Notes under the pieces: model-generated | What the model saw: the letters and a program-made list of their open reading frames with translations, nothing else | Told to the model about the DNA's origin: nothing | Databases searched by the model: none | Source: Channallabes apus | Lineage: Eukaryota; Chordata; Actinopteri; Siluriformes; Clariidae | Assembly (NCBI GenBank): GCA_030522415.1 | Contig: CM060131.1 | Location: 10,559,203-10,623,202 of the forward strand | Direction: 5' to 3' | DNA length: 64,000 nucleotides | Program-made: the position numbers and the translations under genes | In this document: piece after piece, positions 1-64,000 of the stretch | Numbering within the stretch: position 1 is the first letter of the stretch | Layout of the letters: the number at the start of each line of letters is the position of its first letter

Positions 1-554
1 GTAAATTTAAAAGCAGCAACAACAACATCCATGGAACAGATGCAGTGGGGCTTGTAGCAGATATAATAAACAGAACAAATATGGCTCCTGGTGATACATG
101 TAAAAATGTACCTATTGTATTGATTCTGTTTGTAATGTTTGATTATACTGTACCATTTAATAAGTCTAAGTTTTGAGTAATTACGTCTAACTGATGCCTT
201 CATATCTTAAAACATGGAAATTCTTATCTAAATATTCAAGTATGGTTGCCATCTTAGTTCTTTTGAAGAAAATTTAATTAACATTTACCGTATTACCAAA
301 ATTCATGCTCATATCTACACATCTGTGTTTTACGTTCACAGTGTATGTTGAAAAGATTTCATACTGCTTTTAATTTCTAGTTGAGTTTTAGTTTCATAGT
401 CCCACACAAGGTAATGGTACCAGACTCCACTTGTACTTTGGGTGGTACCAACAATGCTTCATCTTTTATATTTACAATACGATACGACATATGTTTAAAA
501 TTGATTGAAAGTAGAGAATTAGGACTGCAAGGAACATATAGGTACCTAACGTTT
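1..554. other. AT-rich single-copy DNA
   Basis: No recognisable gene, RNA or repeat family. The open frame beginning near 381 has no protein-like composition and no recognised motif, so I do not call it a gene. Confidence 0.5.
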
Positions 555-785
555 ATTCATTGTCTATACTGCTTTTGCTGTGGAGGGCTGCAGAGAACTG
601 GAGAATATCCAAGGGAAATCTGGGCACAAGGAATGGTGCCAACCCATTGCAGGCCACGAGCACACAATCACACATGACAAGAAATTCTGAAATTACAATC
701 AACTTATACTACCCTACATGTGTTCATAACCCCCACCTGTAGAATGGCAGTGCTCACCACTAAGCCACCATGCCACAATTAGTTG
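555..785 (-). repeat. Ancient SINE relic (GAAT-tail family)
   Basis: Read on the minus strand it keeps the order of the tRNA-headed SINE seen intact at 15649-16020: a head complementary to gtgctcaccactaagccacc, a middle matching the stretch before gcaggccacgagcacac, and a trace of the gggaaatctgggcac segment. Divergence is high and no target duplication is visible, so this is an old copy. Boundaries are approximate. Confidence 0.4.
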
Positions 786-910
786 CATCGATCCAGAAAT
801 CACCCAAAATCTCTCATTTGATTTCAAGCTGAAAAAAGACTCAACTTCCAGTTTCTCATGGAAGCTGACTCATTTCTCATTTTGCATAAGAAATCTTACA
901 TTTATAATCA

Positions 911-2242
911 GTTCCCTTTCAAACGCTACACTCGATGCTGCGTGAAAACACTATGGGAACATCTTGTTATGTTACCGGTTGTGATGCATGTGTGTAAAAC
1001 ACCCCAAATTTTGGCTTATATAACCTCGGTCGGGTGACGTCATCTGATGAGACGCACCTGCAGGTTATAAATAGGAGTGAACCGGAAACATTCCTCAGAT
1101 CTTTTGTCTTCACTGACAAGCCTAGTTGTGTTAAACGTGTTTGTGTTTAAACCAGCAAAATAAGAAAGTTTTAACTCACCGATATGGCAAAGTTTTAAAT
1201 GAGATGTCCCTCCGTGTGTGATAATCCATATCGGAGGGCGATCTCTACACTTTACTGCTTCGATTAAAGTGCTCGCGAGCTGTGAGAGACGGATTTAAAA
1301 CTCCTATCGCTCACGCCCTCGCGGGATCGGGAAATTCCTCTGTCCGCTCTCAAACACGCCCTGGCGCTTCTTGTGAATGGGCAAGGACATAAATCCTCTC
1401 TTGCTTCCGCGGAGATGGAAATAGCCTCGAAGCACTTGGAAAACATTAGACGGCAGTTTCTGTCGGGTGGCCGGTGGGCGGAGCCTCAACGACGCTCTCT
1501 CCCTTTTTCCTAGCAATCTCCATATGAGTTAACCCTTTCATGGAGTAAGCTGTATTAATCCCGTGTTTTTCCTGCCATCGACTTATTTATTTGTTTAAAT
1601 ATAGTTGATGTGGAAGCGCGGGGTGACGCCCAGGTAGAAGAGACGCTTCCAGGCTATCTCTCTCCTGGGACATCATCCTTCCTGAAAAGCTAAGACTTCC
1701 TTTCAAGCTGTGTAGACTTTCATCTCCCCTGGAGGGAAAAGCTTTTCAGGCAGCAGGTCAGGTTGGTGCTCCTTTGCACACCATGGCGGTTTTGCAGGCC
1801 TACCAGCTGAGATACTTGGGCACTGGCAGGGCTCTTCAAGATAGGGCGTATTGGAATCACGCCGGGCCACAGACTTGTCTCTTCGTGCAACAAAGCAGAC
1901 GGCTCATGCTATTGGCCGTTTTATGGCTGCGGTGGTTTTCGCGGAGAGGCACTTGTGGCTGAATCTCAGGCGCATCAAGGATAAGGATCGTGCATTCCTC
2001 CTTGATGCCCCTATCTCGCCTTCCGGTCTGTTTGGCGATGTAGGTTCATGAGGCGAAGTTATATGAACAAGCCTTCAGGAAATTCCTTCCCCGCCGTGCT
2101 CAAGAGTCGGGACTGTCGGCCACCCAGTCTCGACCGGGTCTGTCTCTTGCAAGGCGTGAAACACAAGGAGAGTGTTTTTGAGCCGGACACCCCCTCATAA
2201 AGATTGGGGTGCGCCGCGCAATCCACCTCAAGAGAGGTCAGT
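911..2242 (+). mobile_element. DIRS-like retroelement, 5' part (copy 1)
   Basis: DIRS elements are tyrosine-recombinase retrotransposons with inverted rather than direct terminal repeats. This segment begins with a terminal repeat (about 911-1165) whose landmarks (gttccctttcaaa, tatataacctcggt, gatgagacgcacctg, aaccagcaaaataagaaag) recur in inverted orientation at the right end of copy 2 (63660-63858) and in its left repeat (57465-57600). A leader and Gag-like remnants follow to about 2181. The element is cut off at about 2242, where Harbinger-like DNA starts; no reverse transcriptase or recombinase from this copy remains. Assignment rests on the shared repeats and on the recombinase and RNase H remnants of copy 2. 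Confidence 0.75.
1780..2181 (+). pseudogene. DIRS Gag-like protein remnant
   Basis: Two overlapping frames together look like the N-terminal (Gag-like) protein of fish DIRS elements. One frame reads ATDLSLRATK, then ERHLWLNL and DAPISPSGLFGD (about 1855-2045). After a frameshift near 2050 the reading continues with KFLPRRAQESGLSATQSRP and ends at a TGA at about 2181. The peptide SATQSRPGL recurs on the minus strand of copy 2 near 63190, confirming that both copies carried it. Gag is expected to be the structural protein of the retroelement particle. Frameshifts and the loss of the downstream half make this copy non-functional. I recognise the family by motif only. Confidence 0.6.
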
Positions 2243-3920
2243 TGTACCTTAACTTCTCTCTTAACGTTATGGCGCATTTCCCGAAATGTTCGTACACTAA
2301 GTACTGTATCTCTTAGGTAAATCACACATTCGTAAGGTTGGTCTGGACCAACCTTAACTCACTCTTAGCGTAGTTTCAGCTCGAGACGCTAGTCGCCGTC
2401 ACTGAACAGCAGTGCAGATTATGAAAGTCGTATTAATGATGGAATATACTGTAAGCCTGTTTAAGAATTTTATTTTATTTTATATCAGAACTAAAAGAGT
2501 GACTTTTAATTAGCCTATTTCATAATGTGACTAATGCATTAAAATTGGCAATCTCTTTTAATATTAAACAGGTGGCAAACAATTTGGCAGTGATACAGCG
2601 TGTTGTTGTGCTAAACCACTAAACCAAAGATGGCGCCGTCCGCGGAGCTGTGTGGGTCATGTACATTTTTCCTTTAGGAAAAACTTCAGCCCTTTTCATA
2701 TTTTGTACGAGGTGGCTATTTAAAAAAAAAAGGTTTCACCTTCCAAGGCAACAGATTATGGAGCTTCTTGACCTGCTCAGACCTGCGCTTGCCAGACCAA
2801 CGCATTGTACTTACACTCCCCGTCCCAATGTCCAGCTGCTTGCTGCTTTTTGTTTACAATATGTTTCATTGATCATTAGCCATCATTCATGACTGGATGG
2901 ACTTTTCTTTCGACACGTTTTATTTTATGATGAAATTTAATTTAGCTAAATGAGAAAATAAACTTGGGAGTTTCAAACCCCGCATCCATTTATTTTAATG
3001 TGATTGTAATGCTTTGTACATCTATGTGGTTTGACTCACTGTGAGATGCGGTGTTACTGTATACCCCTATCTCACCTGCTCGGTCTCGTGCTGTGGCCGT
3101 AAGTAGTGTTCATCATGATTCACCATGAGTTTTTGGCCTGTGATTATGTTTCCATCTTTCCACGTGAAAAATTAAACATGTTTAAATTTACATGTTAAAA
3201 TAAAATATATAATTTTTTTTTGGCGGACACTGCAGCATCTCACCGTGAGTCAAGCCGCATAGGTGAGTAGGGGTATTACTCACCGTGAGCCGCCTCGAGT
3301 GACCCGACGTTCCGCAAAGATCTGCAAGGTCCGCGAGCTTCCGCATGTTAAACATGTTTAATTTTTTGGCATGGAAAGATGGAAACGTAATCACGGCACC
3401 AAAACTCGCGCTGAATCTTGATGAACCGCTCTTACGACCACCGCGCGAAACCGTGTAGGTGAGATAGGGGTATTAAACCTGTACTCTGTCATCTCATCGT
3501 ATTCATTCCATAGTGCGCTATACAACCCCAACAAATGACATGATTCACATTGTTTCTGAAGCTGGTGAAGAGTGCTGTCAGCTGTTTGTCAATCCGCCAC
3601 TACAGGTTACGTGAAAATTTTAGCGACAGTTTACTGATAAGTTAACCCATGTCGAAATAAATGTTATTGGAACAATTTACTGCAATGTTTAATTTGCATA
3701 GAAAGTGCTGTCTTTCTTAACACTGTCATGCAAAAGGAGTGAAAAATCGATTCCTGAGCAACCGATGTCCGCTAATTCATGACCTTCACTGTAGACAGCG
3801 CCTTGTAATGTCGGATGTAAGAGGCAGCGACTTAAGCAGACTCTTAAGAGACAGTTCGAGAAACACATACTGTAGAAAGTAATCACTTTACATAAGATAT
3901 ATCTTAAGAGTCTTCTTAGC
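2243..3920. mobile_element. Harbinger-like non-autonomous transposon, copy A (truncated)
   Basis: Colinear with the complete copy B at 59452-61322 from the gtaccttaac motif (2244) to aagagtcttcttagc (about 3919). The terminal inverted repeat is missing at both ends: the left edge abuts DIRS DNA, and the right edge runs into unrelated sequence at about 3920. No transposase frame is present. It contains the same internal foldback module (3061-3473) as copy B. Relative to copy B, three TA dinucleotides (TACTGTA at 2302, 3055 and 3868) carry an extra 5 bp. Confidence 0.7.
3061..3473. repeat. Foldback module with 17-bp perfect inverted ends
   Basis: The ends atacccctatctcacct and aggtgagataggggtat are perfect inverse complements. 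Complementarity continues imperfectly for about 100 bp on each side: the left arm carries cgtttccatctttcc-like sequence and the right arm its complement ggaaagatggaaacgt. The central part holds a second copy of the aggtgag(ta)ggggtatt motif. Similar modules lie at 60375-60769 and, shortened, at 23172-23345 inside a Tc1-like element. It may be an independent MITE or a conserved part of the Harbinger-like family. Confidence 0.7.
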
Positions 3921-5770
3921 AACTGCTTTCCTGTTACAGACTCAAAAAAAGCATGAATGATACACAATGCACAGTATACAGTCTATATGATCAATATAAA
4001 TATATAACACAAAAAGGCAATTTTTTGTATAAAACGTAAAGATCTATTGAATATACTGTAGTCGACTGGAGATAGATCTTCTGTGCCGTCAGGTATTTTA
4101 GAAACTATTCACACTCTTCCTTGCCCTTTCTGTGAAACATTAGAGCACTGCAGTGTCTGCATTTGCCTGGGCCAAGGTCACCCTGGACCTGTGATTTCAC
4201 TGTCCCCGTGCCCTGTTAATGCTAACGCTTTTGCTCGACTCAGCAGCGCAATGACGCGGCACTTTCTATTCTGGGCTGTTACCATGAGCTCCCTGTAGGT
4301 CATGAACACAGAGGGCATGGTAGGTACACACTGGGATGAAAACACAGACAATAGCCTTGCCCAGAGCATAAGTACACCAAATACGTTCAATCGAAAAGTG
4401 ACAGAGTCATTGTGAGACAGTATTCTTTGCCCTTGATCGATGCCAGAAAAGTAAATGGCCCAAGCAAAATGCTTTCTGGATGGAAATATGATGAACGTTA
4501 TGTATTCTCTGTGCTGATGCGTTTGTGCTGCAGGTTTGGACTTGGTAACAATAATTGATCTAATTTAAAAAGACTCACTCCTTGAACTGTTTTAAAACAT
4601 TCCTTTTTCGTTTTGCACAAAATTAACGTCGTCAAATAGCATTTGTAAAAATGCTGCAAAGGTTGCATGAAGGCAGTATCGAGACTTAAACAGTCTATAC
4701 TTTATCCTTGCTCTATGTTTGCATGCTCGTCAGGGGCATATCCGTCATTTAAGGTCCATTAGTGTGAGTAAGCATGCTATATCTGCAAACGTTAAGAGTC
4801 TGTCCTATCTGAACAGGAAAGCTTGAGACCATGCCTGTTTTGTGAGTTATGGGGGTTTAAAAAACCTAAGCCATTGGAAGATGGCTGATTGCCACCATGA
4901 GGAGGAGGAGGAGGAGAAGGCCCTTTGCAAACTGAGGGTACTGTATATGAGGCTTGGTGTGAAAGTACTCATAAAAATAATTTTATAGAGACCATGTTAC
5001 ATGAGCATAGCAATTATTACTGTCTCTGGTGCTGTTGCCCATGATATCCTTGTTATATGATCCTGTTATAATGTTCTTGCTCACCAATACGAAATGGAAA
5101 AATTCCAACCTGTGATTTATTCTAAGCATGACAGACACTCACCTCATCACTTGGATGAATCATGCTTTATTTCATCAACTCCATCATTACACCAAATAAA
5201 TATCGCAGCACGTAATGGTAATCCCATAATTTGTTCGCTGATATTGTCTTTTCCGGTGTCACATCATTTCCAAGCAATCACTGAATTTCAATCTGATCTA
5301 TTAATGCAATTATTTGCATGCAGATGATTGAATAAAAGTCTAAATATTAGGTCAATAAGCAGACTGCAGTATCAGTAAACATTCCCTTTTTTCTTTACAT
5401 ATCTGATTAGGTAAACAGCCGTACAACTTTTCCTGAATATCCATTTCAATATGTATTTGCTGTCCTTGAAGATTCATCTGTGACTTCATTGAATACATTA
5501 CGTTATTGAATATCAATTAATAAGTGACAACTACAACACAAGAGGTTTAAAAAAAATTCACACAAAGTGTTACATTCTGTCGTGCTACATCTCATTAAGA
5601 GACAGCTGACTGTGCGTCCTTGTTTCATTAAACATTGAGGCTAAATGTGTCTTTATATTGAGGCTGACTGCCAAAACCTGACTGCCAAAATGTAAATGAC
5701 CAATTTATTACTTTTATTGTCTCTGAGCTACTATATTGCATACAACAAACAATAGGTACTGTAACTAATA
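3921..5770. other. Single-copy DNA, no gene recognised
   Basis: Nothing I can name. A short GGA repeat lies at about 4899-4917. The stretch 4083-4390 is less AT-rich than its surroundings and open in both directions, but the translations show no family motif. Confidence 0.4.
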
Positions 5771-6923
5771 CACTGTGTGCAAAATTATATGGCAAGTGGG
5801 TATTATAACCAAATTATAATTTGTATGCATATTTTCCAACTCCAAGCTGTATAAACTTGAATGTTTATTGGATTTAAGCATATCAGGTGATTTGTGTAAT
5901 GAGAGAGGGTGTGGCCTAATGAGATCAAAACCCTACACTGTATATCAAGGTGTGTGGAAGTATTAGGCCTCTTCTTTCCCTCAGGCAAAATGGGCCAAAA
6001 AAGAGATTTAACTGACTATGAGAAGTAAAAAAAATGTACAAAGTCTTTTGCAGGGATGCAGCACTCTTGAAATTGCTAAGATGGTACCTGATTACAGAAC
6101 CATGAAACGTTTTCTTGCAAATAGTTAACAGGGTCACAAGAAACTTGTTGAATGGAACCCATTATCCTCCAGTGGTGTCATATTCCAGAACTGCAACCTA
6201 CAAGTTGTTCGGCGCTCAGGTTCTATGGACTGGACTGATGAGATGAAAGTGACTATTGACAGACCAAATAGATCTGCAAGGGGCTGGATCAGTAACGGGC
6301 ACTTCGACTCATCATCAAGGTGGAGGTGGGGTACTGGTATGGGCTGGTATTAATATAGATGAGGTTTTTGGACCATTTCAGGTTGAAAATTAACTACCAA
6401 ACTGACTGCCAGCTTTTAAAAAACACTTTCTTCAAGCAGTGGTACAGGAAAAAGTCTGCATCTTGCAAGAAGACCATGATATTTATGCAGGACAGTGCTC
6501 CATCGCATGCATCGAAGTACTAAACTGCATGGCTAGATAGTCCTTAAAGAAGAAACAATAATTACACGGCCCCCTTCCTCACCTGACCTGAACCCAACTG
6601 AGAACTTGTGGGCCCTTCTTAAACGGGCGATTTACGGTGAAGGAAAAATGTACACTTTCTTAACAGTGTCCGGGAGTCTGTGGTTGCTGCTGCACAAAAA
6701 GTTAAACTGAGAAACTAAGAAACTGACCGAGTCCATGAATGAAAGGATTATGACTTATATACTGTAGGTGGCTATATTGGTCACTGATTAAAAAAAATTA
6801 TGCCAGAAATGTTTATTAGTAAATTTTTAATTGTTTGTTTGTTATTCTCACTTTAACAGATGAAAAATTTAGTTGCATAATAATTCTGCATGTAAATAGT
6901 TGTGCAATAATTGTGCACAAACA
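5771..6923 (+). mobile_element. Tc1-like transposon, decayed (A)
   Basis: Ends are imperfect inverted repeats: tgtgtgcaaaattat at 5774 against ttgtgcacaa at 6911, with a TA at 5769-5770. Between them lies a transposase pseudogene (about 5990-6760). It shows the catalytic landmarks of the DDE Tc1/mariner superfamily: WTDEMK (first Asp, near 6235), FMQDSAPSH (second Asp, near 6490) and SPDLNPTENLW (Glu, near 6585). Several stops and frameshifts make it inactive. The family presumably moved by cut-and-paste at TA. Confidence 0.8.
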
Positions 6924-7216
6924 TATAAGACAGAACTTTACTATTACTTTCTTAAATTCATGTCAGGATTTCTACAAAGTGTGTAAAAGGATCAGACTTT
7001 CTGGTTTATAACACAACACTGATGAATTTTTGATTTTGGAATCAGGTCAAGCTGCATTTCTCGTCTTAATAACTTTCAGAGTGTAAAAAAGGATGATGAT
7101 GAGAGGACTCCTATTTAATATCTGTTATAAGTGAAATACTGTCACAGGTTTCACTGACATGTCATTCTTTAATAATTTTTTACAAAATGGGTTTTAAATT
7201 TACAACAAATTAGTCA

Positions 7217-8355
7217 ACTTTGGGGTCGAGCAGTAGCTCTAAACACCTGCAAAACATTCCTGAGGCTTTTAAAAACTCCCAGCCTGGTTCATTACTCAAA
7301 ACTGCAATCATGGGTAAGACTGCCGACCTGACTGCTGTCCAGAAGGCCATCATTGACACCCTCAAGCAAGAGGGTAAGACACAGAAAGAAATTTCTGAAC
7401 GAATAGGCTGTTCCCAGAGTGCTGTATCAAGTCACCTCAGTGGGAAGTCTGTGGGAAGGAAAAAGTGTGGCAGAAAACGCTGCACAACGAGAAGAGGTGA
7501 CCGGGCCCTGAGGAAGATTGTGGAGAAGGACCGATTCCAGACCTTGGGGGACCTGCGGAAGCAGTGGACTGAGTCTGGAGTAGAAACATCCAGAGCCACC
7601 GTGTACAGGCGTGTGCAGGAAATGGGCTACAGGTTGCAAATTTTGCATGTCATTCGGAAATCAAGGTGCCAGAGTCTGGAGGAAGACTGGGGAGAGGGAA
7701 ATGCCAAAATGCCTGAAGTCCAGTGTCAAGTAGCCACAGTCAGTGATGGTCTGGGGTGCCATGTCAGCTGCTGGTGTTGGTCCACTGTGTTTTATCAAGG
7801 GCAGGGTCAATGCAGCTAGCTATCAGGAGATTTTGGAGCACTTCATGCTTCCATCTGCTGATAAGCTTTATGGAGATGAAGATTTCATTTTTCAGCACGA
7901 CCTGGCACCTGCTCACAGAGCCAAAACCACTGGTAAATGGTTTACTGACCATGGTATTACTGTGCTCAATTGGCCTGCCTACTCTCCTGACCTGAACCCC
8001 ATAGAGAATCTGTGGAATATTGTGAAGAGAAAGTTGAGAGACGCAAGACACAAGAATCTGCAAAAGGATTCCCGACCAAGTATTGAGTGCAGAACTGAAC
8101 ATAATTATTTGAAGGTTGACTTTTTTTGTATTAAAAACACTTTTCTTTTATTGGTCGGATGAAATATGCTAATTTCTTGAGATTTTGGGTTTTCATGAGC
8201 TGTATGCCACATCAATATTAAAACAATAAACGGCTTGAACTACTTCAGTTTGTGTGTAATTAATCTAAAATATATGAAAGTCTAATGTTTATCAGTACAT
8301 TACAGAAAATAATGAACTTCATCACAATATGCAAATTTTTTGAGAAGGACCTGTA
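7217..8355 (+). mobile_element. Tc1-like transposon with internal deletions (B)
   Basis: The right end finishes in ttttgagaaggacctgtat (about 8336-8355), which I recognise as a common fish Tc1-family terminus. The matching left inverted repeat is absent; similarity starts near 7217, just before the leader of the transposase frame. Non-coding 3' sequence (8087-8355) is long and AT-rich. Sequence decay is mild compared with copies A and C, suggesting a younger insertion. Confidence 0.85.
7310..8086 (+). pseudogene. Tc1-like transposase, broken
   Basis: The ATG at 7310 begins MGKTADLTAVQKAIIDTLKQ, the N-terminal paired-like DNA-binding region, with helix-turn-helix residues QKEISERIGCSQSAVSSHL. 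Reading is clean to about 7640, then joins directly to SFGNQGARVW in a new frame. Roughly 100-150 bp normally lying between these are missing, including the segment that should hold the first catalytic Asp. The second half (frame starting about 7743) keeps FQHDLAPAH (second Asp) and SPDLNPIENLW (Glu). A second deletion near 8050 removes most of the C-terminal tail, so only the end (TKY then stop at 8084-8086) remains, out of frame. It cannot encode an active enzyme. Confidence 0.85.
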
Positions 8356-8399
8356 TGTGAAAGAGGGCAGATTGCACTTTCCTCTAAATATTTCTGCTC

Positions 8400-8516
8400 T
8401 GTGAATCTGCATGCCTTTGGTCTGTAGAAGTAAACCAGAGTACCCAGAGGAAGCCCACCAAACCTTGAGTCTGGAATCAAAGATGGAGGTGCACTAATCA
8501 CTGAGCCACCATGTCA
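8400..8516 (-). repeat. SINE relic (GAAT-tail family)
   Basis: A fragment matching the interior and head of the SINE on the minus strand: the segment around ccagagtacccagaggaagc corresponds to ggagtacccggaggaaac in the intact copy, and aatcactgagccaccatg to the tRNA-like head. It is internally deleted and diverged. Confidence 0.5.
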
Positions 8517-8519
8517 TCA

Positions 8520-9589
8520 GTTTAATAATTTAGGCTGTACTGTAGCCATTGTTGATTATAGAGTTAAATATTTTTAAGAGGTGTTTATAAAGTTTATAAA
8601 GATGTTTATAAAGTTATTTATACTGTATTATTATCTATTTGACATGTAGGTACAGGATCTACTGTAGGTCTAATATACTGTAGTTAAATTTAAAACCTTC
8701 ATCAATAATTAGTTAATTGTCTGGTTTTAAAGCCTCACTAATTAAAGTAAAAAACTAAAAAAGATCATGTAAAGCCAGCAATTTACCTTGTTTTAAACAG
8801 TAAACTTTATATACTGCTCAGTAGGCGAGGCTGGTTTGTTTCCACTTATCGTTATACTGAGGCACCTTGACATTACTAAGGTGAGCTTAGGTAATTTCAG
8901 ACTTCATGTTACCACACTGTACCCAAGCTACCAAGATAACTTTTATAACTATGTCTATCTTTTTGCCCACCTTTGTCCTGAAGTTTGCCCAGCAACAGAA
9001 TCCTGCTCTACACTATTTGGCTGGCCAACTTGTTTTTATAGAGATTTAACTACCAGTCACATCAGTGGGATACAATGGGAGACAACTAACTTTTCTGAAG
9101 AGATGAAAAGTTGGGCTAAGCCAACCCTAGAGAAATATAATTAATTGAGCCCTTGACCAATATTACTAAAGCTGAATAAATAAGTGAATTGAGGACTAGT
9201 TGAATAAACTTTAGTTGTTTTATTTTAAGGAACACAGCTTAAAACCCTGATATTACCTGCTATTACATCCAGAATACACCTACTGTAATTAGTGCGGCTG
9301 ACACCCCTAAATGCCTAGCTAATTTCAGTTGCCTTATTACAGAATATCCCATAACCAGAGCTCTTTCAGGGTTCTCTGCAGTGCTTTACTGGGGCGAGCA
9401 ATCCTGTTGGTCACCTGACGCGCATAGGAGGGGTAATACCTGGACTACGTATCTGGACTGACCCACTTACAGTACACATAGTTATGCACGGTTATGCATT
9501 TGCATTATTAATAGTTAATATTAAACTCCTAAACCATAACACTATATATATCATAAAAACCAATAAAAAATATTACACATAAATATTGC
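8520..9589. other. AT-rich single-copy DNA
   Basis: No gene or named repeat. The motif TACTGTA occurs four times within 150 bp (8536-8683), which is part of the window-wide heptamer excess described in the findings. Confidence 0.4.
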
Positions 9590-9998
9590 TATTATAGACA
9601 CATTGAAAGTTGTGGAACTGCTGCAACCACCCACTTTTCTCCTGCTTCTCCAGCACAGCTCGATAGGTACCACCATCTCAAAGAGGTCAAGGAAGACGTG
9701 CGTCTAGCTTGTTTTCTTTTGTGACACATAGGAGGCATAATGAACGTTCTCTAGATGCCTAGGTGTCTGCACAGTTAGGGCACTGGAAATCTTTAAACAA
9801 AGTCTAAAGACATATTTATTTCTTAGGTATTTGGGTTAAACTCAGCTTCTCAGCAGTGTTTAACTGATGGTAATTCTAATCAGCAGCCTAGTGAGCCAAT
9901 GTAATGATATATTGTTTGATGAAGACTTCAAAGAACAGTACTTATGTAAGTCACTTTGGAAAAGAGCTTCTGCCAAATGCTGTAAGTGTAAATGTAAA
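9590..9998 (+). repeat. L2-type LINE 3' end, degraded
   Basis: The last 50 bases (gtcactttggaaaagagcttctgccaaatg, broken over 9949-9980, then gtaaatgtaaa) are the typical terminus of fish L2-like LINEs and of SINEs that borrow it. Upstream, a short stretch near 9785 resembles the C-terminal FKQSLKTYLF motif of the L2 reverse transcriptase. It is strongly decayed and 5' truncated. Confidence 0.45.
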
Positions 9999-9999
9999 A

Positions 10000-10754
10000 T
10001 GTCAGCTTGCCATACCATATATGTCCTGAAGACTCAACAAGCAATTTCACCATATTAATGCGTACATGCTTTTCTGTTACCCATACTATACATGTTAGTT
10101 GTTACTATAGAAATGAAAGCATATTAGGATAGATATTAATATTGTATAATCATGTGATCTGCTATTCAGTTAACCCACTGACAGACCAGTCAGAATTGAG
10201 AATTCATCTTTGCTGTTGCATAAATAACTTAAGTCCAACATTTGCATTTATGCTAGCTGTTAATGTATATTCATACAGTATGGTCTATTTACACTGTAAA
10301 TGACCAGACCTCATTTCTCCCCCATGGCATGCAGGCAAACCAAATAACATGATTTAAAGTCTCCCAACGTTTAACATGGTAGGGGGTTATTATTTTTTTT
10401 TTTGCTGTCCTTTTATATACAGTATTAATTATGCATAATTTATTTCATTTAATGGTGCTTTTCTCTTAATCCCAGCTAGTATAGCTTGTGATTATATCTG
10501 CTGAGTTCCAATCACAATAGGAACCAGAGCCTCCGGTGAGTGATTTAGCTGGACTGATTACTTTATAATGCATTGCATTACATGTTTTTTTTTAATGTGT
10601 GTTTAGACTTACAGTATTTTGTCTTTTTTAGATGTTGATCAGATGTACAAACTCACGAGAAACAAATGACTGTAGAACCCATACTCTTTTAAAACTTACA
10701 GCTTTACAGGAATGAGTATGAGGTGTCCACAATTATTAATACATATTGCAGAAT
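10000..10754. other. AT-rich single-copy DNA
   Basis: I see no gene or repeat family here, only short A/T runs (for example 10390-10402 and 10585-10595). Confidence 0.4.
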
Positions 10755-11068
10755 TAGTAACCGTGGGCAGAGTGGTGGTGCTGGAGTTAGAGTTTCTGTT
10801 TTACAGCTCCTGATCTCATGTTGCTGTCTGTATAAAGATTTTCCATGTGTGAAGCTTTTCTGCCTTTCTCTGGTTTACCTCCTAAACATGCCAGTAGGTG
10901 ACCAGATGACTCTAGCCTGCCCCAGGAGTCAATTATTGGGCGGATGTGTTAGCAGTGACCTTCAATGAACTAGGTGTACAGTATTTCTGCTTTAGCCCCA
11001 GGATAGGAAACTGGACCCACTTCAACAATGAGCAGGACAAAATGGTTTTTGAATATGAATGAATGAAA
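10755..11068 (+). repeat. tRNA-headed SINE relic
   Basis: Begins with a head reading gtgggcagagtggtggtgc, followed by ttttacagctcctgatctcatg, tttacctcctaaacatgcc and gccccaggatagg, and ends in gaatgaatgaaa at 11059-11068. This is the order of the GAAT-tail SINE group, but the internal sequence is a different subfamily from the 15649, 20806 and 41203 copies. No target duplication seen. Confidence 0.5.
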
Positions 11069-11271
11069 AGGATGAAATACATCCTGATTGCATAATTAAA
11101 GATGTATTCAGGCTTACATATTTTTCACCTCATATCCCTAGTTACCCAACTAAGTATGCCTTTTGGAAGCTTTTAGAAAAAAAAAAGTGAAAAACTGCAT
11201 GTTTAAATTATTTCCACTTTTAGAGCATTTATTTGAATGGGATTTGTCATAGTATAATATTTTAGCCATAA

Positions 11272-12283
11272 ATACACTCATTGGCTATTTCAATTGGTAA
11301 ATACATTTAGGAATGTAGACATGGTCAAAATGATCTGCTGAAGTTCAAATCAGTTATCAGAAAGGGAAGAAAGGTAACTTTCAATGAGATAGATGGGTTG
11401 GTTTTGAGTATTTCAGAATCTGCTCATTTACTGGAATTTTCAACAATCTCTAGGGTTTACATTTTTTTTTCTGAAAAACGGGAAAATACACAGTGAGCAG
11501 CAGTTCTTTTGGGTGAAAATGCCTTGTTGATGCCAGAGGTCAGAGGAGAATGACCAGGCTGTTTCGAGCTGATAGAAAGATAACAGTAACTCAAATAACA
11601 TCTCGTTATGACAGAGGTATATTGAAGAGCATATTTGTATGCACATGTCTAACCTTGAAGTGGATGGGCTACAGCAGCTGAAGACCACTCTGGTCAGCTA
11701 AAGACAATTCAAAGGGCTTACCAAAAATTGGACAACAGAAGATTGGAAAAATGGTAGGGCAGAATTTTACCTAAACCACACAAAAGACTAAATCCCTCTT
11801 GCCTTGTATGAAGCTTCTGTTGGTGGTAAAATTGTGTACAGGATATTTTCTTGCCACACTTCGGGCCCCATAGTACCTGAGTATTGTTGCTGACAATGTC
11901 AATCGCTTTATGACCACAGTGTATGCATCTCCTAAAGGCTATTTCCAGCAGTATAATGTGCCTTGTTATAAAGCTAAAATCATCCTAAACTAGTTTCATG
12001 ACCATGAAAATGAATTCACTGTGGCCTCCAAAGTCACCAAATCACAATCCAATAGAGTACCTTTGGGATGTGGTGGAACAGGAGATTCATATCATGGATG
12101 CGCAGGTGACAATTCAACAGCAACTGCATGATGCTATCATGGCAAGAAGTACCAAGGGTTCTAAGGAATGTTCTAGCACCTTGTTGAATCTATTAAATAA
12201 AGAATTAAGAAAGTTTAAAAGGCAAAATGGGTCTAACTCAGAACTAGCAATGTGTAACTAATAAAATGGCCAATGAGGGTATA
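11272..12283 (+). mobile_element. Tc1-like transposon, decayed (C)
   Basis: Inverted termini are tacactcattggc (11273) and gccaatgagggtata (12269-12283), followed inward by complementary A/T-rich sequence. The transposase remnant is best in its last part (11998-12240), with SPNHNPIEYLWDVVEQEI, where the Glu of the catalytic triad lies in PIEYLW. Around 11750 the region that normally holds the first catalytic Asp is deleted. Frameshifts are scattered through the rest. Confidence 0.85.
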
Positions 12284-15130
12284 TTAACCATTCAGCCATT
12301 AAATTATCACACATTTTCTAATGATTCTCTAATAAGAAAAACTAATGATAATTTAATCCAAATGCATCGTTAATAGCGAGAATTAGTAAGCCAGTTGAAG
12401 ATGTTGAGTTGTTTGTCAACTATTGTAGTTTTGCTTCCTCACAAATCATGCCGATGAGTGGATCGGTTACACCAACTTGTCCATAAATGAGCCTATGTTA
12501 CTGTATATCCTGAATATAATGTCTGTTACTTTCCTTTGGGGTGATGCTTCCTTCCATAACCTGCCTCATTACCCTCATCATAACTCATACTAACACCCCC
12601 TACCCTGCCACCACCACCTTTCCATCTGCTCTCTCTTCGCTTGTGACCTTCCCTGACAGCAAAGCAGCATTCTGGTGGCATCATGGATTGTTGTTGGTTT
12701 TGAAATAAACACAAGAGATTCAGACTTAATAAAACGTGATTCAAGGTCAGACTGTGTGTACACCTTGTTCATTTCATACTGGCATTTATGTTTAGACTTG
12801 AAACATTTTTGAACGTTTTTGTGCAATCTGTTGCCTGTAGAGACAAACATTCCCATCTATGATGATGTGAAAAAATGCATTTATTCCTCTGTGCCCACCC
12901 ACCTCTGCCTGACAGGGCTCTGATAAACCACAAAAGGCTGCCAGGGTGAATACAATCACCAGGGAGCACCTGCTGCCTCCACAACATTTGATTCATTTGG
13001 CTTTTGTTTACAGCAGAGGATTAGGCTCAGGCATCGTTGGGGTTGTCAGGCGTTATCACTTCTTTCACTGGCTGGGATGCAAAGCGAAACAACTGTAATA
13101 ATTATTCAGCATTCAGGAACGAACACTAGCGCTATTAAGCAATGGAATCAACCTGACAATGTCAATGGAGGCTACAAGGAAGTTTAGCAGCGGCGGTACA
13201 GTAAGATGGCAGACGTTGACAAGCGTAACCAGACCTGTCTGTTTGGTGTTGTTGGTGCTAAAAATGATGAAGCAGCACAAGATGCTTAGTGATGCGTTTG
13301 CACAGCTCAGTGGCTGTAACAGCAACATCTGTCAGTTTTTCATGTTCTGTTCATTTGATGTTCCATTGACAAAGCCATTTCTTTAGACTGTCTAGCAAAA
13401 TGGGTTCATTTTATCTTAAAATATTAAAATTAACCTATTTCATTCCACTGTATATAGTATTGCCTCATAGTCAATCCCAGATATTATAAATACAGCATGA
13501 ACATATTTAAAAAAAAACATTGTAAACCATTGCTACAGTATCTTAAACAACGCCCTGTCTCCACTTAGTAATTGCTTCTAAGTTCTACAGTAAGTCTGAA
13601 TTGCCTCTTAACTGTCTGTGGTGGTTTGTTCACAGCTCACACAAAAACCAAAGCTAGCGTCTAACTGAAGACTGAATTCCTCTTTAACTCGTAAACAAGG
13701 GAATTACTTGGTGTGTGGAACAATACATGTGTAAATAAGTTTTATTTACACCCCATTTTACGCTATTCAACCCCAGACACCAGAAGGTAACAAAGGTGAT
13801 ACTGTAAAGCATAATAAGTGGAAATATAAAATGTATTTAAATAAAGTATTTAAAACTACATACATAGTACTTATAAGTATTTAAAACTACTTTTACCCCT
13901 AAATTACACTAACTGTTGGTTGCCAGCTCTGCCAGTCATGTTAGATATGTGAGTTAGATATGTGTTGGCGGAGAAAAATTAACAAATAAACAAAGAAATC
14001 ACATTTGGTTGATAATAAACGGTGTTTGTGGAACTGTTGTATTAATGAAATATCATATTCAAAGCTGTATTACTGTATTTAATATCAGCACAGCTGTGAT
14101 ATCCTTGACACATGAGTGGAGCAGTGCTAATATCCAGTGTGTTATATTGCTTAATACAAAATACATACTGCACTGTAATTAAGAATAACATTCATAGACA
14201 CCTTTTAGATTTTCAATTAGTTTCATTTTGTTTTCATTTTAATTGTAGAACATAAACTATATAAAACAAAAAATCTAATTCTCAGCAAATTACAGTATAA
14301 TAGTATAACTTCTGATCTAATATCGGGACAAATCTAATATTCATATGAAGATTTTATAAAAGAAATTTAAGCCTATTATGACAAATTACAAGTGTAACAT
14401 TTGTTGTCCATTTTGTTGATTTAAATTAGTTCATTAGTTTAAGCATATTATCTCACAATGTCTTTAAATATGCACAACGATCTTATATTATTAATGCATT
14501 TATTCTATTTTATTCACAATAAACTACAATATGTATTCTCATCACCATGAGAAAATGTTACATGTTTGATGATATTCAAGACTTTTTTTTTTATTTCAAA
14601 GATGTTTTTACTTACTTCTTGCATTTATTAAAAAGGGAAACTGGCAGTGCAGTGAAATTATATCACTCAATATGATTTACGTAACGTTAGTATTAGCAGA
14701 AAAAAGTCCAGATATTGGTTTAATAGCATTTTAAGGCTCCTTTTCATTAATCGTTTGGTTAAACAAGTTTTTCTGAATAACATTCCTCTGCTTTGTTAAA
14801 ACATGAAGGAAGTGTTAACTTGTTTTTTCTATGCTTCTACATGGTAATGAATAGAAAGCCCAAATCGAGGATGTAAAGAACTTAATAAATGAGAAGAAAG
14901 AAGAAAAATCACTGCATTATTTAAGGCTACAGTAGGTAACTCATATAGAATACTCTACTATTTTAAAAACATCTTTCTGCAAGGCTCAACAGAAAAGAAA
15001 TGAAGAATTCAACAAAGACTAACTTAACTCACAATTTATTTCTGGGAGAAAGAAAGTGACTGAACAGCCCTGGCACTTAGAGTGCATTTTTGACAACCGT
15101 AGAGGGAGAGTACTCCAGCACTTGATAATG
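12284..15130. other. AT-rich single-copy DNA
   Basis: No gene or named repeat. The stretch 12740-13090 is less AT-rich and contains an E-box-like CACCTG (12967), so it could hold a conserved non-coding element, but nothing in one sequence alone can show that. Confidence 0.35.
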
Positions 15131-15176
15131 GTTTTATAAATCATTTATAAAACTACTTCTGCTCAAATAAACAATT

Positions 15177-15177
<1 letters not shown>

Positions 15178-15250
<73 letters not shown>
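15178..15250. repeat. TG microsatellite
   Basis: About 36 uninterrupted TG units, ending in a short CG/TG-mixed tail (cgtgcgcgtg). Likely polymorphic. Confidence 0.98.
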
Positions 15251-15254
<4 letters not shown>

Positions 15255-15412
15255 CGCGTGCACCTGCATAGGTGAAAACTGGGGACAAAAATCAGAGTAC
15301 ACACAAGTTGAGTGAGGACCTCTCTGCAATTGGATACATACACACAGGTCCGCAATTGTTTTAGCATTCTAAATGTATTAAGGAGGCCAAAAAAGTGTAC
15401 TGATATGAAAGA

Positions 15413-15510
15413 CCCCCCCCCCCCCCCCCAAAAATAAAACTCCAATTTTTGTAAGTTAGACTGTGTGCCGGGGGGGGGGTTGGGGGGGTTTTAGGGAGTG
15501 GGGTGTTTGC
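15413..15510. repeat. C17 run followed by G-runs (possible quadruplex)
   Basis: Seventeen C at 15413-15429 are followed 40 bp later by ten G (15470-15479), seven G (15482-15488), GGG and GGGG. Four G-runs in close order could form a G-quadruplex on the plus strand, and the C run could pair with the G run as a hairpin. Homopolymers are also common assembly-error sites. Confidence 0.8.
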
Positions 15511-15648
15511 TCCGCAGTGGAAGTGTGCGGTAAATATATAATCTGCGATACATCCTTCCCATTAGAAGCAAATGAAGCGTATCTATATCCTTTCAGGTGA
15601 CCAATCAGAGTCTAATTATCCAGACCAGGAAGTGTTAACTGTGAATTT

Positions 15649-16020
15649 TTATTCATTCATTCATTCATTTTCTATACCACTTAATCCTGTGTTCAGGGTC
15701 GCGGGGGAACTGGAGCCTATCCCAGGAGACTTCGGGCACTAGGCGGGGTACACCCTGGACAGGGTGCCAATCCATCGCAGGGCACACACACATACACACA
15801 CTCACACACCCAATCAAACACTACGGGCAATTTTAGGAATGCCAATTAGCCTAACCTGCATATCTTTGGACTGTGGGAGGAAACCGGAGTACCCGGAGGA
15901 AACCCACCAAGCACAGGGAGAACATGCAAACTCCATGCACACAGAGACGGCAATCGAGCCTGGCCGGGGAATCGAACCCAAACCCTAGAGGTGCAAGGCG
16001 ACAGTGCTAACCACTACACC
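15649..16020 (-). mobile_element. tRNA-derived SINE, full length, with 12-bp target duplication
   Basis: Read on the minus strand: a tRNA-like head with box A (tagtggttagcac) and box B near 15965-15980 (ggttcgattcc-type), an internal body, and a tail of GAAT units at the 15650 side. The duplicated target aactgtgaattt lies at 15637-15648 and again at 16021-16032 without a mismatch. The tail suggests mobilisation by an L2-type LINE. A CA-rich stretch is embedded at 15784-15810. The head would be transcribed by RNA polymerase III when intact. Confidence 0.9.
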
Positions 16021-16184
16021 AACTGTGAATTTGTTAATGGTAAATAAAGATGAATTCACTGATAAAATGCCTTTGTAATTTTTAGGGGAAAGTATTCCAG
16101 AATTGTGGGTTAATTTGTGTGAATGTTAGAAACAATTATAATGCATCAATAATGTTTATCAATCTACACTAAAGGTAAAACATG

Positions 16185-16252
16185 CCCGGTGCGCCCCAGG
16201 AGCGCATGCGCAAAACACGCTCACCGGGAGTAAACTACAGCCACAAGTAAGT
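16185..16252 (+). promoter_or_regulatory. CpG-containing NRF1-like site with splice-donor-like end
   Basis: GCGCATGCGC at 16202-16211 is the palindromic core bound by NRF1 in vertebrate promoters. It sits in a short CpG-bearing patch within AT-rich DNA and is followed at 16247-16252 by GTAAGT after ACAA, a fair 5' splice site. Together this could be a small promoter and first exon, but no further exon is visible downstream before the LTR element. Confidence 0.3.
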
Positions 16253-16643
16253 GGAATCTCAAATTTCTTCATGACAAAAAAAACTAAACAAAACATGTAG
16301 CCTGTTAGCGCTTAGTTATTTACCGATGTATTATGTTAGTGTCACAGCTAGTCACAGTTAGTCTGTCTCAGTTGAGTTTTCTTGTCTGTCATCTGTTGTG
16401 TTAATATGCTGTTCAGTTAAGTGGGTGTTTATGTCTCCTCGTTCTTGGTGTCATGCCATTTCCCCCAGCTCCTGGTTAATCCTATTCTTGGTTTTGTTCT
16501 GTTTGTGTATCTCCTAGTCATGTGTATCTCCTAGTCATGTGTTAGATCCTAGCCATGTGTATCTCCTATATGCCGTCTCCAAAGCCCACACATAGTACCC
16601 GTTACACAATGCCAGACCTAAAAAGTGGTATAGCGGAGGGGCT

Positions 16644-17450
16644 ATGATCATGATGTCGGGGCAAGCCGACCTCGTGGGTAGTCGGCTTGTCATCCGACGG
16701 AACAGCGTGGAGCATGCAGAAGCGAGTGGAGCGACGCCCTGCAGTGCTCAGCGGAGAAAGACTGAAGAAGGCGAGGAGCAGCAACAGAAGAGGCGAGTGC
16801 TCCAACAGCTGGCTGGAGAGCTCATCCAGCAGATCAATGCGTGTCGGGCAGCCAACGATCAGGAACGCCTGCAAACCCTGCTGGAGTTAGGTGCACGGCT
16901 CCAGGACCAGCTCTTCCAGCTAGACAAGGGAAGCCCAGAACCTCCAGTCAGCCCCTCTGCGGGCCCAGTTGTTCCAGAGAGTGGGGTCCAGGCCCAGTGG
17001 GGGTCTCTGAGAACCCCTAAAGGCAAGCCGAAAGGAATGAACCAGATCTGCCTCTGCCAGGCCTCGACGACCTCGTACTTCCTTGTCTGCAGTGCTTCGT
17101 CGACAGCTTCGTGCTTCCACCACTGCCCTGCTTCGCCGACCTCAACGACGACGAGTCTCTGCCCTACGTCCTGCTGCCTTCTCCGCCGCTCGACATCGGG
17201 GACGTTGTGCTCCTCGCTCCGCCGCCCGGCTTGGGCGACGACCCAGCCCCAGTGCCCCTCGCGCCACGGCAATTCAGCGCCAATACCCGCCCTGCCACCT
17301 GCCCAGGGAACTTGTGCTGCAGCCTCTCTGTCGGGAGGACCGACACCGGACCGTGGGGAGGGTGCCCTGCTCCTCTATTTTTGGCGCTCCAGTGTTACGC
17401 CTTTGGAGGGGGACACACCAGAGGGCGCCATGCTCCCGGACTCCATTTAG
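16644..17450 (+). CDS. 268-residue open frame inside LTR element, function unknown
   Basis: The longest open frame of the LTR element, reading from an ATG shortly after the 5' LTR into the start of the 3' LTR. Residues about 35-95 are rich in Glu, Gln, Leu and Arg (EGEEQQQKRRVLQQLAGEL and following) with heptad-like spacing, suggesting a coiled coil of the kind found in some Gag N-termini. The rest is Ser/Pro/Thr/Cys-rich and low in complexity, and two other long frames overlap it. I do not recognise the protein. It may be a truncated Gag or a chance frame in GC-rich leader sequence. Confidence 0.3.
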   Translation: MIMMSGQADLVGSRLVIRRNSVEHAEASGATPCSAQRRKTEEGEEQQQKRRVLQQLAGELIQQINACRAANDQERLQTLLELGARLQDQLFQLDKGSPEPPVSPSAGPVVPESGVQAQWGSLRTPKGKPKGMNQICLCQASTTSYFLVCSASSTASCFHHCPASPTSTTTSLCPTSCCLLRRSTSGTLCSSLRRPAWATTQPQCPSRHGNSAPIPALPPAQGTCAAASLSGGPTPDRGEGALLLYFWRSSVTPLEGDTPEGAMLPDSI

Positions 17451-17883
17451 TTTTCATTTGTGCTTTTTTTGAGTTTTTGGTCTTGAACTTCATTTCCCAG
17501 AGTGCACCTCAGTCAGGTGATGGGAGCACACCTGAACCGAGGTTAGCTAATTAGGTTAGTTATAAATAGTCTGTCTCAGTTGTTAATATGCTGTTCAGAT
17601 AAGTGGGTGTTTATGTCTCTTCGTTCTTGGTGTCATGCCATTTACCCTAGCTCCTGGTTTGTCCTATTCTTGGTTTCGTTCTGTTTGTTTCTCATTGTTT
17701 TTGTATCTCTTAGTCGTGTATCTCCTAGTCATGTATTAGATCCTAGCCTTGTGTATCTCCTAGTCATGTGTTAGCTCCTGTTAGGAAGCTGTGTTTAGTT
17801 ATGTTAAATTCTCTTTATTAAAAGACTTTTCCCGATGATCACCCCTGTCTATATGCCGTCTCCAAAGCCCACACATAGCACCT
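17393..17883 (+). repeat. 3' long terminal repeat
   Basis: Starts tgttacgcctttgg and contains a U3 with TATAAATA (17563), the R/U5-like repeats cctagtcatgt in several near-tandem copies (17705-17775) and an ATTAAA-like signal near 17818. The right terminus lacks the final bases seen in the 5' copy. The 5' LTR copy is at 16360-16606. Confidence 0.75.
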
Positions 17884-18598
17884 CAGGAATTTGACTGAAT
17901 GAGACGGCTTTCTCTGCTGTGTGTTTATGCTGTGGTACTTATTATTTATGAGAACAATTCAGTTAGCAAGTTTTAGAAGTTTGACCAGATGTACATTTGC
18001 TTATTAATTTACTGTGTACATTTTGTGTGCATTTGCTTCTCAATGAAGTGATGTGTTGTTTCAGTTAACCACTTCAAAATAATGATTACATGTGTTTTTG
18101 GGCTTCATAAAAATGCAGCACTTAAACAGACTGAGAGATACACTGTATTTATTCTGTATGAATAGTAATTTACTCACATGCTAAATTAAATATTCTAATA
18201 TTTTAAAATACCGTGTTTTTGATTGTCATGAGGTGTAAGCTCCAATCATCAAAACAAAAAAGGCTTGAAATATTTCACTTTGCATTTAGAGAATCTTAAA
18301 GATCTGAGAGTTTTACTTTTTAAGTTAAATAATGAAAGACAATTATATTTTTAACAATATTCTAAATTTCCGAGGTGCACTGTTCTTAGCAAAGCTTTAT
18401 GGAATACCTTTGTGTACCTGTATTAAGTAAATAGGCAAAGTAATGTACGCATGCTAGTGGTGTAAAGGTATGCAAAATTCACTGTTTGGGGTGTACCCTA
18501 GTTTTAAAATCATGTTTGGTGCAGTGATGTGAAATATAACATTTTAACATTTAAAAATTTTGACATCAACATTTCCTAACTGGCTATCACGGAACACA
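17884..18598. other. AT-rich single-copy DNA
   Basis: No gene or repeat family recognised. Confidence 0.4.
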
Positions 18599-18608
18599 TA
18601 GATAGATG

Positions 18609-18656
<48 letters not shown>

Positions 18657-18757
18657 CATGTACTGTATACAGTATGGATTGATGGATGGATGGATGGATG
18701 GATGGATAGATGGATAGATACTGTAGATGGACAGACAGACAGACAGACAGACACACA
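18599..18757. repeat. Compound GATA / GGAT / GACA microsatellite
   Basis: GATA units 18599-18655, GGAT units about 18674-18712, and GACA units about 18730-18752, followed by actttattgattcaaaagg. That last motif commonly borders such tetranucleotide arrays in fish and may be the 3' end of an old LINE. Confidence 0.95.
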
Positions 18758-18912
18758 GACACTTTATTGATTCAAAAGGAAATTTTGAATTGGACTTAAA
18801 GGCACATTACACTCCTTTCATACTATAGGTTTTTAGATGCCATATGTTGTGTGAAAAAAGTATATAGAATGTAGTGTAACTGTTTTTTTGTAAATACACT
18901 GCTATAAAGAAA

Positions 18913-18915
<3 letters not shown>

Positions 18916-18952
<37 letters not shown>
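18916..18952. repeat. TA microsatellite
   Basis: About 18 TA units. Confidence 0.95.
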
Positions 18953-18956
<4 letters not shown>

Positions 18957-20324
18957 ACAGAAAGGTAAACCAAGTAAATACAAAAAGCAGTTTTTAAAAA
19001 AGGGATTTGATTTGTTAAGAGAAAAAAAACTGCCTGACCCTACAGTATGTAAAAAAATTATTGCCCCTAAACCTAATAACAGTAATAATGTGTAACAGCG
19101 ATCTTTATGAAATGCTGTGTCTCACTGATTCTTTGATTTTGCACAACCCGATACAAACTTCATATCAAAATGGAGGGCAGCGTCTTCGGACTGTGCCAAA
19201 TAAAAAATGGAGAAGATTGGTCAAACTATTTGGACGTTATTGTAAGCTGGTCGGGTCCGGTGCTGTAAGCAGTTTCCTCATACAGTAGGAACAAGTGAGA
19301 TTTATAATAGCAGTTTTGATGCAAAATCCCTCTAACAAATTTTTTATTCAATTTTATTTGTATGGCGCTTTTAAGAATTGTCATTTTTACAAAGCAGCTT
19401 TACACAATCAAAATAAAATAACAAACAATATATCGTACCTGCTCACAATAACCACAATTTTTGGAGTACACATACCAACCTAAATATCTAGCAAGATGAG
19501 ACACTGCTCTTGATGACAAAAAACAGCTATCTGTAGGACTAATGGTTCACGAGACAGAAGTCTCTGAAGCAGCATAGCATTTAAATAAGCTGTGGAATTA
19601 TGAAGCTGTTTCGAGATGCAAGAGAGAGTGTCTCTATAGCAAGTCAGGGCAAAATGTGTCCCTTGGCCACACACTCAGAATCCCAGCCTGGCTTGCAGAT
19701 CTTGGGCAAAAGCTTTAAAGCATAACATCCAAACGTTTCAACCCCCCCCACCCCACCCCACCCCCCAAAAAAATGGCATGATGTCTTAGACAGGGTACAA
19801 AACCACCCTTATTTATTTGCTTCCTGTCAGTAACTACTTCTCCTTGGATACGAGTGAATTCTGTAAACTTGGATGTATAGGCTCACGTCCTCAATTGAAA
19901 ATAAAGTGTGTGTGTTTGTTCTGTCCTCATTTTGACTCAACAGTGCTGATGGAGCTTCAGTACATTCTCCGAAAGGACTCCCACCAAGGCAGTACTTTTT
20001 AAAATGCAATACCAACATGTATCAACATGTGCCCTTTCACACAGTATAGTTTCATCTAATTGTTAATTTATATAAAAACTATCTCCTCAGTAGTGCTTCC
20101 TGCCAATACCTGCTTGTCCACTCGGTTTAAAAACATGAGAAAGATATGCCTCTATTTTATTCGGAAGTCATGGAGGTGAATTCTGTGGTGTGTGTGTAAT
20201 GGTCCCCAATTTTTCACGTGGATATGAGTGAATTCTATAAACACAAATGTGTTGGCTTAGGTCCTCATTTGGACATGCAGTGTGCATGTTTGGTGTATGT
20301 GGTAGACCTTGCCTGTGGGAGTAG
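18953..20324. other. Single-copy DNA with short repeat relics
   Basis: At 19338-19425 there is a copy of the dispersed repeat that starts the 41100 unit (tttatttgtatggcgcttttaa, broken here into two motifs, then caaagcagctttacaca). A C-rich tract lies at 19742-19766. Around 19845-19930 and again at 20225-20290 a related block recurs (gatacgagtgaattctgtaaa versus gatatgagtgaattctataaa), a diverged duplication about 380 bp apart. No gene seen. Confidence 0.4.
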
Positions 20325-20578
20325 ACGTTGCCTTAGGCAGCTAAGTTGTTGATTTGGTGGTCTGAGGATCTGGGTTTGATCCCTGCTGTTAGTGGTTTGC
20401 CATACCCCACCCTACCCAGCCACTGCATGCAATGCCAATTCCAAGTCTCGTTACAGTAGAAAAATTGGAGGGTTTTGTCCTCAGGAAGGGCATCTGACGT
20501 AAACCTGTGCCAAGTTGTTTGCAGATCGGATATTCTGTGGTGACCAGTTGCCGAGACCAACCAAAGAATGTTCATGAG
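20325..20578 (+). repeat. SINE with RTE-type 3' end
   Basis: A tRNA-like head with box B (gggtttgatccctg, near 20371) is followed by a body ending in gggcatctgacgtaaacctg and cagatcggatattctgtgg. That 3' part matches the second copy at 51735-51900 (minus) and resembles the RTE-type LINE ends of fish. TACAGTA at 20452 looks like an insertion into the family sequence. Confidence 0.55.
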
Positions 20579-20805
20579 GTAGACCTAGCTTGTTTCAGTA
20601 AGATTTGGCCGTAGAGATCCCATTTGTCAGGGCACATGTGTGTAGTGGTCCTTAATTGTTCAATGGGATGTGATCACTGGAATAAGCTGCTTTGTGAAAA
20701 TAAATATATAAATCCAATACATACAGTCCTGCTCTTCATTAGCACTCCTGGTTAAGATGTGTTCTTAGGCTTGTAATAATATAATTTTTATTTAATCAAT
20801 ATACT

Positions 20806-21148
20806 GAGCGGCACGGTGGTGTAGTGGTAGGCACTGTCGCCTTGCACCTCCAGGGTCCAGGTTCGATTCCCGGCCAGGCTCGATTCCTGTCTCTGTGTGC
20901 ATGAAGTTTGCATGTTCTCCCCGTGCTTGGTTGGTTTCCTCCGGGTACTCCGGTTTCCTCCCACAGTCCAAAGACATACAGATTAGGCTAATTGGCGTCC
21001 CCAAATTGACCATAGTGTGTGTGTGTGCCCTGCGATGGATTGGTACGCTGTCCAGGGTGTACCCTTCCTCGTGCCCCGAGTGGGATAGGCTCCAGGTCCC
21101 CGCGACCCTAAATACAGGATAAAGCGGTATAGAAGATGAATGAATGAA
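20806..21148 (+). mobile_element. tRNA-derived SINE (GAAT-tail family)
   Basis: Complete copy in the plus orientation: head gcacggtggtgtagtggtag, box B ggttcgattcccgg (about 20861), body, and GAATGAATGAAT tail at 21137-21149. It lies directly against the left terminus of Tc1-like element D; a short repeated A/T motif on both sides (aatata) may be the target duplication but is too short to be sure. Confidence 0.85.
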
Positions 21149-21149
21149 T

Positions 21150-21960
21150 ATATAACCATAGTTATTGGCACCCCGGATGTTAATACTCCAAGACAGCACT
21201 TATTTTGTCTGTTGAACCATTTTTTTGTACATTTCACCACATGTTTTGGGTCATTATCCTGCTGAAAGACCCAATGATCACCCATCTTCAGCTTTCTGAC
21301 AGAGGCCATCAGGGTTTGATTCAAAATGTGCTGGTATTTCAGAGAGTCCATTATGCCATGCACCCTAACCAGGTTCCCAAGGCCTTTGGAAGAGAAACAT
21401 GCCCACAGAATCACAGATCCTCCACCATATTACACAGTGGGCATATAGTGCTTTTCCCACATACTCATCTTTTGTTTTACACCAGTCACAGACAGTGTTT
21501 GTTGCCAAAAATCTCTATCTTAGTCTCATCCGACCACACAGTACTAGTTGAAGTCTCAGCAAACTCCAGCCATTTATGTTTGCTATTGTGTGTAAAAAAA
21601 AAGTTTTTTCCTTGCATGCCTCCCAAACAGCTTGTTGGCATGTAGATAGTGTCTGATGGTTGTTATGGAGACTTGGAACAATGAGATTTGGAGATTTTTT
21701 AACTTCTCTTGCTTTCCTATTGGGTACTCGTCCAGCCTTCTTTGTCGCGTATCCAGTTGTTTTAAACTTCTTAATGATTCCTCTGACTGTAGATATGTTT
21801 GAGTTTAGATGAGTATTGTCTTGTAGCCATTGCCTGACTGATGAAGGTCGACACACAACTGTCTTACTTGAATGGGGTGTTCTCTTGTCTTTCCCATGTT
21901 GAAGAGTGGGTAAGAGAAATAGGCCTCTGAGTCATGTCATATTTATACTACATGCTACTG
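21150..21960 (-). mobile_element. Tc1-like transposon, truncated (D)
   Basis: The minus strand carries a broken transposase: an N-terminal part with STVRGIIKKFKTTGYATKK (about 21790), a catalytic core with WACFSSKGLGNLVRVHGIMD (about 21340-21400) and FQQDNDPKH (second Asp, about 21240). After WFNRQNK (near 21210) the C-terminal third with the catalytic Glu is missing, and the sequence jumps to the terminus ggtgccaataact. The first Asp lies in a shifted frame near 21525. The 5' boundary near 21960 is uncertain. Confidence 0.75.
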
Positions 21961-22120
21961 GGCTGTATGTGAATATGAAATGATTCTGGCTCTCAGTTCG
22001 GGTATTTTACACGCCCTCCCTCACAAAGGACTGCTGCATGTTCTGACTCATAGTGCCACTTCACAGTCAACGTACTGTATGAGACAAATTAGTTATAAAC
22101 TTCCTACAGGAAGAATACAT

Positions 22121-23485
22121 ATACAGTGGAGAATTTTTTTTTTGATCTCCTGCAGATTTTCTAAATTTGACCACTTACAAATAAAGGAAGAGTCAAACAT
22201 TTTTTCATAAGTGTATTTTTAAGGAATTGAGACAGAATATCAACAAAAAATCCAGAAAATGTTTGTTCTGTGTCATTGTCATGCTGGAAGTCACATCCAC
22301 ACCCCATCTTCAGTGTTCTGGCTAAAGGAAAGGGCGTTCTCATCCAAGTTTTCACAATACATGGCCCCATCCATTGGCACCTTAATGTGGCAAAGTCAGT
22401 CCCTACCTTTACCAGAGAAACAGCCCCAAAACGTGGTGTTTCCACATCTGTGCTTGACTGAAGGGATGATGTTTTCATTGTCATATCAAACACATACCAA
22501 ACACAGCTAGTCGAGCTGATGACAAAGAGCTCAATTTTGGTATCATCTGACCACATCACTTTCTCCCAATTTTTCTCTTTCATTGGCAAACTTTACACGT
22601 TCCTGTGCACATGCTTTCTTAAGGAGGGCTATCTTATGGGCGCTACTGGATTTCAATCCACGGCGTCATATTCTGTTACCAGTGGTTTGTTTTGTTAATG
22701 TTATCCCAACTGCCTTGAGATCATTTACCAGCTCCTTTCATTTATTCCTGGGCTGATTCATCATTTTTCTCATGATCATCCTGACGCGAAATCTTGCTTG
22801 GAGCTCTAAACTTGGGCAATTGATGGTTTTTTGTAATTCTTCTATTTGCAAATAATCGTTCCAACTGTTGTTTCTTTCTCACTAAGCTGCTTGCTGATGT
22901 GTTGTAGCCCATTCCAGCCTTATACAGGTATACAGTCCTGTCCCTGACATCCTTTGACAGCTCTTTGGTCTTGCCCATGGTGGTGAGGTTTGAATGGAAG
23001 ATAGAGATTCCATGGACAGGTGTCTTTTATACATAAAATGAGTTGTTGTTAAGGCCACATTCTTAAATTGACAGGTCTAATCTGTGTACATGAGCACATA
23101 CCCAGTATGTGGAAGCCAGAATTATTCTTAGTTGGTAGATGATCAAATACTTACATCCCATCTCAGTTTCAAAGCGGCCGTAAGTATGGTTCATTGCAAT
23201 TCACGATGAGTTTTGGCATAATGACAACGTTTCCACTCTTTCCGCACAAATAATGTTTAATTTTTTGGCGGTCCTCGCAGAAGCTTACAAATCCTGCGTC
23301 TTACCACAAGTCAAACGACATACTGTAGGTGAGATAGGGGTATAATTTTACTCACTGGAATGCAATTTATAAAAAACTTTTTTTTAAATATATATATTTT
23401 TTTATATTCTGTCTCTATACTCTATCCTATAAAATTATAGACCCTTTATTTCTTTGCAAGTGGGCAAACCTTACAAAAGGTTGTG
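22121..23485 (-). mobile_element. Tc1-like transposon with long inverted repeats (E)
   Basis: The left end begins tacagtgga (22122), that is TA followed by CAG. Both ends carry a long inverted repeat of roughly 140-200 bp: 22121-22265 and 23346-23485 share complementary blocks (tattctgtctc against gagacagaata, agtgggcaaacc against ggtcaaatttag-like). Minus-strand transposase pieces are MGKTKELSKDVRDRTVYLY (N-terminus, 22978 downward), WSDDTKIELF (first Asp, about 22550) and FQHDND (second Asp, about 22285). The C-terminal part with the Glu is deleted. A foldback element interrupts the 5' side at 23172-23345. Confidence 0.85.
23172..23345. repeat. Foldback element fragment inside Tc1-like E
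   Basis: Matches the 3061-3473 module: cgatgagttttggc, cgtttccactctttccgc, aatgtttaattttttggcg, and the end ggtgagataggggtat (23328-23343). The left end is shortened. The right end carries TACTGTA (23321-23327) where the 3061-3473 copy has only TA, a direct example of the 5-bp insertion. Confidence 0.65.
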
Positions 23486-23489
23486 ATGC

Positions 23490-24489
23490 CTTATCTGCTG
23501 TATCTCATCATCCAGTACTGGATGGAGGAAGAAGACGATGAGAAGCATTTAGTTGGAAGCCCTAATTCTGAGGTCAAATTCAATTTGGTGCCATTATTGC
23601 CCTCAGTTATATTAAACTGAGTTTAAATATTTGGTTACATTTGCTCATTTATTTTAAGTTGTTAAGACTTTTACCAACTCACATAAAGTGGTGGTATGTG
23701 GTACACCTGATGTAGTAGCACTGTACTTGCTTAAAAGTTTTTATTCAACAAGCAATTTTCACTAAAATAACTGGTTTTCGGCACATTTATTTAAAATTAA
23801 ACCCAAGAAATCATAAAAAAAAAATTCACAACATTATATTGGGAAAAACTTGAGATTGTTGTGGACCATAAGTCCTGAAATGTCTGCAAATTCAGGTTTG
23901 TGTGTGTCTGTTCCACTTTGTCCCCATTTGTGACCTAAATAATGTCCCCAAAGTGAAGTAAAAGTTTTCAGGTGTTTAAAAAAGGGTTTTAATCAAAAAT
24001 CTTGAGTGATAGTGTTTATCTATGGCTTTTCAATAGCAAAAATCACTGTTTATTATTTCAATACCCCCTCTGGAAAGCAGTGTCCCCAAAAGTAGCAAAT
24101 GTGTGATACAGTACGTCCCCATTTTCCTTCTATGCAGGTATGTGTGTGTGGGTGTATGTGTGCATGTGTGTGTGTAAAAAATAGGGCAGGTAAGTAATTA
24201 GAGAAAAAAGTACACAAGTCTTCTGCAATACATAAGAAATTGTTTGAGGTTGCAGTAAACTGATACATTGTGTAGGGAAAATGTATGAAAATATGTCTTC
24301 GTCTTTTTTTTTTTTTTTTTTTACATATGAGAAAATTAATTAACGGCACAATACATTCTTCCAATTATCAAGTTATCAAAGTATGCCAATTTTACCTTTT
24401 TATTTCATTCATGTGTACATAATATAAACAGTCAAGTGCAAGGATTAATTCCATATGGTGAGCTATACTGCCAGTCTAGGAAAAAGGCA
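23490..24489. other. AT-rich single-copy DNA
   Basis: Contains a TG-rich stretch (24139-24176) and an A/T homopolymer (24304-24322). No gene or named element. Confidence 0.4.
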
Positions 24490-24800
24490 CTATTTCAGAC
24501 AGGTCAAATAATTGTTTCATCAAGCAAAGAAAACATGAGAATTACTGTAATTAGGCTAAGAATTGTCCAAGGCATTTTTTAAATCTAAAAGGGTAGTGCT
24601 GACCTGTCAAAAAAAAAAAAAGAAATCATGAATGACCATGATCAGAAATCACTTACTGTAAATGCTTGGTGAAGCGAAAGTGAAAGTAAGAGCATTTTCA
24701 CATGCACAATGCAATGAGAACTCACTGACATGGGACTAAACAGCTGTGTGCTCACAATAAACTATTTGTTAGTGATCATAAAGATTAGACTTTCTATCCA
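24490..24800 (+). repeat. Tc1-like fragment, same family as element F
   Basis: Landmarks shared with the transposase region of the 43305-45086 element: atcaagcaaagaaaacat, gtgaaagtaagagcatttt, cacatgcacaatgc, ggactaaacagctgtgtg. No inverted ends and no reading frame remain. A poly-A insertion sits at 24610-24621. Confidence 0.6.
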
Positions 24801-24859
24801 AAGCAATGTGTGTGACAGGGTAGAAGAGAAAGACATAAAGTGATGTATACAGTGCATCA

Positions 24860-24861
<2 letters not shown>

Positions 24862-24934
<73 letters not shown>
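24862..24934. repeat. AT microsatellite
   Basis: About 36 AT units, followed by a T-rich tail to 24960. Confidence 0.97.
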
Positions 24935-24937
<3 letters not shown>

Positions 24938-25309
24938 ATTTTTTATTTTTTATTTTTTTTCCAAAACTCAAATTGTCATGGGAGTGGTTATGGGAACATG
25001 GGAAATAAATTTTATATATAAATTGGCTACCATGTTGCACAACATCAAAATAATGCAGTCTACTTTTTATTGGTCAGGAAGCATAATTTTAGAAAGTAAT
25101 CATAATAAAGCCATTTAGCAAAAAGTACAAAGCAAAACCCAATTACACAATGGGTATCCAAGATAAAAAAAGAAGAAAAAAAGCCTGCTTTAACCTTACT
25201 GTATCATACATTGCAATTTATCCACAGTGATGAACTACAATCTTTTAAAAAGTTATGTATTACCAGAACACACACACTAACCTTTTATAATCTTATCCTA
25301 AATAACATT

Positions 25310-25640
25310 CTTTCATTCATTCAATCTCAATAACTCCTTTATCCTGGTGTTGTGATTTTGGTCCCTTGCTTCCGAGGGCTGCAACAGAAAAGCGGTCCAC
25401 AGAAAATCAACCTGTTTGTCAAGAGATTATTAGTTATTATGAGGCAACCGTAGCTGTGAGCCCAGAGAAAAGGACTGGCCGTGGTGGGAGCGATAGCAAA
25501 CTCTGTCTCTGGCCAGTCATGGGCTTCAGTGAGTGCATGTATGCACAAGAGACTAGACATCTAGTGGGTTATGTTTCTTGAAGAAAACATGTGCAAATTG
25601 GTTTCATGTGTCTCAGAGGAAGCATGTGCTAGTCTCACCC
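25310..25640. repeat. SINE tail fragment and unidentified repeat-like block
   Basis: 25310-25347 (attcattcattc, then taactcctttatcctg) is the end of a GAAT-tail SINE in minus orientation. The GC-richer block that follows (25350-25640), with ggtgggagcgatagcaaac and gccagtcatgggcttcag, looks like part of a dispersed element, but I cannot name it. Confidence 0.35.
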
Positions 25641-28516
25641 TCCATGGTAAGTAGATAGCATGCAATAGAGAAGTGCTGGTAAAAGGAAAAGAATATACAG
25701 AGGGGTAAGCCATGCAGAATGTGAACACACAAACTAACTTTTGTGACCTTCAAATTCGCAAACTCTGGTTTTGTCAATGAAAAAAAAAACTGAAAAGCTG
25801 AGGTGCCAGGTTTATAAAAGCACAGAGTAGAATATACTGTACTTTATATCATTTATGCTGTTAATATGGTATGTTCATTTTTTATTTTTTTTTAAGTGTT
25901 ATGATTTTTTTCTTAGCGATTTTGACATCTTTGTGACATTCACTTTTTTGTCATCTGTCTTCCTGGAATGAAGATGTTAAGAGCCAAAAAAGAAGAAGAA
26001 AAAAACGTGAGAAATGTTGTAAATAAGCTACGCTCTAAGGCTTAAAGGGTTATTACACCTACGCTAATCCGGAAGATAAATGCCTATACTTCTTTGTCCA
26101 AATTCTTGTAATGTGATGTTCCTTTATGCTAATCAAATCATTCCTAATCCTAGACGTGTTCTGGGTGCAGACAGAAGCACCACCACCACCACCACCACCT
26201 GGAGCATGGATTTATGACAGCGCAGATCAATACAAGTGAAAGTGAGGTGGATCGTTCTGTCAATGACAAATGAGCCCAATGTTGGCAAAATGAGGCTAAG
26301 AAAAAAATATTCCATTTTCCTATCTGCCGTCGCCAATCAGAGGGAAAAAAAATGACATTCTGAGAAATAGGAGCTGACGGAAGACAAATTAATTCCTTCT
26401 TTTCTTTCTTTTAAAAAGACAAGTCTTTTTTCTTCTTTCTTTTTCTTCTTTAATTGTTTTATGAGATTAAAAAGACAGCAATGCAGATTATAGCTCAGCA
26501 TGAAACAAAGTCATTGCTATTCCTTGTTTAACTATGAGCTCTTTCGGCTGATTTAGATTTCTTAATTCTGATCACAGCTTAATTCATTCACAGTGTTAAT
26601 TCATTTACTTAATTAATTAAAGACAATGTGCAAGTGTACAATGAAAAAAAAACCCCCAAGTTTACAGTACACACTATGGTAACCAGTCATTTGTAAGAAT
26701 GAAATTGGTCTTGCTCCCTGAAGCAATTTTTCACAATATGAGTCCTAGACTATATCTGTGCCATCAGGGAAGAAAAATCCATTGATCTGATAATCTGGTA
26801 ATTCAGTACATTCAGGTTGCAACTGACTTAATTTTATTGCCATGGACTCTTGCTGCTCCTAGACCTGACCAACTGAAGCAACCCCCAGACCACAACACTG
26901 CCTTCAGAGGCTTGTACACTGGGCCCTATGCATGATGTGAGCATCACTTCATGTGTTTCCCTTATTACCCTGACACACCCGTCACTCTGGAATGGGGTCA
27001 TTTTGGACCTTTTTCCATTACTTCAAAGTCCAGTCTTTATGCTTCCTACCAAATTGTGGCCTGTGAATAATCTTACTAACAAATAAATTTTCTTAGGAAT
27101 GATTTTCATTTTAGATATATACTGTAGAGACATCTCTAAATAAAAGATAACAAATAAAGATAAATCTGCTATAATAATATATAGCACATTCTGAATTATT
27201 CTGTGATGTTTTAATTTCTTAACAGTATAGAATACAAGTTATTATTATTATTATTACTACTACTACTACTACTACTTTCAGCTTTTTTTCAGCTATTTGC
27301 TGAGTGTTTTGGTACTGGCTGGACACGTCTCTCTTTTGCTCCATATTCTCCCAGAGCAGCTCTGTGTGGATTTGGGTTGATTGGATTAAGGCCGTGTGAC
27401 TTGGCAGGCTATTTCATTACAGACAGCGCAGCTTCTTTCCTCTCCAAATATCCCTTACACAGCTTTGAGGTGTGTTTGAGGTCATTTAAAATCAAACATG
27501 GTATTACAGAAATAAAAGTCATGGTATCTTCAAACTTTTAACAGGTAGGTATAAAGATAAACTGACAAATCAGTGTATAGTATGTGAGAAGTATTTCAAG
27601 CATTCACTGGAAAATAAGCTAATCTGGCAGCTAAGCCTATGCCATTTGGTTTTGAACCATGCCATTTGTTATCAGACACAGGCTGCTCATTCATTCAGAC
27701 AACAGGTTTAATCAAGATTTTATAACATCCAAATGAAGACTAATTGCTAAGATTTAGGCAACGATGTGATGTACTTCTTGTGTCAACATTTGTTTTTCAA
27801 CTCATTAAAATATCACACGTTACCTGGATTACCAGTTTGCATATCTTTCAACTAAAAGAACAGGGTGTTATTACATATGCACAGACATATGGGAACATCT
27901 TCACCCAAACTGGACAACTGAAAACCTTATAATGCAACCAGATGATTTTTTCCCCATAATATTCCTACCCTCCACTATCTCCACTAGCTATCATTGTCTG
28001 AAGATGCACTTTCTCTAGATCACATAATGCACGCATATTTTATCTATTCATGCTGTGAAATAGATTCTGTCACTCCAGCCCACAATGTAAATGCCTTGTT
28101 AATATAAACGCAGCACCGTAGCTTGTTTACCTGAAGGTGAGGCCCGAAAGATCATCGATGTGTCTGCAATGACACAGCAAGTCTAATTTCCCTTTCCACC
28201 TTAATCAACGACGCCGTTTGTAGTGCCACGAAGATCCGTCACACAGGAAAGAGAATTATTCATGCTGTCAGTCAGTGTGCCGATGGTCTTAGGAAATAAT
28301 CGGAGTGTTCACTTGATCCTAGCTTGATGTCTAGCTAACGGTTTCTTGCTGCACACTGATTCTACAATGCTTTTGGGTTTGTTAAAGCAAGTACACGTCC
28401 TTTCCTGACAAGCTCTGAGATTTTTGCTGTCTTGTTGCTGTCTCTCCATTCACACTGACTGGATGACTCTTCACAATCTTATTTTTATGCATGGTTGCTC
28501 ACAGATTTAATGGCAT
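25641..28516. other. Single-copy AT-rich DNA, candidate conserved non-coding stretches
   Basis: No coding signal and no mobile element, which is notable beside the rest of the window. Short repeats: CAC units 26177-26199 and ATT/ACT units 27239-27276. Stretches 26040-26160 (two TAATCC homeodomain-type sites), 26540-26640 and 28060-28400 have the balanced, motif-rich look of vertebrate regulatory DNA. This is inference from one sequence. Confidence 0.3.
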
Positions 28517-28849
28517 CCCAGATAGCAAGGTGACATTGATTCAATGTTGAAATTTCATCAGAATCATCATTTTGGTTGAGGTTGATTTTTCAATGCTAAA
28601 TAATGTTGAATCAATGTTGATAATTCAATGCTTTTCTGTGTTGAAAAGACAAACATTGAATCAATGTTGATTTTTGGTTGTGGAACCCATCCTCATTCAA
28701 CAATGTAAGGCAAATTAAATTAACTAAGTGCATTTCTATAAAAATGTGTATGCATGTGTGTATGTGTTTAAAACAGGTTAAAAAATTGACTACGAGAGAT
28801 TTGCCATGGTGCTTAAAAAAATAAAATAAATAAATAAATAAAATAATAA

Positions 28850-28858
<9 letters not shown>

Positions 28859-28936
<78 letters not shown>
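28859..28936. repeat. AT microsatellite
   Basis: About 39 AT units preceded by A-rich (AAAT)n-like sequence from 28816. Confidence 0.97.
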
Positions 28937-28940
<4 letters not shown>

Positions 28941-29119
28941 TTAAGGAAAAAAAATAATTTGACGGTAAGTTTTGTGTATTTACCTTGCTGCCTACACTCT
29001 AAAAAATGCTGGGTTGTTTTTTCTACCCAAACGCTGGGTTGCCGCTGTTGGGTCATTTTTCTGGGTTATTTACAGAGAGTTGGGTAGTTTTTGTGTAACC
29101 CAGCTGCTGGGTTGAAGTT

Positions 29120-29262
29120 TGATTGGCCCCTCCCCCAAAGTTCACCGGTGGATTCAGCGGCTGTCACTCAGCTTCGTGTCTCTTGAGCTCCCACACCGCT
29201 GATGACGGTTCATCCTCCTCGGACATTTAAGGGGAAATGGCGTTAAATACAAGGTCTGTATA
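29120..29262 (+). promoter_or_regulatory. Promoter/first-exon-like patch inside the nested transposon
   Basis: Less AT-rich than its surroundings, with CpGs, a CCAAT-type attgg and a cccctccccc GC-box-like block near 29121-29135. It ends in aaatacaag followed by GTCTGT (about 29259), a possible but weak splice donor. It lies about 970 bp upstream of the exon-like frame at 30242. Could be a captured promoter; alternatively ordinary leader DNA of the element. Confidence 0.3.
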
Positions 29263-30241
29263 CACATGTTCACTCACCTAATTCACATATGACTGAAAAA
29301 TTATTACTATATGTAACATTTATTACTGTTACCGTGTTAAGGTTACACACAAACTTTCCGGCTGGTCTGAGGTACTGGATGATAATTTAGCTGAGAATAG
29401 CTGCTAGCCATAAACCCCACCTGTGTATGAAAGAAACGGCTAAGATGTCTGAGCTTTTTAGCTTTCTCTGTAGAATGTTTGCAGGGTTACGAAGATGGTG
29501 AAGTGATGAATGAACGCTAAACTGTTAACTGTAGGGCTACCATGACCAGGCATTTAGTTAGTTTGCTAGCATTAGCAACCACTTTAGAACTTTATTAAAC
29601 TCACTGCTTGAGACAATAAAATGCTGGTGTTACAAAACACTGACCCTCTCACAAATATACAGACCTGCTAACCCTCCCGTTTTTCACTAGCTAGTAATTT
29701 ACTCTGCGGTCAAATTTCTCCTGCGTTTCTCCCGAGTTATAACAATATTTTACACCTTTCCCCCTTTGGCAAGTATGCAAATGTATCACCAGTAATAGCA
29801 TGTAAGCTAACCAGGTACCTCTCTTTAACCAAAGTTAAATTAACTATCAGTCAGCGCGCCAACTACAGGAAAAAGTACCACAGCTGTACAGGTAACTACT
29901 AGATGAAGTATTAATATTTTGGTGATTGTAATGTACCAGTATGACACCAGCTATAAAATTTTTTCGGTAATTAGCTTAAAATCAATGCAGACTACAATAT
30001 CAACTAGTCTGACAAAGAGTTGTATCCTAAAAGCCATGCTTATTTTGCTGTTTTATGTTTGGTAGTAGCGGTCTCCATGTTTTTGTTTCTGGTTACCTAT
30101 ACCCTATCTTAATGGGCAGCTTTGTAATTTTTTAGTATCAATCGTATTTCACACGAAATTGAGAGTCTTATTCAGTTTAATCTTTGCTATTCAACAAAAT
30201 TTTAACTTTTTCATTTCTTTCTTTCTAAGGTTGGAACCAAC

Positions 30242-30331
30242 ATGGTGGAATACCTCCAGCAGGCTGAAGTGTCAAGGCCGTACCCCTACATCCTGACGTT
30301 GGGAGATAATGACCAGCACTGCTCTCAGTAA
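30242..30331 (+). pseudogene. Exon-like 29-codon frame, possibly captured from a host gene
   Basis: An ATG in good context (accaacATGg) starts MVEYLQQAEVSRPYPYILTL and ends at TAA (30329-30331). A pyrimidine tract (30205-30226) and AG (30228-30229) place a convincing 3' splice site 12 bp before the ATG. The composition is protein-like (GDNDQHCSQ at the end), unlike the A/T-rich DNA around it. I have the impression that this peptide recurs in repeat-derived fish predictions, but I cannot name a parent gene. The early stop suggests a truncated exon. Confidence 0.35.
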
Positions 30332-31261
30332 TGTTGTAATGTTGCTATGAAATAGCGAGACCTACCTGAAAAGTCATAGACAGACAGTGTTTGTATGTTA
30401 AAATGAGACCAGGGCTGGATAGTTTTGATCCTGCTCTGTAGAAGTTGCTTCAGCCTATTTGTTCAATTACTCCATTCTGCTCTTATCAGTAATAGTATAG
30501 TAATGATGTCACTGTTGATTATCTGTTCTTGTGCTTTTGAAAAATAAATGTTTTTTCTAAGAACATTTAATAGGATGATGTTTATTGCATACATGTATGT
30601 TTTTTGTAATAGACCAGTATATCAAAGTAATTTAACTGTTTAATAGACATGCGTGTTTTTTTTTTTTTTTTTTTTTTACAGATTCACTGTAAAACATGAA
30701 AATAATAATAACCTATTTGTGAGGTAGAATTAACCCAATTCTACCTCACAAATAGACCAATTTATGTGGTGGAATTAACCCAGCATTATAGTTAAATATG
30801 ACCTAGCATTTGGATTGAATATTTAACCCATCTTGTTGGGTTAAACAAATAACCCATCTTGCTGGGTTACATTAACCCAGCATTTAGTTAGTCCTATATT
30901 TACCTAGCAGCTGGGTTAAAAACAACCCAGATTGGGTTGTTTTTAACCCAGCATTTTTTAGGGTGTAGTTTACTCACTTGAGAGCTTAATTCCTGTTTGC
31001 CGTTCAAAAGTACTCAATTTTCGCCTCGCATTTAACATCGGAAGGTGTTTTTACACTGTCGCCACATCATTATAATACACTCTACAGGCATGAGAATTCA
31101 ATATGTTGTAGTCTGGAAGTTCCTGCCACTCACGGTGAAAGAATTTTGGCGATGCGACCTACGGTATTCTGTTGGGAAGCATTTGTTTGAGAGCTTAGTT
31201 CCTGTTTCCCGTTGTCTGTGTCTGACCCAGAGCAGTGTGCGTGCCCCACATGGAAAGAACT

Positions 31262-31960
31262 TATATGAGGATATATGCGCATATATGAAACCTATATGCA
31301 GTATATATGCGCATATATCCGCACCTATATGATGACATATGTGCATATATGAAACCTATATGCAGTATATATGCGCATATAACCGCACCTATATGGGGCC
31401 AGGGGTAGCTCAGTGGTTAAGGCCTTGGACTACAGTTCGGAAGATCCCAGGTTCAAACCCCACAACCACCAAGTTGCCACTGTTGGGCCCTTGAGCAAGG
31501 CCCTTAACCCTCAACTGCTCAGATGTATAATGAGATAAAAATGTAAGTCGCTCTGGATAAGAGCGTCTGCCAAATGCCTAAATGTAAATGTAAATATGAG
31601 GATATATGCGCATATATGAAACCTATATGCAATATATATGCTGCATATATGCGTATATATGCCACATGTAGGCAACATTGAGGTGCATATATGTGCATAT
31701 ACAGGCCATATAGGTCTCCTGTATTGCTTCTTTATATCCACATATAAGCCCTATATGTACATACAAGATATGTCTCCTATGGCAGGATCTGGTCATTTTA
31801 GCTCATATCTCACTTTGGCAACTGTCATACATGATGCCTAGCTCATATTTTCTATTATCAAGGCAATAACTAAGAACTAACAAAAAAAAATGCAAAAAAC
31901 TAATCCTAATTGGCCACATGCAGTATATGAGGATATATGCACATATATGAAACCTCAGTC
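31262..31960. repeat. Palindromic ATATGCGCATAT repeat array
   Basis: Units of about 70 bp built from gatatatgcgcatatatgaa, cctatatgcagtatatatgc and gcacctatatga. Two near-complete units lie at 31262-31395, part of a third at 31596-31700 after a SINE, looser copies to 31770 and an isolated one at 31925-31955. Almost every unit contains self-complementary ATATGCGCATAT or ATATGTGCATAT, so single strands could fold extensively. Confidence 0.8.
31396..31596 (+). mobile_element. tRNA-derived SINE (second family)
   Basis: Box A ggtagctcagtggttaagg (31403) and box B ggttcaaaccc (31450-31460), then the body ttgggcccttgagcaaggcc, and the 3' end cgctctggataagagcgtc with a TGTAAA repeat tail. It splits the palindromic array; atatg on both sides may be the target duplication. 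The 3' end matches the L2-type end seen at 9949-9998. Confidence 0.9.
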
Positions 31961-32095
31961 TCCGTGAAAATCTTTTTGAAACACGTCACTAAAATTAACT
32001 GAAATGAGAAATATATCTATATAAAGCTTAAAGTGTCTACTTTTAAATGATGCAAGTCACATTGAAAACAAATATTCTCAGTTTATGTAATCCGT

Positions 32096-32310
32096 ATGAA
32101 ACCAAGGAGAGGCACAGAATTTGGACATGTGGACATGATCATGTATGCAGATGATACGGTAATTTTTACACAAGCTAAAAGTGCTGATGATGCAGCCCAT
32201 CAGCTTTCATTAGCCTTAGATGACTTACAAAAATGGCTGAATGATTCATGCTTGTGCCTTAATGTTAAAAAGACTGTATCAATGTTTTTTACAGAGTTTC
32301 TTTGCTTCAA
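32096..32310 (+). pseudogene. LINE reverse transcriptase fragment
   Basis: A short open stretch reads DMIMYADDTVIFTQAKSADD, the catalytic palm motif YADD of reverse transcriptases, followed by LQKWLNDSCLCLNVKKT, which is the usual continuation in Jockey/L2-related LINEs. Only about 70 residues remain and no 5' or 3' element boundary is clear. It lies within the 28517-33177 transposon. Confidence 0.7.
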
Positions 32311-33266
32311 CAGTTCAGAAATGGCTTCGTTATGTCCCAGAACGGCTGGGGGGAATTGCTCGTGGTGGAAAACCATAAGTTCAGACTCTCTTATTATCTC
32401 TTATTATCTTATGCCTTGTTTTGCTTGTTATCTTATCTGTTTTGCTGCGTAAATACATTTCAACTTACGAATAATGTTTCAGTCATCTGTTGTGTTTCTG
32501 ACTTGGTTGTTTCTATTTGCATTTGACTGAATTTTGCTGAGGCAGGCTGCCATTTTTATATTATGGTTTTCCAGTCTCTTCTCTTGGCAGTTAGATTCTG
32601 TTTTATGAATTCAGAATTAACAATCTCTTCTAATAGTTCTCTTCTAAAAACTCATTTTGTCATCCAGTTTATAATAATTTGTATGTAAGTTGTAGTGTGT
32701 TTTATTATATAGTTGTTTTATTGTAATTGTGATGTTACTTCCTGTTTAAATGGGTATGGAGCATAAATAAATAAATATGTTTACATGTAAACTGAAGGAT
32801 GTTGAGTTACTGACTTTTTGTTAAAAAAAAATGTTTTTCAGCCCTACATGGTCTCTGATTTAAAGAAATAAACCAAAACGGACATGATTTACTGTCATAG
32901 AATCTTGCTGTTCATAAAGCAAGACTAAACTATAATTGCTTCAATGTTGATTCAATGTTGATTCAATGTAAAATAAGTGATTGAATTTACGTTGAACAAA
33001 CATTGATTTTATGCCCATCTTGATCTATTTTTCATCATTGAAATAACATTATTTCAAGGTGCAAACCTGATGAAAAATCAACGTTTAACATTGAAATTTC
33101 AACATTGATTCAATGACAAGTTGGTTGATGCTTTAATGTTGATTCAACGATGATTCAATGTTGTTCTGCTATCTGGGATGCAATTTCCTTCCCTTAAATG
33201 CACAAATGTACATAAATGCGTTATTCTCTTGAAAGCAAAACGATGCCCCTCCATATCCTTTTAAAA

Positions 33267-33268
<2 letters not shown>

Positions 33269-33324
<56 letters not shown>
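33269..33324. repeat. AC microsatellite
   Basis: About 28 AC units. Confidence 0.97.
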
Positions 33325-33327
<3 letters not shown>

Positions 33328-33949
33328 ACATAAGAGATTTCTGCCACAGATAACTGTGTTCTGTCTGTTTTGAGATAAATAATAATAAAAAAAAACTCTA
33401 AATAGACATTAGAGTTGATGATGGAGATTATATGACTGTAACATCACCTTTCTGCTGTTGTATATTATGAGCTAACACTTATTGCAACGAGTCATGTAAA
33501 TCTTCACCATAAAGCTGGCATGAAAAGCAATATAATCTAAATGTTAGTGAAACTCTGGTTTAATGCCCCTTTCCCTCTTAGATAGATTTACGATCTACTC
33601 TAATATAATCTGTCATCCTTTACTTCAACAAATGCACATAATATAGAGTAATTTGTGCTAAATGTTAAACTCTAAAATATAAGTTTGTGGATTGAAGACA
33701 CTGATTATGCTCTTACCGGGTCTGGATTCAGTAGCAATGTGTTGCAGTGATGTTTCTCATCTTCTAAGTTATAAGGATCTAAGACATAAAAATCTGCCAC
33801 AAAACATCTTCCAGCAGATGTTCTGTTTTTCTCTTAAATTCTTCACTTTCCACAGTTCAAATCATCAAAATGTCATGTTCTTCTCCTGAAATGCATGCAA
33901 TTACATTTTTTCTCTAAAACATGATTTTTAACTTGTGATGAGAGTAAAG

Positions 33950-34066
33950 TATTGGCATCCTGTCCAGGGTGTACCCTGTCTCATGCCCTACTGTATGTCT
34001 CCTGGGATGGGCTCAGCCCCCCCGTGACCCTGCAGACAGGATAAAGTGGTATAAATGATGAGTGGT
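33950..34066 (+). repeat. SINE 3' fragment (GAAT-tail family)
   Basis: Matches the second half of the SINE: ggcatcctgtccagggtg, tctcctgggatgggctc, gacaggataaagtggtat. The head is missing. TACTGTA at 33989-33995 interrupts a place where family members read straight through a single TA. Confidence 0.7.
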
Positions 34067-34577
34067 GAAACATTCACATCTTCCTCTTTTACAATAAAGT
34101 ATTTGGAATAGATTTTTGCCATTCCTGCATAACATTTGAGAAAGGTCTTCATATTGGGCCATGTTTTACCTACAAACTATTTGAGATATCTGCATCAAGT
34201 AGATAATTAGGTTAAGAATAAAAGGGTTAACTTAATTTTAATTCGTCATGCGCTTCTGGGAACATTGATATTTAGCACTGTTTGTATTGATTGTTGTGTG
34301 TGCTGAATGCAATTAAGTCTTTTTGTTCAATTACATATTTAAAATGTTATTCCAGTTAAACAACACCTTTAACAGAGAGTATAATGTATAATGTAAGTGG
34401 CATGCAGAGCACCATCAGTGGGTGTGGTAATTAAAAAGAAGCACGAGATGCATGTCATGATTGATGTGCAGGTTAGGGTTTCCTTTAAAAATAGAATAAC
34501 AAACAGAAAAAAAATCATATTCAGTTTTCTTTATTTTACGGATAAATATTGCAAAAAGCACTCCCTGGAAAAAAAAG

Positions 34578-34922
34578 ATATCTTAGCAAGTGAAAATATG
34601 TTGAATCTAGTTGGATTTATTTACAATAAACCAAATAAACGAGTATTAAGCTTATTTCTAGGCAATTTTATTTATTTTTTTACAAAATTATATGGTAAAA
34701 CATATTTTTGATTCTGTTTGCAGATAATTATGCTAGGATTAGGAATGTATTTCTTGAAAGGAGCAAAATTATCTGGCAATAAAACAAGACATTTTTACTT
34801 AAAATGTTAGTAAAATTTGACTAGAAATAAGCATAATAGTTTTATATTTGGTTTGTTGCACTGTTATGTAAAAATTGTTGATGAAATTGATTAGATTCGG
34901 GACTATTTCACTTGCTATGATG
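34578..34922. mobile_element. Foldback MITE
   Basis: Two arms of about 95-115 bp are imperfect inverse complements: left agcaagtgaaa, taaaccaaataaa, taagcttatttctagg (34580-34670); right cctagaaataagc-like, ccaaatataaaac-like and agcaagtgaaa when inverted (34810-34922). The spacer is about 140 bp. No coding content. The terminus is probably near tcttagcaagtgaaa. Confidence 0.55.
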
Positions 34923-36012
34923 TTTGCTACAGTATGATGCTATGATTTTCATTGCAGTGTTGTATATGAAGATTTTTATGTGTGCTACTATTTTTAAAGG
35001 TTGCACATTTAAATTGAATGTTTGTTTTTTTCTGTACAGTCTCTGTCCATTTTTGAGTGACTTTAACTTTCGGTTAACAGAAGTAGATTATTTTATTTAA
35101 GCAAGCATGAAAATATTAGAAAATAAAACTTAAAGGATGCACATAAATAATGAAAAGGAACCAACATATCTCAATAAATACTGTACACCTCTTAACACCT
35201 CCACAAACCACCTCCCCCCATCCCCACTCCCCCCAACAACACACAGACTGTCATGATGTTTGCTATGGATTGCTACAGGCTCAAAATCAGGATTGCTGTG
35301 GCTCCAACACACTCTGACTCCATTAGCTGCATTAGAAATATAGCGAAATATGTCTGCATTACATAAAGTCATTGAAAAACTGACAATTTGTTTTGGTAAG
35401 GGCAGGGATAATGGACAATGCTGCTCATTTGAAAAAAATTGCTTGGTGGTGTGCTGTGAAGGTCAATATGTCTATACCGAAATACCCGTGATAAGCAATG
35501 CAGCGTTACGGGTGGTATTTTCTATATGAAGTGTGTTAAAGTCAAACCAGGAATAACAGAACATGGTTATGGGAGTAAAAACTACCTTTACGCCTCTATC
35601 TTTTATGTGATTCTCTGCTACTCTAATCCATTTACCCCTGTGAATTCCATCAAAGTAGAAAGTTTTCCCAGTGCACCAGAGCCATTATTGGACTACCTGC
35701 TTCAAGTGAGAACCACTGGCCTCCAAGGAACGCCTTTAATTACCCAAACATGTGGAAATGGCTTAGAGAGAGGTGAGAGGTGTACTGGGGATGTGACAAT
35801 AACTTCCAGTCAAGTTCCTATAATGTGCAAGTGGTATTTGTGAATGATTGTGTGTTTGCAGTTCCCATATAGAGATGTGTCTCTTCCGTATGTTATCTGT
35901 TGGCATTCTACTTACTGAAAGTGCACAGGACTCTGAGCCACCTTGGTCGGGATCACCATTCATAGATGCACAGCCTTCTAAAAACATTTACACCATTTAA
36001 ATTTTTTTACTG
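34923..36012. other. Single-copy DNA before the Rex3-like LINE
   Basis: No recognised gene. An open frame at 35526-35843 (105 codons) has moderately protein-like composition but no motif I know and no splice pattern I trust. The last 14 bases (35999-36012) are the 5' target duplication of the LINE. Confidence 0.35.
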
Positions 36013-39000
36013 ATTCAGGCCTGGAGGTGGGGCCCGATGGCGAGCGCCTGGTGGTCGGGCCTGCACCCATGGGGCCCGGCCGGGCACAGCCCGAAGAGGC
36101 AACGTGGGTCCCCCTTCCCATGGGCTCACCACCTGTAGGAGGGGCCAAAGAGGTCGGGTGCAGTGTGAGTTGGGCGGTGGCCGAAGACAGGGGCCTTGGC
36201 GGTCTGATCCTCGGCTGCAGAAGCTGGCTCTAGGGACGTGGAATGTCACCTCTCTGGCGGGGAAGGAGCCTGAGCTAGTGCGTGAGGTTGAGAAGTTCCG
36301 GCTAGATATAGTTGGACTCACCTCTACGCACAGCTTGAACTCTGGAACCAGTCTCCTTGAGAGGGGATGGACTCTCTTCTACTCTGGAGTTGCCCCCGGT
36401 GAGAGGCGCCGAGCAGGTGTGGGCATACTTATTGCCCCCCGGCTCGGGGCCTGTACATTGGGGTTCACCGCAGTGGACGAGAGGGTGGCCTCCCTCCGCG
36501 TTCGGGTGGGGGGACGAATCCTTACTGTTGTTTGCGCTTATGCGCCAAACAGCAGTTTGGAGTACCCGCCCTTTTTGGGGTCTCTAGAGGGGGCGCTAGA
36601 GGGCGTCCCTCCTGGGGACTCCATCGTTCTGTTGGGGGACTTCAATGCTCACGTGGGCAATTACAGTGAGATCTGGAAGGGCGTGATTGGGATGAACGGC
36701 CCCCCCGATCTGAACCAGAGCGGTGTTTTGTTATTGGACTTCTGTGCTCGTCACGGATTGTCCATAACGAACACCATGTTCAGGCATAAGGGTGTCCATA
36801 TGTGCACCTGGCACCAGGACACCCTAGGCCGCAGTTCGATGATCGACTTTGTGGTCGTGTCGTCGGACTTGCGGCCACATGTCTTGGACACTCGGGTGAA
36901 GAGAGGGGCGGAGTTGTCAACTGATCACCACCTGGTGGTGAGTTGGCTCCGTTGGCAGGGTAGGATGCCGGTCAGGCCTGGTAGACCCAAACGTATTGTG
37001 AGGGTCTGCTGGGAACGTCTGGCAGAGTCCCCTGTCAGGACGAGCTTCAACTCCCACCTCCGGCAAAGCTTCAACCACGTCCTGGGGGAGGTGGGGGACA
37101 TTGAGTCCGAATGGACTATGTTCCGCGCCTCCATTGTTGAGGCAGCCGACCGGAGCTGTGGCCGTAAGGTGGTCGGTGCCTGTCGCGGTGGCAACCCAAG
37201 AACCCGTTGGTGGACACCGGCGGTAAGGGATGCCATCAAGCTGAAGAAGGAGTCTTACCGGGCCTTTTTGGCTGGTGGCACTCCGGAGGCAGCTGATAGG
37301 TACCGGCAGGCCAAGCGGAACGCGGCTTCGGTGGTTGCTGAGGCAAAAACCCGGGCGTGGGAGGAGTTTGGGGAGGCCATGGAGAATGACTTCCAGACGG
37401 CTTCGAAGAGATTCTGGTCCACCATCCGGCGTCTCAGGAGGGGAAAGCAGTGCATGGTCAACACAGTGTATAGTGGGGATGGTGCGCTGCTGACCTCGAC
37501 TCGGGACGTTGTGGGTCGGTGGGGAGAGTACTTCGAAGACCTCCTTAATTCCACCAACATGCCTTCCGATGAGGAAGCAGAGTCTGGGGACGTAGAGGTG
37601 GACTCTTTCATCTCTGGGGCCGAGGTCGCCGAGGTGGTCAAAAAGCTCCGTGGTGGCGGCGCCCCGGGGGTGGATGAGATCCGCCCTGAGTTCCTCAAGG
37701 CTCTGGATGTTGTAGGGCTGTCATGGTTGACACGTCTCTGCAACATTGCATGGACATCGGGGACAGTGCCTCTGGACTGGCAAACCGGGGTGGTGGTCCC
37801 CCTCTTCAAGAAGGGGGACCGGAGAGTGTGTTCCAACTACAGAGGGATCACACTTCTCAGCCTCCCCGGGAAAGTCTATTCAGGGGTCCTGGAAAGGAGG
37901 GTCCGTCGGATAGTCGAACCTCGGATTCAGGAGGAGCAGTGTGGTTTTCGTCCGGGTCGCGGAACAGTGGACCAGCTCTTCACCCTTAGCAGGGTCCTGG
38001 AGGGGGCATGGGAGTTCGCCCAACCAGTCTACATGTGCTTTGTGGACTTGGAGAAGGCATTCGACCGTGTCCCTCGGGGAGTCCTGTGGGGGGTACTCCG
38101 GGAGTATGGGATATCGGATTCCCTGTTAAGGGCTGTCCGGTCCCTGTACAACCGGTGTCGGAGCTTGGTCCGCATTGCCGGTAGTAAGTCTGACCTGTTT
38201 CCGGTGAGAGTAGGACTCCGACAGGGCTGCCCTTTGTCACCGATCCTGTTCATAATTTTTATGGACAGGATTTCTAGGCGCAGCCAGGGCGTTGAGGGGG
38301 TACAGTTTGGTGGGCTCAGGATTGGGTCACTGCTTTTTGCAGATGACGTTGTTCTGTTGGCCTCATCACCCTGTGACCTACAGCTCTCACTGGATAGGTT
38401 CGCAGCCGAGTGTGAAGCGGCTGGGATGAGAATCAGCACCTCCAAATCTGAGGCCATGGTCCTCAGCCGGAAAAGGGTGGAGTGCCCTCTCAGGGTTGGG
38501 AGTGAGATCCTGCCCCAAGTGGAGGAGTTTAAGTATCTCGGGATCTTGTTCACGAGTGAGGGTAAAATGGAGCGGGAGATTGACAGGCGGATTGGGTCAG
38601 CGTCTGCAGTGATGCGGGCTCTGTATCGGTCCGTCGTGGTGAAGAAGGAGCTGAGTCAAAAGGCAAAGCTCTCAATTTACCGGTCGATCTACGTTCCTAC
38701 CCTCACCTATGGTCATGAGCTGTGGGTAGTGACCGAAAGAACAAGATCGCGAATACAAGCGGCCGAAATGGGTTTCCTCCGCAGGGTGTCTGGGCTCTCC
38801 CTTAGAGATAGGGTGAGAAGCTCAGTCATCCGGGAGGGGCTCAGAGTAGAGCCGCTGCTCCTCCGCATCGAGAGGAGCCAGATGAGGTGGCTTGGGCATC
38901 TATTTAGGATGCCCCCTGGACGCCTCCCTTGTGAGGTGTTCCGGACACGCCCCACCGGAAAGAGACCCCGGGGAAGACTCAGGACACGCTGGAGGGACTA

Positions 39001-39154
39001 TGTCTCTCGGCTGGCCTGGGAACGCCTTGGGATCCCCCCGGAAGAGCTGGAAGAAGTGGCCAGGGAGAGGGAAGTCTGGGCATCCCTGCTGAAGCTGCTG
39101 CCCCCGCGACCCGACCTCGGATAAGCGGAAGAAGATGGATGGATGGATGGATGG
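36013..39154 (+). mobile_element. Rex3-like LINE (RTE-related), near full length
   Basis: About 3.1 kb, ending in cggataagcggaagaagatg and a GATG/GGAT repeat tail, the tail type of Rex3. A perfect 14-bp target duplication (aaatttttttactg) flanks it at 35999-36012 and 39155-39168. The 5' region (36013-36103) is GC-rich leader. The coding region is uninterrupted and much more GC-rich than its surroundings. All this indicates a recent insertion by target-primed reverse transcription. Confidence 0.92.
36104..39124 (+). CDS. Rex3-like LINE endonuclease / reverse transcriptase, 1006 codons
   Basis: One open frame encodes both enzymes needed for LINE movement. Residues about 43-285: apurinic-type endonuclease, with TWNVTSL (45-51), [10 protein letters not shown] (176-185), SMIDFV (245-250) and STDHHLV (272-278). 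The motif normally contributing a Glu after the first strand reads GLTSTHS here. Residues about 540-800: reverse transcriptase with [10 protein letters not shown] (647-656, first Asp), [10 protein letters not shown] (704-713) and LFADDVVLL (744-752, catalytic pair). The C-terminal region (about 880-1006) has the [15 protein letters not shown] and [14 protein letters not shown] blocks typical of the Rex3/RTE group. The exact start is uncertain: similarity to the family is clear from about residue 40, so the first 40 residues may be leader. No stop or frameshift, so it could be active. Confidence 0.9.
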
Positions 39155-39168
39155 AAATTTTTTTACTG

Positions 39169-41098
39169 CAGCTAAGAGTCGCATCAACATACTTTGTTTG
39201 AAGTCTTCTGTAAATGTCGATCAGTTTTACGCCTGCGTTCAAGATTCAAGACTTGTCATATATACCTAGGTACAATGAAATTCTTATTTTGTCTTAGCCT
39301 CTTGAGAACAAGGAGGTAAAAGGGCAGTAAACAATAAAATTACAGTAAGAATACAAATAAAAATAGAATAAGAATAGAATTTCAGATTAACAGTGTAAGG
39401 AACCCGTAATGCAGTTTAACAACCATTTCCTACACAACATTCATTTATTCACCACAAATTTCATTATACTGTAAGTCTCAGTTTGTATATTATATGAAAT
39501 GCTCTGATTTTAATTACTCATTAATCTCACTGTTTACCAATTTGTGAATGGTACTTACTTCAAACAATTATCACTGTACTACAGTGGCGGACCTATGGGC
39601 CCTTCATTTGCATATGTATTGCTAACCTTAATGTTGTAATACAGAACTCGCACCTCATCACACTTGAACAAATGATCACAGCAATGTTTTCCTAATGAGT
39701 ACCAAATGTAAGCCACAAGGTTACAGCACGTAAACAGCACTTTCTCTTCTGTCCCAACTCCTCCTCCCTGGCACTCAAATAATCCCACACTAATTACAGA
39801 AGAAATGCCGAGCCCTTCTCACTATCCTGTGTCACAGGCACTGGTTAATCAAGCTTTTTCAAAATAATTACATGAACCGTCTGGAGGAAATGTGATTAAA
39901 GCTGATTCATATCCAAGGCAAACAAACCATCATGCAGCAGCCATGATACTGTGGTGGGGAAAACCTCTGCATGTTCAGTATGCTACTGTGTGCTAAGGCT
40001 TACAATTTCATCACTGTTTAACATTCATGCAACATATAAATGGCGACCTAACCCAGATACAACTCAATTGTTAGTTTAAGTATATCTTTCCTGAATCCAC
40101 AACATAAAACACTCTTAAGGCTTTTTTTTAATGAAAGCCATACAGGCATTCACATTTTAAATAGTTTTCAATATATTCTTTAATGATTGCAGGAAATCAA
40201 TGGAAAACATGTTTATAGTTATAATATTTTAAAACAAATATGAAGAAAAATACTCAGTAATGGATGAAAATTAAGGCCAAAAGATCCTGAAAGCATCTTT
40301 TTCCATTAAAAAATGATTACAGTCTAAAGAGGAACAAAAGCACCAAACAAGAGAAAATCGTCCATCCATAAATGCCTTTGAAGTACACAGTTATAAAAGA
40401 AATGGAATAAATTAAACTGCGTCTCTCGAATCTGAATCTAATCACAGCATACCCATGGGCCAGAGAAATAACTGCATCATTATGCAGATCAGCCACAAAA
40501 TATCATGCATAGCTTTATTTTTCTGTCTTTAATGAAATTAGAAGTAAATAACAAACTAATACACAAAAGCAGCACAGAATATCATTGTTAATAAATGGAG
40601 GCTTTATTTTAAAGTTTGTTCAGAATTGCTCCTTATCTGCTCAGTCACAGCTTGCTGCTTTCATTTATGAAAAAAAAATTCTTATTGTTGTTTTCAGACA
40701 TACTCCAAAGAATCCGTCTTCTCATGTAAATTTGGATTCAGCGTTTGATCGAAAAAAGATAAATATTTATTTTTGTTCGAGCTACAGACAAGTCCATGCA
40801 AATATATTCAGATTCATGGTATTTTGTGAGCATCTGATTCACAATACATCAGAAGCTTTTAGAATGATAAAAAAGAAGAAAAAGAACTAATCATAATGTA
40901 TAATTTTCATCCTAGATTGAGATAAATTTCAGGTTAAACTCACAAACTACTGAACACAAATGAACACTAGATGAGAAAAGCCTGGAAAATTATTCCATTG
41001 TTAAAATCAGTCTATTACACCATGTTGAGAATATGTATTCCATAGTTTTCTGCTTAAAAAAAATCTTATTACATAGTAAAACAATGCTGAAGGCATCC
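39169..41098. other. AT-rich single-copy DNA, candidate conserved non-coding region
   Basis: 39241-39370 (ttcaagattcaagacttg, then gtacaatgaaattcttattt) looks like a decayed LINE or SINE end. 39840-40700 has many homeobox-like TAATTA/ATTA motifs and no repeat signature, which makes it the best candidate in the window for regulatory DNA. No coding evidence. Confidence 0.3.
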
Positions 41099-41099
41099 C

Positions 41100-42140
41100 A
41101 CATATTCACTTTTATTTCTTTGTATAGCGCTTTTAACAATTGACATTATCGCAAAACAGCTTTACACAATCAGAATAATTCTTTAAGTTTTATTAAATGT
41201 GAGGGGCGGCGCGGTGGTATAGTGGTTAGCACTGTCGCCTTGCACCTCCAGGGTCTGGGTTCGATTCCCCGGCCAGGTTCGATTCCCGTCTCTGTGTGCA
41301 TGGAGTTTGCATGTTCTCCCCGTGCTTGGTGGGTTTCCTCCGGGTACTCCGGTTTCCTCCCACAGTCCAGAGATATGCAGGTTAGGCTAATTGGCGTTCT
41401 CAAATTGCCCGTAGTGTGTGATTGGGTGTGTGAGTGTGTGTATGTGTGTGTGCCCTGCGATGGATTGGCACCCTGTCCAGGGTGTACCCTGCCTAGTGCC
41501 CGAAGTCTCCTAGGCTAGGCTCCAGGCTCCAGGGATAGGCTCCAGGCCCCCCGCGACCCTGAACACAGGATTAAGCGGTATAGAAAATGAATGAATGAAT
41601 ATTAAATGTGAATGTGTACCTGTATGAATCAAAATGATAGGATTGTCCATGATGAGCAAGCCGAGGACGACGGCGACAGTGGCAAGGAAAAACTTCCTGA
41701 GATGGTTATAGGAAGAAACCTTGAGAGGAACCAGACTCAACAGGCAACCCATCCTCATTTGGGTGATAACGCATAGCAGGGATTGATCTGCATCATACTG
41801 TGTGAGCCTGGAAGTTCAGTATAACAGGAGATGTGTTTAAGTTAGAACTGAATCCAGTTCGTTATTGGAGGCTCAGGTAGACTGTAGGAAACTCCAGTCC
41901 TGAACTATCGAGTGAGAACAGCTGTCTGCATCAGCCGAGGACAGGACAGACAGAGAAGTGGAACCGTCCCCAGTCACCACACGGAGAGGGGCTATACAGT
42001 AGATACAGTATGCAGTAATCTACAGTAAGTGAAACAGTTGCTGTTGACATGTCTCCGCTGCTTATGCCCTGTAAAGCGGCTAATCTGAAGGTAGGCTGGT
42101 CTTCATGAGAGCCAGCGTCAGGATCAAAGTAATGTACTGT
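41100..42140. repeat. Dispersed repeat of unknown class, split by a SINE
   Basis: Starts with ttgtatagcgcttttaacaa and gcaaaacagctttacacaa (41115-41170), continues after the SINE at about 41612, then gcaaggaaaaacttcctgag and ggaagaaaccttgagaggaa (41670-41735). The 5' part recurs at 19338-19425. I recognise it as a common fish repeat but not its class. Several TACAGTA/TACTGTA heptamers cluster at 41994-42140. Confidence 0.55.
41203..41599 (+). mobile_element. tRNA-derived SINE, full length, with 11-12-bp target duplication
   Basis: Head gcgcggtggtatagtggtta, box B ggttcgattccccgg (about 41259), body with a CA/TG-rich segment, and tail GAATGAATGAAT. The target tattaaatgtga is present at 41191-41202 and 41600-41611. 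It interrupts the 41100-42140 repeat. A small internal duplication (ggctccaggctccagggataggctcc region, 41515-41545) is visible near the 3' end. Confidence 0.92.
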
Positions 42141-42144
42141 AGAA

Positions 42145-42258
42145 TGTATACACACACACACAACTACGGGCAATTACAGTAGGCAACACCAGTTAGCCTA
42201 TTCTGGAGATGCAAGGCGACAATGCTAACCACTAAGCTACAGTACAGTGCCGCCCCAT
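42145..42258 (-). repeat. Internally deleted SINE (GAAT-tail family)
   Basis: Minus-strand order: head complementary to gctaaccactaagctac, then a jump to the middle (actacgggcaatta). Most of the interior is gone. TACAGTA at 42175-42181 lies where the family has ttttagg, again a 5-bp gain at TA. Confidence 0.65.
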
Positions 42259-43304
42259 AACAATTTGTCAAATCCTTCCATAAATGCTAAATGGTTCATG
42301 TGTTGTATCTGCCAAGTACTGTAAGTCTGTTGATTCTGGAAAAATTTTAATATTTAAATTTAGCAGATGTTTAAATAGTAACTTTCATTCCATGTTTTAC
42401 ATTTACAATAGTGTTGATGAGTTCTTCATTTACGTTTTCTTTTTATTGCAAGAAAAAAAAGAAAGAAAATCCTTCATCCTTATTGTTAACAAAACAATCA
42501 GCCACTCTTCTGACTACAGATGAGATACTTCATCACTTCATTGCTTCATTTTGAGGTATCTTTAAAGCCTGTCATTTTAGTGGTTGTGTTTATTTGAATG
42601 CACGATCCTGAACATCCAGAACAGCTGCCTTATACACGACCATGCTTTATTTGACAGGTTATTTATTTTCGCGGATTTGATGTTTACGTTCTGTATATCG
42701 TGAATATGCCTTAAAAACATAAAAAAAGGATGCAGGTTGAAGATTGGGCTTGAGAGTTCCACCGTTTTTAAGTGAGACTTCAGTGTAAGTATTTTGTTTT
42801 TTTAGAGGACCAGAGGAATTTGCTTTGTAAACGCAGTGTTGGTATTGCTTTGACTGAGAAATATTACAAGGCCAAAGTGAAATCAAATAGACAGAATATG
42901 ACTTACACAGAAGATTAATCATGCTCAGGATGCGTGGACCAGATAGACCTTGAGCATGCATAACACAAAACAGAAAATACATATACTCCCTGGGAAAAAA
43001 AAAATATATATATACTTTTCTTACTTGCTGCAGTGGCACCCTTATGTGTCCCCACCAGTTTTTCCCCATTTACCTAAAATGTTTATTAGTGAATGGAGCA
43101 AACCTTTTGGACAAGTACTCGATAATGTTCATATTACAAACAAATGGCATGCATGTTTACGAATTCTCCAACTCTACTTTCATGCATTGCTATAAACAAT
43201 GAGACAATTCACTTAACCTTTTTATTTAAAGATTAAAAGTTATCTTGACAAACAACCAAAGAAAAAAATTTGTATTACAGTATGAGTAGATTTATTATAT
43301 TTAT
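42259..43304. other. AT-rich single-copy DNA
   Basis: No gene or named repeat. Confidence 0.4.
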
Positions 43305-45086
43305 CTACATAGCTCAGAAAAAAGAGTTGGGCTTAGGATTTGAATAAACAAATATTTAAGATCCTTTGATTAGATAATTATTGCAGTGATTTATTTGTTT
43401 CAGGTGACAACAATTGTTTTCACTCTACTGATGCAGTGAGTAGTGTCTCATTTCTTAAACATCCATTATCGAAGAATTGTTGAGTCGTCATGGAAAAGAT
43501 GTTGAGTCGTCATGGAAAAGATGTTACTGTATTTCAGAAGAGTCACATTATTTGCCTGGATCAAGCAACATTTAAGAAGATTGCTGAAATTAGGGAAATT
43601 AAGTTAAGAACCATCCATCATATTCTTGAAAAAATTTCATCAGTCTTAAACAGTTTCAAGATTTGTGCGCAACAGATCCGGTTGCTTTCGCTATCTGTCC
43701 TCCTTCAAATGACTTTGAACGTAGAATTCGCTATTGAAAATCTGGGCCCTGGGAATGAATTCTTAATGCACAATTCCATAAATGTCGAAAAAGATGATAA
43801 GCATGCACTTGATTGAGCTGCAGACCCGCCTTGCCTTTTTTGGTTGTGGAGTCTTTCACTGTGAACACTGATGCTTTGTCTTGGGATTACGCCCATACAC
43901 CTAAGTTTCATCACCAGTAATGAGCCTTGACATGAATCCACGGCAAGTTGACGGAGTTCTTGTCAGACTTTGATGTGATGTTCCTTCTGCTCCAGCATCC
44001 AAGGGACAAACTTGGCAGCAATACGGTGCAGGTTCAAATCACAAGTGAGGATTGCCTGGACTGTTCCATATGACACACCAACAATAGCAGCAATGTTTTG
44101 GATTGTTCTCAATTATTATGCAGAAGTTGCTGAGTGGTTTCAACATTTTCAGGGGTCGAGCACCAGTTTCACAGCTCCTGATGTACACAAGACAATGTCT
44201 TTTGGCACACTGACTTATGAAGGTCAGTGCTCCCTGTGATGTGCGTGCAGCCTTGTGCTGCCATCTATTGGTGTGCTACAAAACTTATCTTAAACTATTT
44301 GATACACCTCATAATGAACTGGAAGGATAGTGATGAACTGACAAATTTACCAAGCAAATTTGGTTGGAAAAAAAATCATAACCGATCATCATGTAAGGTC
44401 TCTTATATGGTTGATGAAGCTGCATCATTTAAAAAAAAATTAAAATTAAAAGTAGAAATCACAGCTATGTTGGAAGTAATAGCGTTTCCAGACACAGTGT
44501 GATGAGAATTCAGAAGATTGGGATTAACAGCTGTGTGACAATAAGAAATCTGCTTGCTAGTGAGACTAATGAGAAAAAAGCTTAAATTTTCTAGGAAAAA
44601 TTTGGATTTTTCAGCAATGGAAATAAGTCATGTGGTCCGCTGAGTTCTGGTTAACTATATTCCAGAGCGATGGATGTGTCAGGGTACGAATGGAATCACA
44701 TGAAGAGATGCACCAATCACTCATAATGCCCACTGTAAGGAGGCGGCAGTAATCAGTTGGTCAGGTCTAGGCTCCGCAACATTATGTGGCAATAAAATGA
44801 AGTCATCTACTAAACGATCAGCTAATCTCATCAATGTTTTTTATTTTTGTTCCCCATGGCACAGGCATACTCCAAAATGACACTGTTTGGACTTAAATTG
44901 AGTAAGTTGGCCACCATCAACAATCTTTAAGATCTTGGGGAAAAAAATAAGCCCTGGAAGGTAATAAATGTTGGAAAGTTGCATAAGATTCTTGATACAA
45001 TGCCATTGTGAATGTGCACCGTAACCAAAGCCGAAGGCAGTTCAACTAAATATTAAAGTATGCAACTTTTTGGCTAGGCAGTGTAT
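43305..45086 (+). mobile_element. Tc1-like transposon, decayed, split by a mariner (F)
   Basis: The right end caactttttggctaggcagtg (45064-45083, split here for length) matches a left end near 43310 (ctcagaaaaaagagttggg) in inverted sense. Transposase traces on the plus strand: the N-terminal IKLRTIHHILEK (about 43600), then, beyond the mariner, aactggaaggatagtgatga (44313), and later the stretches gtggtccgctgagttctgg (first-Asp region, 44633) and ccagagcgatggatgtgtc (44661). Many frameshifts, and the last third is internally deleted. A fragment of the same family is at 24490-24800. Confidence 0.75.
43628..44312 (-). mobile_element. Mariner-like element, nested in Tc1-like F
   Basis: Minus-strand translation in mixed frames gives the mariner signatures ITGDETWVYG (first Asp, about 43905), PKKARR (about 43835) and MLIIFFDIYGIVH (second Asp, about 43780). 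The N-terminal part (about 44020-44120) is recognisable but broken by frameshifts. The 5' end reads gaggtgtatcaaatagttta on the minus strand (44290-44310). Sequence past residue about 240 of a normal transposase is missing. The flanks are contiguous Tc1-like sequence, so it inserted into an existing Tc1 copy. Confidence 0.8.
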
Positions 45087-46109
45087 ATCCAAATTTTTTT
45101 TTTTTTTTACACATTATGAGCCAAAAACTGCAGGTGCTACCCACACTAATGAAAGGACTGGATTTCTGGAGTCATGAGCACACATCTGAATTGATACATC
45201 CAACTTATTTTGATTTAATTTAAATGAGGGCAAGCAAATGGGTGGAGTCATTGATATTGCATTTGAGGTGACATCTTATGGCATTGTCAGAGTGGCAAGA
45301 TTACGTGCTTGGTGCTTTTACGCAATTCTACTGAGAGAAAACACATGTTTCTATTGATTTGACTGGGGATCTTAATTGTTGGGCTCAATTCCCACAGGGT
45401 CCACATAACAGCACTTGACTTCCAATGCGACTGACTCACATCACATCAGCTTTGTTCCTTGGTTGGCTGATCCTCTTAAACCATCTCGCTGCCCCTCTCT
45501 AAACAGTCCTGCAATGTATTAAGTGCTTGTTTTGGATCAATTTAATGTGCAGTGATAGCACATTCACAATGTGCTGACTGGCCAGCTAAACTCATTACTA
45601 GGGTTGTTTTCCAATTGCCTAGAAACAGCCAGACACAGGCTAAGATGCAGTGAGAGGCAGAAACACTCTCCTGTGGCAAATTATGAATGCAGGGATATTC
45701 AAAAGTTACGCCATCGTATTTGGATACATGAATACAAAACAGAAACATAGTGGTGTCCTAGTCAGTTTTGCATGTACCTCAGGGGGTTACTGTGATAAAC
45801 TTATTGATTTTGATGGCCTGTACTTTTAAATGCACTTTTTTATTAAGGCATCCTGTATTTCTGACAGAAACTGCAAATCATGCACACTAAATGGCTAGTT
45901 ATACAAGCTCATGTTGGTTATCCATCATGTAGCATCCAAAAATCCTTGCGATTGCTTGAAAAAAAAGACTACAACCTTGCTACACATTACAGGATGATAT
46001 TCATTTATCTTAAAAACAACTAGTTTGTGGATCATTTTGAATAAATGCACTATTTAAGTACTTTAAGCTCAAAATATCACTTGCAACATGCACGGGTAAA
46101 CCAGAACAT
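45087..46109. other. Single-copy DNA
   Basis: No gene or named repeat recognised. 45410-45700 has balanced composition and could be conserved non-coding DNA, without proof. Confidence 0.35.
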
Positions 46110-46580
46110 CAACACAACTGATAAACAGAATAACATTGATCACCAACTATACACCATCAAACTGGTGACAGGATCATGGGTACCCAAGGCTCACCCGTGC
46201 CTGCGGGGATCAAAATCCAGCCTGTCTGGTCCTATCCCAGGGAAAAGCCAATGCAGCACAAATCATAGAAACAAGTCAATGTTGGCCAGGCAAACAGCCG
46301 AAGCTGACCCGATCACTGGTCCCCATTTCCTAGGGCAATGTGTGAATTAATTGCCAGTAGAGTAAGCAATACCACTGCTCCAAACTCGGCAGAGCCCAAT
46401 CTGATCACGCACCCATGGGATGCACTGGACAAAGAAGTCTGATCAACAGAGGCCCACATCACTCAAAGGAGCCAATGCCAATACCTTGGTGCCAGGCACC
46501 ACAGTACACCTTCAGATGCCATGTGGAGACATGCCTTGAGGGGCCAGACCCTTCCTGGTAATGCAAGGGGAGCCCAAAAC
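46110..46580 (+). mobile_element. Tc1-like transposon relic, internally deleted (H)
   Basis: Pieces in order match a fish Tc1 transposase: the early part aaaatccagcctgtctggtc (46209), then after a deletion gggatgcactggacaaag (46417) and the C-terminal block gccaggcaccacagtacacc, ttcagatgccatgtggag (46491-46530). The region with the first and second catalytic Asp is missing, and no frame is open. Confidence 0.6.
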
Positions 46581-47875
46581 TTATTTTAACTGTTTTAAAT
46601 GTTAATGTTTTTATGATAGGTGCCAATAATTATTTATGTGTACTGGCATTTCACTTTGTTATTTCTGCCTATGCCTTCATTCTATTGTTTACTTGTTACA
46701 GTCATCTATTTGTGGAGTGAGAGTGACATGCATGCTGCCTCTCTCATATCAATAGAAAATGATACAGTGTAGTGCCTTATCGTTCTTGGGAAATGAAAAT
46801 AGATTTCTCATGCGTGGTGACTGCTTGTTAGAGGCACAGTTCTGCTTTGCTCAATACATCATGTCATACGATACAGTGATCTGTATGCCAGTGCAGGCTT
46901 TATTTGCTATCGCATTTCAACTTTTTCACCACAGGGCCGGGCCTAAATGGATGTTTATAAAGAGCGTGCAGGGAATTTAGTAGCACTGTAAAGAGAAAGT
47001 GTTGGAAATGCTGAAAAAAATAACAATGCATGGGCATGTGAACAAATCCAACAGGAGCTAAGATGCAGCGGTGTGAAAACAATAACAGCCAAATTTACTC
47101 TTGGTATTTGGAGCTTTAGTCATGCTAGAGAGAATGTGTGAATTAAGAATAATAAGAAAAGATATTTTAAGGTTTTTTAAGTTAAATATTCTAGTGTAAT
47201 TGGGAAATTTCCACCCTTGGATGAATCACCCGTAAATGTAAAAGAATTTGTGAAATTGTGTTCATGATGCTTAGCCATGGCCTCGCTTCCCCTTCTTAGG
47301 ATGGGCTCCAGATCTAGTGTGGAACAAATCTAATGACTATTATTTTTGTAAATAAATTTCATTCCTCTTCCTCTCAAACAGATGCTGTTGCAGAAATCAT
47401 CATCCAATTCACTTTACCTCACTCCAAACCAATCCAGCTCCTATTTCACCAAATCTGGTCCTGTTACTTGAGTGTTCGTGGCTTGTGCTAAATGAGTCTC
47501 ATTTTCTATAGTGTATAAATCTGAAGTGCTTTCAAATGCAGTGCTAATCTGTATATTGTTAATGAGTAGTAAATATGCACCACTGAGTTTTGGAAACTGT
47601 GGAGACTGACTGAGTTAAAAGAGACATATTGATTAATTGCAGCAGCATCTAGACAGCATCAGACAAAAATAGATGTGCACCTACAGTGTGAACAAGTGGA
47701 GAACAATGATGAGAGGGCGTAAGTTTGCAAGTAAGGGAGCAAATTATAATCATTTTAAAGAGATGTAAAGTGTGTGATGACAGGGCACTAATGCATCTGC
47801 CTCAAACTGGTAGTCTTTCACTGCCTCACATCACATTTAATTTAGAACATGGATGTCACTTGAGCAATCAAAGAG
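46581..47875. other. Single-copy DNA
   Basis: No gene or mobile element recognised. 47330-47660 is repeat-free with balanced composition. Confidence 0.35.
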
Positions 47876-47990
47876 ATTAATACCAAACTGCGAGCAATTC
47901 TCTGACCCAGGATTTGAACTCATAAAATAGTCTAGGGTCAGTAGCACAGAATCTTAACCACTGCCTATAAATTAACAGGTGTAAATTTGA
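47876..47990 (-). repeat. tRNA-headed SINE fragment
   Basis: On the minus strand: box A-like ggcagtggttaagattctg, then ctactgaccctagactattt and box B-like gagttcaaatcctgg. Only the head remains. It is the same general type as the 31396 SINE but a different subfamily. Confidence 0.55.
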
Positions 47991-48053
47991 TTGGAGGTGC
48001 AGGAAAGCTGAGCTGAACTGAACTGAAAGACATATTAAGGTTGACCCCGACAC

Positions 48054-48507
48054 TTCTTCTTCTTCTTCTTCTTTGTCTTTCGGCTGTTCCCTTTCAGGGG
48101 TCGCCACAGCGAATCATCTGCCTCCATCTAACCCTATCCTCTGCATCCTCTTCTCTCACACGAACTAACTTCATGTCCTCTCTCACTGCATCCATAAATC
48201 TCCTCTTTGGTCTTCCTCTAGACCTCCTGCCTGGTAGTTCCAACCTCAGCATCCTTCTACCGATATATTCACAATCTCTCCTCTGAACATGTCCAAACCA
48301 CCTCAATCTAGCCTCTCTGACTTTATCTCCAAAACATCTCACATGGGTTGTCCCTCTGATGAACTGATTCTTGATCCTATCCATCCTTGTCACTCCCAAA
48401 GAGAACCTCAACATCTTCAGCTCTGCTACCTCTAGCTCTGCCTCCTGTCTTTTCTTCAGTGCCACTGTCTCTAAGCCGTAGAGCATTGCTGGTCTCACCA
48501 CTGTCCT
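48054..48507 (-). mobile_element. RTE-type LINE, strongly 5'-truncated
   Basis: The 3' end on the minus strand runs into AAG/AGA repeats (48054-48072), preceded by the gtggcgacccctgaaaggg-type end. The target ccgacac is present at 48047-48053 and 48508-48514. Only the last 450 bp of the element were copied. Confidence 0.8.
48094..48507 (-). pseudogene. RTE-type LINE C-terminal domain
   Basis: Uninterrupted for about 138 codons: TVVRPAMLYGLETVALKKRQ, then ELKMLRFSLGVTRMDRIKNQ, RLRWFGHVQRRDCEYIGRRM and RSRGRPKRRFMDAVREDMK. These blocks follow the reverse transcriptase in RTE/BovB-type LINEs. The catalytic domains are absent because of 5' truncation, so the piece has no activity of its own. The first few residues derive from flanking target DNA rather than the element. 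Confidence 0.85.
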
Positions 48508-48514
48508 CCGACAC

Positions 48515-49061
48515 AATATTGCAAATCCAACATCAAAACTGAACTAACTATTTACGGCATTTTTGCTGTTTAAACTAAATCTGTTCACACTACATCCAAA
48601 TAATACACAGCCTAGTTTCACAGAAAGAATCTTTTATAACCCAGACCTGCTAATACTGCCCATGTTAGATTTTCCTTCCTTTTGGATACTTTTCGAGTAA
48701 ATGATCTTGTTTATTGCAGCTTTCCAGTATATATTTTTTTCTTTTGACTTGAAGGAATTATTTAGTGGTACTTGTTGTTAGAAAAGCAGTATATATTCTT
48801 TTACTTGTCTCAGGAGTAGCAATTCGTGATTTCACTGCCATAACCTGGATTTGGACATTATGTCATACTGTAGGTCATCGATTTTCAGAGCTTTCACAGC
48901 TTAGTTTGCTTGCTCTGGTCAGAATTACAGTACTTGATAAGTTTCTAAACTTGTAGAGTTTATCCCCTTGGTTCAGTTTCTTTTCACACAGAGAAAAATC
49001 CAAGCGTACCAAAACATGTCGCTTCTTAGTGATCAGTTGTATAAAAAAAGAAAATACAGTG
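48515..49061. other. AT-rich single-copy DNA
   Basis: No gene or repeat family recognised. Confidence 0.4.
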
Positions 49062-49250
49062 GAACCTTGGATTACGAGCATAATTTGTTCTGGAAGGGGG
49101 CTCATATTCCAAAACACTCAAAAACAAAAGCAAATTTTCCCATAAGAAATAATGGAAACTCAAATTATTCGTTCCACAGATCAAACAAATTAAATACATA
49201 AAAAGAATTAATATAAAATATAAAGTAAAAAAAATAAATTATACCTTTAA
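49062..49250 (+). repeat. Tigger/pogo-like transposon terminus
   Basis: TA followed by cagtggaaccttggattacg (49062) is the terminal type of TcMar-Tigger elements. Inward, ttttcccataagaaataatg (49137) is also typical of this fish family. The opposite terminus was not found, so the copy is partial or extends with decay towards 49980. Confidence 0.6.
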
Positions 49251-49464
49251 AAAAAAAAGTAAAAATAAATCCAGACAGATAAGTGTTTCCTTTTATGCGC
49301 GTAGTATTTCATAGTATATAAAGTATCAGAAAACAAAATGTATTCTGGGACAAAAAGATTGTGTGTGTGTGTGTAGGTAAAGTAAGCGGAGACTCTTACT
49401 TTCAGCACCTCCTGTCTCTCCCTTCTCATCCTACACAGTAAACCTTTCTCCTCTCTTATTTGAA

Positions 49465-49467
<3 letters not shown>

Positions 49468-49531
<64 letters not shown>
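49468..49531. repeat. CA microsatellite
   Basis: About 32 CA units. Nearby are GT units (49694-49715) and CT-rich sequence (49741-49779). Confidence 0.97.
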
Positions 49532-49535
<4 letters not shown>

Positions 49536-51734
49536 TACTTTTTTCTGTAAAATTAGCAAGGAACATCGCTAATGACACTCATTTGAGCGCATACTAACGG
49601 AATCACTGCCGTAAAGTAAAACAAACAAACAAATGAACCTGCACTTTACCTTTGAAAAGAATTGTGACAGAGCAGAGTTTCTGTGTAGAGCAGAGTGTGT
49701 GTGTGTGTGTGTGTGCACGTAATTTGACACAAGGTGCCGGATCTCTCTCTCTCTATCTCTTTCTCTCTCTCTCTCTCGCCTTTAGCGTGCACCCGCTCTC
49801 TGCTTCACACACACAAACTAAAGGCGAGAGATAGAGTGTGTGAACCGGCATGGTGTCAAATTCTGCGTGCACACACATAATGACGGGCTGAGGGAGAAAA
49901 TGGATTTTTAACCTCTGTAATGAGACTTTCTTTTGCTTTACAGGCACGCACACACGTGTGTTATAAGGAACAGTACACACGCGCTTCAGGGCCAGTTCTA
50001 GACAATCACATATGGGGGGGGCAGTCAGAAAAGTGAAGGGGGCATCATGTGTACACATCATGTTCGAGCAATGTTTTTTCCCCCTGTGCTTATAGTAACA
50101 GTATTATTCTCGCTGAATTGTGGTGTTAGCTGCGTCCAAAGCCTGGAGAAGTTGATTGCACTTTTTTCAGGCCTCTACCTTCAGACCTGTCTAACCTTGG
50201 CATCCCACTTAAAGACTAAGCTCCTTCTGGTATAGCTCTTAAGGTCACTAAGGCACGCAAACCCGCTGACCACAATAAGGTGGCAATAAATTAAACAAAA
50301 TAAAATAAAATATCCTTAATCCAGATTTTATCATTCACGACATAACATTTATCTTAGCTGGATGGTCTAATTCTCAAAAACGTTTAACCTAAAGTAAGAC
50401 TTAAAACACTATAACTAGAATATTTACAAAACAGAAAGGTTGTCTTATGAATAATAAAAAAATAAGTTAAAGCAGATGGGCTATAGTGCAGATCATATTA
50501 TGTTTTTTTTTTTAAATATATATATTTTTTTATTTATTTTATAGAAAATGAACAGCTCTCTTCTCTCCAATCCACTCTTGCTACGTCTTGACTTATTTGC
50601 CTACAGACGGTGATTGGATGTTTACCGAGGGCTCAGGGGAGGAGTGTGTGTGTGTGTGCGCACGCGTGCGTGTGTGTGTGCGTGCACTGCAGCCTGTGTA
50701 TGAATACACAACGGAGAGACTTGAGGGAAATCAAATAACGTATTGTGTAGTGTCCCTTTTTCGGCTGATTTTTCCACTACGCAGTTCATTTTATCAACTT
50801 GTAATATATTCATTTTGTGAGGATATTAACATGTGCTTTCTCAAGGGGCCAAGACATTTATTTGAAGGTGCGCTGCCCCCTCTTGCCCCCCGTAGAGCCC
50901 CCTCTTGCCCCCGCCTGACGTGCTTACAAACACAAAATAAAATGGGTTTTACACATATGCACACATGGTCACAGTGTTATACAGTAGTAAACAATACACT
51001 CGTGCACGGGTTTTGAGGTTTCATTGTACAGACAGAAGACCCTGTGCTGTGGAATACATGTTTCTGTGACATGAGTGAGCCATTGGAAGATGGAGGTTGT
51101 TAACCTATCCGGGTTGGTCATTAGCCAGGTCATTGTTTATTACATTGCTTGATTGATATTATTTAGGCAAATAATATAGTTCAAAAATAAATCTGGAAAG
51201 CAACATGTTGATGTACTGGCGTCACCAAAGGTGCATATCAAAACAATACAATAGGTGTGCTGCATTTATCCTTCTAAACTGTGACATGCTCATCAGTCAA
51301 AGGTATCTCTGAAGATCAATCAGATATGCCCATTTGGTTCAGTATGTTTCCTCACCAGGAGGACCGCACAAGAGTTCACTACTGTACACTACTGTACTAC
51401 TGTATGTGCTTTGGATCAAGACTGCTTCCTTCCGTGGTTGTTTTGGTCCACCAGAAAATGAACTAAAGTTTGATTTAATTGGACAACAGTCTGTAGCTGT
51501 GTAAGCATCCATAGTTGGTAGGGAAAAAACAAACAAACTTCAGGAGAATGGGAATTTCAGGGATGCGTTTCAGTTCAGAAATATGAATAGATGTTTTGAG
51601 ATCACATTTGCAAAAAGTTTTGGAGTAATTTATTTCATTTGATCCCAATGTCATATAATCAATACTGGTCCGAAGTAATTTCATCAACATAATTATAACT
51701 TTTGAATACAACTTGATACCACTGGTGTTCCAAT
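49532..51734. other. Low-complexity and repeat-like DNA, no gene
   Basis: 49800-49990 and 50850-50930 look element-derived: cagggccagttctagac at 49987 has the CAGGG start common to hAT ends, and tgccccctcttgcccccc occurs in near-duplicate at 50874-50915. I found no matching opposite terminus. GT-rich sequence lies at 50645-50690. Three TACTGTA copies sit within 25 bp at 51381-51405. Confidence 0.35.
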
Positions 51735-51900
51735 GTCTGTTGTTGTTGGTCTTTTGGTCATCACAGTGGACCATCCGATCTGCACAAACCAGATGCCCTG
51801 AATCCTGTGGCTGGTGTTTGGGCGTTGGTAGGGAATCGAACCCGGGCCTTCCCCAAGGTAGGTGAGAAACCAATGCCACCAATGAATGGTGTTACAAAGC
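51735..51900 (-). repeat. SINE with RTE-type 3' end
   Basis: On the minus strand: tRNA-like head (tggcattggtttctcacc), box B ggttcgattccctacc (51828-51843), then gggcatctggtttgtgcaga and tccactgtgatgacc. The 3' half matches the 20325-20578 copy. Confidence 0.6.
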
Positions 51901-54375
51901 AAAAATGCATGCTGTAAAGTAATTGAATATGGATTGACATACTGTATGAATATTTCACTTGAATAATCAGCAGTCTTAATGCAGTCTTCAGCATTAAGAA
52001 CCTGTATTTGTATACTAGTTGATATAGCACTATCCTATGTGATAATGGAAAGCTACTGCCTTGTGATAGTAGAAAAGCGTGTAATTAAGAAAGCAGTGTG
52101 TAGCAGGCTACTCTCACACGAATCAGCAAGATACACCAGAGGTTTATAGGCACTGAACGTATATACTGTAGCTTAAATAAGACTGGGGTAATGTGCACTT
52201 ATTTTCTTTCCATTTTCAAGATGTGGGCTGCTGAGTTTTGAAGAATCTAAAGAATTCTTTAAGAGGCAGCAGGGCAGCAAGCCAGCAATCCATTCCAAAA
52301 GGCCTTCTGAAAGCATACATTAGTTTCTCAGCACTATGTCGGGTTGTCATCGTTCTTATTTTTGTCTGTAATGATAATAAGCAATTTTAGAGATGTCACA
52401 ATAATAAAATCCCAGCTCTAGTTCTTATCTTTTGGTTTTACATAAAAACTGTCAAGCTTTGAAATGAAAGAAACTGACAACCTGAAATAAAGCTGTATTG
52501 CTTGTGCTACTCTCTGTGCTTTATAACCCTTAACGGGTGTCCCTTTTTGTAGCAGCACACAGACAGTAAGTTTAATCACAGCCACATTGCTATAGGCACC
52601 CGAATATCATCAAAAGAGTCAGTGTTTTGTTTTTTCTTTTTAAACTCTTGTCTGTCTGAGTAAATAGTCGGTGCACTGCCTGAGAGAGTGGAAATTGAAC
52701 AGGACCTAGACTTGATTGAATATGCCTGTCCAAATTACACACTACCTTTAGGCATCCATAGTCTCATTACTTTCCCTTTTCTACCACAGAATGTGTCAGT
52801 GTGAGGGTAGGGTAACCAAATATTGAGTTTAAGCTCCTCAAAATTGAGAATTGGATGTCAGCTGTGTACCTGGAGCTTCTAAGCAGTTTGACTTCTCCTC
52901 AGGCGGTTCAAACCGCATGGAAAAAGAAGTGATGTAATGGATGAAGGATGCGAGTATGCAGGAATTGGCACTCTGGTAACAAAGCGTAAGATTTTGCATG
53001 AACCTGTTTAGGAGTACATATAGGTTTACATTAATTTATTGATGGAATTAAAGATCATTAGATCATTAACCTTTTAATTAATAATAGAACAAAAAACACT
53101 TAAGATTTATTTTTTAAACATAGGTTCCTGATCAATTTCTGGATATTCAGAATAGTTACCACATTAACTTAAATCAGCATTGTGAAGTTGTAGGGATTGT
53201 GTTGCATACTGTATATTAGGAACTACAGTAATAATTGTTGGAAGTACAGATGTGGGTGGTGCAGCAGCCCAATTCATGCACGCACACAACCAGAATCCCA
53301 TCAACTTCCTTTTACTACACCAAACTTCTTTCTTGTTTTATGCTCATTTGTGCCTGACTTTCAGCCAAAGCATATGGCCTAATATTATTATGGATGCAGT
53401 GTGGGGATACCCTTTAACCACCCAATTAACATGAGTGTATTGGTTTTTTAAAAACATTTTACAACAGTTCTACTACCAACAAAATGTCTTTGATGACACC
53501 AGACTGTTTTTAATATTTGTGTATTACAATTTTGTTTCTTCCATCTCCGCTCGAACAATTGCTCATGCAGGGTTTAGACTTGAATGTTGTCAAGCAACAA
53601 AAACTTTCTTCATTTCCTAGTGAAGCTTCTTGAAAGCCGGTTTGATTATTAATTTGTAGACTCAAGTGAAAGCAACTTTTCATATTAAGGCATACATTCC
53701 CTCTTATTCAGTGGCTCACTCGACAATCATCAAATGTAATGTTTCGTAATCTTTGCCTGTAGTCCGGTAAGTCTGGTCCCCCGCCAAAAAAACTTGCATC
53801 CATTTTAAAAACAGTTTCAACATCCCTGAATAGATAGTAACCATAAGATCAATACATTTGTTTTTATAATTGAGCATTAAACCACATTTTGACCCACCAA
53901 AAGGCTTAAGCACCTTTGTTATATAGATAATTATGTAGTGTCACCAGTCACCCTTCGCCTCTTTGCCCCCATGTCTAACATCACCCCATATTCATTTGCT
54001 GTATACATTATTATTAATTCAACACATCTACTTAAAAAAATTATAAAAATCACTAGGATCTCTCTCAATACCGAGTACAGAAAAATTCACAAGTGGAAGG
54101 CAGCTCACAGAGTAACTAAATGAAACTTATCTAAATATGTCTAGATTTATCTCTCTGTCTCAGTTCCAATGTGTTTGGCTATATTCAGTCACAGAAAGGT
54201 GTGATGGGGAGATATTTGCTACATGGGACTAGTGGGAGCAGTAAAACTGGAGATTTCCAGGAAAAGGGGATAAGCTACAGGCATGTTAAAAATAAAACAA
54301 TATTATCACAGCAGCAACTTATCATAGCCTGTGCTATGTTGTTTTAATTTAATGCTATGTTGTTTTTCTTTATCA
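51901..54375. other. AT-rich single-copy DNA
   Basis: No gene or named repeat found across this stretch. Several short open frames have no protein-like features. Confidence 0.4.
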
Positions 54376-56424
54376 GAAAACTGTTAAAGCGGCAAAAACC
54401 AAACATTACTCTGACTTAATTTTAGCAAACTGTCATAAGCCTCACGTTTTATTTCAGTCTTTTAATGCAATTCTTAATGGTCCCCAAATTGCCAGTTTCG
54501 AAAGCTCATATAAGGTGTGTGAAAACTTTCTCCAGTTTTTTATTGATAAGGTTTCTTCTACAAGGGCTCTTATCACATCTCCTGCATGTAACCCATCGAT
54601 TTCCATTTCTGTCTCTAGCTCTGCTGTTTTTAACCAGTTTGAGCCCATCTCTCTTTCCTTTCTGTTAGAGATTATTAATATTATGAAGCCTGCAGGATCT
54701 CCTGCTGATCCCATTCCTCCACATCTCTTTAAAGAGTTGGCTCCCATTCTAGGTCCTAAAGTTTTAAATATTATAAATAGCAGCTTGGGATCTGGGGTGG
54801 TACCCACCCATTTTAAACATGCAGTTGTGCAGCCTTTGTTAAAAAAACCTAATCTTGATCCGTCTGTGTTGTCTAATTACAGACCAATCTCTAAGCTACC
54901 ATTTCTGTCTAAGATTCTGGAGAAGGTAGTTTATACACAGCTAATAAGTTATCTTGGTGAGCATGGAATGCTTGAGGTTTTTCAGTCTGGTTTCAAGGCT
55001 CTTCACAGTACTGAAACAGCTCTGTTAATAGTCTTAAACGACATTTATCGTATTACTGATTCTGGTGACTCTGTGATTCTTCTGCTGCTTGATTTAACAG
55101 CTGCCTTTGATACAGTAGACCATGACATTCTTCTGTCACGCTTAGAACACTGGGTGGGAATTAGGGGGACAGTTCTAGACTGGTTTAGATCCTATCTTAT
55201 TGATAGAACTTTTTCTGTTAGCCTTGGAGATCTTGAGTCATCATCGGCTCCTCTTACATATGGGGTTCCACAGGGGTCTATCCTTGGACCCCTTCTTTTC
55301 TCATTGTATTTGCTGCCGCTCGGCTGTATCCTGAGAAATCATGGCATCTCCTTTCACTGCTATGCAGATGACAGTCAAATTTATCTCCCGTTAAAACAGA
55401 AGGAAGGCTACCCTGTCAAGGCACTGTTAACATGTCTAGATGATATAAAAGCATGGTTAGCCCAAAATGTTTTAAATTTTAATGATAAAAAGACAGAGGT
55501 TTTGGTATTCGGTCCTGGTGCCAGGGGTAAAGTTCCACCTCTGGATTTAGGAGATTTGGGGCAGTATGTTAAACCTACAGCGTCGAATTTAGGGGTTATT
55601 TTTGATCATGGCCTTAAATTTGACAAACAGATTAGTGCTGTGGTTCGGTCCAGTTTCTTTCAGTTAAGGCAATTGGCAAAACTTAAACCTGTTTTGTCCT
55701 TTAGGCTGTTTGAAATAACCATCCATGCTTTCATCACCACTCGCATTGATTACTGCAATGCTCTCTACTTTGGAGTTTCTCAGGCAGTATTACATCGGCT
55801 TCAGCTGATCCAAAACTCAGCTGCTCAACTATTAACGTCCACGCGTAAAAGAGAACATATCTCTCCAGTTCTGGCTTCTCTTCACTGGCTCCCGGTACAG
55901 TACCGAATAAATTTTATAATTCTCTTGTTCAAGTTTAAATGTGTACATGGCCTTGCCCCTCCCTACCTCTCTGATCTGCTCCAGCCCTATGCCCCACCCC
56001 GGTCTCTCAGATCATCAGATAAACATTTGCTGATGGTACCCAAGACCAAATGCAAGCGCAGGGGTGATCGGGCATTTTCTGTGGCAGCTCCTAAATTATT
56101 GAATGACCTACTGTACCATTAACCATTCGTGAGGTCACATCATTGAGGGTGTTTAAGACTAGTCTTAAAACTCACATGTTTTCTCTGGCATTTAAACCAA
56201 CATGAGATGTTAATTTTATATATTGCTTGATATGCTTGTGATTGTGATTTTAATTATGTTCTTCTTTTATTATTTTATAAATTGTTTTATTTATTTTTAT
56301 TATTATCTTGTATTTATTTTATTTTATTAGATTACTGTTATTATTATTATTTTTAATGTGAAGCACTTTGGGACATTCTTTTTGTTAAAGTGCTATACAA
56401 ATAAATATGAGTTGAGTTGAGTTA
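54376..56424 (+). mobile_element. L2-type LINE, 5'-truncated
   Basis: Retains the reverse transcriptase and the full 3' end: gtgaagcactttgggacatt (56359), gtgctatacaaataaa (56390), and a TTGAG-type repeat tail (56410-56424). The endonuclease and 5' end are missing; coding similarity begins close to 54376. Decay is modest, suggesting a moderately recent copy. Confidence 0.88.
54378..56120 (+). pseudogene. L2-type LINE reverse transcriptase, one late frameshift
   Basis: The frame is open from the truncation point (no true start) to a stop at about 56120. Landmarks: NYRPISKLPFLSKILEKVV, LLDLTAAFDTVDHDILL (first Asp), TYGVPQGSILGPLLFSLYL, and HCYADDSQIYLPL (catalytic pair, near 55360). The thumb and C-terminal blocks TRIDYCNALYFG and LHWLPVQYRINFIILLFKFK follow. 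The stop is premature: at 56109 the sequence TACTGTA adds 5 bp, and if 56111-56115 is ignored the frame runs on for about 30 residues of the expected C-terminus to a stop at about 56205. Without its endonuclease half the copy is inactive in any case. Confidence 0.88.
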
Positions 56425-56662
56425 ATAAAGTGTTTTAATTTTATGTTCATTTTATTTATTTTCCAAAATTTTTACTGCCTTGTGTTGAATTTGTCTTGGT
56501 ACATTTATGTTCCACTGTATAAAATAACCATCCTTTGACAAATAAATTTGCCAAATAATGCAAATTAAACAATACCACACAAGGATGTTTGCTGTTGTTC
56601 TGAATATCAGCATGGCTGCGATACAGTCTTTTAAACAACATTTCCACATACCTGCTGCTTTT

Positions 56663-56735
<73 letters not shown>

Positions 56736-57344
56736 GTTTCTTTCTTTTTTAATACAACAATTAACAGGGGTGGAAGTAGTTTTAAACTCTTACTGGTGCT
56801 ATGTAGCCAAAATGTGAGAAGGTGGTGCAGTCTCCTGTGAAACTTACAAGATTTACTTTCAAATCAGTATTTACACTAATTCTGTATTAGAATATCAGCA
56901 AATTTCTGGTATTTGGGGATTGAATCTCAAATAGCATTAAATAAAGGGCTAGGGTGTACAATCCTTTGTTCAACACACCAAGTAGTGCCCTAGATCGGGA
57001 AAGCAAGTGCTGTATTGTCACATTATACTTATAGTTTAAATAAACACATCCCTCATTCATTACAGCCACAGCATCTAGAAGAGAGGTGGCAAGTAATGAA
57101 ATACAAATACTTAACTATGTATACTTTCATGTATCTGGACTTTACTTAAATTTTTTCTGTGTGTGATACTTTTTTACTTCTACTCACCTAATTTTTTAAT
57201 GAAAAACCTGTATTTTACTTACTTCATTTTAAATAGAAACTGATTTCTTTTAAGATAATGATCATACAGTATAACAGTGTGCTGGTTTTCTAATCGAAAC
57301 ATACAGTAAGTGTTTATGCTGTCACTCACACCATAGCATGATAT
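56425..57344. other. Single-copy DNA with TTTC array and a dispersed repeat trace
   Basis: TTTC units fill 56658-56750. 57085-57235 (gaggtggcaagtaatgaaat, then tactttcatgtatctggac) resembles a common fish repeat that I cannot classify. No gene. Confidence 0.4.
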
Positions 57345-57674
57345 ACGTCTCGGGTTACTTTGCTGTAACCCTGTTCCCTGAAAAGGCGGGAACGAGATAC
57401 TGCGTGAAAACGCTATGGGAAACATCTTGTCATGTTGCCGGTTGTGAAGCATGTGTGTATAAACACACCAAATTTTGGCCTATATAACCTCGGTCAGGTG
57501 ATGTCATCTGATGAGACGCACCTGGAGGGTTATAAATAGGAGTGAGCCAGAACCATTCCTCAGATTGATTTGTCTGAACGGACGTCTGGTCACGTAGGCA
57601 GTGCGGCATTGGGATGCAGCATCTCGTTCCCGCCTTTTCAGGGAACAGGGTTACAGCAAAGTAACCCGAGACGT
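57345..57674. repeat. 59-bp near-perfect inverted repeat at the DIRS end
   Basis: 57345-57403 and 57616-57674 are inverse complements over 59 bp with one mismatch (around ctcgttcccgccttttcag and gggaacagggttacagc). The 212-bp spacer holds the left terminal repeat. DIRS elements carry an internal complementary region copied from their termini, and this pair fits that arrangement. The block after it (57674-57725) also repeats the start of copy 1. Confidence 0.85.
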
Positions 57675-57859
57675 TCCCTTTCAAAGGCTTCAATCGATGC
57701 TGCGTGAAAACGCTATGGGAACGAGAATACCAACGCCGCCGCACTGCAAGTGTCTGGACCCTCAGGTTGTGTAGCGTGTGCGCACAAGGCCGAGAAGGTC
57801 TCAGAACTATGCCAGGGTAGCTAACTCGGGGACCGTGAGCCCGGAGTAGCATGAACATC

Positions 57860-58950
57860 CAGATTATAAATGTAAGAAATGTGTGCGGGGAGGACCAACC
57901 CTCTGCGCTACACAACTGCTGCAGGCGATACCTCCTGCTGGTGCAAACTCGGACGATCACCCTGGTTGGATGAGCCCTGCTTCCTAGAGGCAAAGTGAAC
58001 CCACCCGCCTCATAGGAGAGGGCAATATGCATCTCTCACCCAGTATAATGGCGCTCTGACTTACGCCACTAGCTGATGCGGTGGAGGTAAATCTGAAGAG
58101 CACGTACTGGACAGTAAGTGAAGTTTCTTCTGCTTCGAAGCTGTAAAAGGCGGAGGACAGAAGGCTACAAAACAATGCAGTTAAGTACATCCTGAGGGTA
58201 CTAGGACACAAGCCCAAGGACAAGCTTTTCCTGCTGAAGCTCCAGCACTGAAACATTTCAGCAGTGGACTGGGTCTACCTGCATGGCACACACTTGCTGC
58301 AGGGGAATACCTCTTGCTAATCCAATAGGTGAGGCGATCCCCCGGTTGAATGAGCCCTGATTCCTAGAGGCGAAGTGAGCCCACGTGCCTCATAGGAGAG
58401 GTCAAAGCATCTACTAGGTGTAGGGGCGGTCGCTCGCCGGTGACGGCCCCCAAAACATGCAAAAGCTGCTCTGACCTACACCGCTAGCTGATGCAGTGGA
58501 CGTAGATCTGAAGAGCACGAGCTGGAAACATTAAGTGAAGTCTCTCCTGCTCCGAAGCTGTAAACGCGGAGGACAGAAGGCTTCAAAAACAATAGGGTGC
58601 ATGTTGGGTTTATGGAGCTTTCGGAAGATAGTTGAGAGAGGATGCAGTTACGTACATCCTGAGAGTACTAGGGCACAAACCCGAGGACAGAAACTCCAGC
58701 ACTGAAGCAATTCGGCAGTGGACTGGGTTTACCTGCTTAGCACACATTTGCTGCAGGGGAATACCTCTTGCTAGTGCAATAGATGAGGCGATCCCCCTGG
58801 TTGAATGAACCCTGATTCCTAGAGGCGAAGTGAGCCCATGCGCCTCATAGGAGAGGGCAATAGCATCTCTCATCCAAAACATGTAGAAGCTGCGCTGACC
58901 TACGCCACTAGCTGATGCAGTGGACGTAAATCTGAAGAGCAGTAAAAGGC
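57860..58950 (-). pseudogene. Tyrosine recombinase segment, three tandem partial copies
   Basis: Three consecutive, diverged units repeat the same landmarks on the plus strand: tgctgcagg at 57917, 58295 and 58749; ttcctagagg at 57981, 58371 and 58817; agctgatgc near 58071, 58486 and 58911. Units are about 380-450 bp apart. On the minus strand each encodes parts of a DIRS recombinase: the arm-like VLEFLSSGLCPSTLRMYVTA and the catalytic-domain piece PLGIRVHSTRGIASSIALAR (H-x-x-R motif), and in the last unit LQQLCSAEGWSSPHTF. In the 57917 unit HSTR reads HPTR, and no FY tyrosine motif follows. Recombinase of this class would close the DNA circle and integrate it. Tandem triplication plus frameshifts make it inactive. 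Confidence 0.75.
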
Positions 58951-59440
58951 GAAGTATATCTTGCAAGGCAAGAGGTCCACCTCTGCTACATGAAATCTCT
59001 CCCTGACTACTTCGGAGTGGGGTTTCAATTCCCCATGTGTCAGAGATAGACTGGACAGTACTACTGCTCCCACATTCATGCTGGAATGTAAATCGCCCTG
59101 AGGGACAGGAAACTGGTGCCGCCCTGGCGATAATATATGAGACTGCCATAGTGTTATCCACCCGCACTAGGACATGCCTCTCAACTGCTGGAGGAAGTGC
59201 TTCAGGGCCAAAAATAGAGCCATCTCGAGGCAATTGATGTGCCGCGCGAGAAGATGGCCTCTCCAGCTCCCTTGGGCTCATCTGAGACCGCACCCCAGCC
59301 TTTGAGGGAAGCATCGTTCGTTAGTGTCAGCGATGACAAGATGAACTTGGAGTGGGACCCAGAGTAGAAACCGGGGTCTGAACCACATAGAAAGGTACGA
59401 AGCATCTGGCGCGTAACCTTTATTGGGGATTGGCCCTAGT
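58950..59440 (-). pseudogene. DIRS reverse transcriptase end / RNase H remnant
   Basis: On the minus strand: TLTNDASLKGWGAVSDEPKG (about 59330-59270), then a frame change and ERHVLVRVDNTMAVSYI (about 59190-59130), which are the RNase H signatures of DIRS elements (Asp in TNDAS and in VDNT). RNase H removes the RNA template during reverse transcription. The reading is broken near 59210, and the 5' side is separated from the rest of the polymerase by the Harbinger-like insertion at 59452. Confidence 0.8.
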
Positions 59441-59451
59441 GAAATCACCTG

Positions 59452-61322
59452 GGCCCGGTTTCTCGAAAGCTTCTTATCTCTAAGTAGTTCTTAAGTCGTA
59501 CCTTAACCTCTCTCTTAACTTTATGGCGCATTTCTCAAAACGTTCTTACGCTAAGTATCTCTTAGCTAAGTCAGACGTTCGTAAGGTTGGTCTGGACCAA
59601 CCTTAACTCATACTTAGCGTAGTTTCAGCTCAAGACGCTAGTGGCCGCCCCTGAGCAGCGGTCTTTATAAACCAGCGGTGTATGTAAACACATTATGGCA
59701 CGTTATCAAAGTCGTATTAATGATGGAATATACTGTAGACCTGTTTAAGAATATTATTTTATTTGATATCAGAACTAATAGAGTGACTTTTAATTAGCCT
59801 ATTTCATAATGTGACTAAAGCATTAAAATTGCCAATCACAATTAATATTAAACAGGTGGCGAACAATTAGGCAGCGAGTGTGGTGTTGTGTTAAACTGAA
59901 GACGGCGCGGTCCGTGGAGCCGTGTGGGTCATGTACATGTTTCCTTTAGACAAAACTTCAGCCCTTTTCATATTTTCCTCGTGGTCGTTATTAAAAAATA
60001 TTTAAAATAAAAGTTTTGCCTTCCACGGCAACAGATTATGGAGCTTCTTGAGCTGCTCAGACCTGCGCGTGCCAGACCAACGCGTCGTACAGTACTTACT
60101 GTACTTACTGTACTGTACACTCCCCGTCCCGATGTCCAGCTGCTCGCTGCTTTTTGTTTAAAATATGTTTCATTCATCATTAGCCATTATCCATGAATTT
60201 ATGGGTTTTTCTTTTGACACGTTTTATTTTTATGAAATTTGATTTAGTTAAATGAGAAAATCACCATTGGAGTTTCAAACCCCGCATCCATTCATGTTTC
60301 TGGGTGATTGTAATGTTTAATACCCCTACAGTATTCACCTATGTGGTTTGGCTCGCTGTGAGGTGCGGTGTGTTATACCCCTATCTCACCTGCACGGTCT
60401 CGCGCTGTGGCCGTAGGCTTGATCATGATTCACCCCGAGTTTTGCGCTGTGATTACGTTTCCATCTTTCCGCGTGAAAAATTCAACGTTGCAGACTTTGC
60501 AGAACGTCATGGAACGTTAAAGGAACGTCGTGGGCAATCGCGGCAGCTCACGGAGATGAGTCCGGCCACACAGGTGAAAGAGGGGTATTAGGCACCGTGA
60601 TCCGCCTCGAGTGACCGGCGCCCGACGGTCCGCGAAGATCTGCCAGGTCCGCGAGCTTCCGCATGTTTATTTTTTTTGCGTGGTAAAAAGGAAACGTAAT
60701 AACAGCACCAAAACTCGCGCCGAATCATAATGAACCGCACTTACGGCCCCGCGTGTGAGATAGGAGTATTAAACCTCCACCCTGTCATCTCATCGTATTC
60801 ATTCCATAAGTGCGCTATACAACCCCAACAACTGACACTTCACATTGTTTCTGAAGCTGGTGAAGTGTGTATCAGCTGTTTGTCCATCAACTATGATTGG
60901 ATACCCGGTTCGTTTCACGGCCACATGTTACATGAAAATATTATATATTATATTATTATATTAATTAATATTAATTTATATATATGTCTATTATGACATG
61001 TTATTGTTAAGTTAACACATGTCGAAATAAACGCTATTAAAAGAATTTAGTGCAATGTTTAATTTGCATAGAAAGTGCCGTCTTTCTTAACACTGTCATG
61101 CAAAAGGAGTGAAAAATCGATTCCTGTGCCACCGATGTCAGCTAATTCAGGACCTTCACTGTAGACAGCGCCGCGTAACGTCGGACGTAAGAGGCAGCGA
61201 CTTAAGAAGACTCCTAAGAGACAGTTCGAGAAATACACTTAGAAAAGTTATCACTTAACGTAAGATATATCTTAAGAGTCTTCTTAGCGCGCGAATAGTG
61301 TGCGTTATCGAGAAACCGGGCC
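59452..61322. mobile_element. Harbinger-like non-autonomous transposon, complete (copy B)
   Basis: Termini are 15-bp perfect inverted repeats, GGCCCGGTTTCTCGA at 59452 and its complement ending at 61322, flanked by CTG on both sides (59449-59451 and 61323-61325). The joined target reads aaatcacctggttctta, close to the CACCWGGT-centred target I recall for zebrafish Harbinger3 elements. No transposase is encoded. The interior contains a foldback module (60375-60769) and near-terminal copies of cttaag-rich sequence. It sits inside DIRS copy 2 and splits its polymerase region. Confidence 0.75.
60375..60769. repeat. Foldback module, second copy
   Basis: Homologous to 3061-3473: begins atacccctatctcacctg and ends gtgagataggagtat, with arms containing cgtttccatctttccgcg and its complement-like counterpart near 60690. 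The position within the Harbinger-like element is the same in both copies, so the module predates their separation. Confidence 0.7.
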
Positions 61323-61439
61323 CTGGTTCTTAGCCACAACTTGAAATGCTCTCATGTGCAGAAGGCCCAAAGGTGTCACCGTGGATACAGCTGCCATGAG
61401 AGCTAGGATCTCTGAAAGTGATGGACACTGTAGATGCGG

Positions 61440-62060
61440 TCATATTATTTCACCAGTTTTGACGCGTAGCTTTGTCTCAAAGTTTCACTCACACGACAGA
61501 AGTCCGATCTCTTTGTCTCTTGTAGTTTATTTTGTCAGCATCAAAGAATCAACACTTCATACAGTCGTCTTGAGTAAATCCACTGTGATTACAGACACCA
61601 GTTGCTGCATCTTGCAAATCTCTGACTTTTACAACAACCTATTTGCTGTATCTTGTAAATTGCAGTCTTGGCTTAGGTATATAACAACACTCTTGTTGTA
61701 TCTTACATTCCCAGCTTACGTTAGCTTACGGTTACAACAACCTAGTTGCTGTATCTTACATTTTTAGCTTACCGGGAGCTCTCATTAGCTGACAGTCAAA
61801 AGCTTGTGTTTCCGTAGCCTTCCACATCTAAACTGAACTCTCTAACATATGACCGTCACACAAATGCATGTAATAGTAGAATGACATCACAGACCAACTA
61901 ACGATTGTCAAAATGGATGCATAACTTAGAAATTTAAAGCTTATGGCTTATATAACAAACTTAATGCTTAGTGCTTTACTAATGAATAGAACAAGGTAGA
62001 ATAAATGAAATAACAACAAGTAAAATAAACACAACAACAAATTCATAACAAGTACGATAT
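61440..62060. repeat. Unidentified insertion with about 50-bp quasi-repeats
   Basis: This block separates DIRS polymerase pieces and is more AT-rich than they are. It contains four diverged copies of a motif like cctagttgctgtatcttac at about 61594, 61638, 61690 and 61740, plus gcttacgttagcttacgg. It may be a solo LTR or another small element. I could not establish matching ends or a target duplication. Confidence 0.4.
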
Positions 62061-62099
62061 GGCACTTACAGTCACTTTCAGGTCTAGCTTGTTTTCCTT

Positions 62100-62880
62100 G
62101 AGGGTGTTGAGAATGGGTTCGACACGAGCGGGAGACAGCTGTGCCTGCTTACGATCGAATCCCATATGGCACCCAATGTGTTATCCTCTGAACATGAAAG
62201 AGCACGCTTTCGTGGCATTGGGTCTCAATCCTGAGAAACAGAGATGAGCTAGGACGACATGCTGATGTCGAAGCGCTACAGTAGCTACCGGATGCCCTGG
62301 GACTCTCGTAAGAGCCAGGACTAAATCCATACATTTGGTATATGTGCGGGTGAGCTAGACCAATGGAAGGACCTGATACTGGTAAGCTTCGCCCCCGAAA
62401 GCGAACCTCAGGAACCTCCTGTGTTGTGGCAATATTTCTGTATGAAAGTAAGCGTCCTTAAATCGATTGTCAGAAATCAATCGCTTGGTAGGATTTGAGA
62501 GCAATCACTTTGACAGTCAACATTTGAAGCTGTATTTATTGATTTTCAGATAGCGGAAGAGCCTGCAAAATCTGAAAAATTGGACGCAACCCCCGTTCCT
62601 CTTGGAAACCAAGAAATACCGACTGTAGTAGCCTGACACTCACTGTCTGGTAGGGGAACATGTTCCATGGCCCCATTCCCCAGCAGCTTCTGTCAGCAGA
62701 TGCGCACTTTCCGGTTTCATGGAAGTGGAGACCATGCCATTGAAAACATGGAGGGAGAAGTGAGAACTGAATCCTGTAGTTTCTCTCTCCAGTGCTTAGT
62801 ACCCAAGGAGATATACTTGGCAGTAGCTTCAACGATGCCAGTTTCTCAGAAAAGGGCAAAAGTCTCGGCGGCTTGGTTAA
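62100..62880 (-). pseudogene. DIRS reverse transcriptase, N-terminal and palm pieces
   Basis: On the minus strand, SPWVLSTGERNYRIQFSLLP (about 62810-62750) and EERGLRPIFQILQ (about 62610-62575) are the entry region of DIRS polymerases. Further on, in shifting frames, the DNA near 62460-62300 reads like FLTIDL (catalytic Asp motif) followed by the Leu/Pro-Phe-Gly region and TKCMDLVLAL. The second catalytic motif (YLDD in the family) is not found before the unknown insertion at about 62060. Multiple frameshifts. Confidence 0.7.
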
Positions 62881-63079
62881 ACGGGGGAGATGTTAGATGT
62901 TCAGCATCCTGAAACATGGCAGGAACAAAACAAAGAACTAACAGCCTATTGGAGACTGGTGTTGCCCGAAACACCAGTGGTGCCGGAGCAAGAACACCAA
63001 CCTCCTGGGGGTGCCAGGGAGAACACTTCATTCATTTGAAAGGAATTCTGGGTGCCTCTCCCTATTAGGGGGGGCCACC

Positions 63080-63240
63080 CCCATTTTGTATAAATTTTTT
63101 TTATCAGTCTGACCTCTTTGGGGCGGATAGTGCAACGCGGCGCACCCCAATCTTTCCCAATCAGAGTCAGACCCGGTCGAGACTGGGTGGCCGACAATCC
63201 CGACTCTTGAGCACGGCTGGGAGGGAATTTCCCAAAAGCT
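63080..63240 (-). pseudogene. DIRS Gag-like remnant
   Basis: On the minus strand it reads AQESGLSATQSRPGLTL, the same block as at 2090-2150 in copy 1, then GAPRCTIRPKEV. Only the end of the Gag-like frame survives; the ATDLSLRATK-type block upstream is missing, so this copy also carries an internal deletion relative to copy 1. Confidence 0.6.
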
Positions 63241-64000
63241 TGTTCGCTTATAGGAAGTATAAGCTTTCCACGAAGGATGATTTCCCAGGAGAGAGATTGC
63301 CTGTGAAGCGTCTCTTCTATCTGGGCGTCATCATATAACCCCGCGCTTCCACATCAACTATATCTAAATAAATAATTAAGTTGATGGCAGGAAAAACACG
63401 GGATTAATACAGCTTATTCCATGAAAGGGTTAACTCATATGGAAATAGCTAAGAAAGGTATCCGCGGAAGCAAGAGAGGAATTCCCGTGATGAGAACGCG
63501 AAAGAAAGGAGCTTTCCTCCATCTCCCGCAGCTCTGTCAGATGCACGAGTTTTAAGCCAGGAATGCGCGGCGGCTCGAAGCTTCTCAAGTAATGCGAGGC
63601 GCGCACAGCACTTAACCGAAGCAGTAGAGATCGCCCTCCGATATGGATTATCACACACGGAGGGATATCTAGTTAAACTCCGCCATATTGGTGAGTTAAA
63701 CACTTTCTTATTTTGCTGGTTTAAACACAGACACGCTCACAACAAGGTGAAGACAAAGAATCTGAGGAATGGTCCTGGCTCACTGCTATTTATAACGTTC
63801 CAGGTGCGTCTCATCAGATGAGACCGAGGTTATATAGGCCAAAATTTAGTGTGCGTGAAAAAATTATGAACATTTTTATATTATTGCATGAACTACAAAT
63901 AAAATCCTTTAAAATACTGTTTATCTGTAACTTGGTCAGAAAGAATACCCAGAAAAATCTGTTTCTTTGCGGAATACTTGTAGTTAAATTAAATTTTAGA

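Follow-up and report, generated by a model that had tools for sequence, protein, structure and literature searches.

A genome-wide excess of TACTGTA and TACAGTA in a fish as the probable excision footprint of Tc1-type transposons

The heptamers TACTGTA and TACAGTA are strongly over-represented in the fish genome studied here, and we consider it very probable that the excess consists of footprints left by the excision of Tc1-type cut-and-paste transposons with CAG ends. Roughly 0.77 million heptamers in the 1.165 Gb exceed background, a number far larger than that of surviving Tc1 coding copies. An origin of this kind was proposed in an earlier note on a 64-kb stretch of DNA (the window, C28:10559203-10623202) out of a genome of 1,164,683,209 bp in 93 contigs, and the proposal is now supported by the excess of the word, by CWGTA insertions within repeats, and by resident elements with CAG ends. 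Not all heptamers are scars; about 11 of the window's 78 are expected by chance.

The window carries 44 TACTGTA and 34 TACAGTA on the plus strand, close to the approximately 40 and 30 of the earlier hand count, whereas a trinucleotide-based Markov model gives 11.05 for both words together, much as the anticipated dozen (z = 20). The runner-up among TA-N3-TA words in the window has a z of 3.1. Both middle bases occur, with a CTG:CAG ratio of 44:34 in the window (p 0.31). A preset sample, fixed before any reading and composed of 20 stretches of 10 kb taken at position 10,000,001 of contigs C1–C20, contains 178 heptamers (overlapping words included) versus 35.7 expected (z 23.8); in window and sample alike, TA-C(A/T)G-TA is the sole TA-N3-TA word to be strongly raised. 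Genome-wide, TACTGTA and TACAGTA number 489,833 and 489,770, for a total of 979,603 or 0.84 per kb, and extrapolation with the sample's model rate places the excess at ~771,700. A control in which both TAs are kept and the middle letters reordered, TAGTCTA/TAGACTA, yields 41,237 + 41,543 = 82,780 over both strands of the whole genome; TACWGTA is thus 11.8 times commoner, and the concern that it might prove no more frequent than shuffled words can be set aside. As a side observation, TACATGTA, taken as a 4-nt footprint, is weakly raised in the sample (24 versus 12.35, both-strand counts).

That these heptamers are largely insertions, adding a net 5 bp to an empty TA, is seen when repeat copies are compared. 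Over 288 kb, a set that includes L001–L008, which were chosen for carrying TACTGTATACTGTA, we joined the two flanks of each site, TANNNTA or a randomly chosen TA, by a single TA and compared the result with the other copies of the repeat, keeping to sequence that is not of low complexity. A well-aligned partner was available for 15 of the 258 TACWGTA queried, and in 8 of these 15 the form 5 bp shorter is favoured, as against 10 of 456 control sites (6/210 for other TANNNTA and 4/246 for random TA; Fisher p 4.3e-9). Counting against a scar reading, the full word is present in some partner for 5 of the 15. Thirteen of 53 5-bp gaps are of the scar type, in a tally made for 5-bp gaps only and silent on other lengths. 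The largest class of 5-bp insertion in all-against-all repeat alignments of the sample is CAGTA, with 11 insertions in 11 contexts; the second class has 11 insertions in 5 contexts, and the remaining listed classes have at most 5.

The cleanest evidence comes from one TA of a high-copy SINE, followed through 35,052 exact-match copies in the whole genome. Here 34,978 copies are uninserted and 74 carry an insertion of 1–12 bp, of which 30 are of five bp: 16 CTGTA, 9 CAGTA, 3 GGATA, 1 CAGTG and 1 CTCTA. CWGTA therefore makes up 25 of the 30, so that the doubt as to whether 5-bp insertions at TA would show any preference for CAG/CTG falls away. Here, too, both middle bases occur (16:9, p 0.23). 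GGATA is a local duplication, and CAGTG and CTCTA are each one base off a scar. At a non-TA control point 4 bases away, insertions are found in 37 copies; six are of five bp, and 0/37 are CWGTA (Fisher p 1.5e-5, a few copies being in both lists). Counting against the scar reading, 25 of 35,052 copies is far below the ~1% mean of TAs, perhaps owing to the youth of the copies and an unfavourable target context.

Individual sites in the window, all on the plus strand, give a graded picture. The clearest is the TACTGTA scar at 2302..2308, a clean 5-bp gap at TA relative to a paralogue at ~59556 that has TA only. Three further TACTGTA for which the earlier note had drawn such pairs hold up with one or two nearby differences and are probable scars: 3055..3061, in a MITE-like repeat, where the partner at 60374 reads TA and differs by a further 2 bp; 3868..3874, set against TA in the partner at 61240, two other small indels being close by; and 23321..23327, at a MITE-like end, where L026:8314-8350 is 5 bp shorter with one base different. 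A second partner of this last site, at 3456, has TA by eye. The three pairs drawn with SINE copies fared unequally. TACTGTA at 33989..33995 stands as a scar, a 5-bp gap being seen against many SINE copies, with bare TA in L011:5610 and GA in most others. TACAGTA at 42175..42181 is a weakly supported scar, as a partner in L013 has the 5-bp gap with TT for TA and one in L021 shows no gap. The third, 20452, is unsupported, with ~71% identity to its partner and 8-bp gaps. A further probable scar, TACAGTA at a MITE-like end (60327..60333), has a partner at 3439-3478 with bare TA and a 1-bp difference.

Reading frames provide another kind of evidence. TACTGTA at 56109..56115 is a scar and interrupts the frame of a LINE reverse transcriptase: in tblastn with 6 relatives out of 120 listed, all 6 match one frame before the heptamer and another after it, a frame change in 6 of 6 relatives tested. 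TACAGTA at 55111..55117 and at 55896..55902, on the other hand, lies within an unbroken frame match and is coding sequence, not a scar. The LINE frame at 36104-39124 contains zero heptamers, and because its TA count is low it is uninformative for dating. For the window's open LINE frame, the relatives with a species name among 120 listed of 732 are fish, save one labelled Vibrio parahaemolyticus; the DNA is that of a teleost. Still another heptamer, at 2447..2453, is common to two copies of one repeat, the second at 59731-59737, and is therefore older than their split.

Elements able to leave such footprints are resident in this genome. The preset sample includes a 1.62-kb element, L017:2977-4600, with perfect 24-bp inverted ends starting CAG, TA on both sides, and an open 340-aa frame with HTH_SB, HTH_Tnp_Tc3_2 and DDE_3 that matches the Sleeping Beauty (SB) catalytic domain (5cr4, E 8.9e-84). 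Judged by its sequence, it is an intact element with a predicted Sleeping Beauty-like Tc1 transposase between CAG inverted ends. TA and CAG ends also accompany 6 of 12 further transposase loci, so that a Tc1 family with CAG ends, which the earlier note had made a condition of its reading, is now in hand. A DDE_3 search gave 38,815 first-look candidates, and among the 150 of these that were scored, 18 near-identical transposase places have 69.9 bits. The window itself holds two Tc1-type transposase gene relics by tblastn, one at 7653..8120 on the plus strand (DDE_3 on 7743-8162) and one at 21208..22485 on the minus strand, the strand being taken from broken reading frames. The L041 family was also considered as a scar source, and its outer ends gave no clear CAG.

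Window and sample together (264 kb) contain 14 Tc1 coding loci; 18 were found, and 4 were dropped because the L030 and L031 queries, the longest frames there, do not look like Tc1 by eye. Set against ~209 heptamers above expectation, this is a ratio of ~15 to 1, in which non-coding elements lie outside the count and one element may have jumped many times.

The flanks of the heptamers carry a target preference. In the sample, 140 isolated heptamers have A at -3, Y at -2 and A at -1, mirrored on the opposite side, and this palindromic A/T-rich preference has a z of 7.1 against all TA and of 7.35 against other TANNNTA; it is found in the window alone with P 0.0013 and 0.00015. The SB target consensus is labelled AYATATRT. 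Scar rate rises with target score from 0.37–0.46 to 3.57 at score 5; its fall to 1.1 at the top score of 6 counts against the excision reading.

A scar alone cannot separate Tc1 from other families with TA targets and CAG ends, such as Tigger/pogo, and it is conceivable, though improbable, that the footprints come mostly from Tigger/pogo-type elements or their MITEs, which duplicate TA and have CAG ends, as opposed to Tc1 proper. An end starting CAG at 49059, which we take to be Tigger-like, adjoins TA, a small CAG-ended element lies at L019:6758-6950, and footprints of 0–4 bp are given for the pogo-type Passer in the available text of one study (PMC9976928). However, the intact element found is SB-like, and the flank preference described above matches that reported, in the portion of the source available, for Tc1-like ZB, SB and Bari (PMC7913693).

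A second alternative, that the heptamers are not scars but the ends of surviving small elements starting TACAGTA, draws on the same L019:6758-6950, one such element that does exist. It is very unlikely as a general account, as flanks are nearly unshared and the flank test excludes it for most sites. Among 256 heptamers, no 8-base flank word adjoins more than 3, and a 12-base flank with at least 10 positions matching another heptamer is found for 37; by eye, most of these come from heptamers close to one another, from simple repeats or from chance. Two clear flank-sharing families remain, L019 6758/6944 and 2447/59731, and a MITE inner flank common to copies was found for one such element only, accounting for 2 of the 256.

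Composition bias or a selected binding motif could over-represent a short word without any insertion, and a binding site could lack common outer flanks, but this reading has next to no probability: the reordered control is less frequent by a factor of 12, the gap between repeat copies at TA is of exactly 5 bp, the 20 one-mismatch neighbours stay near expectation, and, the background fifth excepted, the insertions refute it. On the two strands of window and sample together, the heptamer occurs 256 times against 46.7 expected, while its neighbours sum to 970 against 914; since a loose motif or a bias in composition would lift the neighbours too, so word-specific an excess disfavours both. If the small surplus of neighbours is taken as decay of the word, a hand calculation gives a mean divergence of ~4% per base, which lies less than 2 standard errors from zero and so fits young scars and gives no age. 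Dating of the heptamers, from one assembly, is rough.

Returning to excision by Tc1-type elements, one feature lies outside the prediction of a simple excision model, namely that heptamers cluster beyond a target-weighted simulation. Neighbouring pairs no more than 15 bp apart number 24 versus 10.2 simulated; at 7 bp or less there are 10 versus 6.6, which is not significant. Such clustering could stem from local re-insertion, hot spots or small duplications. The nested TACWGTACWGTA occurs eight times in the 264 kb. On the plus strand of the window, four heptamers including the nested form TACTGTACTGTA lie at 60088..60117, where the partner repeat is shorter and without any of them; by word positions, three lie at 41995..42027 and three at 51380..51404. 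Two adjacent heptamers, TACTGTA-TACAGTA, stand beside a GATA array at 18661..18674 (plus strand), and the repeat comparison gave no clear empty partner for the one at 18668.

The products of excision are observed directly in the genome; the cutting and repair that would give rise to them we infer, as follows. An element would insert at TA, duplicating it, with the preference for A-Y-A-TA-T-R-T seen in the flanks. Transposase would then excise the element with a 3-nt stagger, as the Sleeping Beauty literature suggests, so that the donor site keeps TA-CAG and CTG-TA ends. The SB nick falls three bases into the element, and the resulting 3-nt overhangs at the donor site are sealed by end joining (PMC7827188, section 3.3). 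Because the outer bases of CAG and CTG ends can pair while the central ones mismatch, repair could resolve the mismatch either way and yield TA-CAG-TA or TA-CTG-TA, a gain of 5 bp. The element would re-insert at another TA, sometimes within an older scar, and scars would accumulate in the germline. It counts against this account that no scar site was observed, in the one assembly, with an allele that still carries the element.

A heptamer this far above chance genome-wide amounts to a dense record of jumps by elements that have since departed. The history of transposons is usually inferred from surviving copies; in this genome a 7-base word allows departures to be counted, and it brings its own checks, namely CWG versus other trinucleotides, target preference, and decay to one-mismatch neighbours. 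We think it fairly likely that about one in 100 TAs is scarred, that excisions are some ten times as numerous as surviving coding loci, and that the scars, being young on average and locally clustered, amount to a legible clock and map of the traffic of Tc1-type elements, local re-insertion included, which ordinary repeat annotation would miss; the support for age and clustering is thin. Wherever a genome carries Tc1 elements with CAG ends, the rate of excision, local hopping, the fidelity of repair and the age of scars would become testable. Every scar adds 5 bp, enough to shift a reading frame, and ~0.77 million of them would contribute small indels on a large scale; scars can also confound motif searches and repeat alignment.

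The mechanism of excision is already known, and what is new is the scale and the ratio of scars to elements. In the open PMC literature, as far as its available text extends, we found no report of genome-wide Tc1 scars in a fish, which does not prove that none exists. The mouse genome measures 2.73 Gb. On that size, the more than 300,000 of these words given for mouse in the accessible part of one paper (PMC4378557) correspond to ~0.11 per kb, compared with 0.84 per kb here. The same part names TACAGTA and TACTGTA as the consensus SB excision footprints (PMC4378557). Identical words at TA after excision are thus described for Sleeping Beauty, in the sections available, from work on mouse tumours or HeLa cells with an introduced transposon (PMC4378557; PMC3432063), whereas here the words reside in a natural genome. 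ZB, a native Tc1-like element of zebrafish, prefers ATATATAT, the central TA being the target, a preference called similar to that of SB and Bari; its footprints of 0–3 bp, so far as the available text describes them, come from donor plasmids in human cells (PMC7913693), while we have counted natural genomic words. Excision sites of DNA transposons in rice are the closer parallel, as there, too, genome sequence was used to read the excision traces that resident elements left (PMC4423477). In the part of that study available, 94 putative excisions are given, of which 8 are perfect and the others have deletions or filler, and Mariner insertions exceed excisions by 2.6:1 and 2.8:1 (PMC4423477). 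In the fish, by contrast with what that text conveys for rice, one precise product dominates and the traces outnumber the surviving coding loci.

In the DDE_3 profile search of the Channallabes apus genome assembly, at least 18 of the 150 places scored, among them the transposase locus L041, return an equal score of 69.9 bits. Since most of these 18 also hold a 344-aa open frame, they represent a Tc1-type family that spread recently. Among the same 150, many matches of near-equal score form a dense group on one contig (C11:30954847-38383625), within which six transposase copies have in common a 162-aa frame with one TAG; this crowding could reflect segmental duplication.

The window itself carries a LINE (36104-39124) with an unbroken 1006-aa frame encoding endonuclease and reverse transcriptase. 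With its frame intact and 90% identity to its nearest relative among the matches listed, this copy is young. A short element at 57345-57674 is recognized by inverted arms of 59 bp, 98% complementary, with 212 nt in between.

At the insert-bearing TA of the high-copy SINE, the less frequent inserts, TA (n = 7) and GTA, CGTA, and CCTGTA (n = 1 each), resemble imprecise excision footprints, and might serve as a gauge of repair fidelity.
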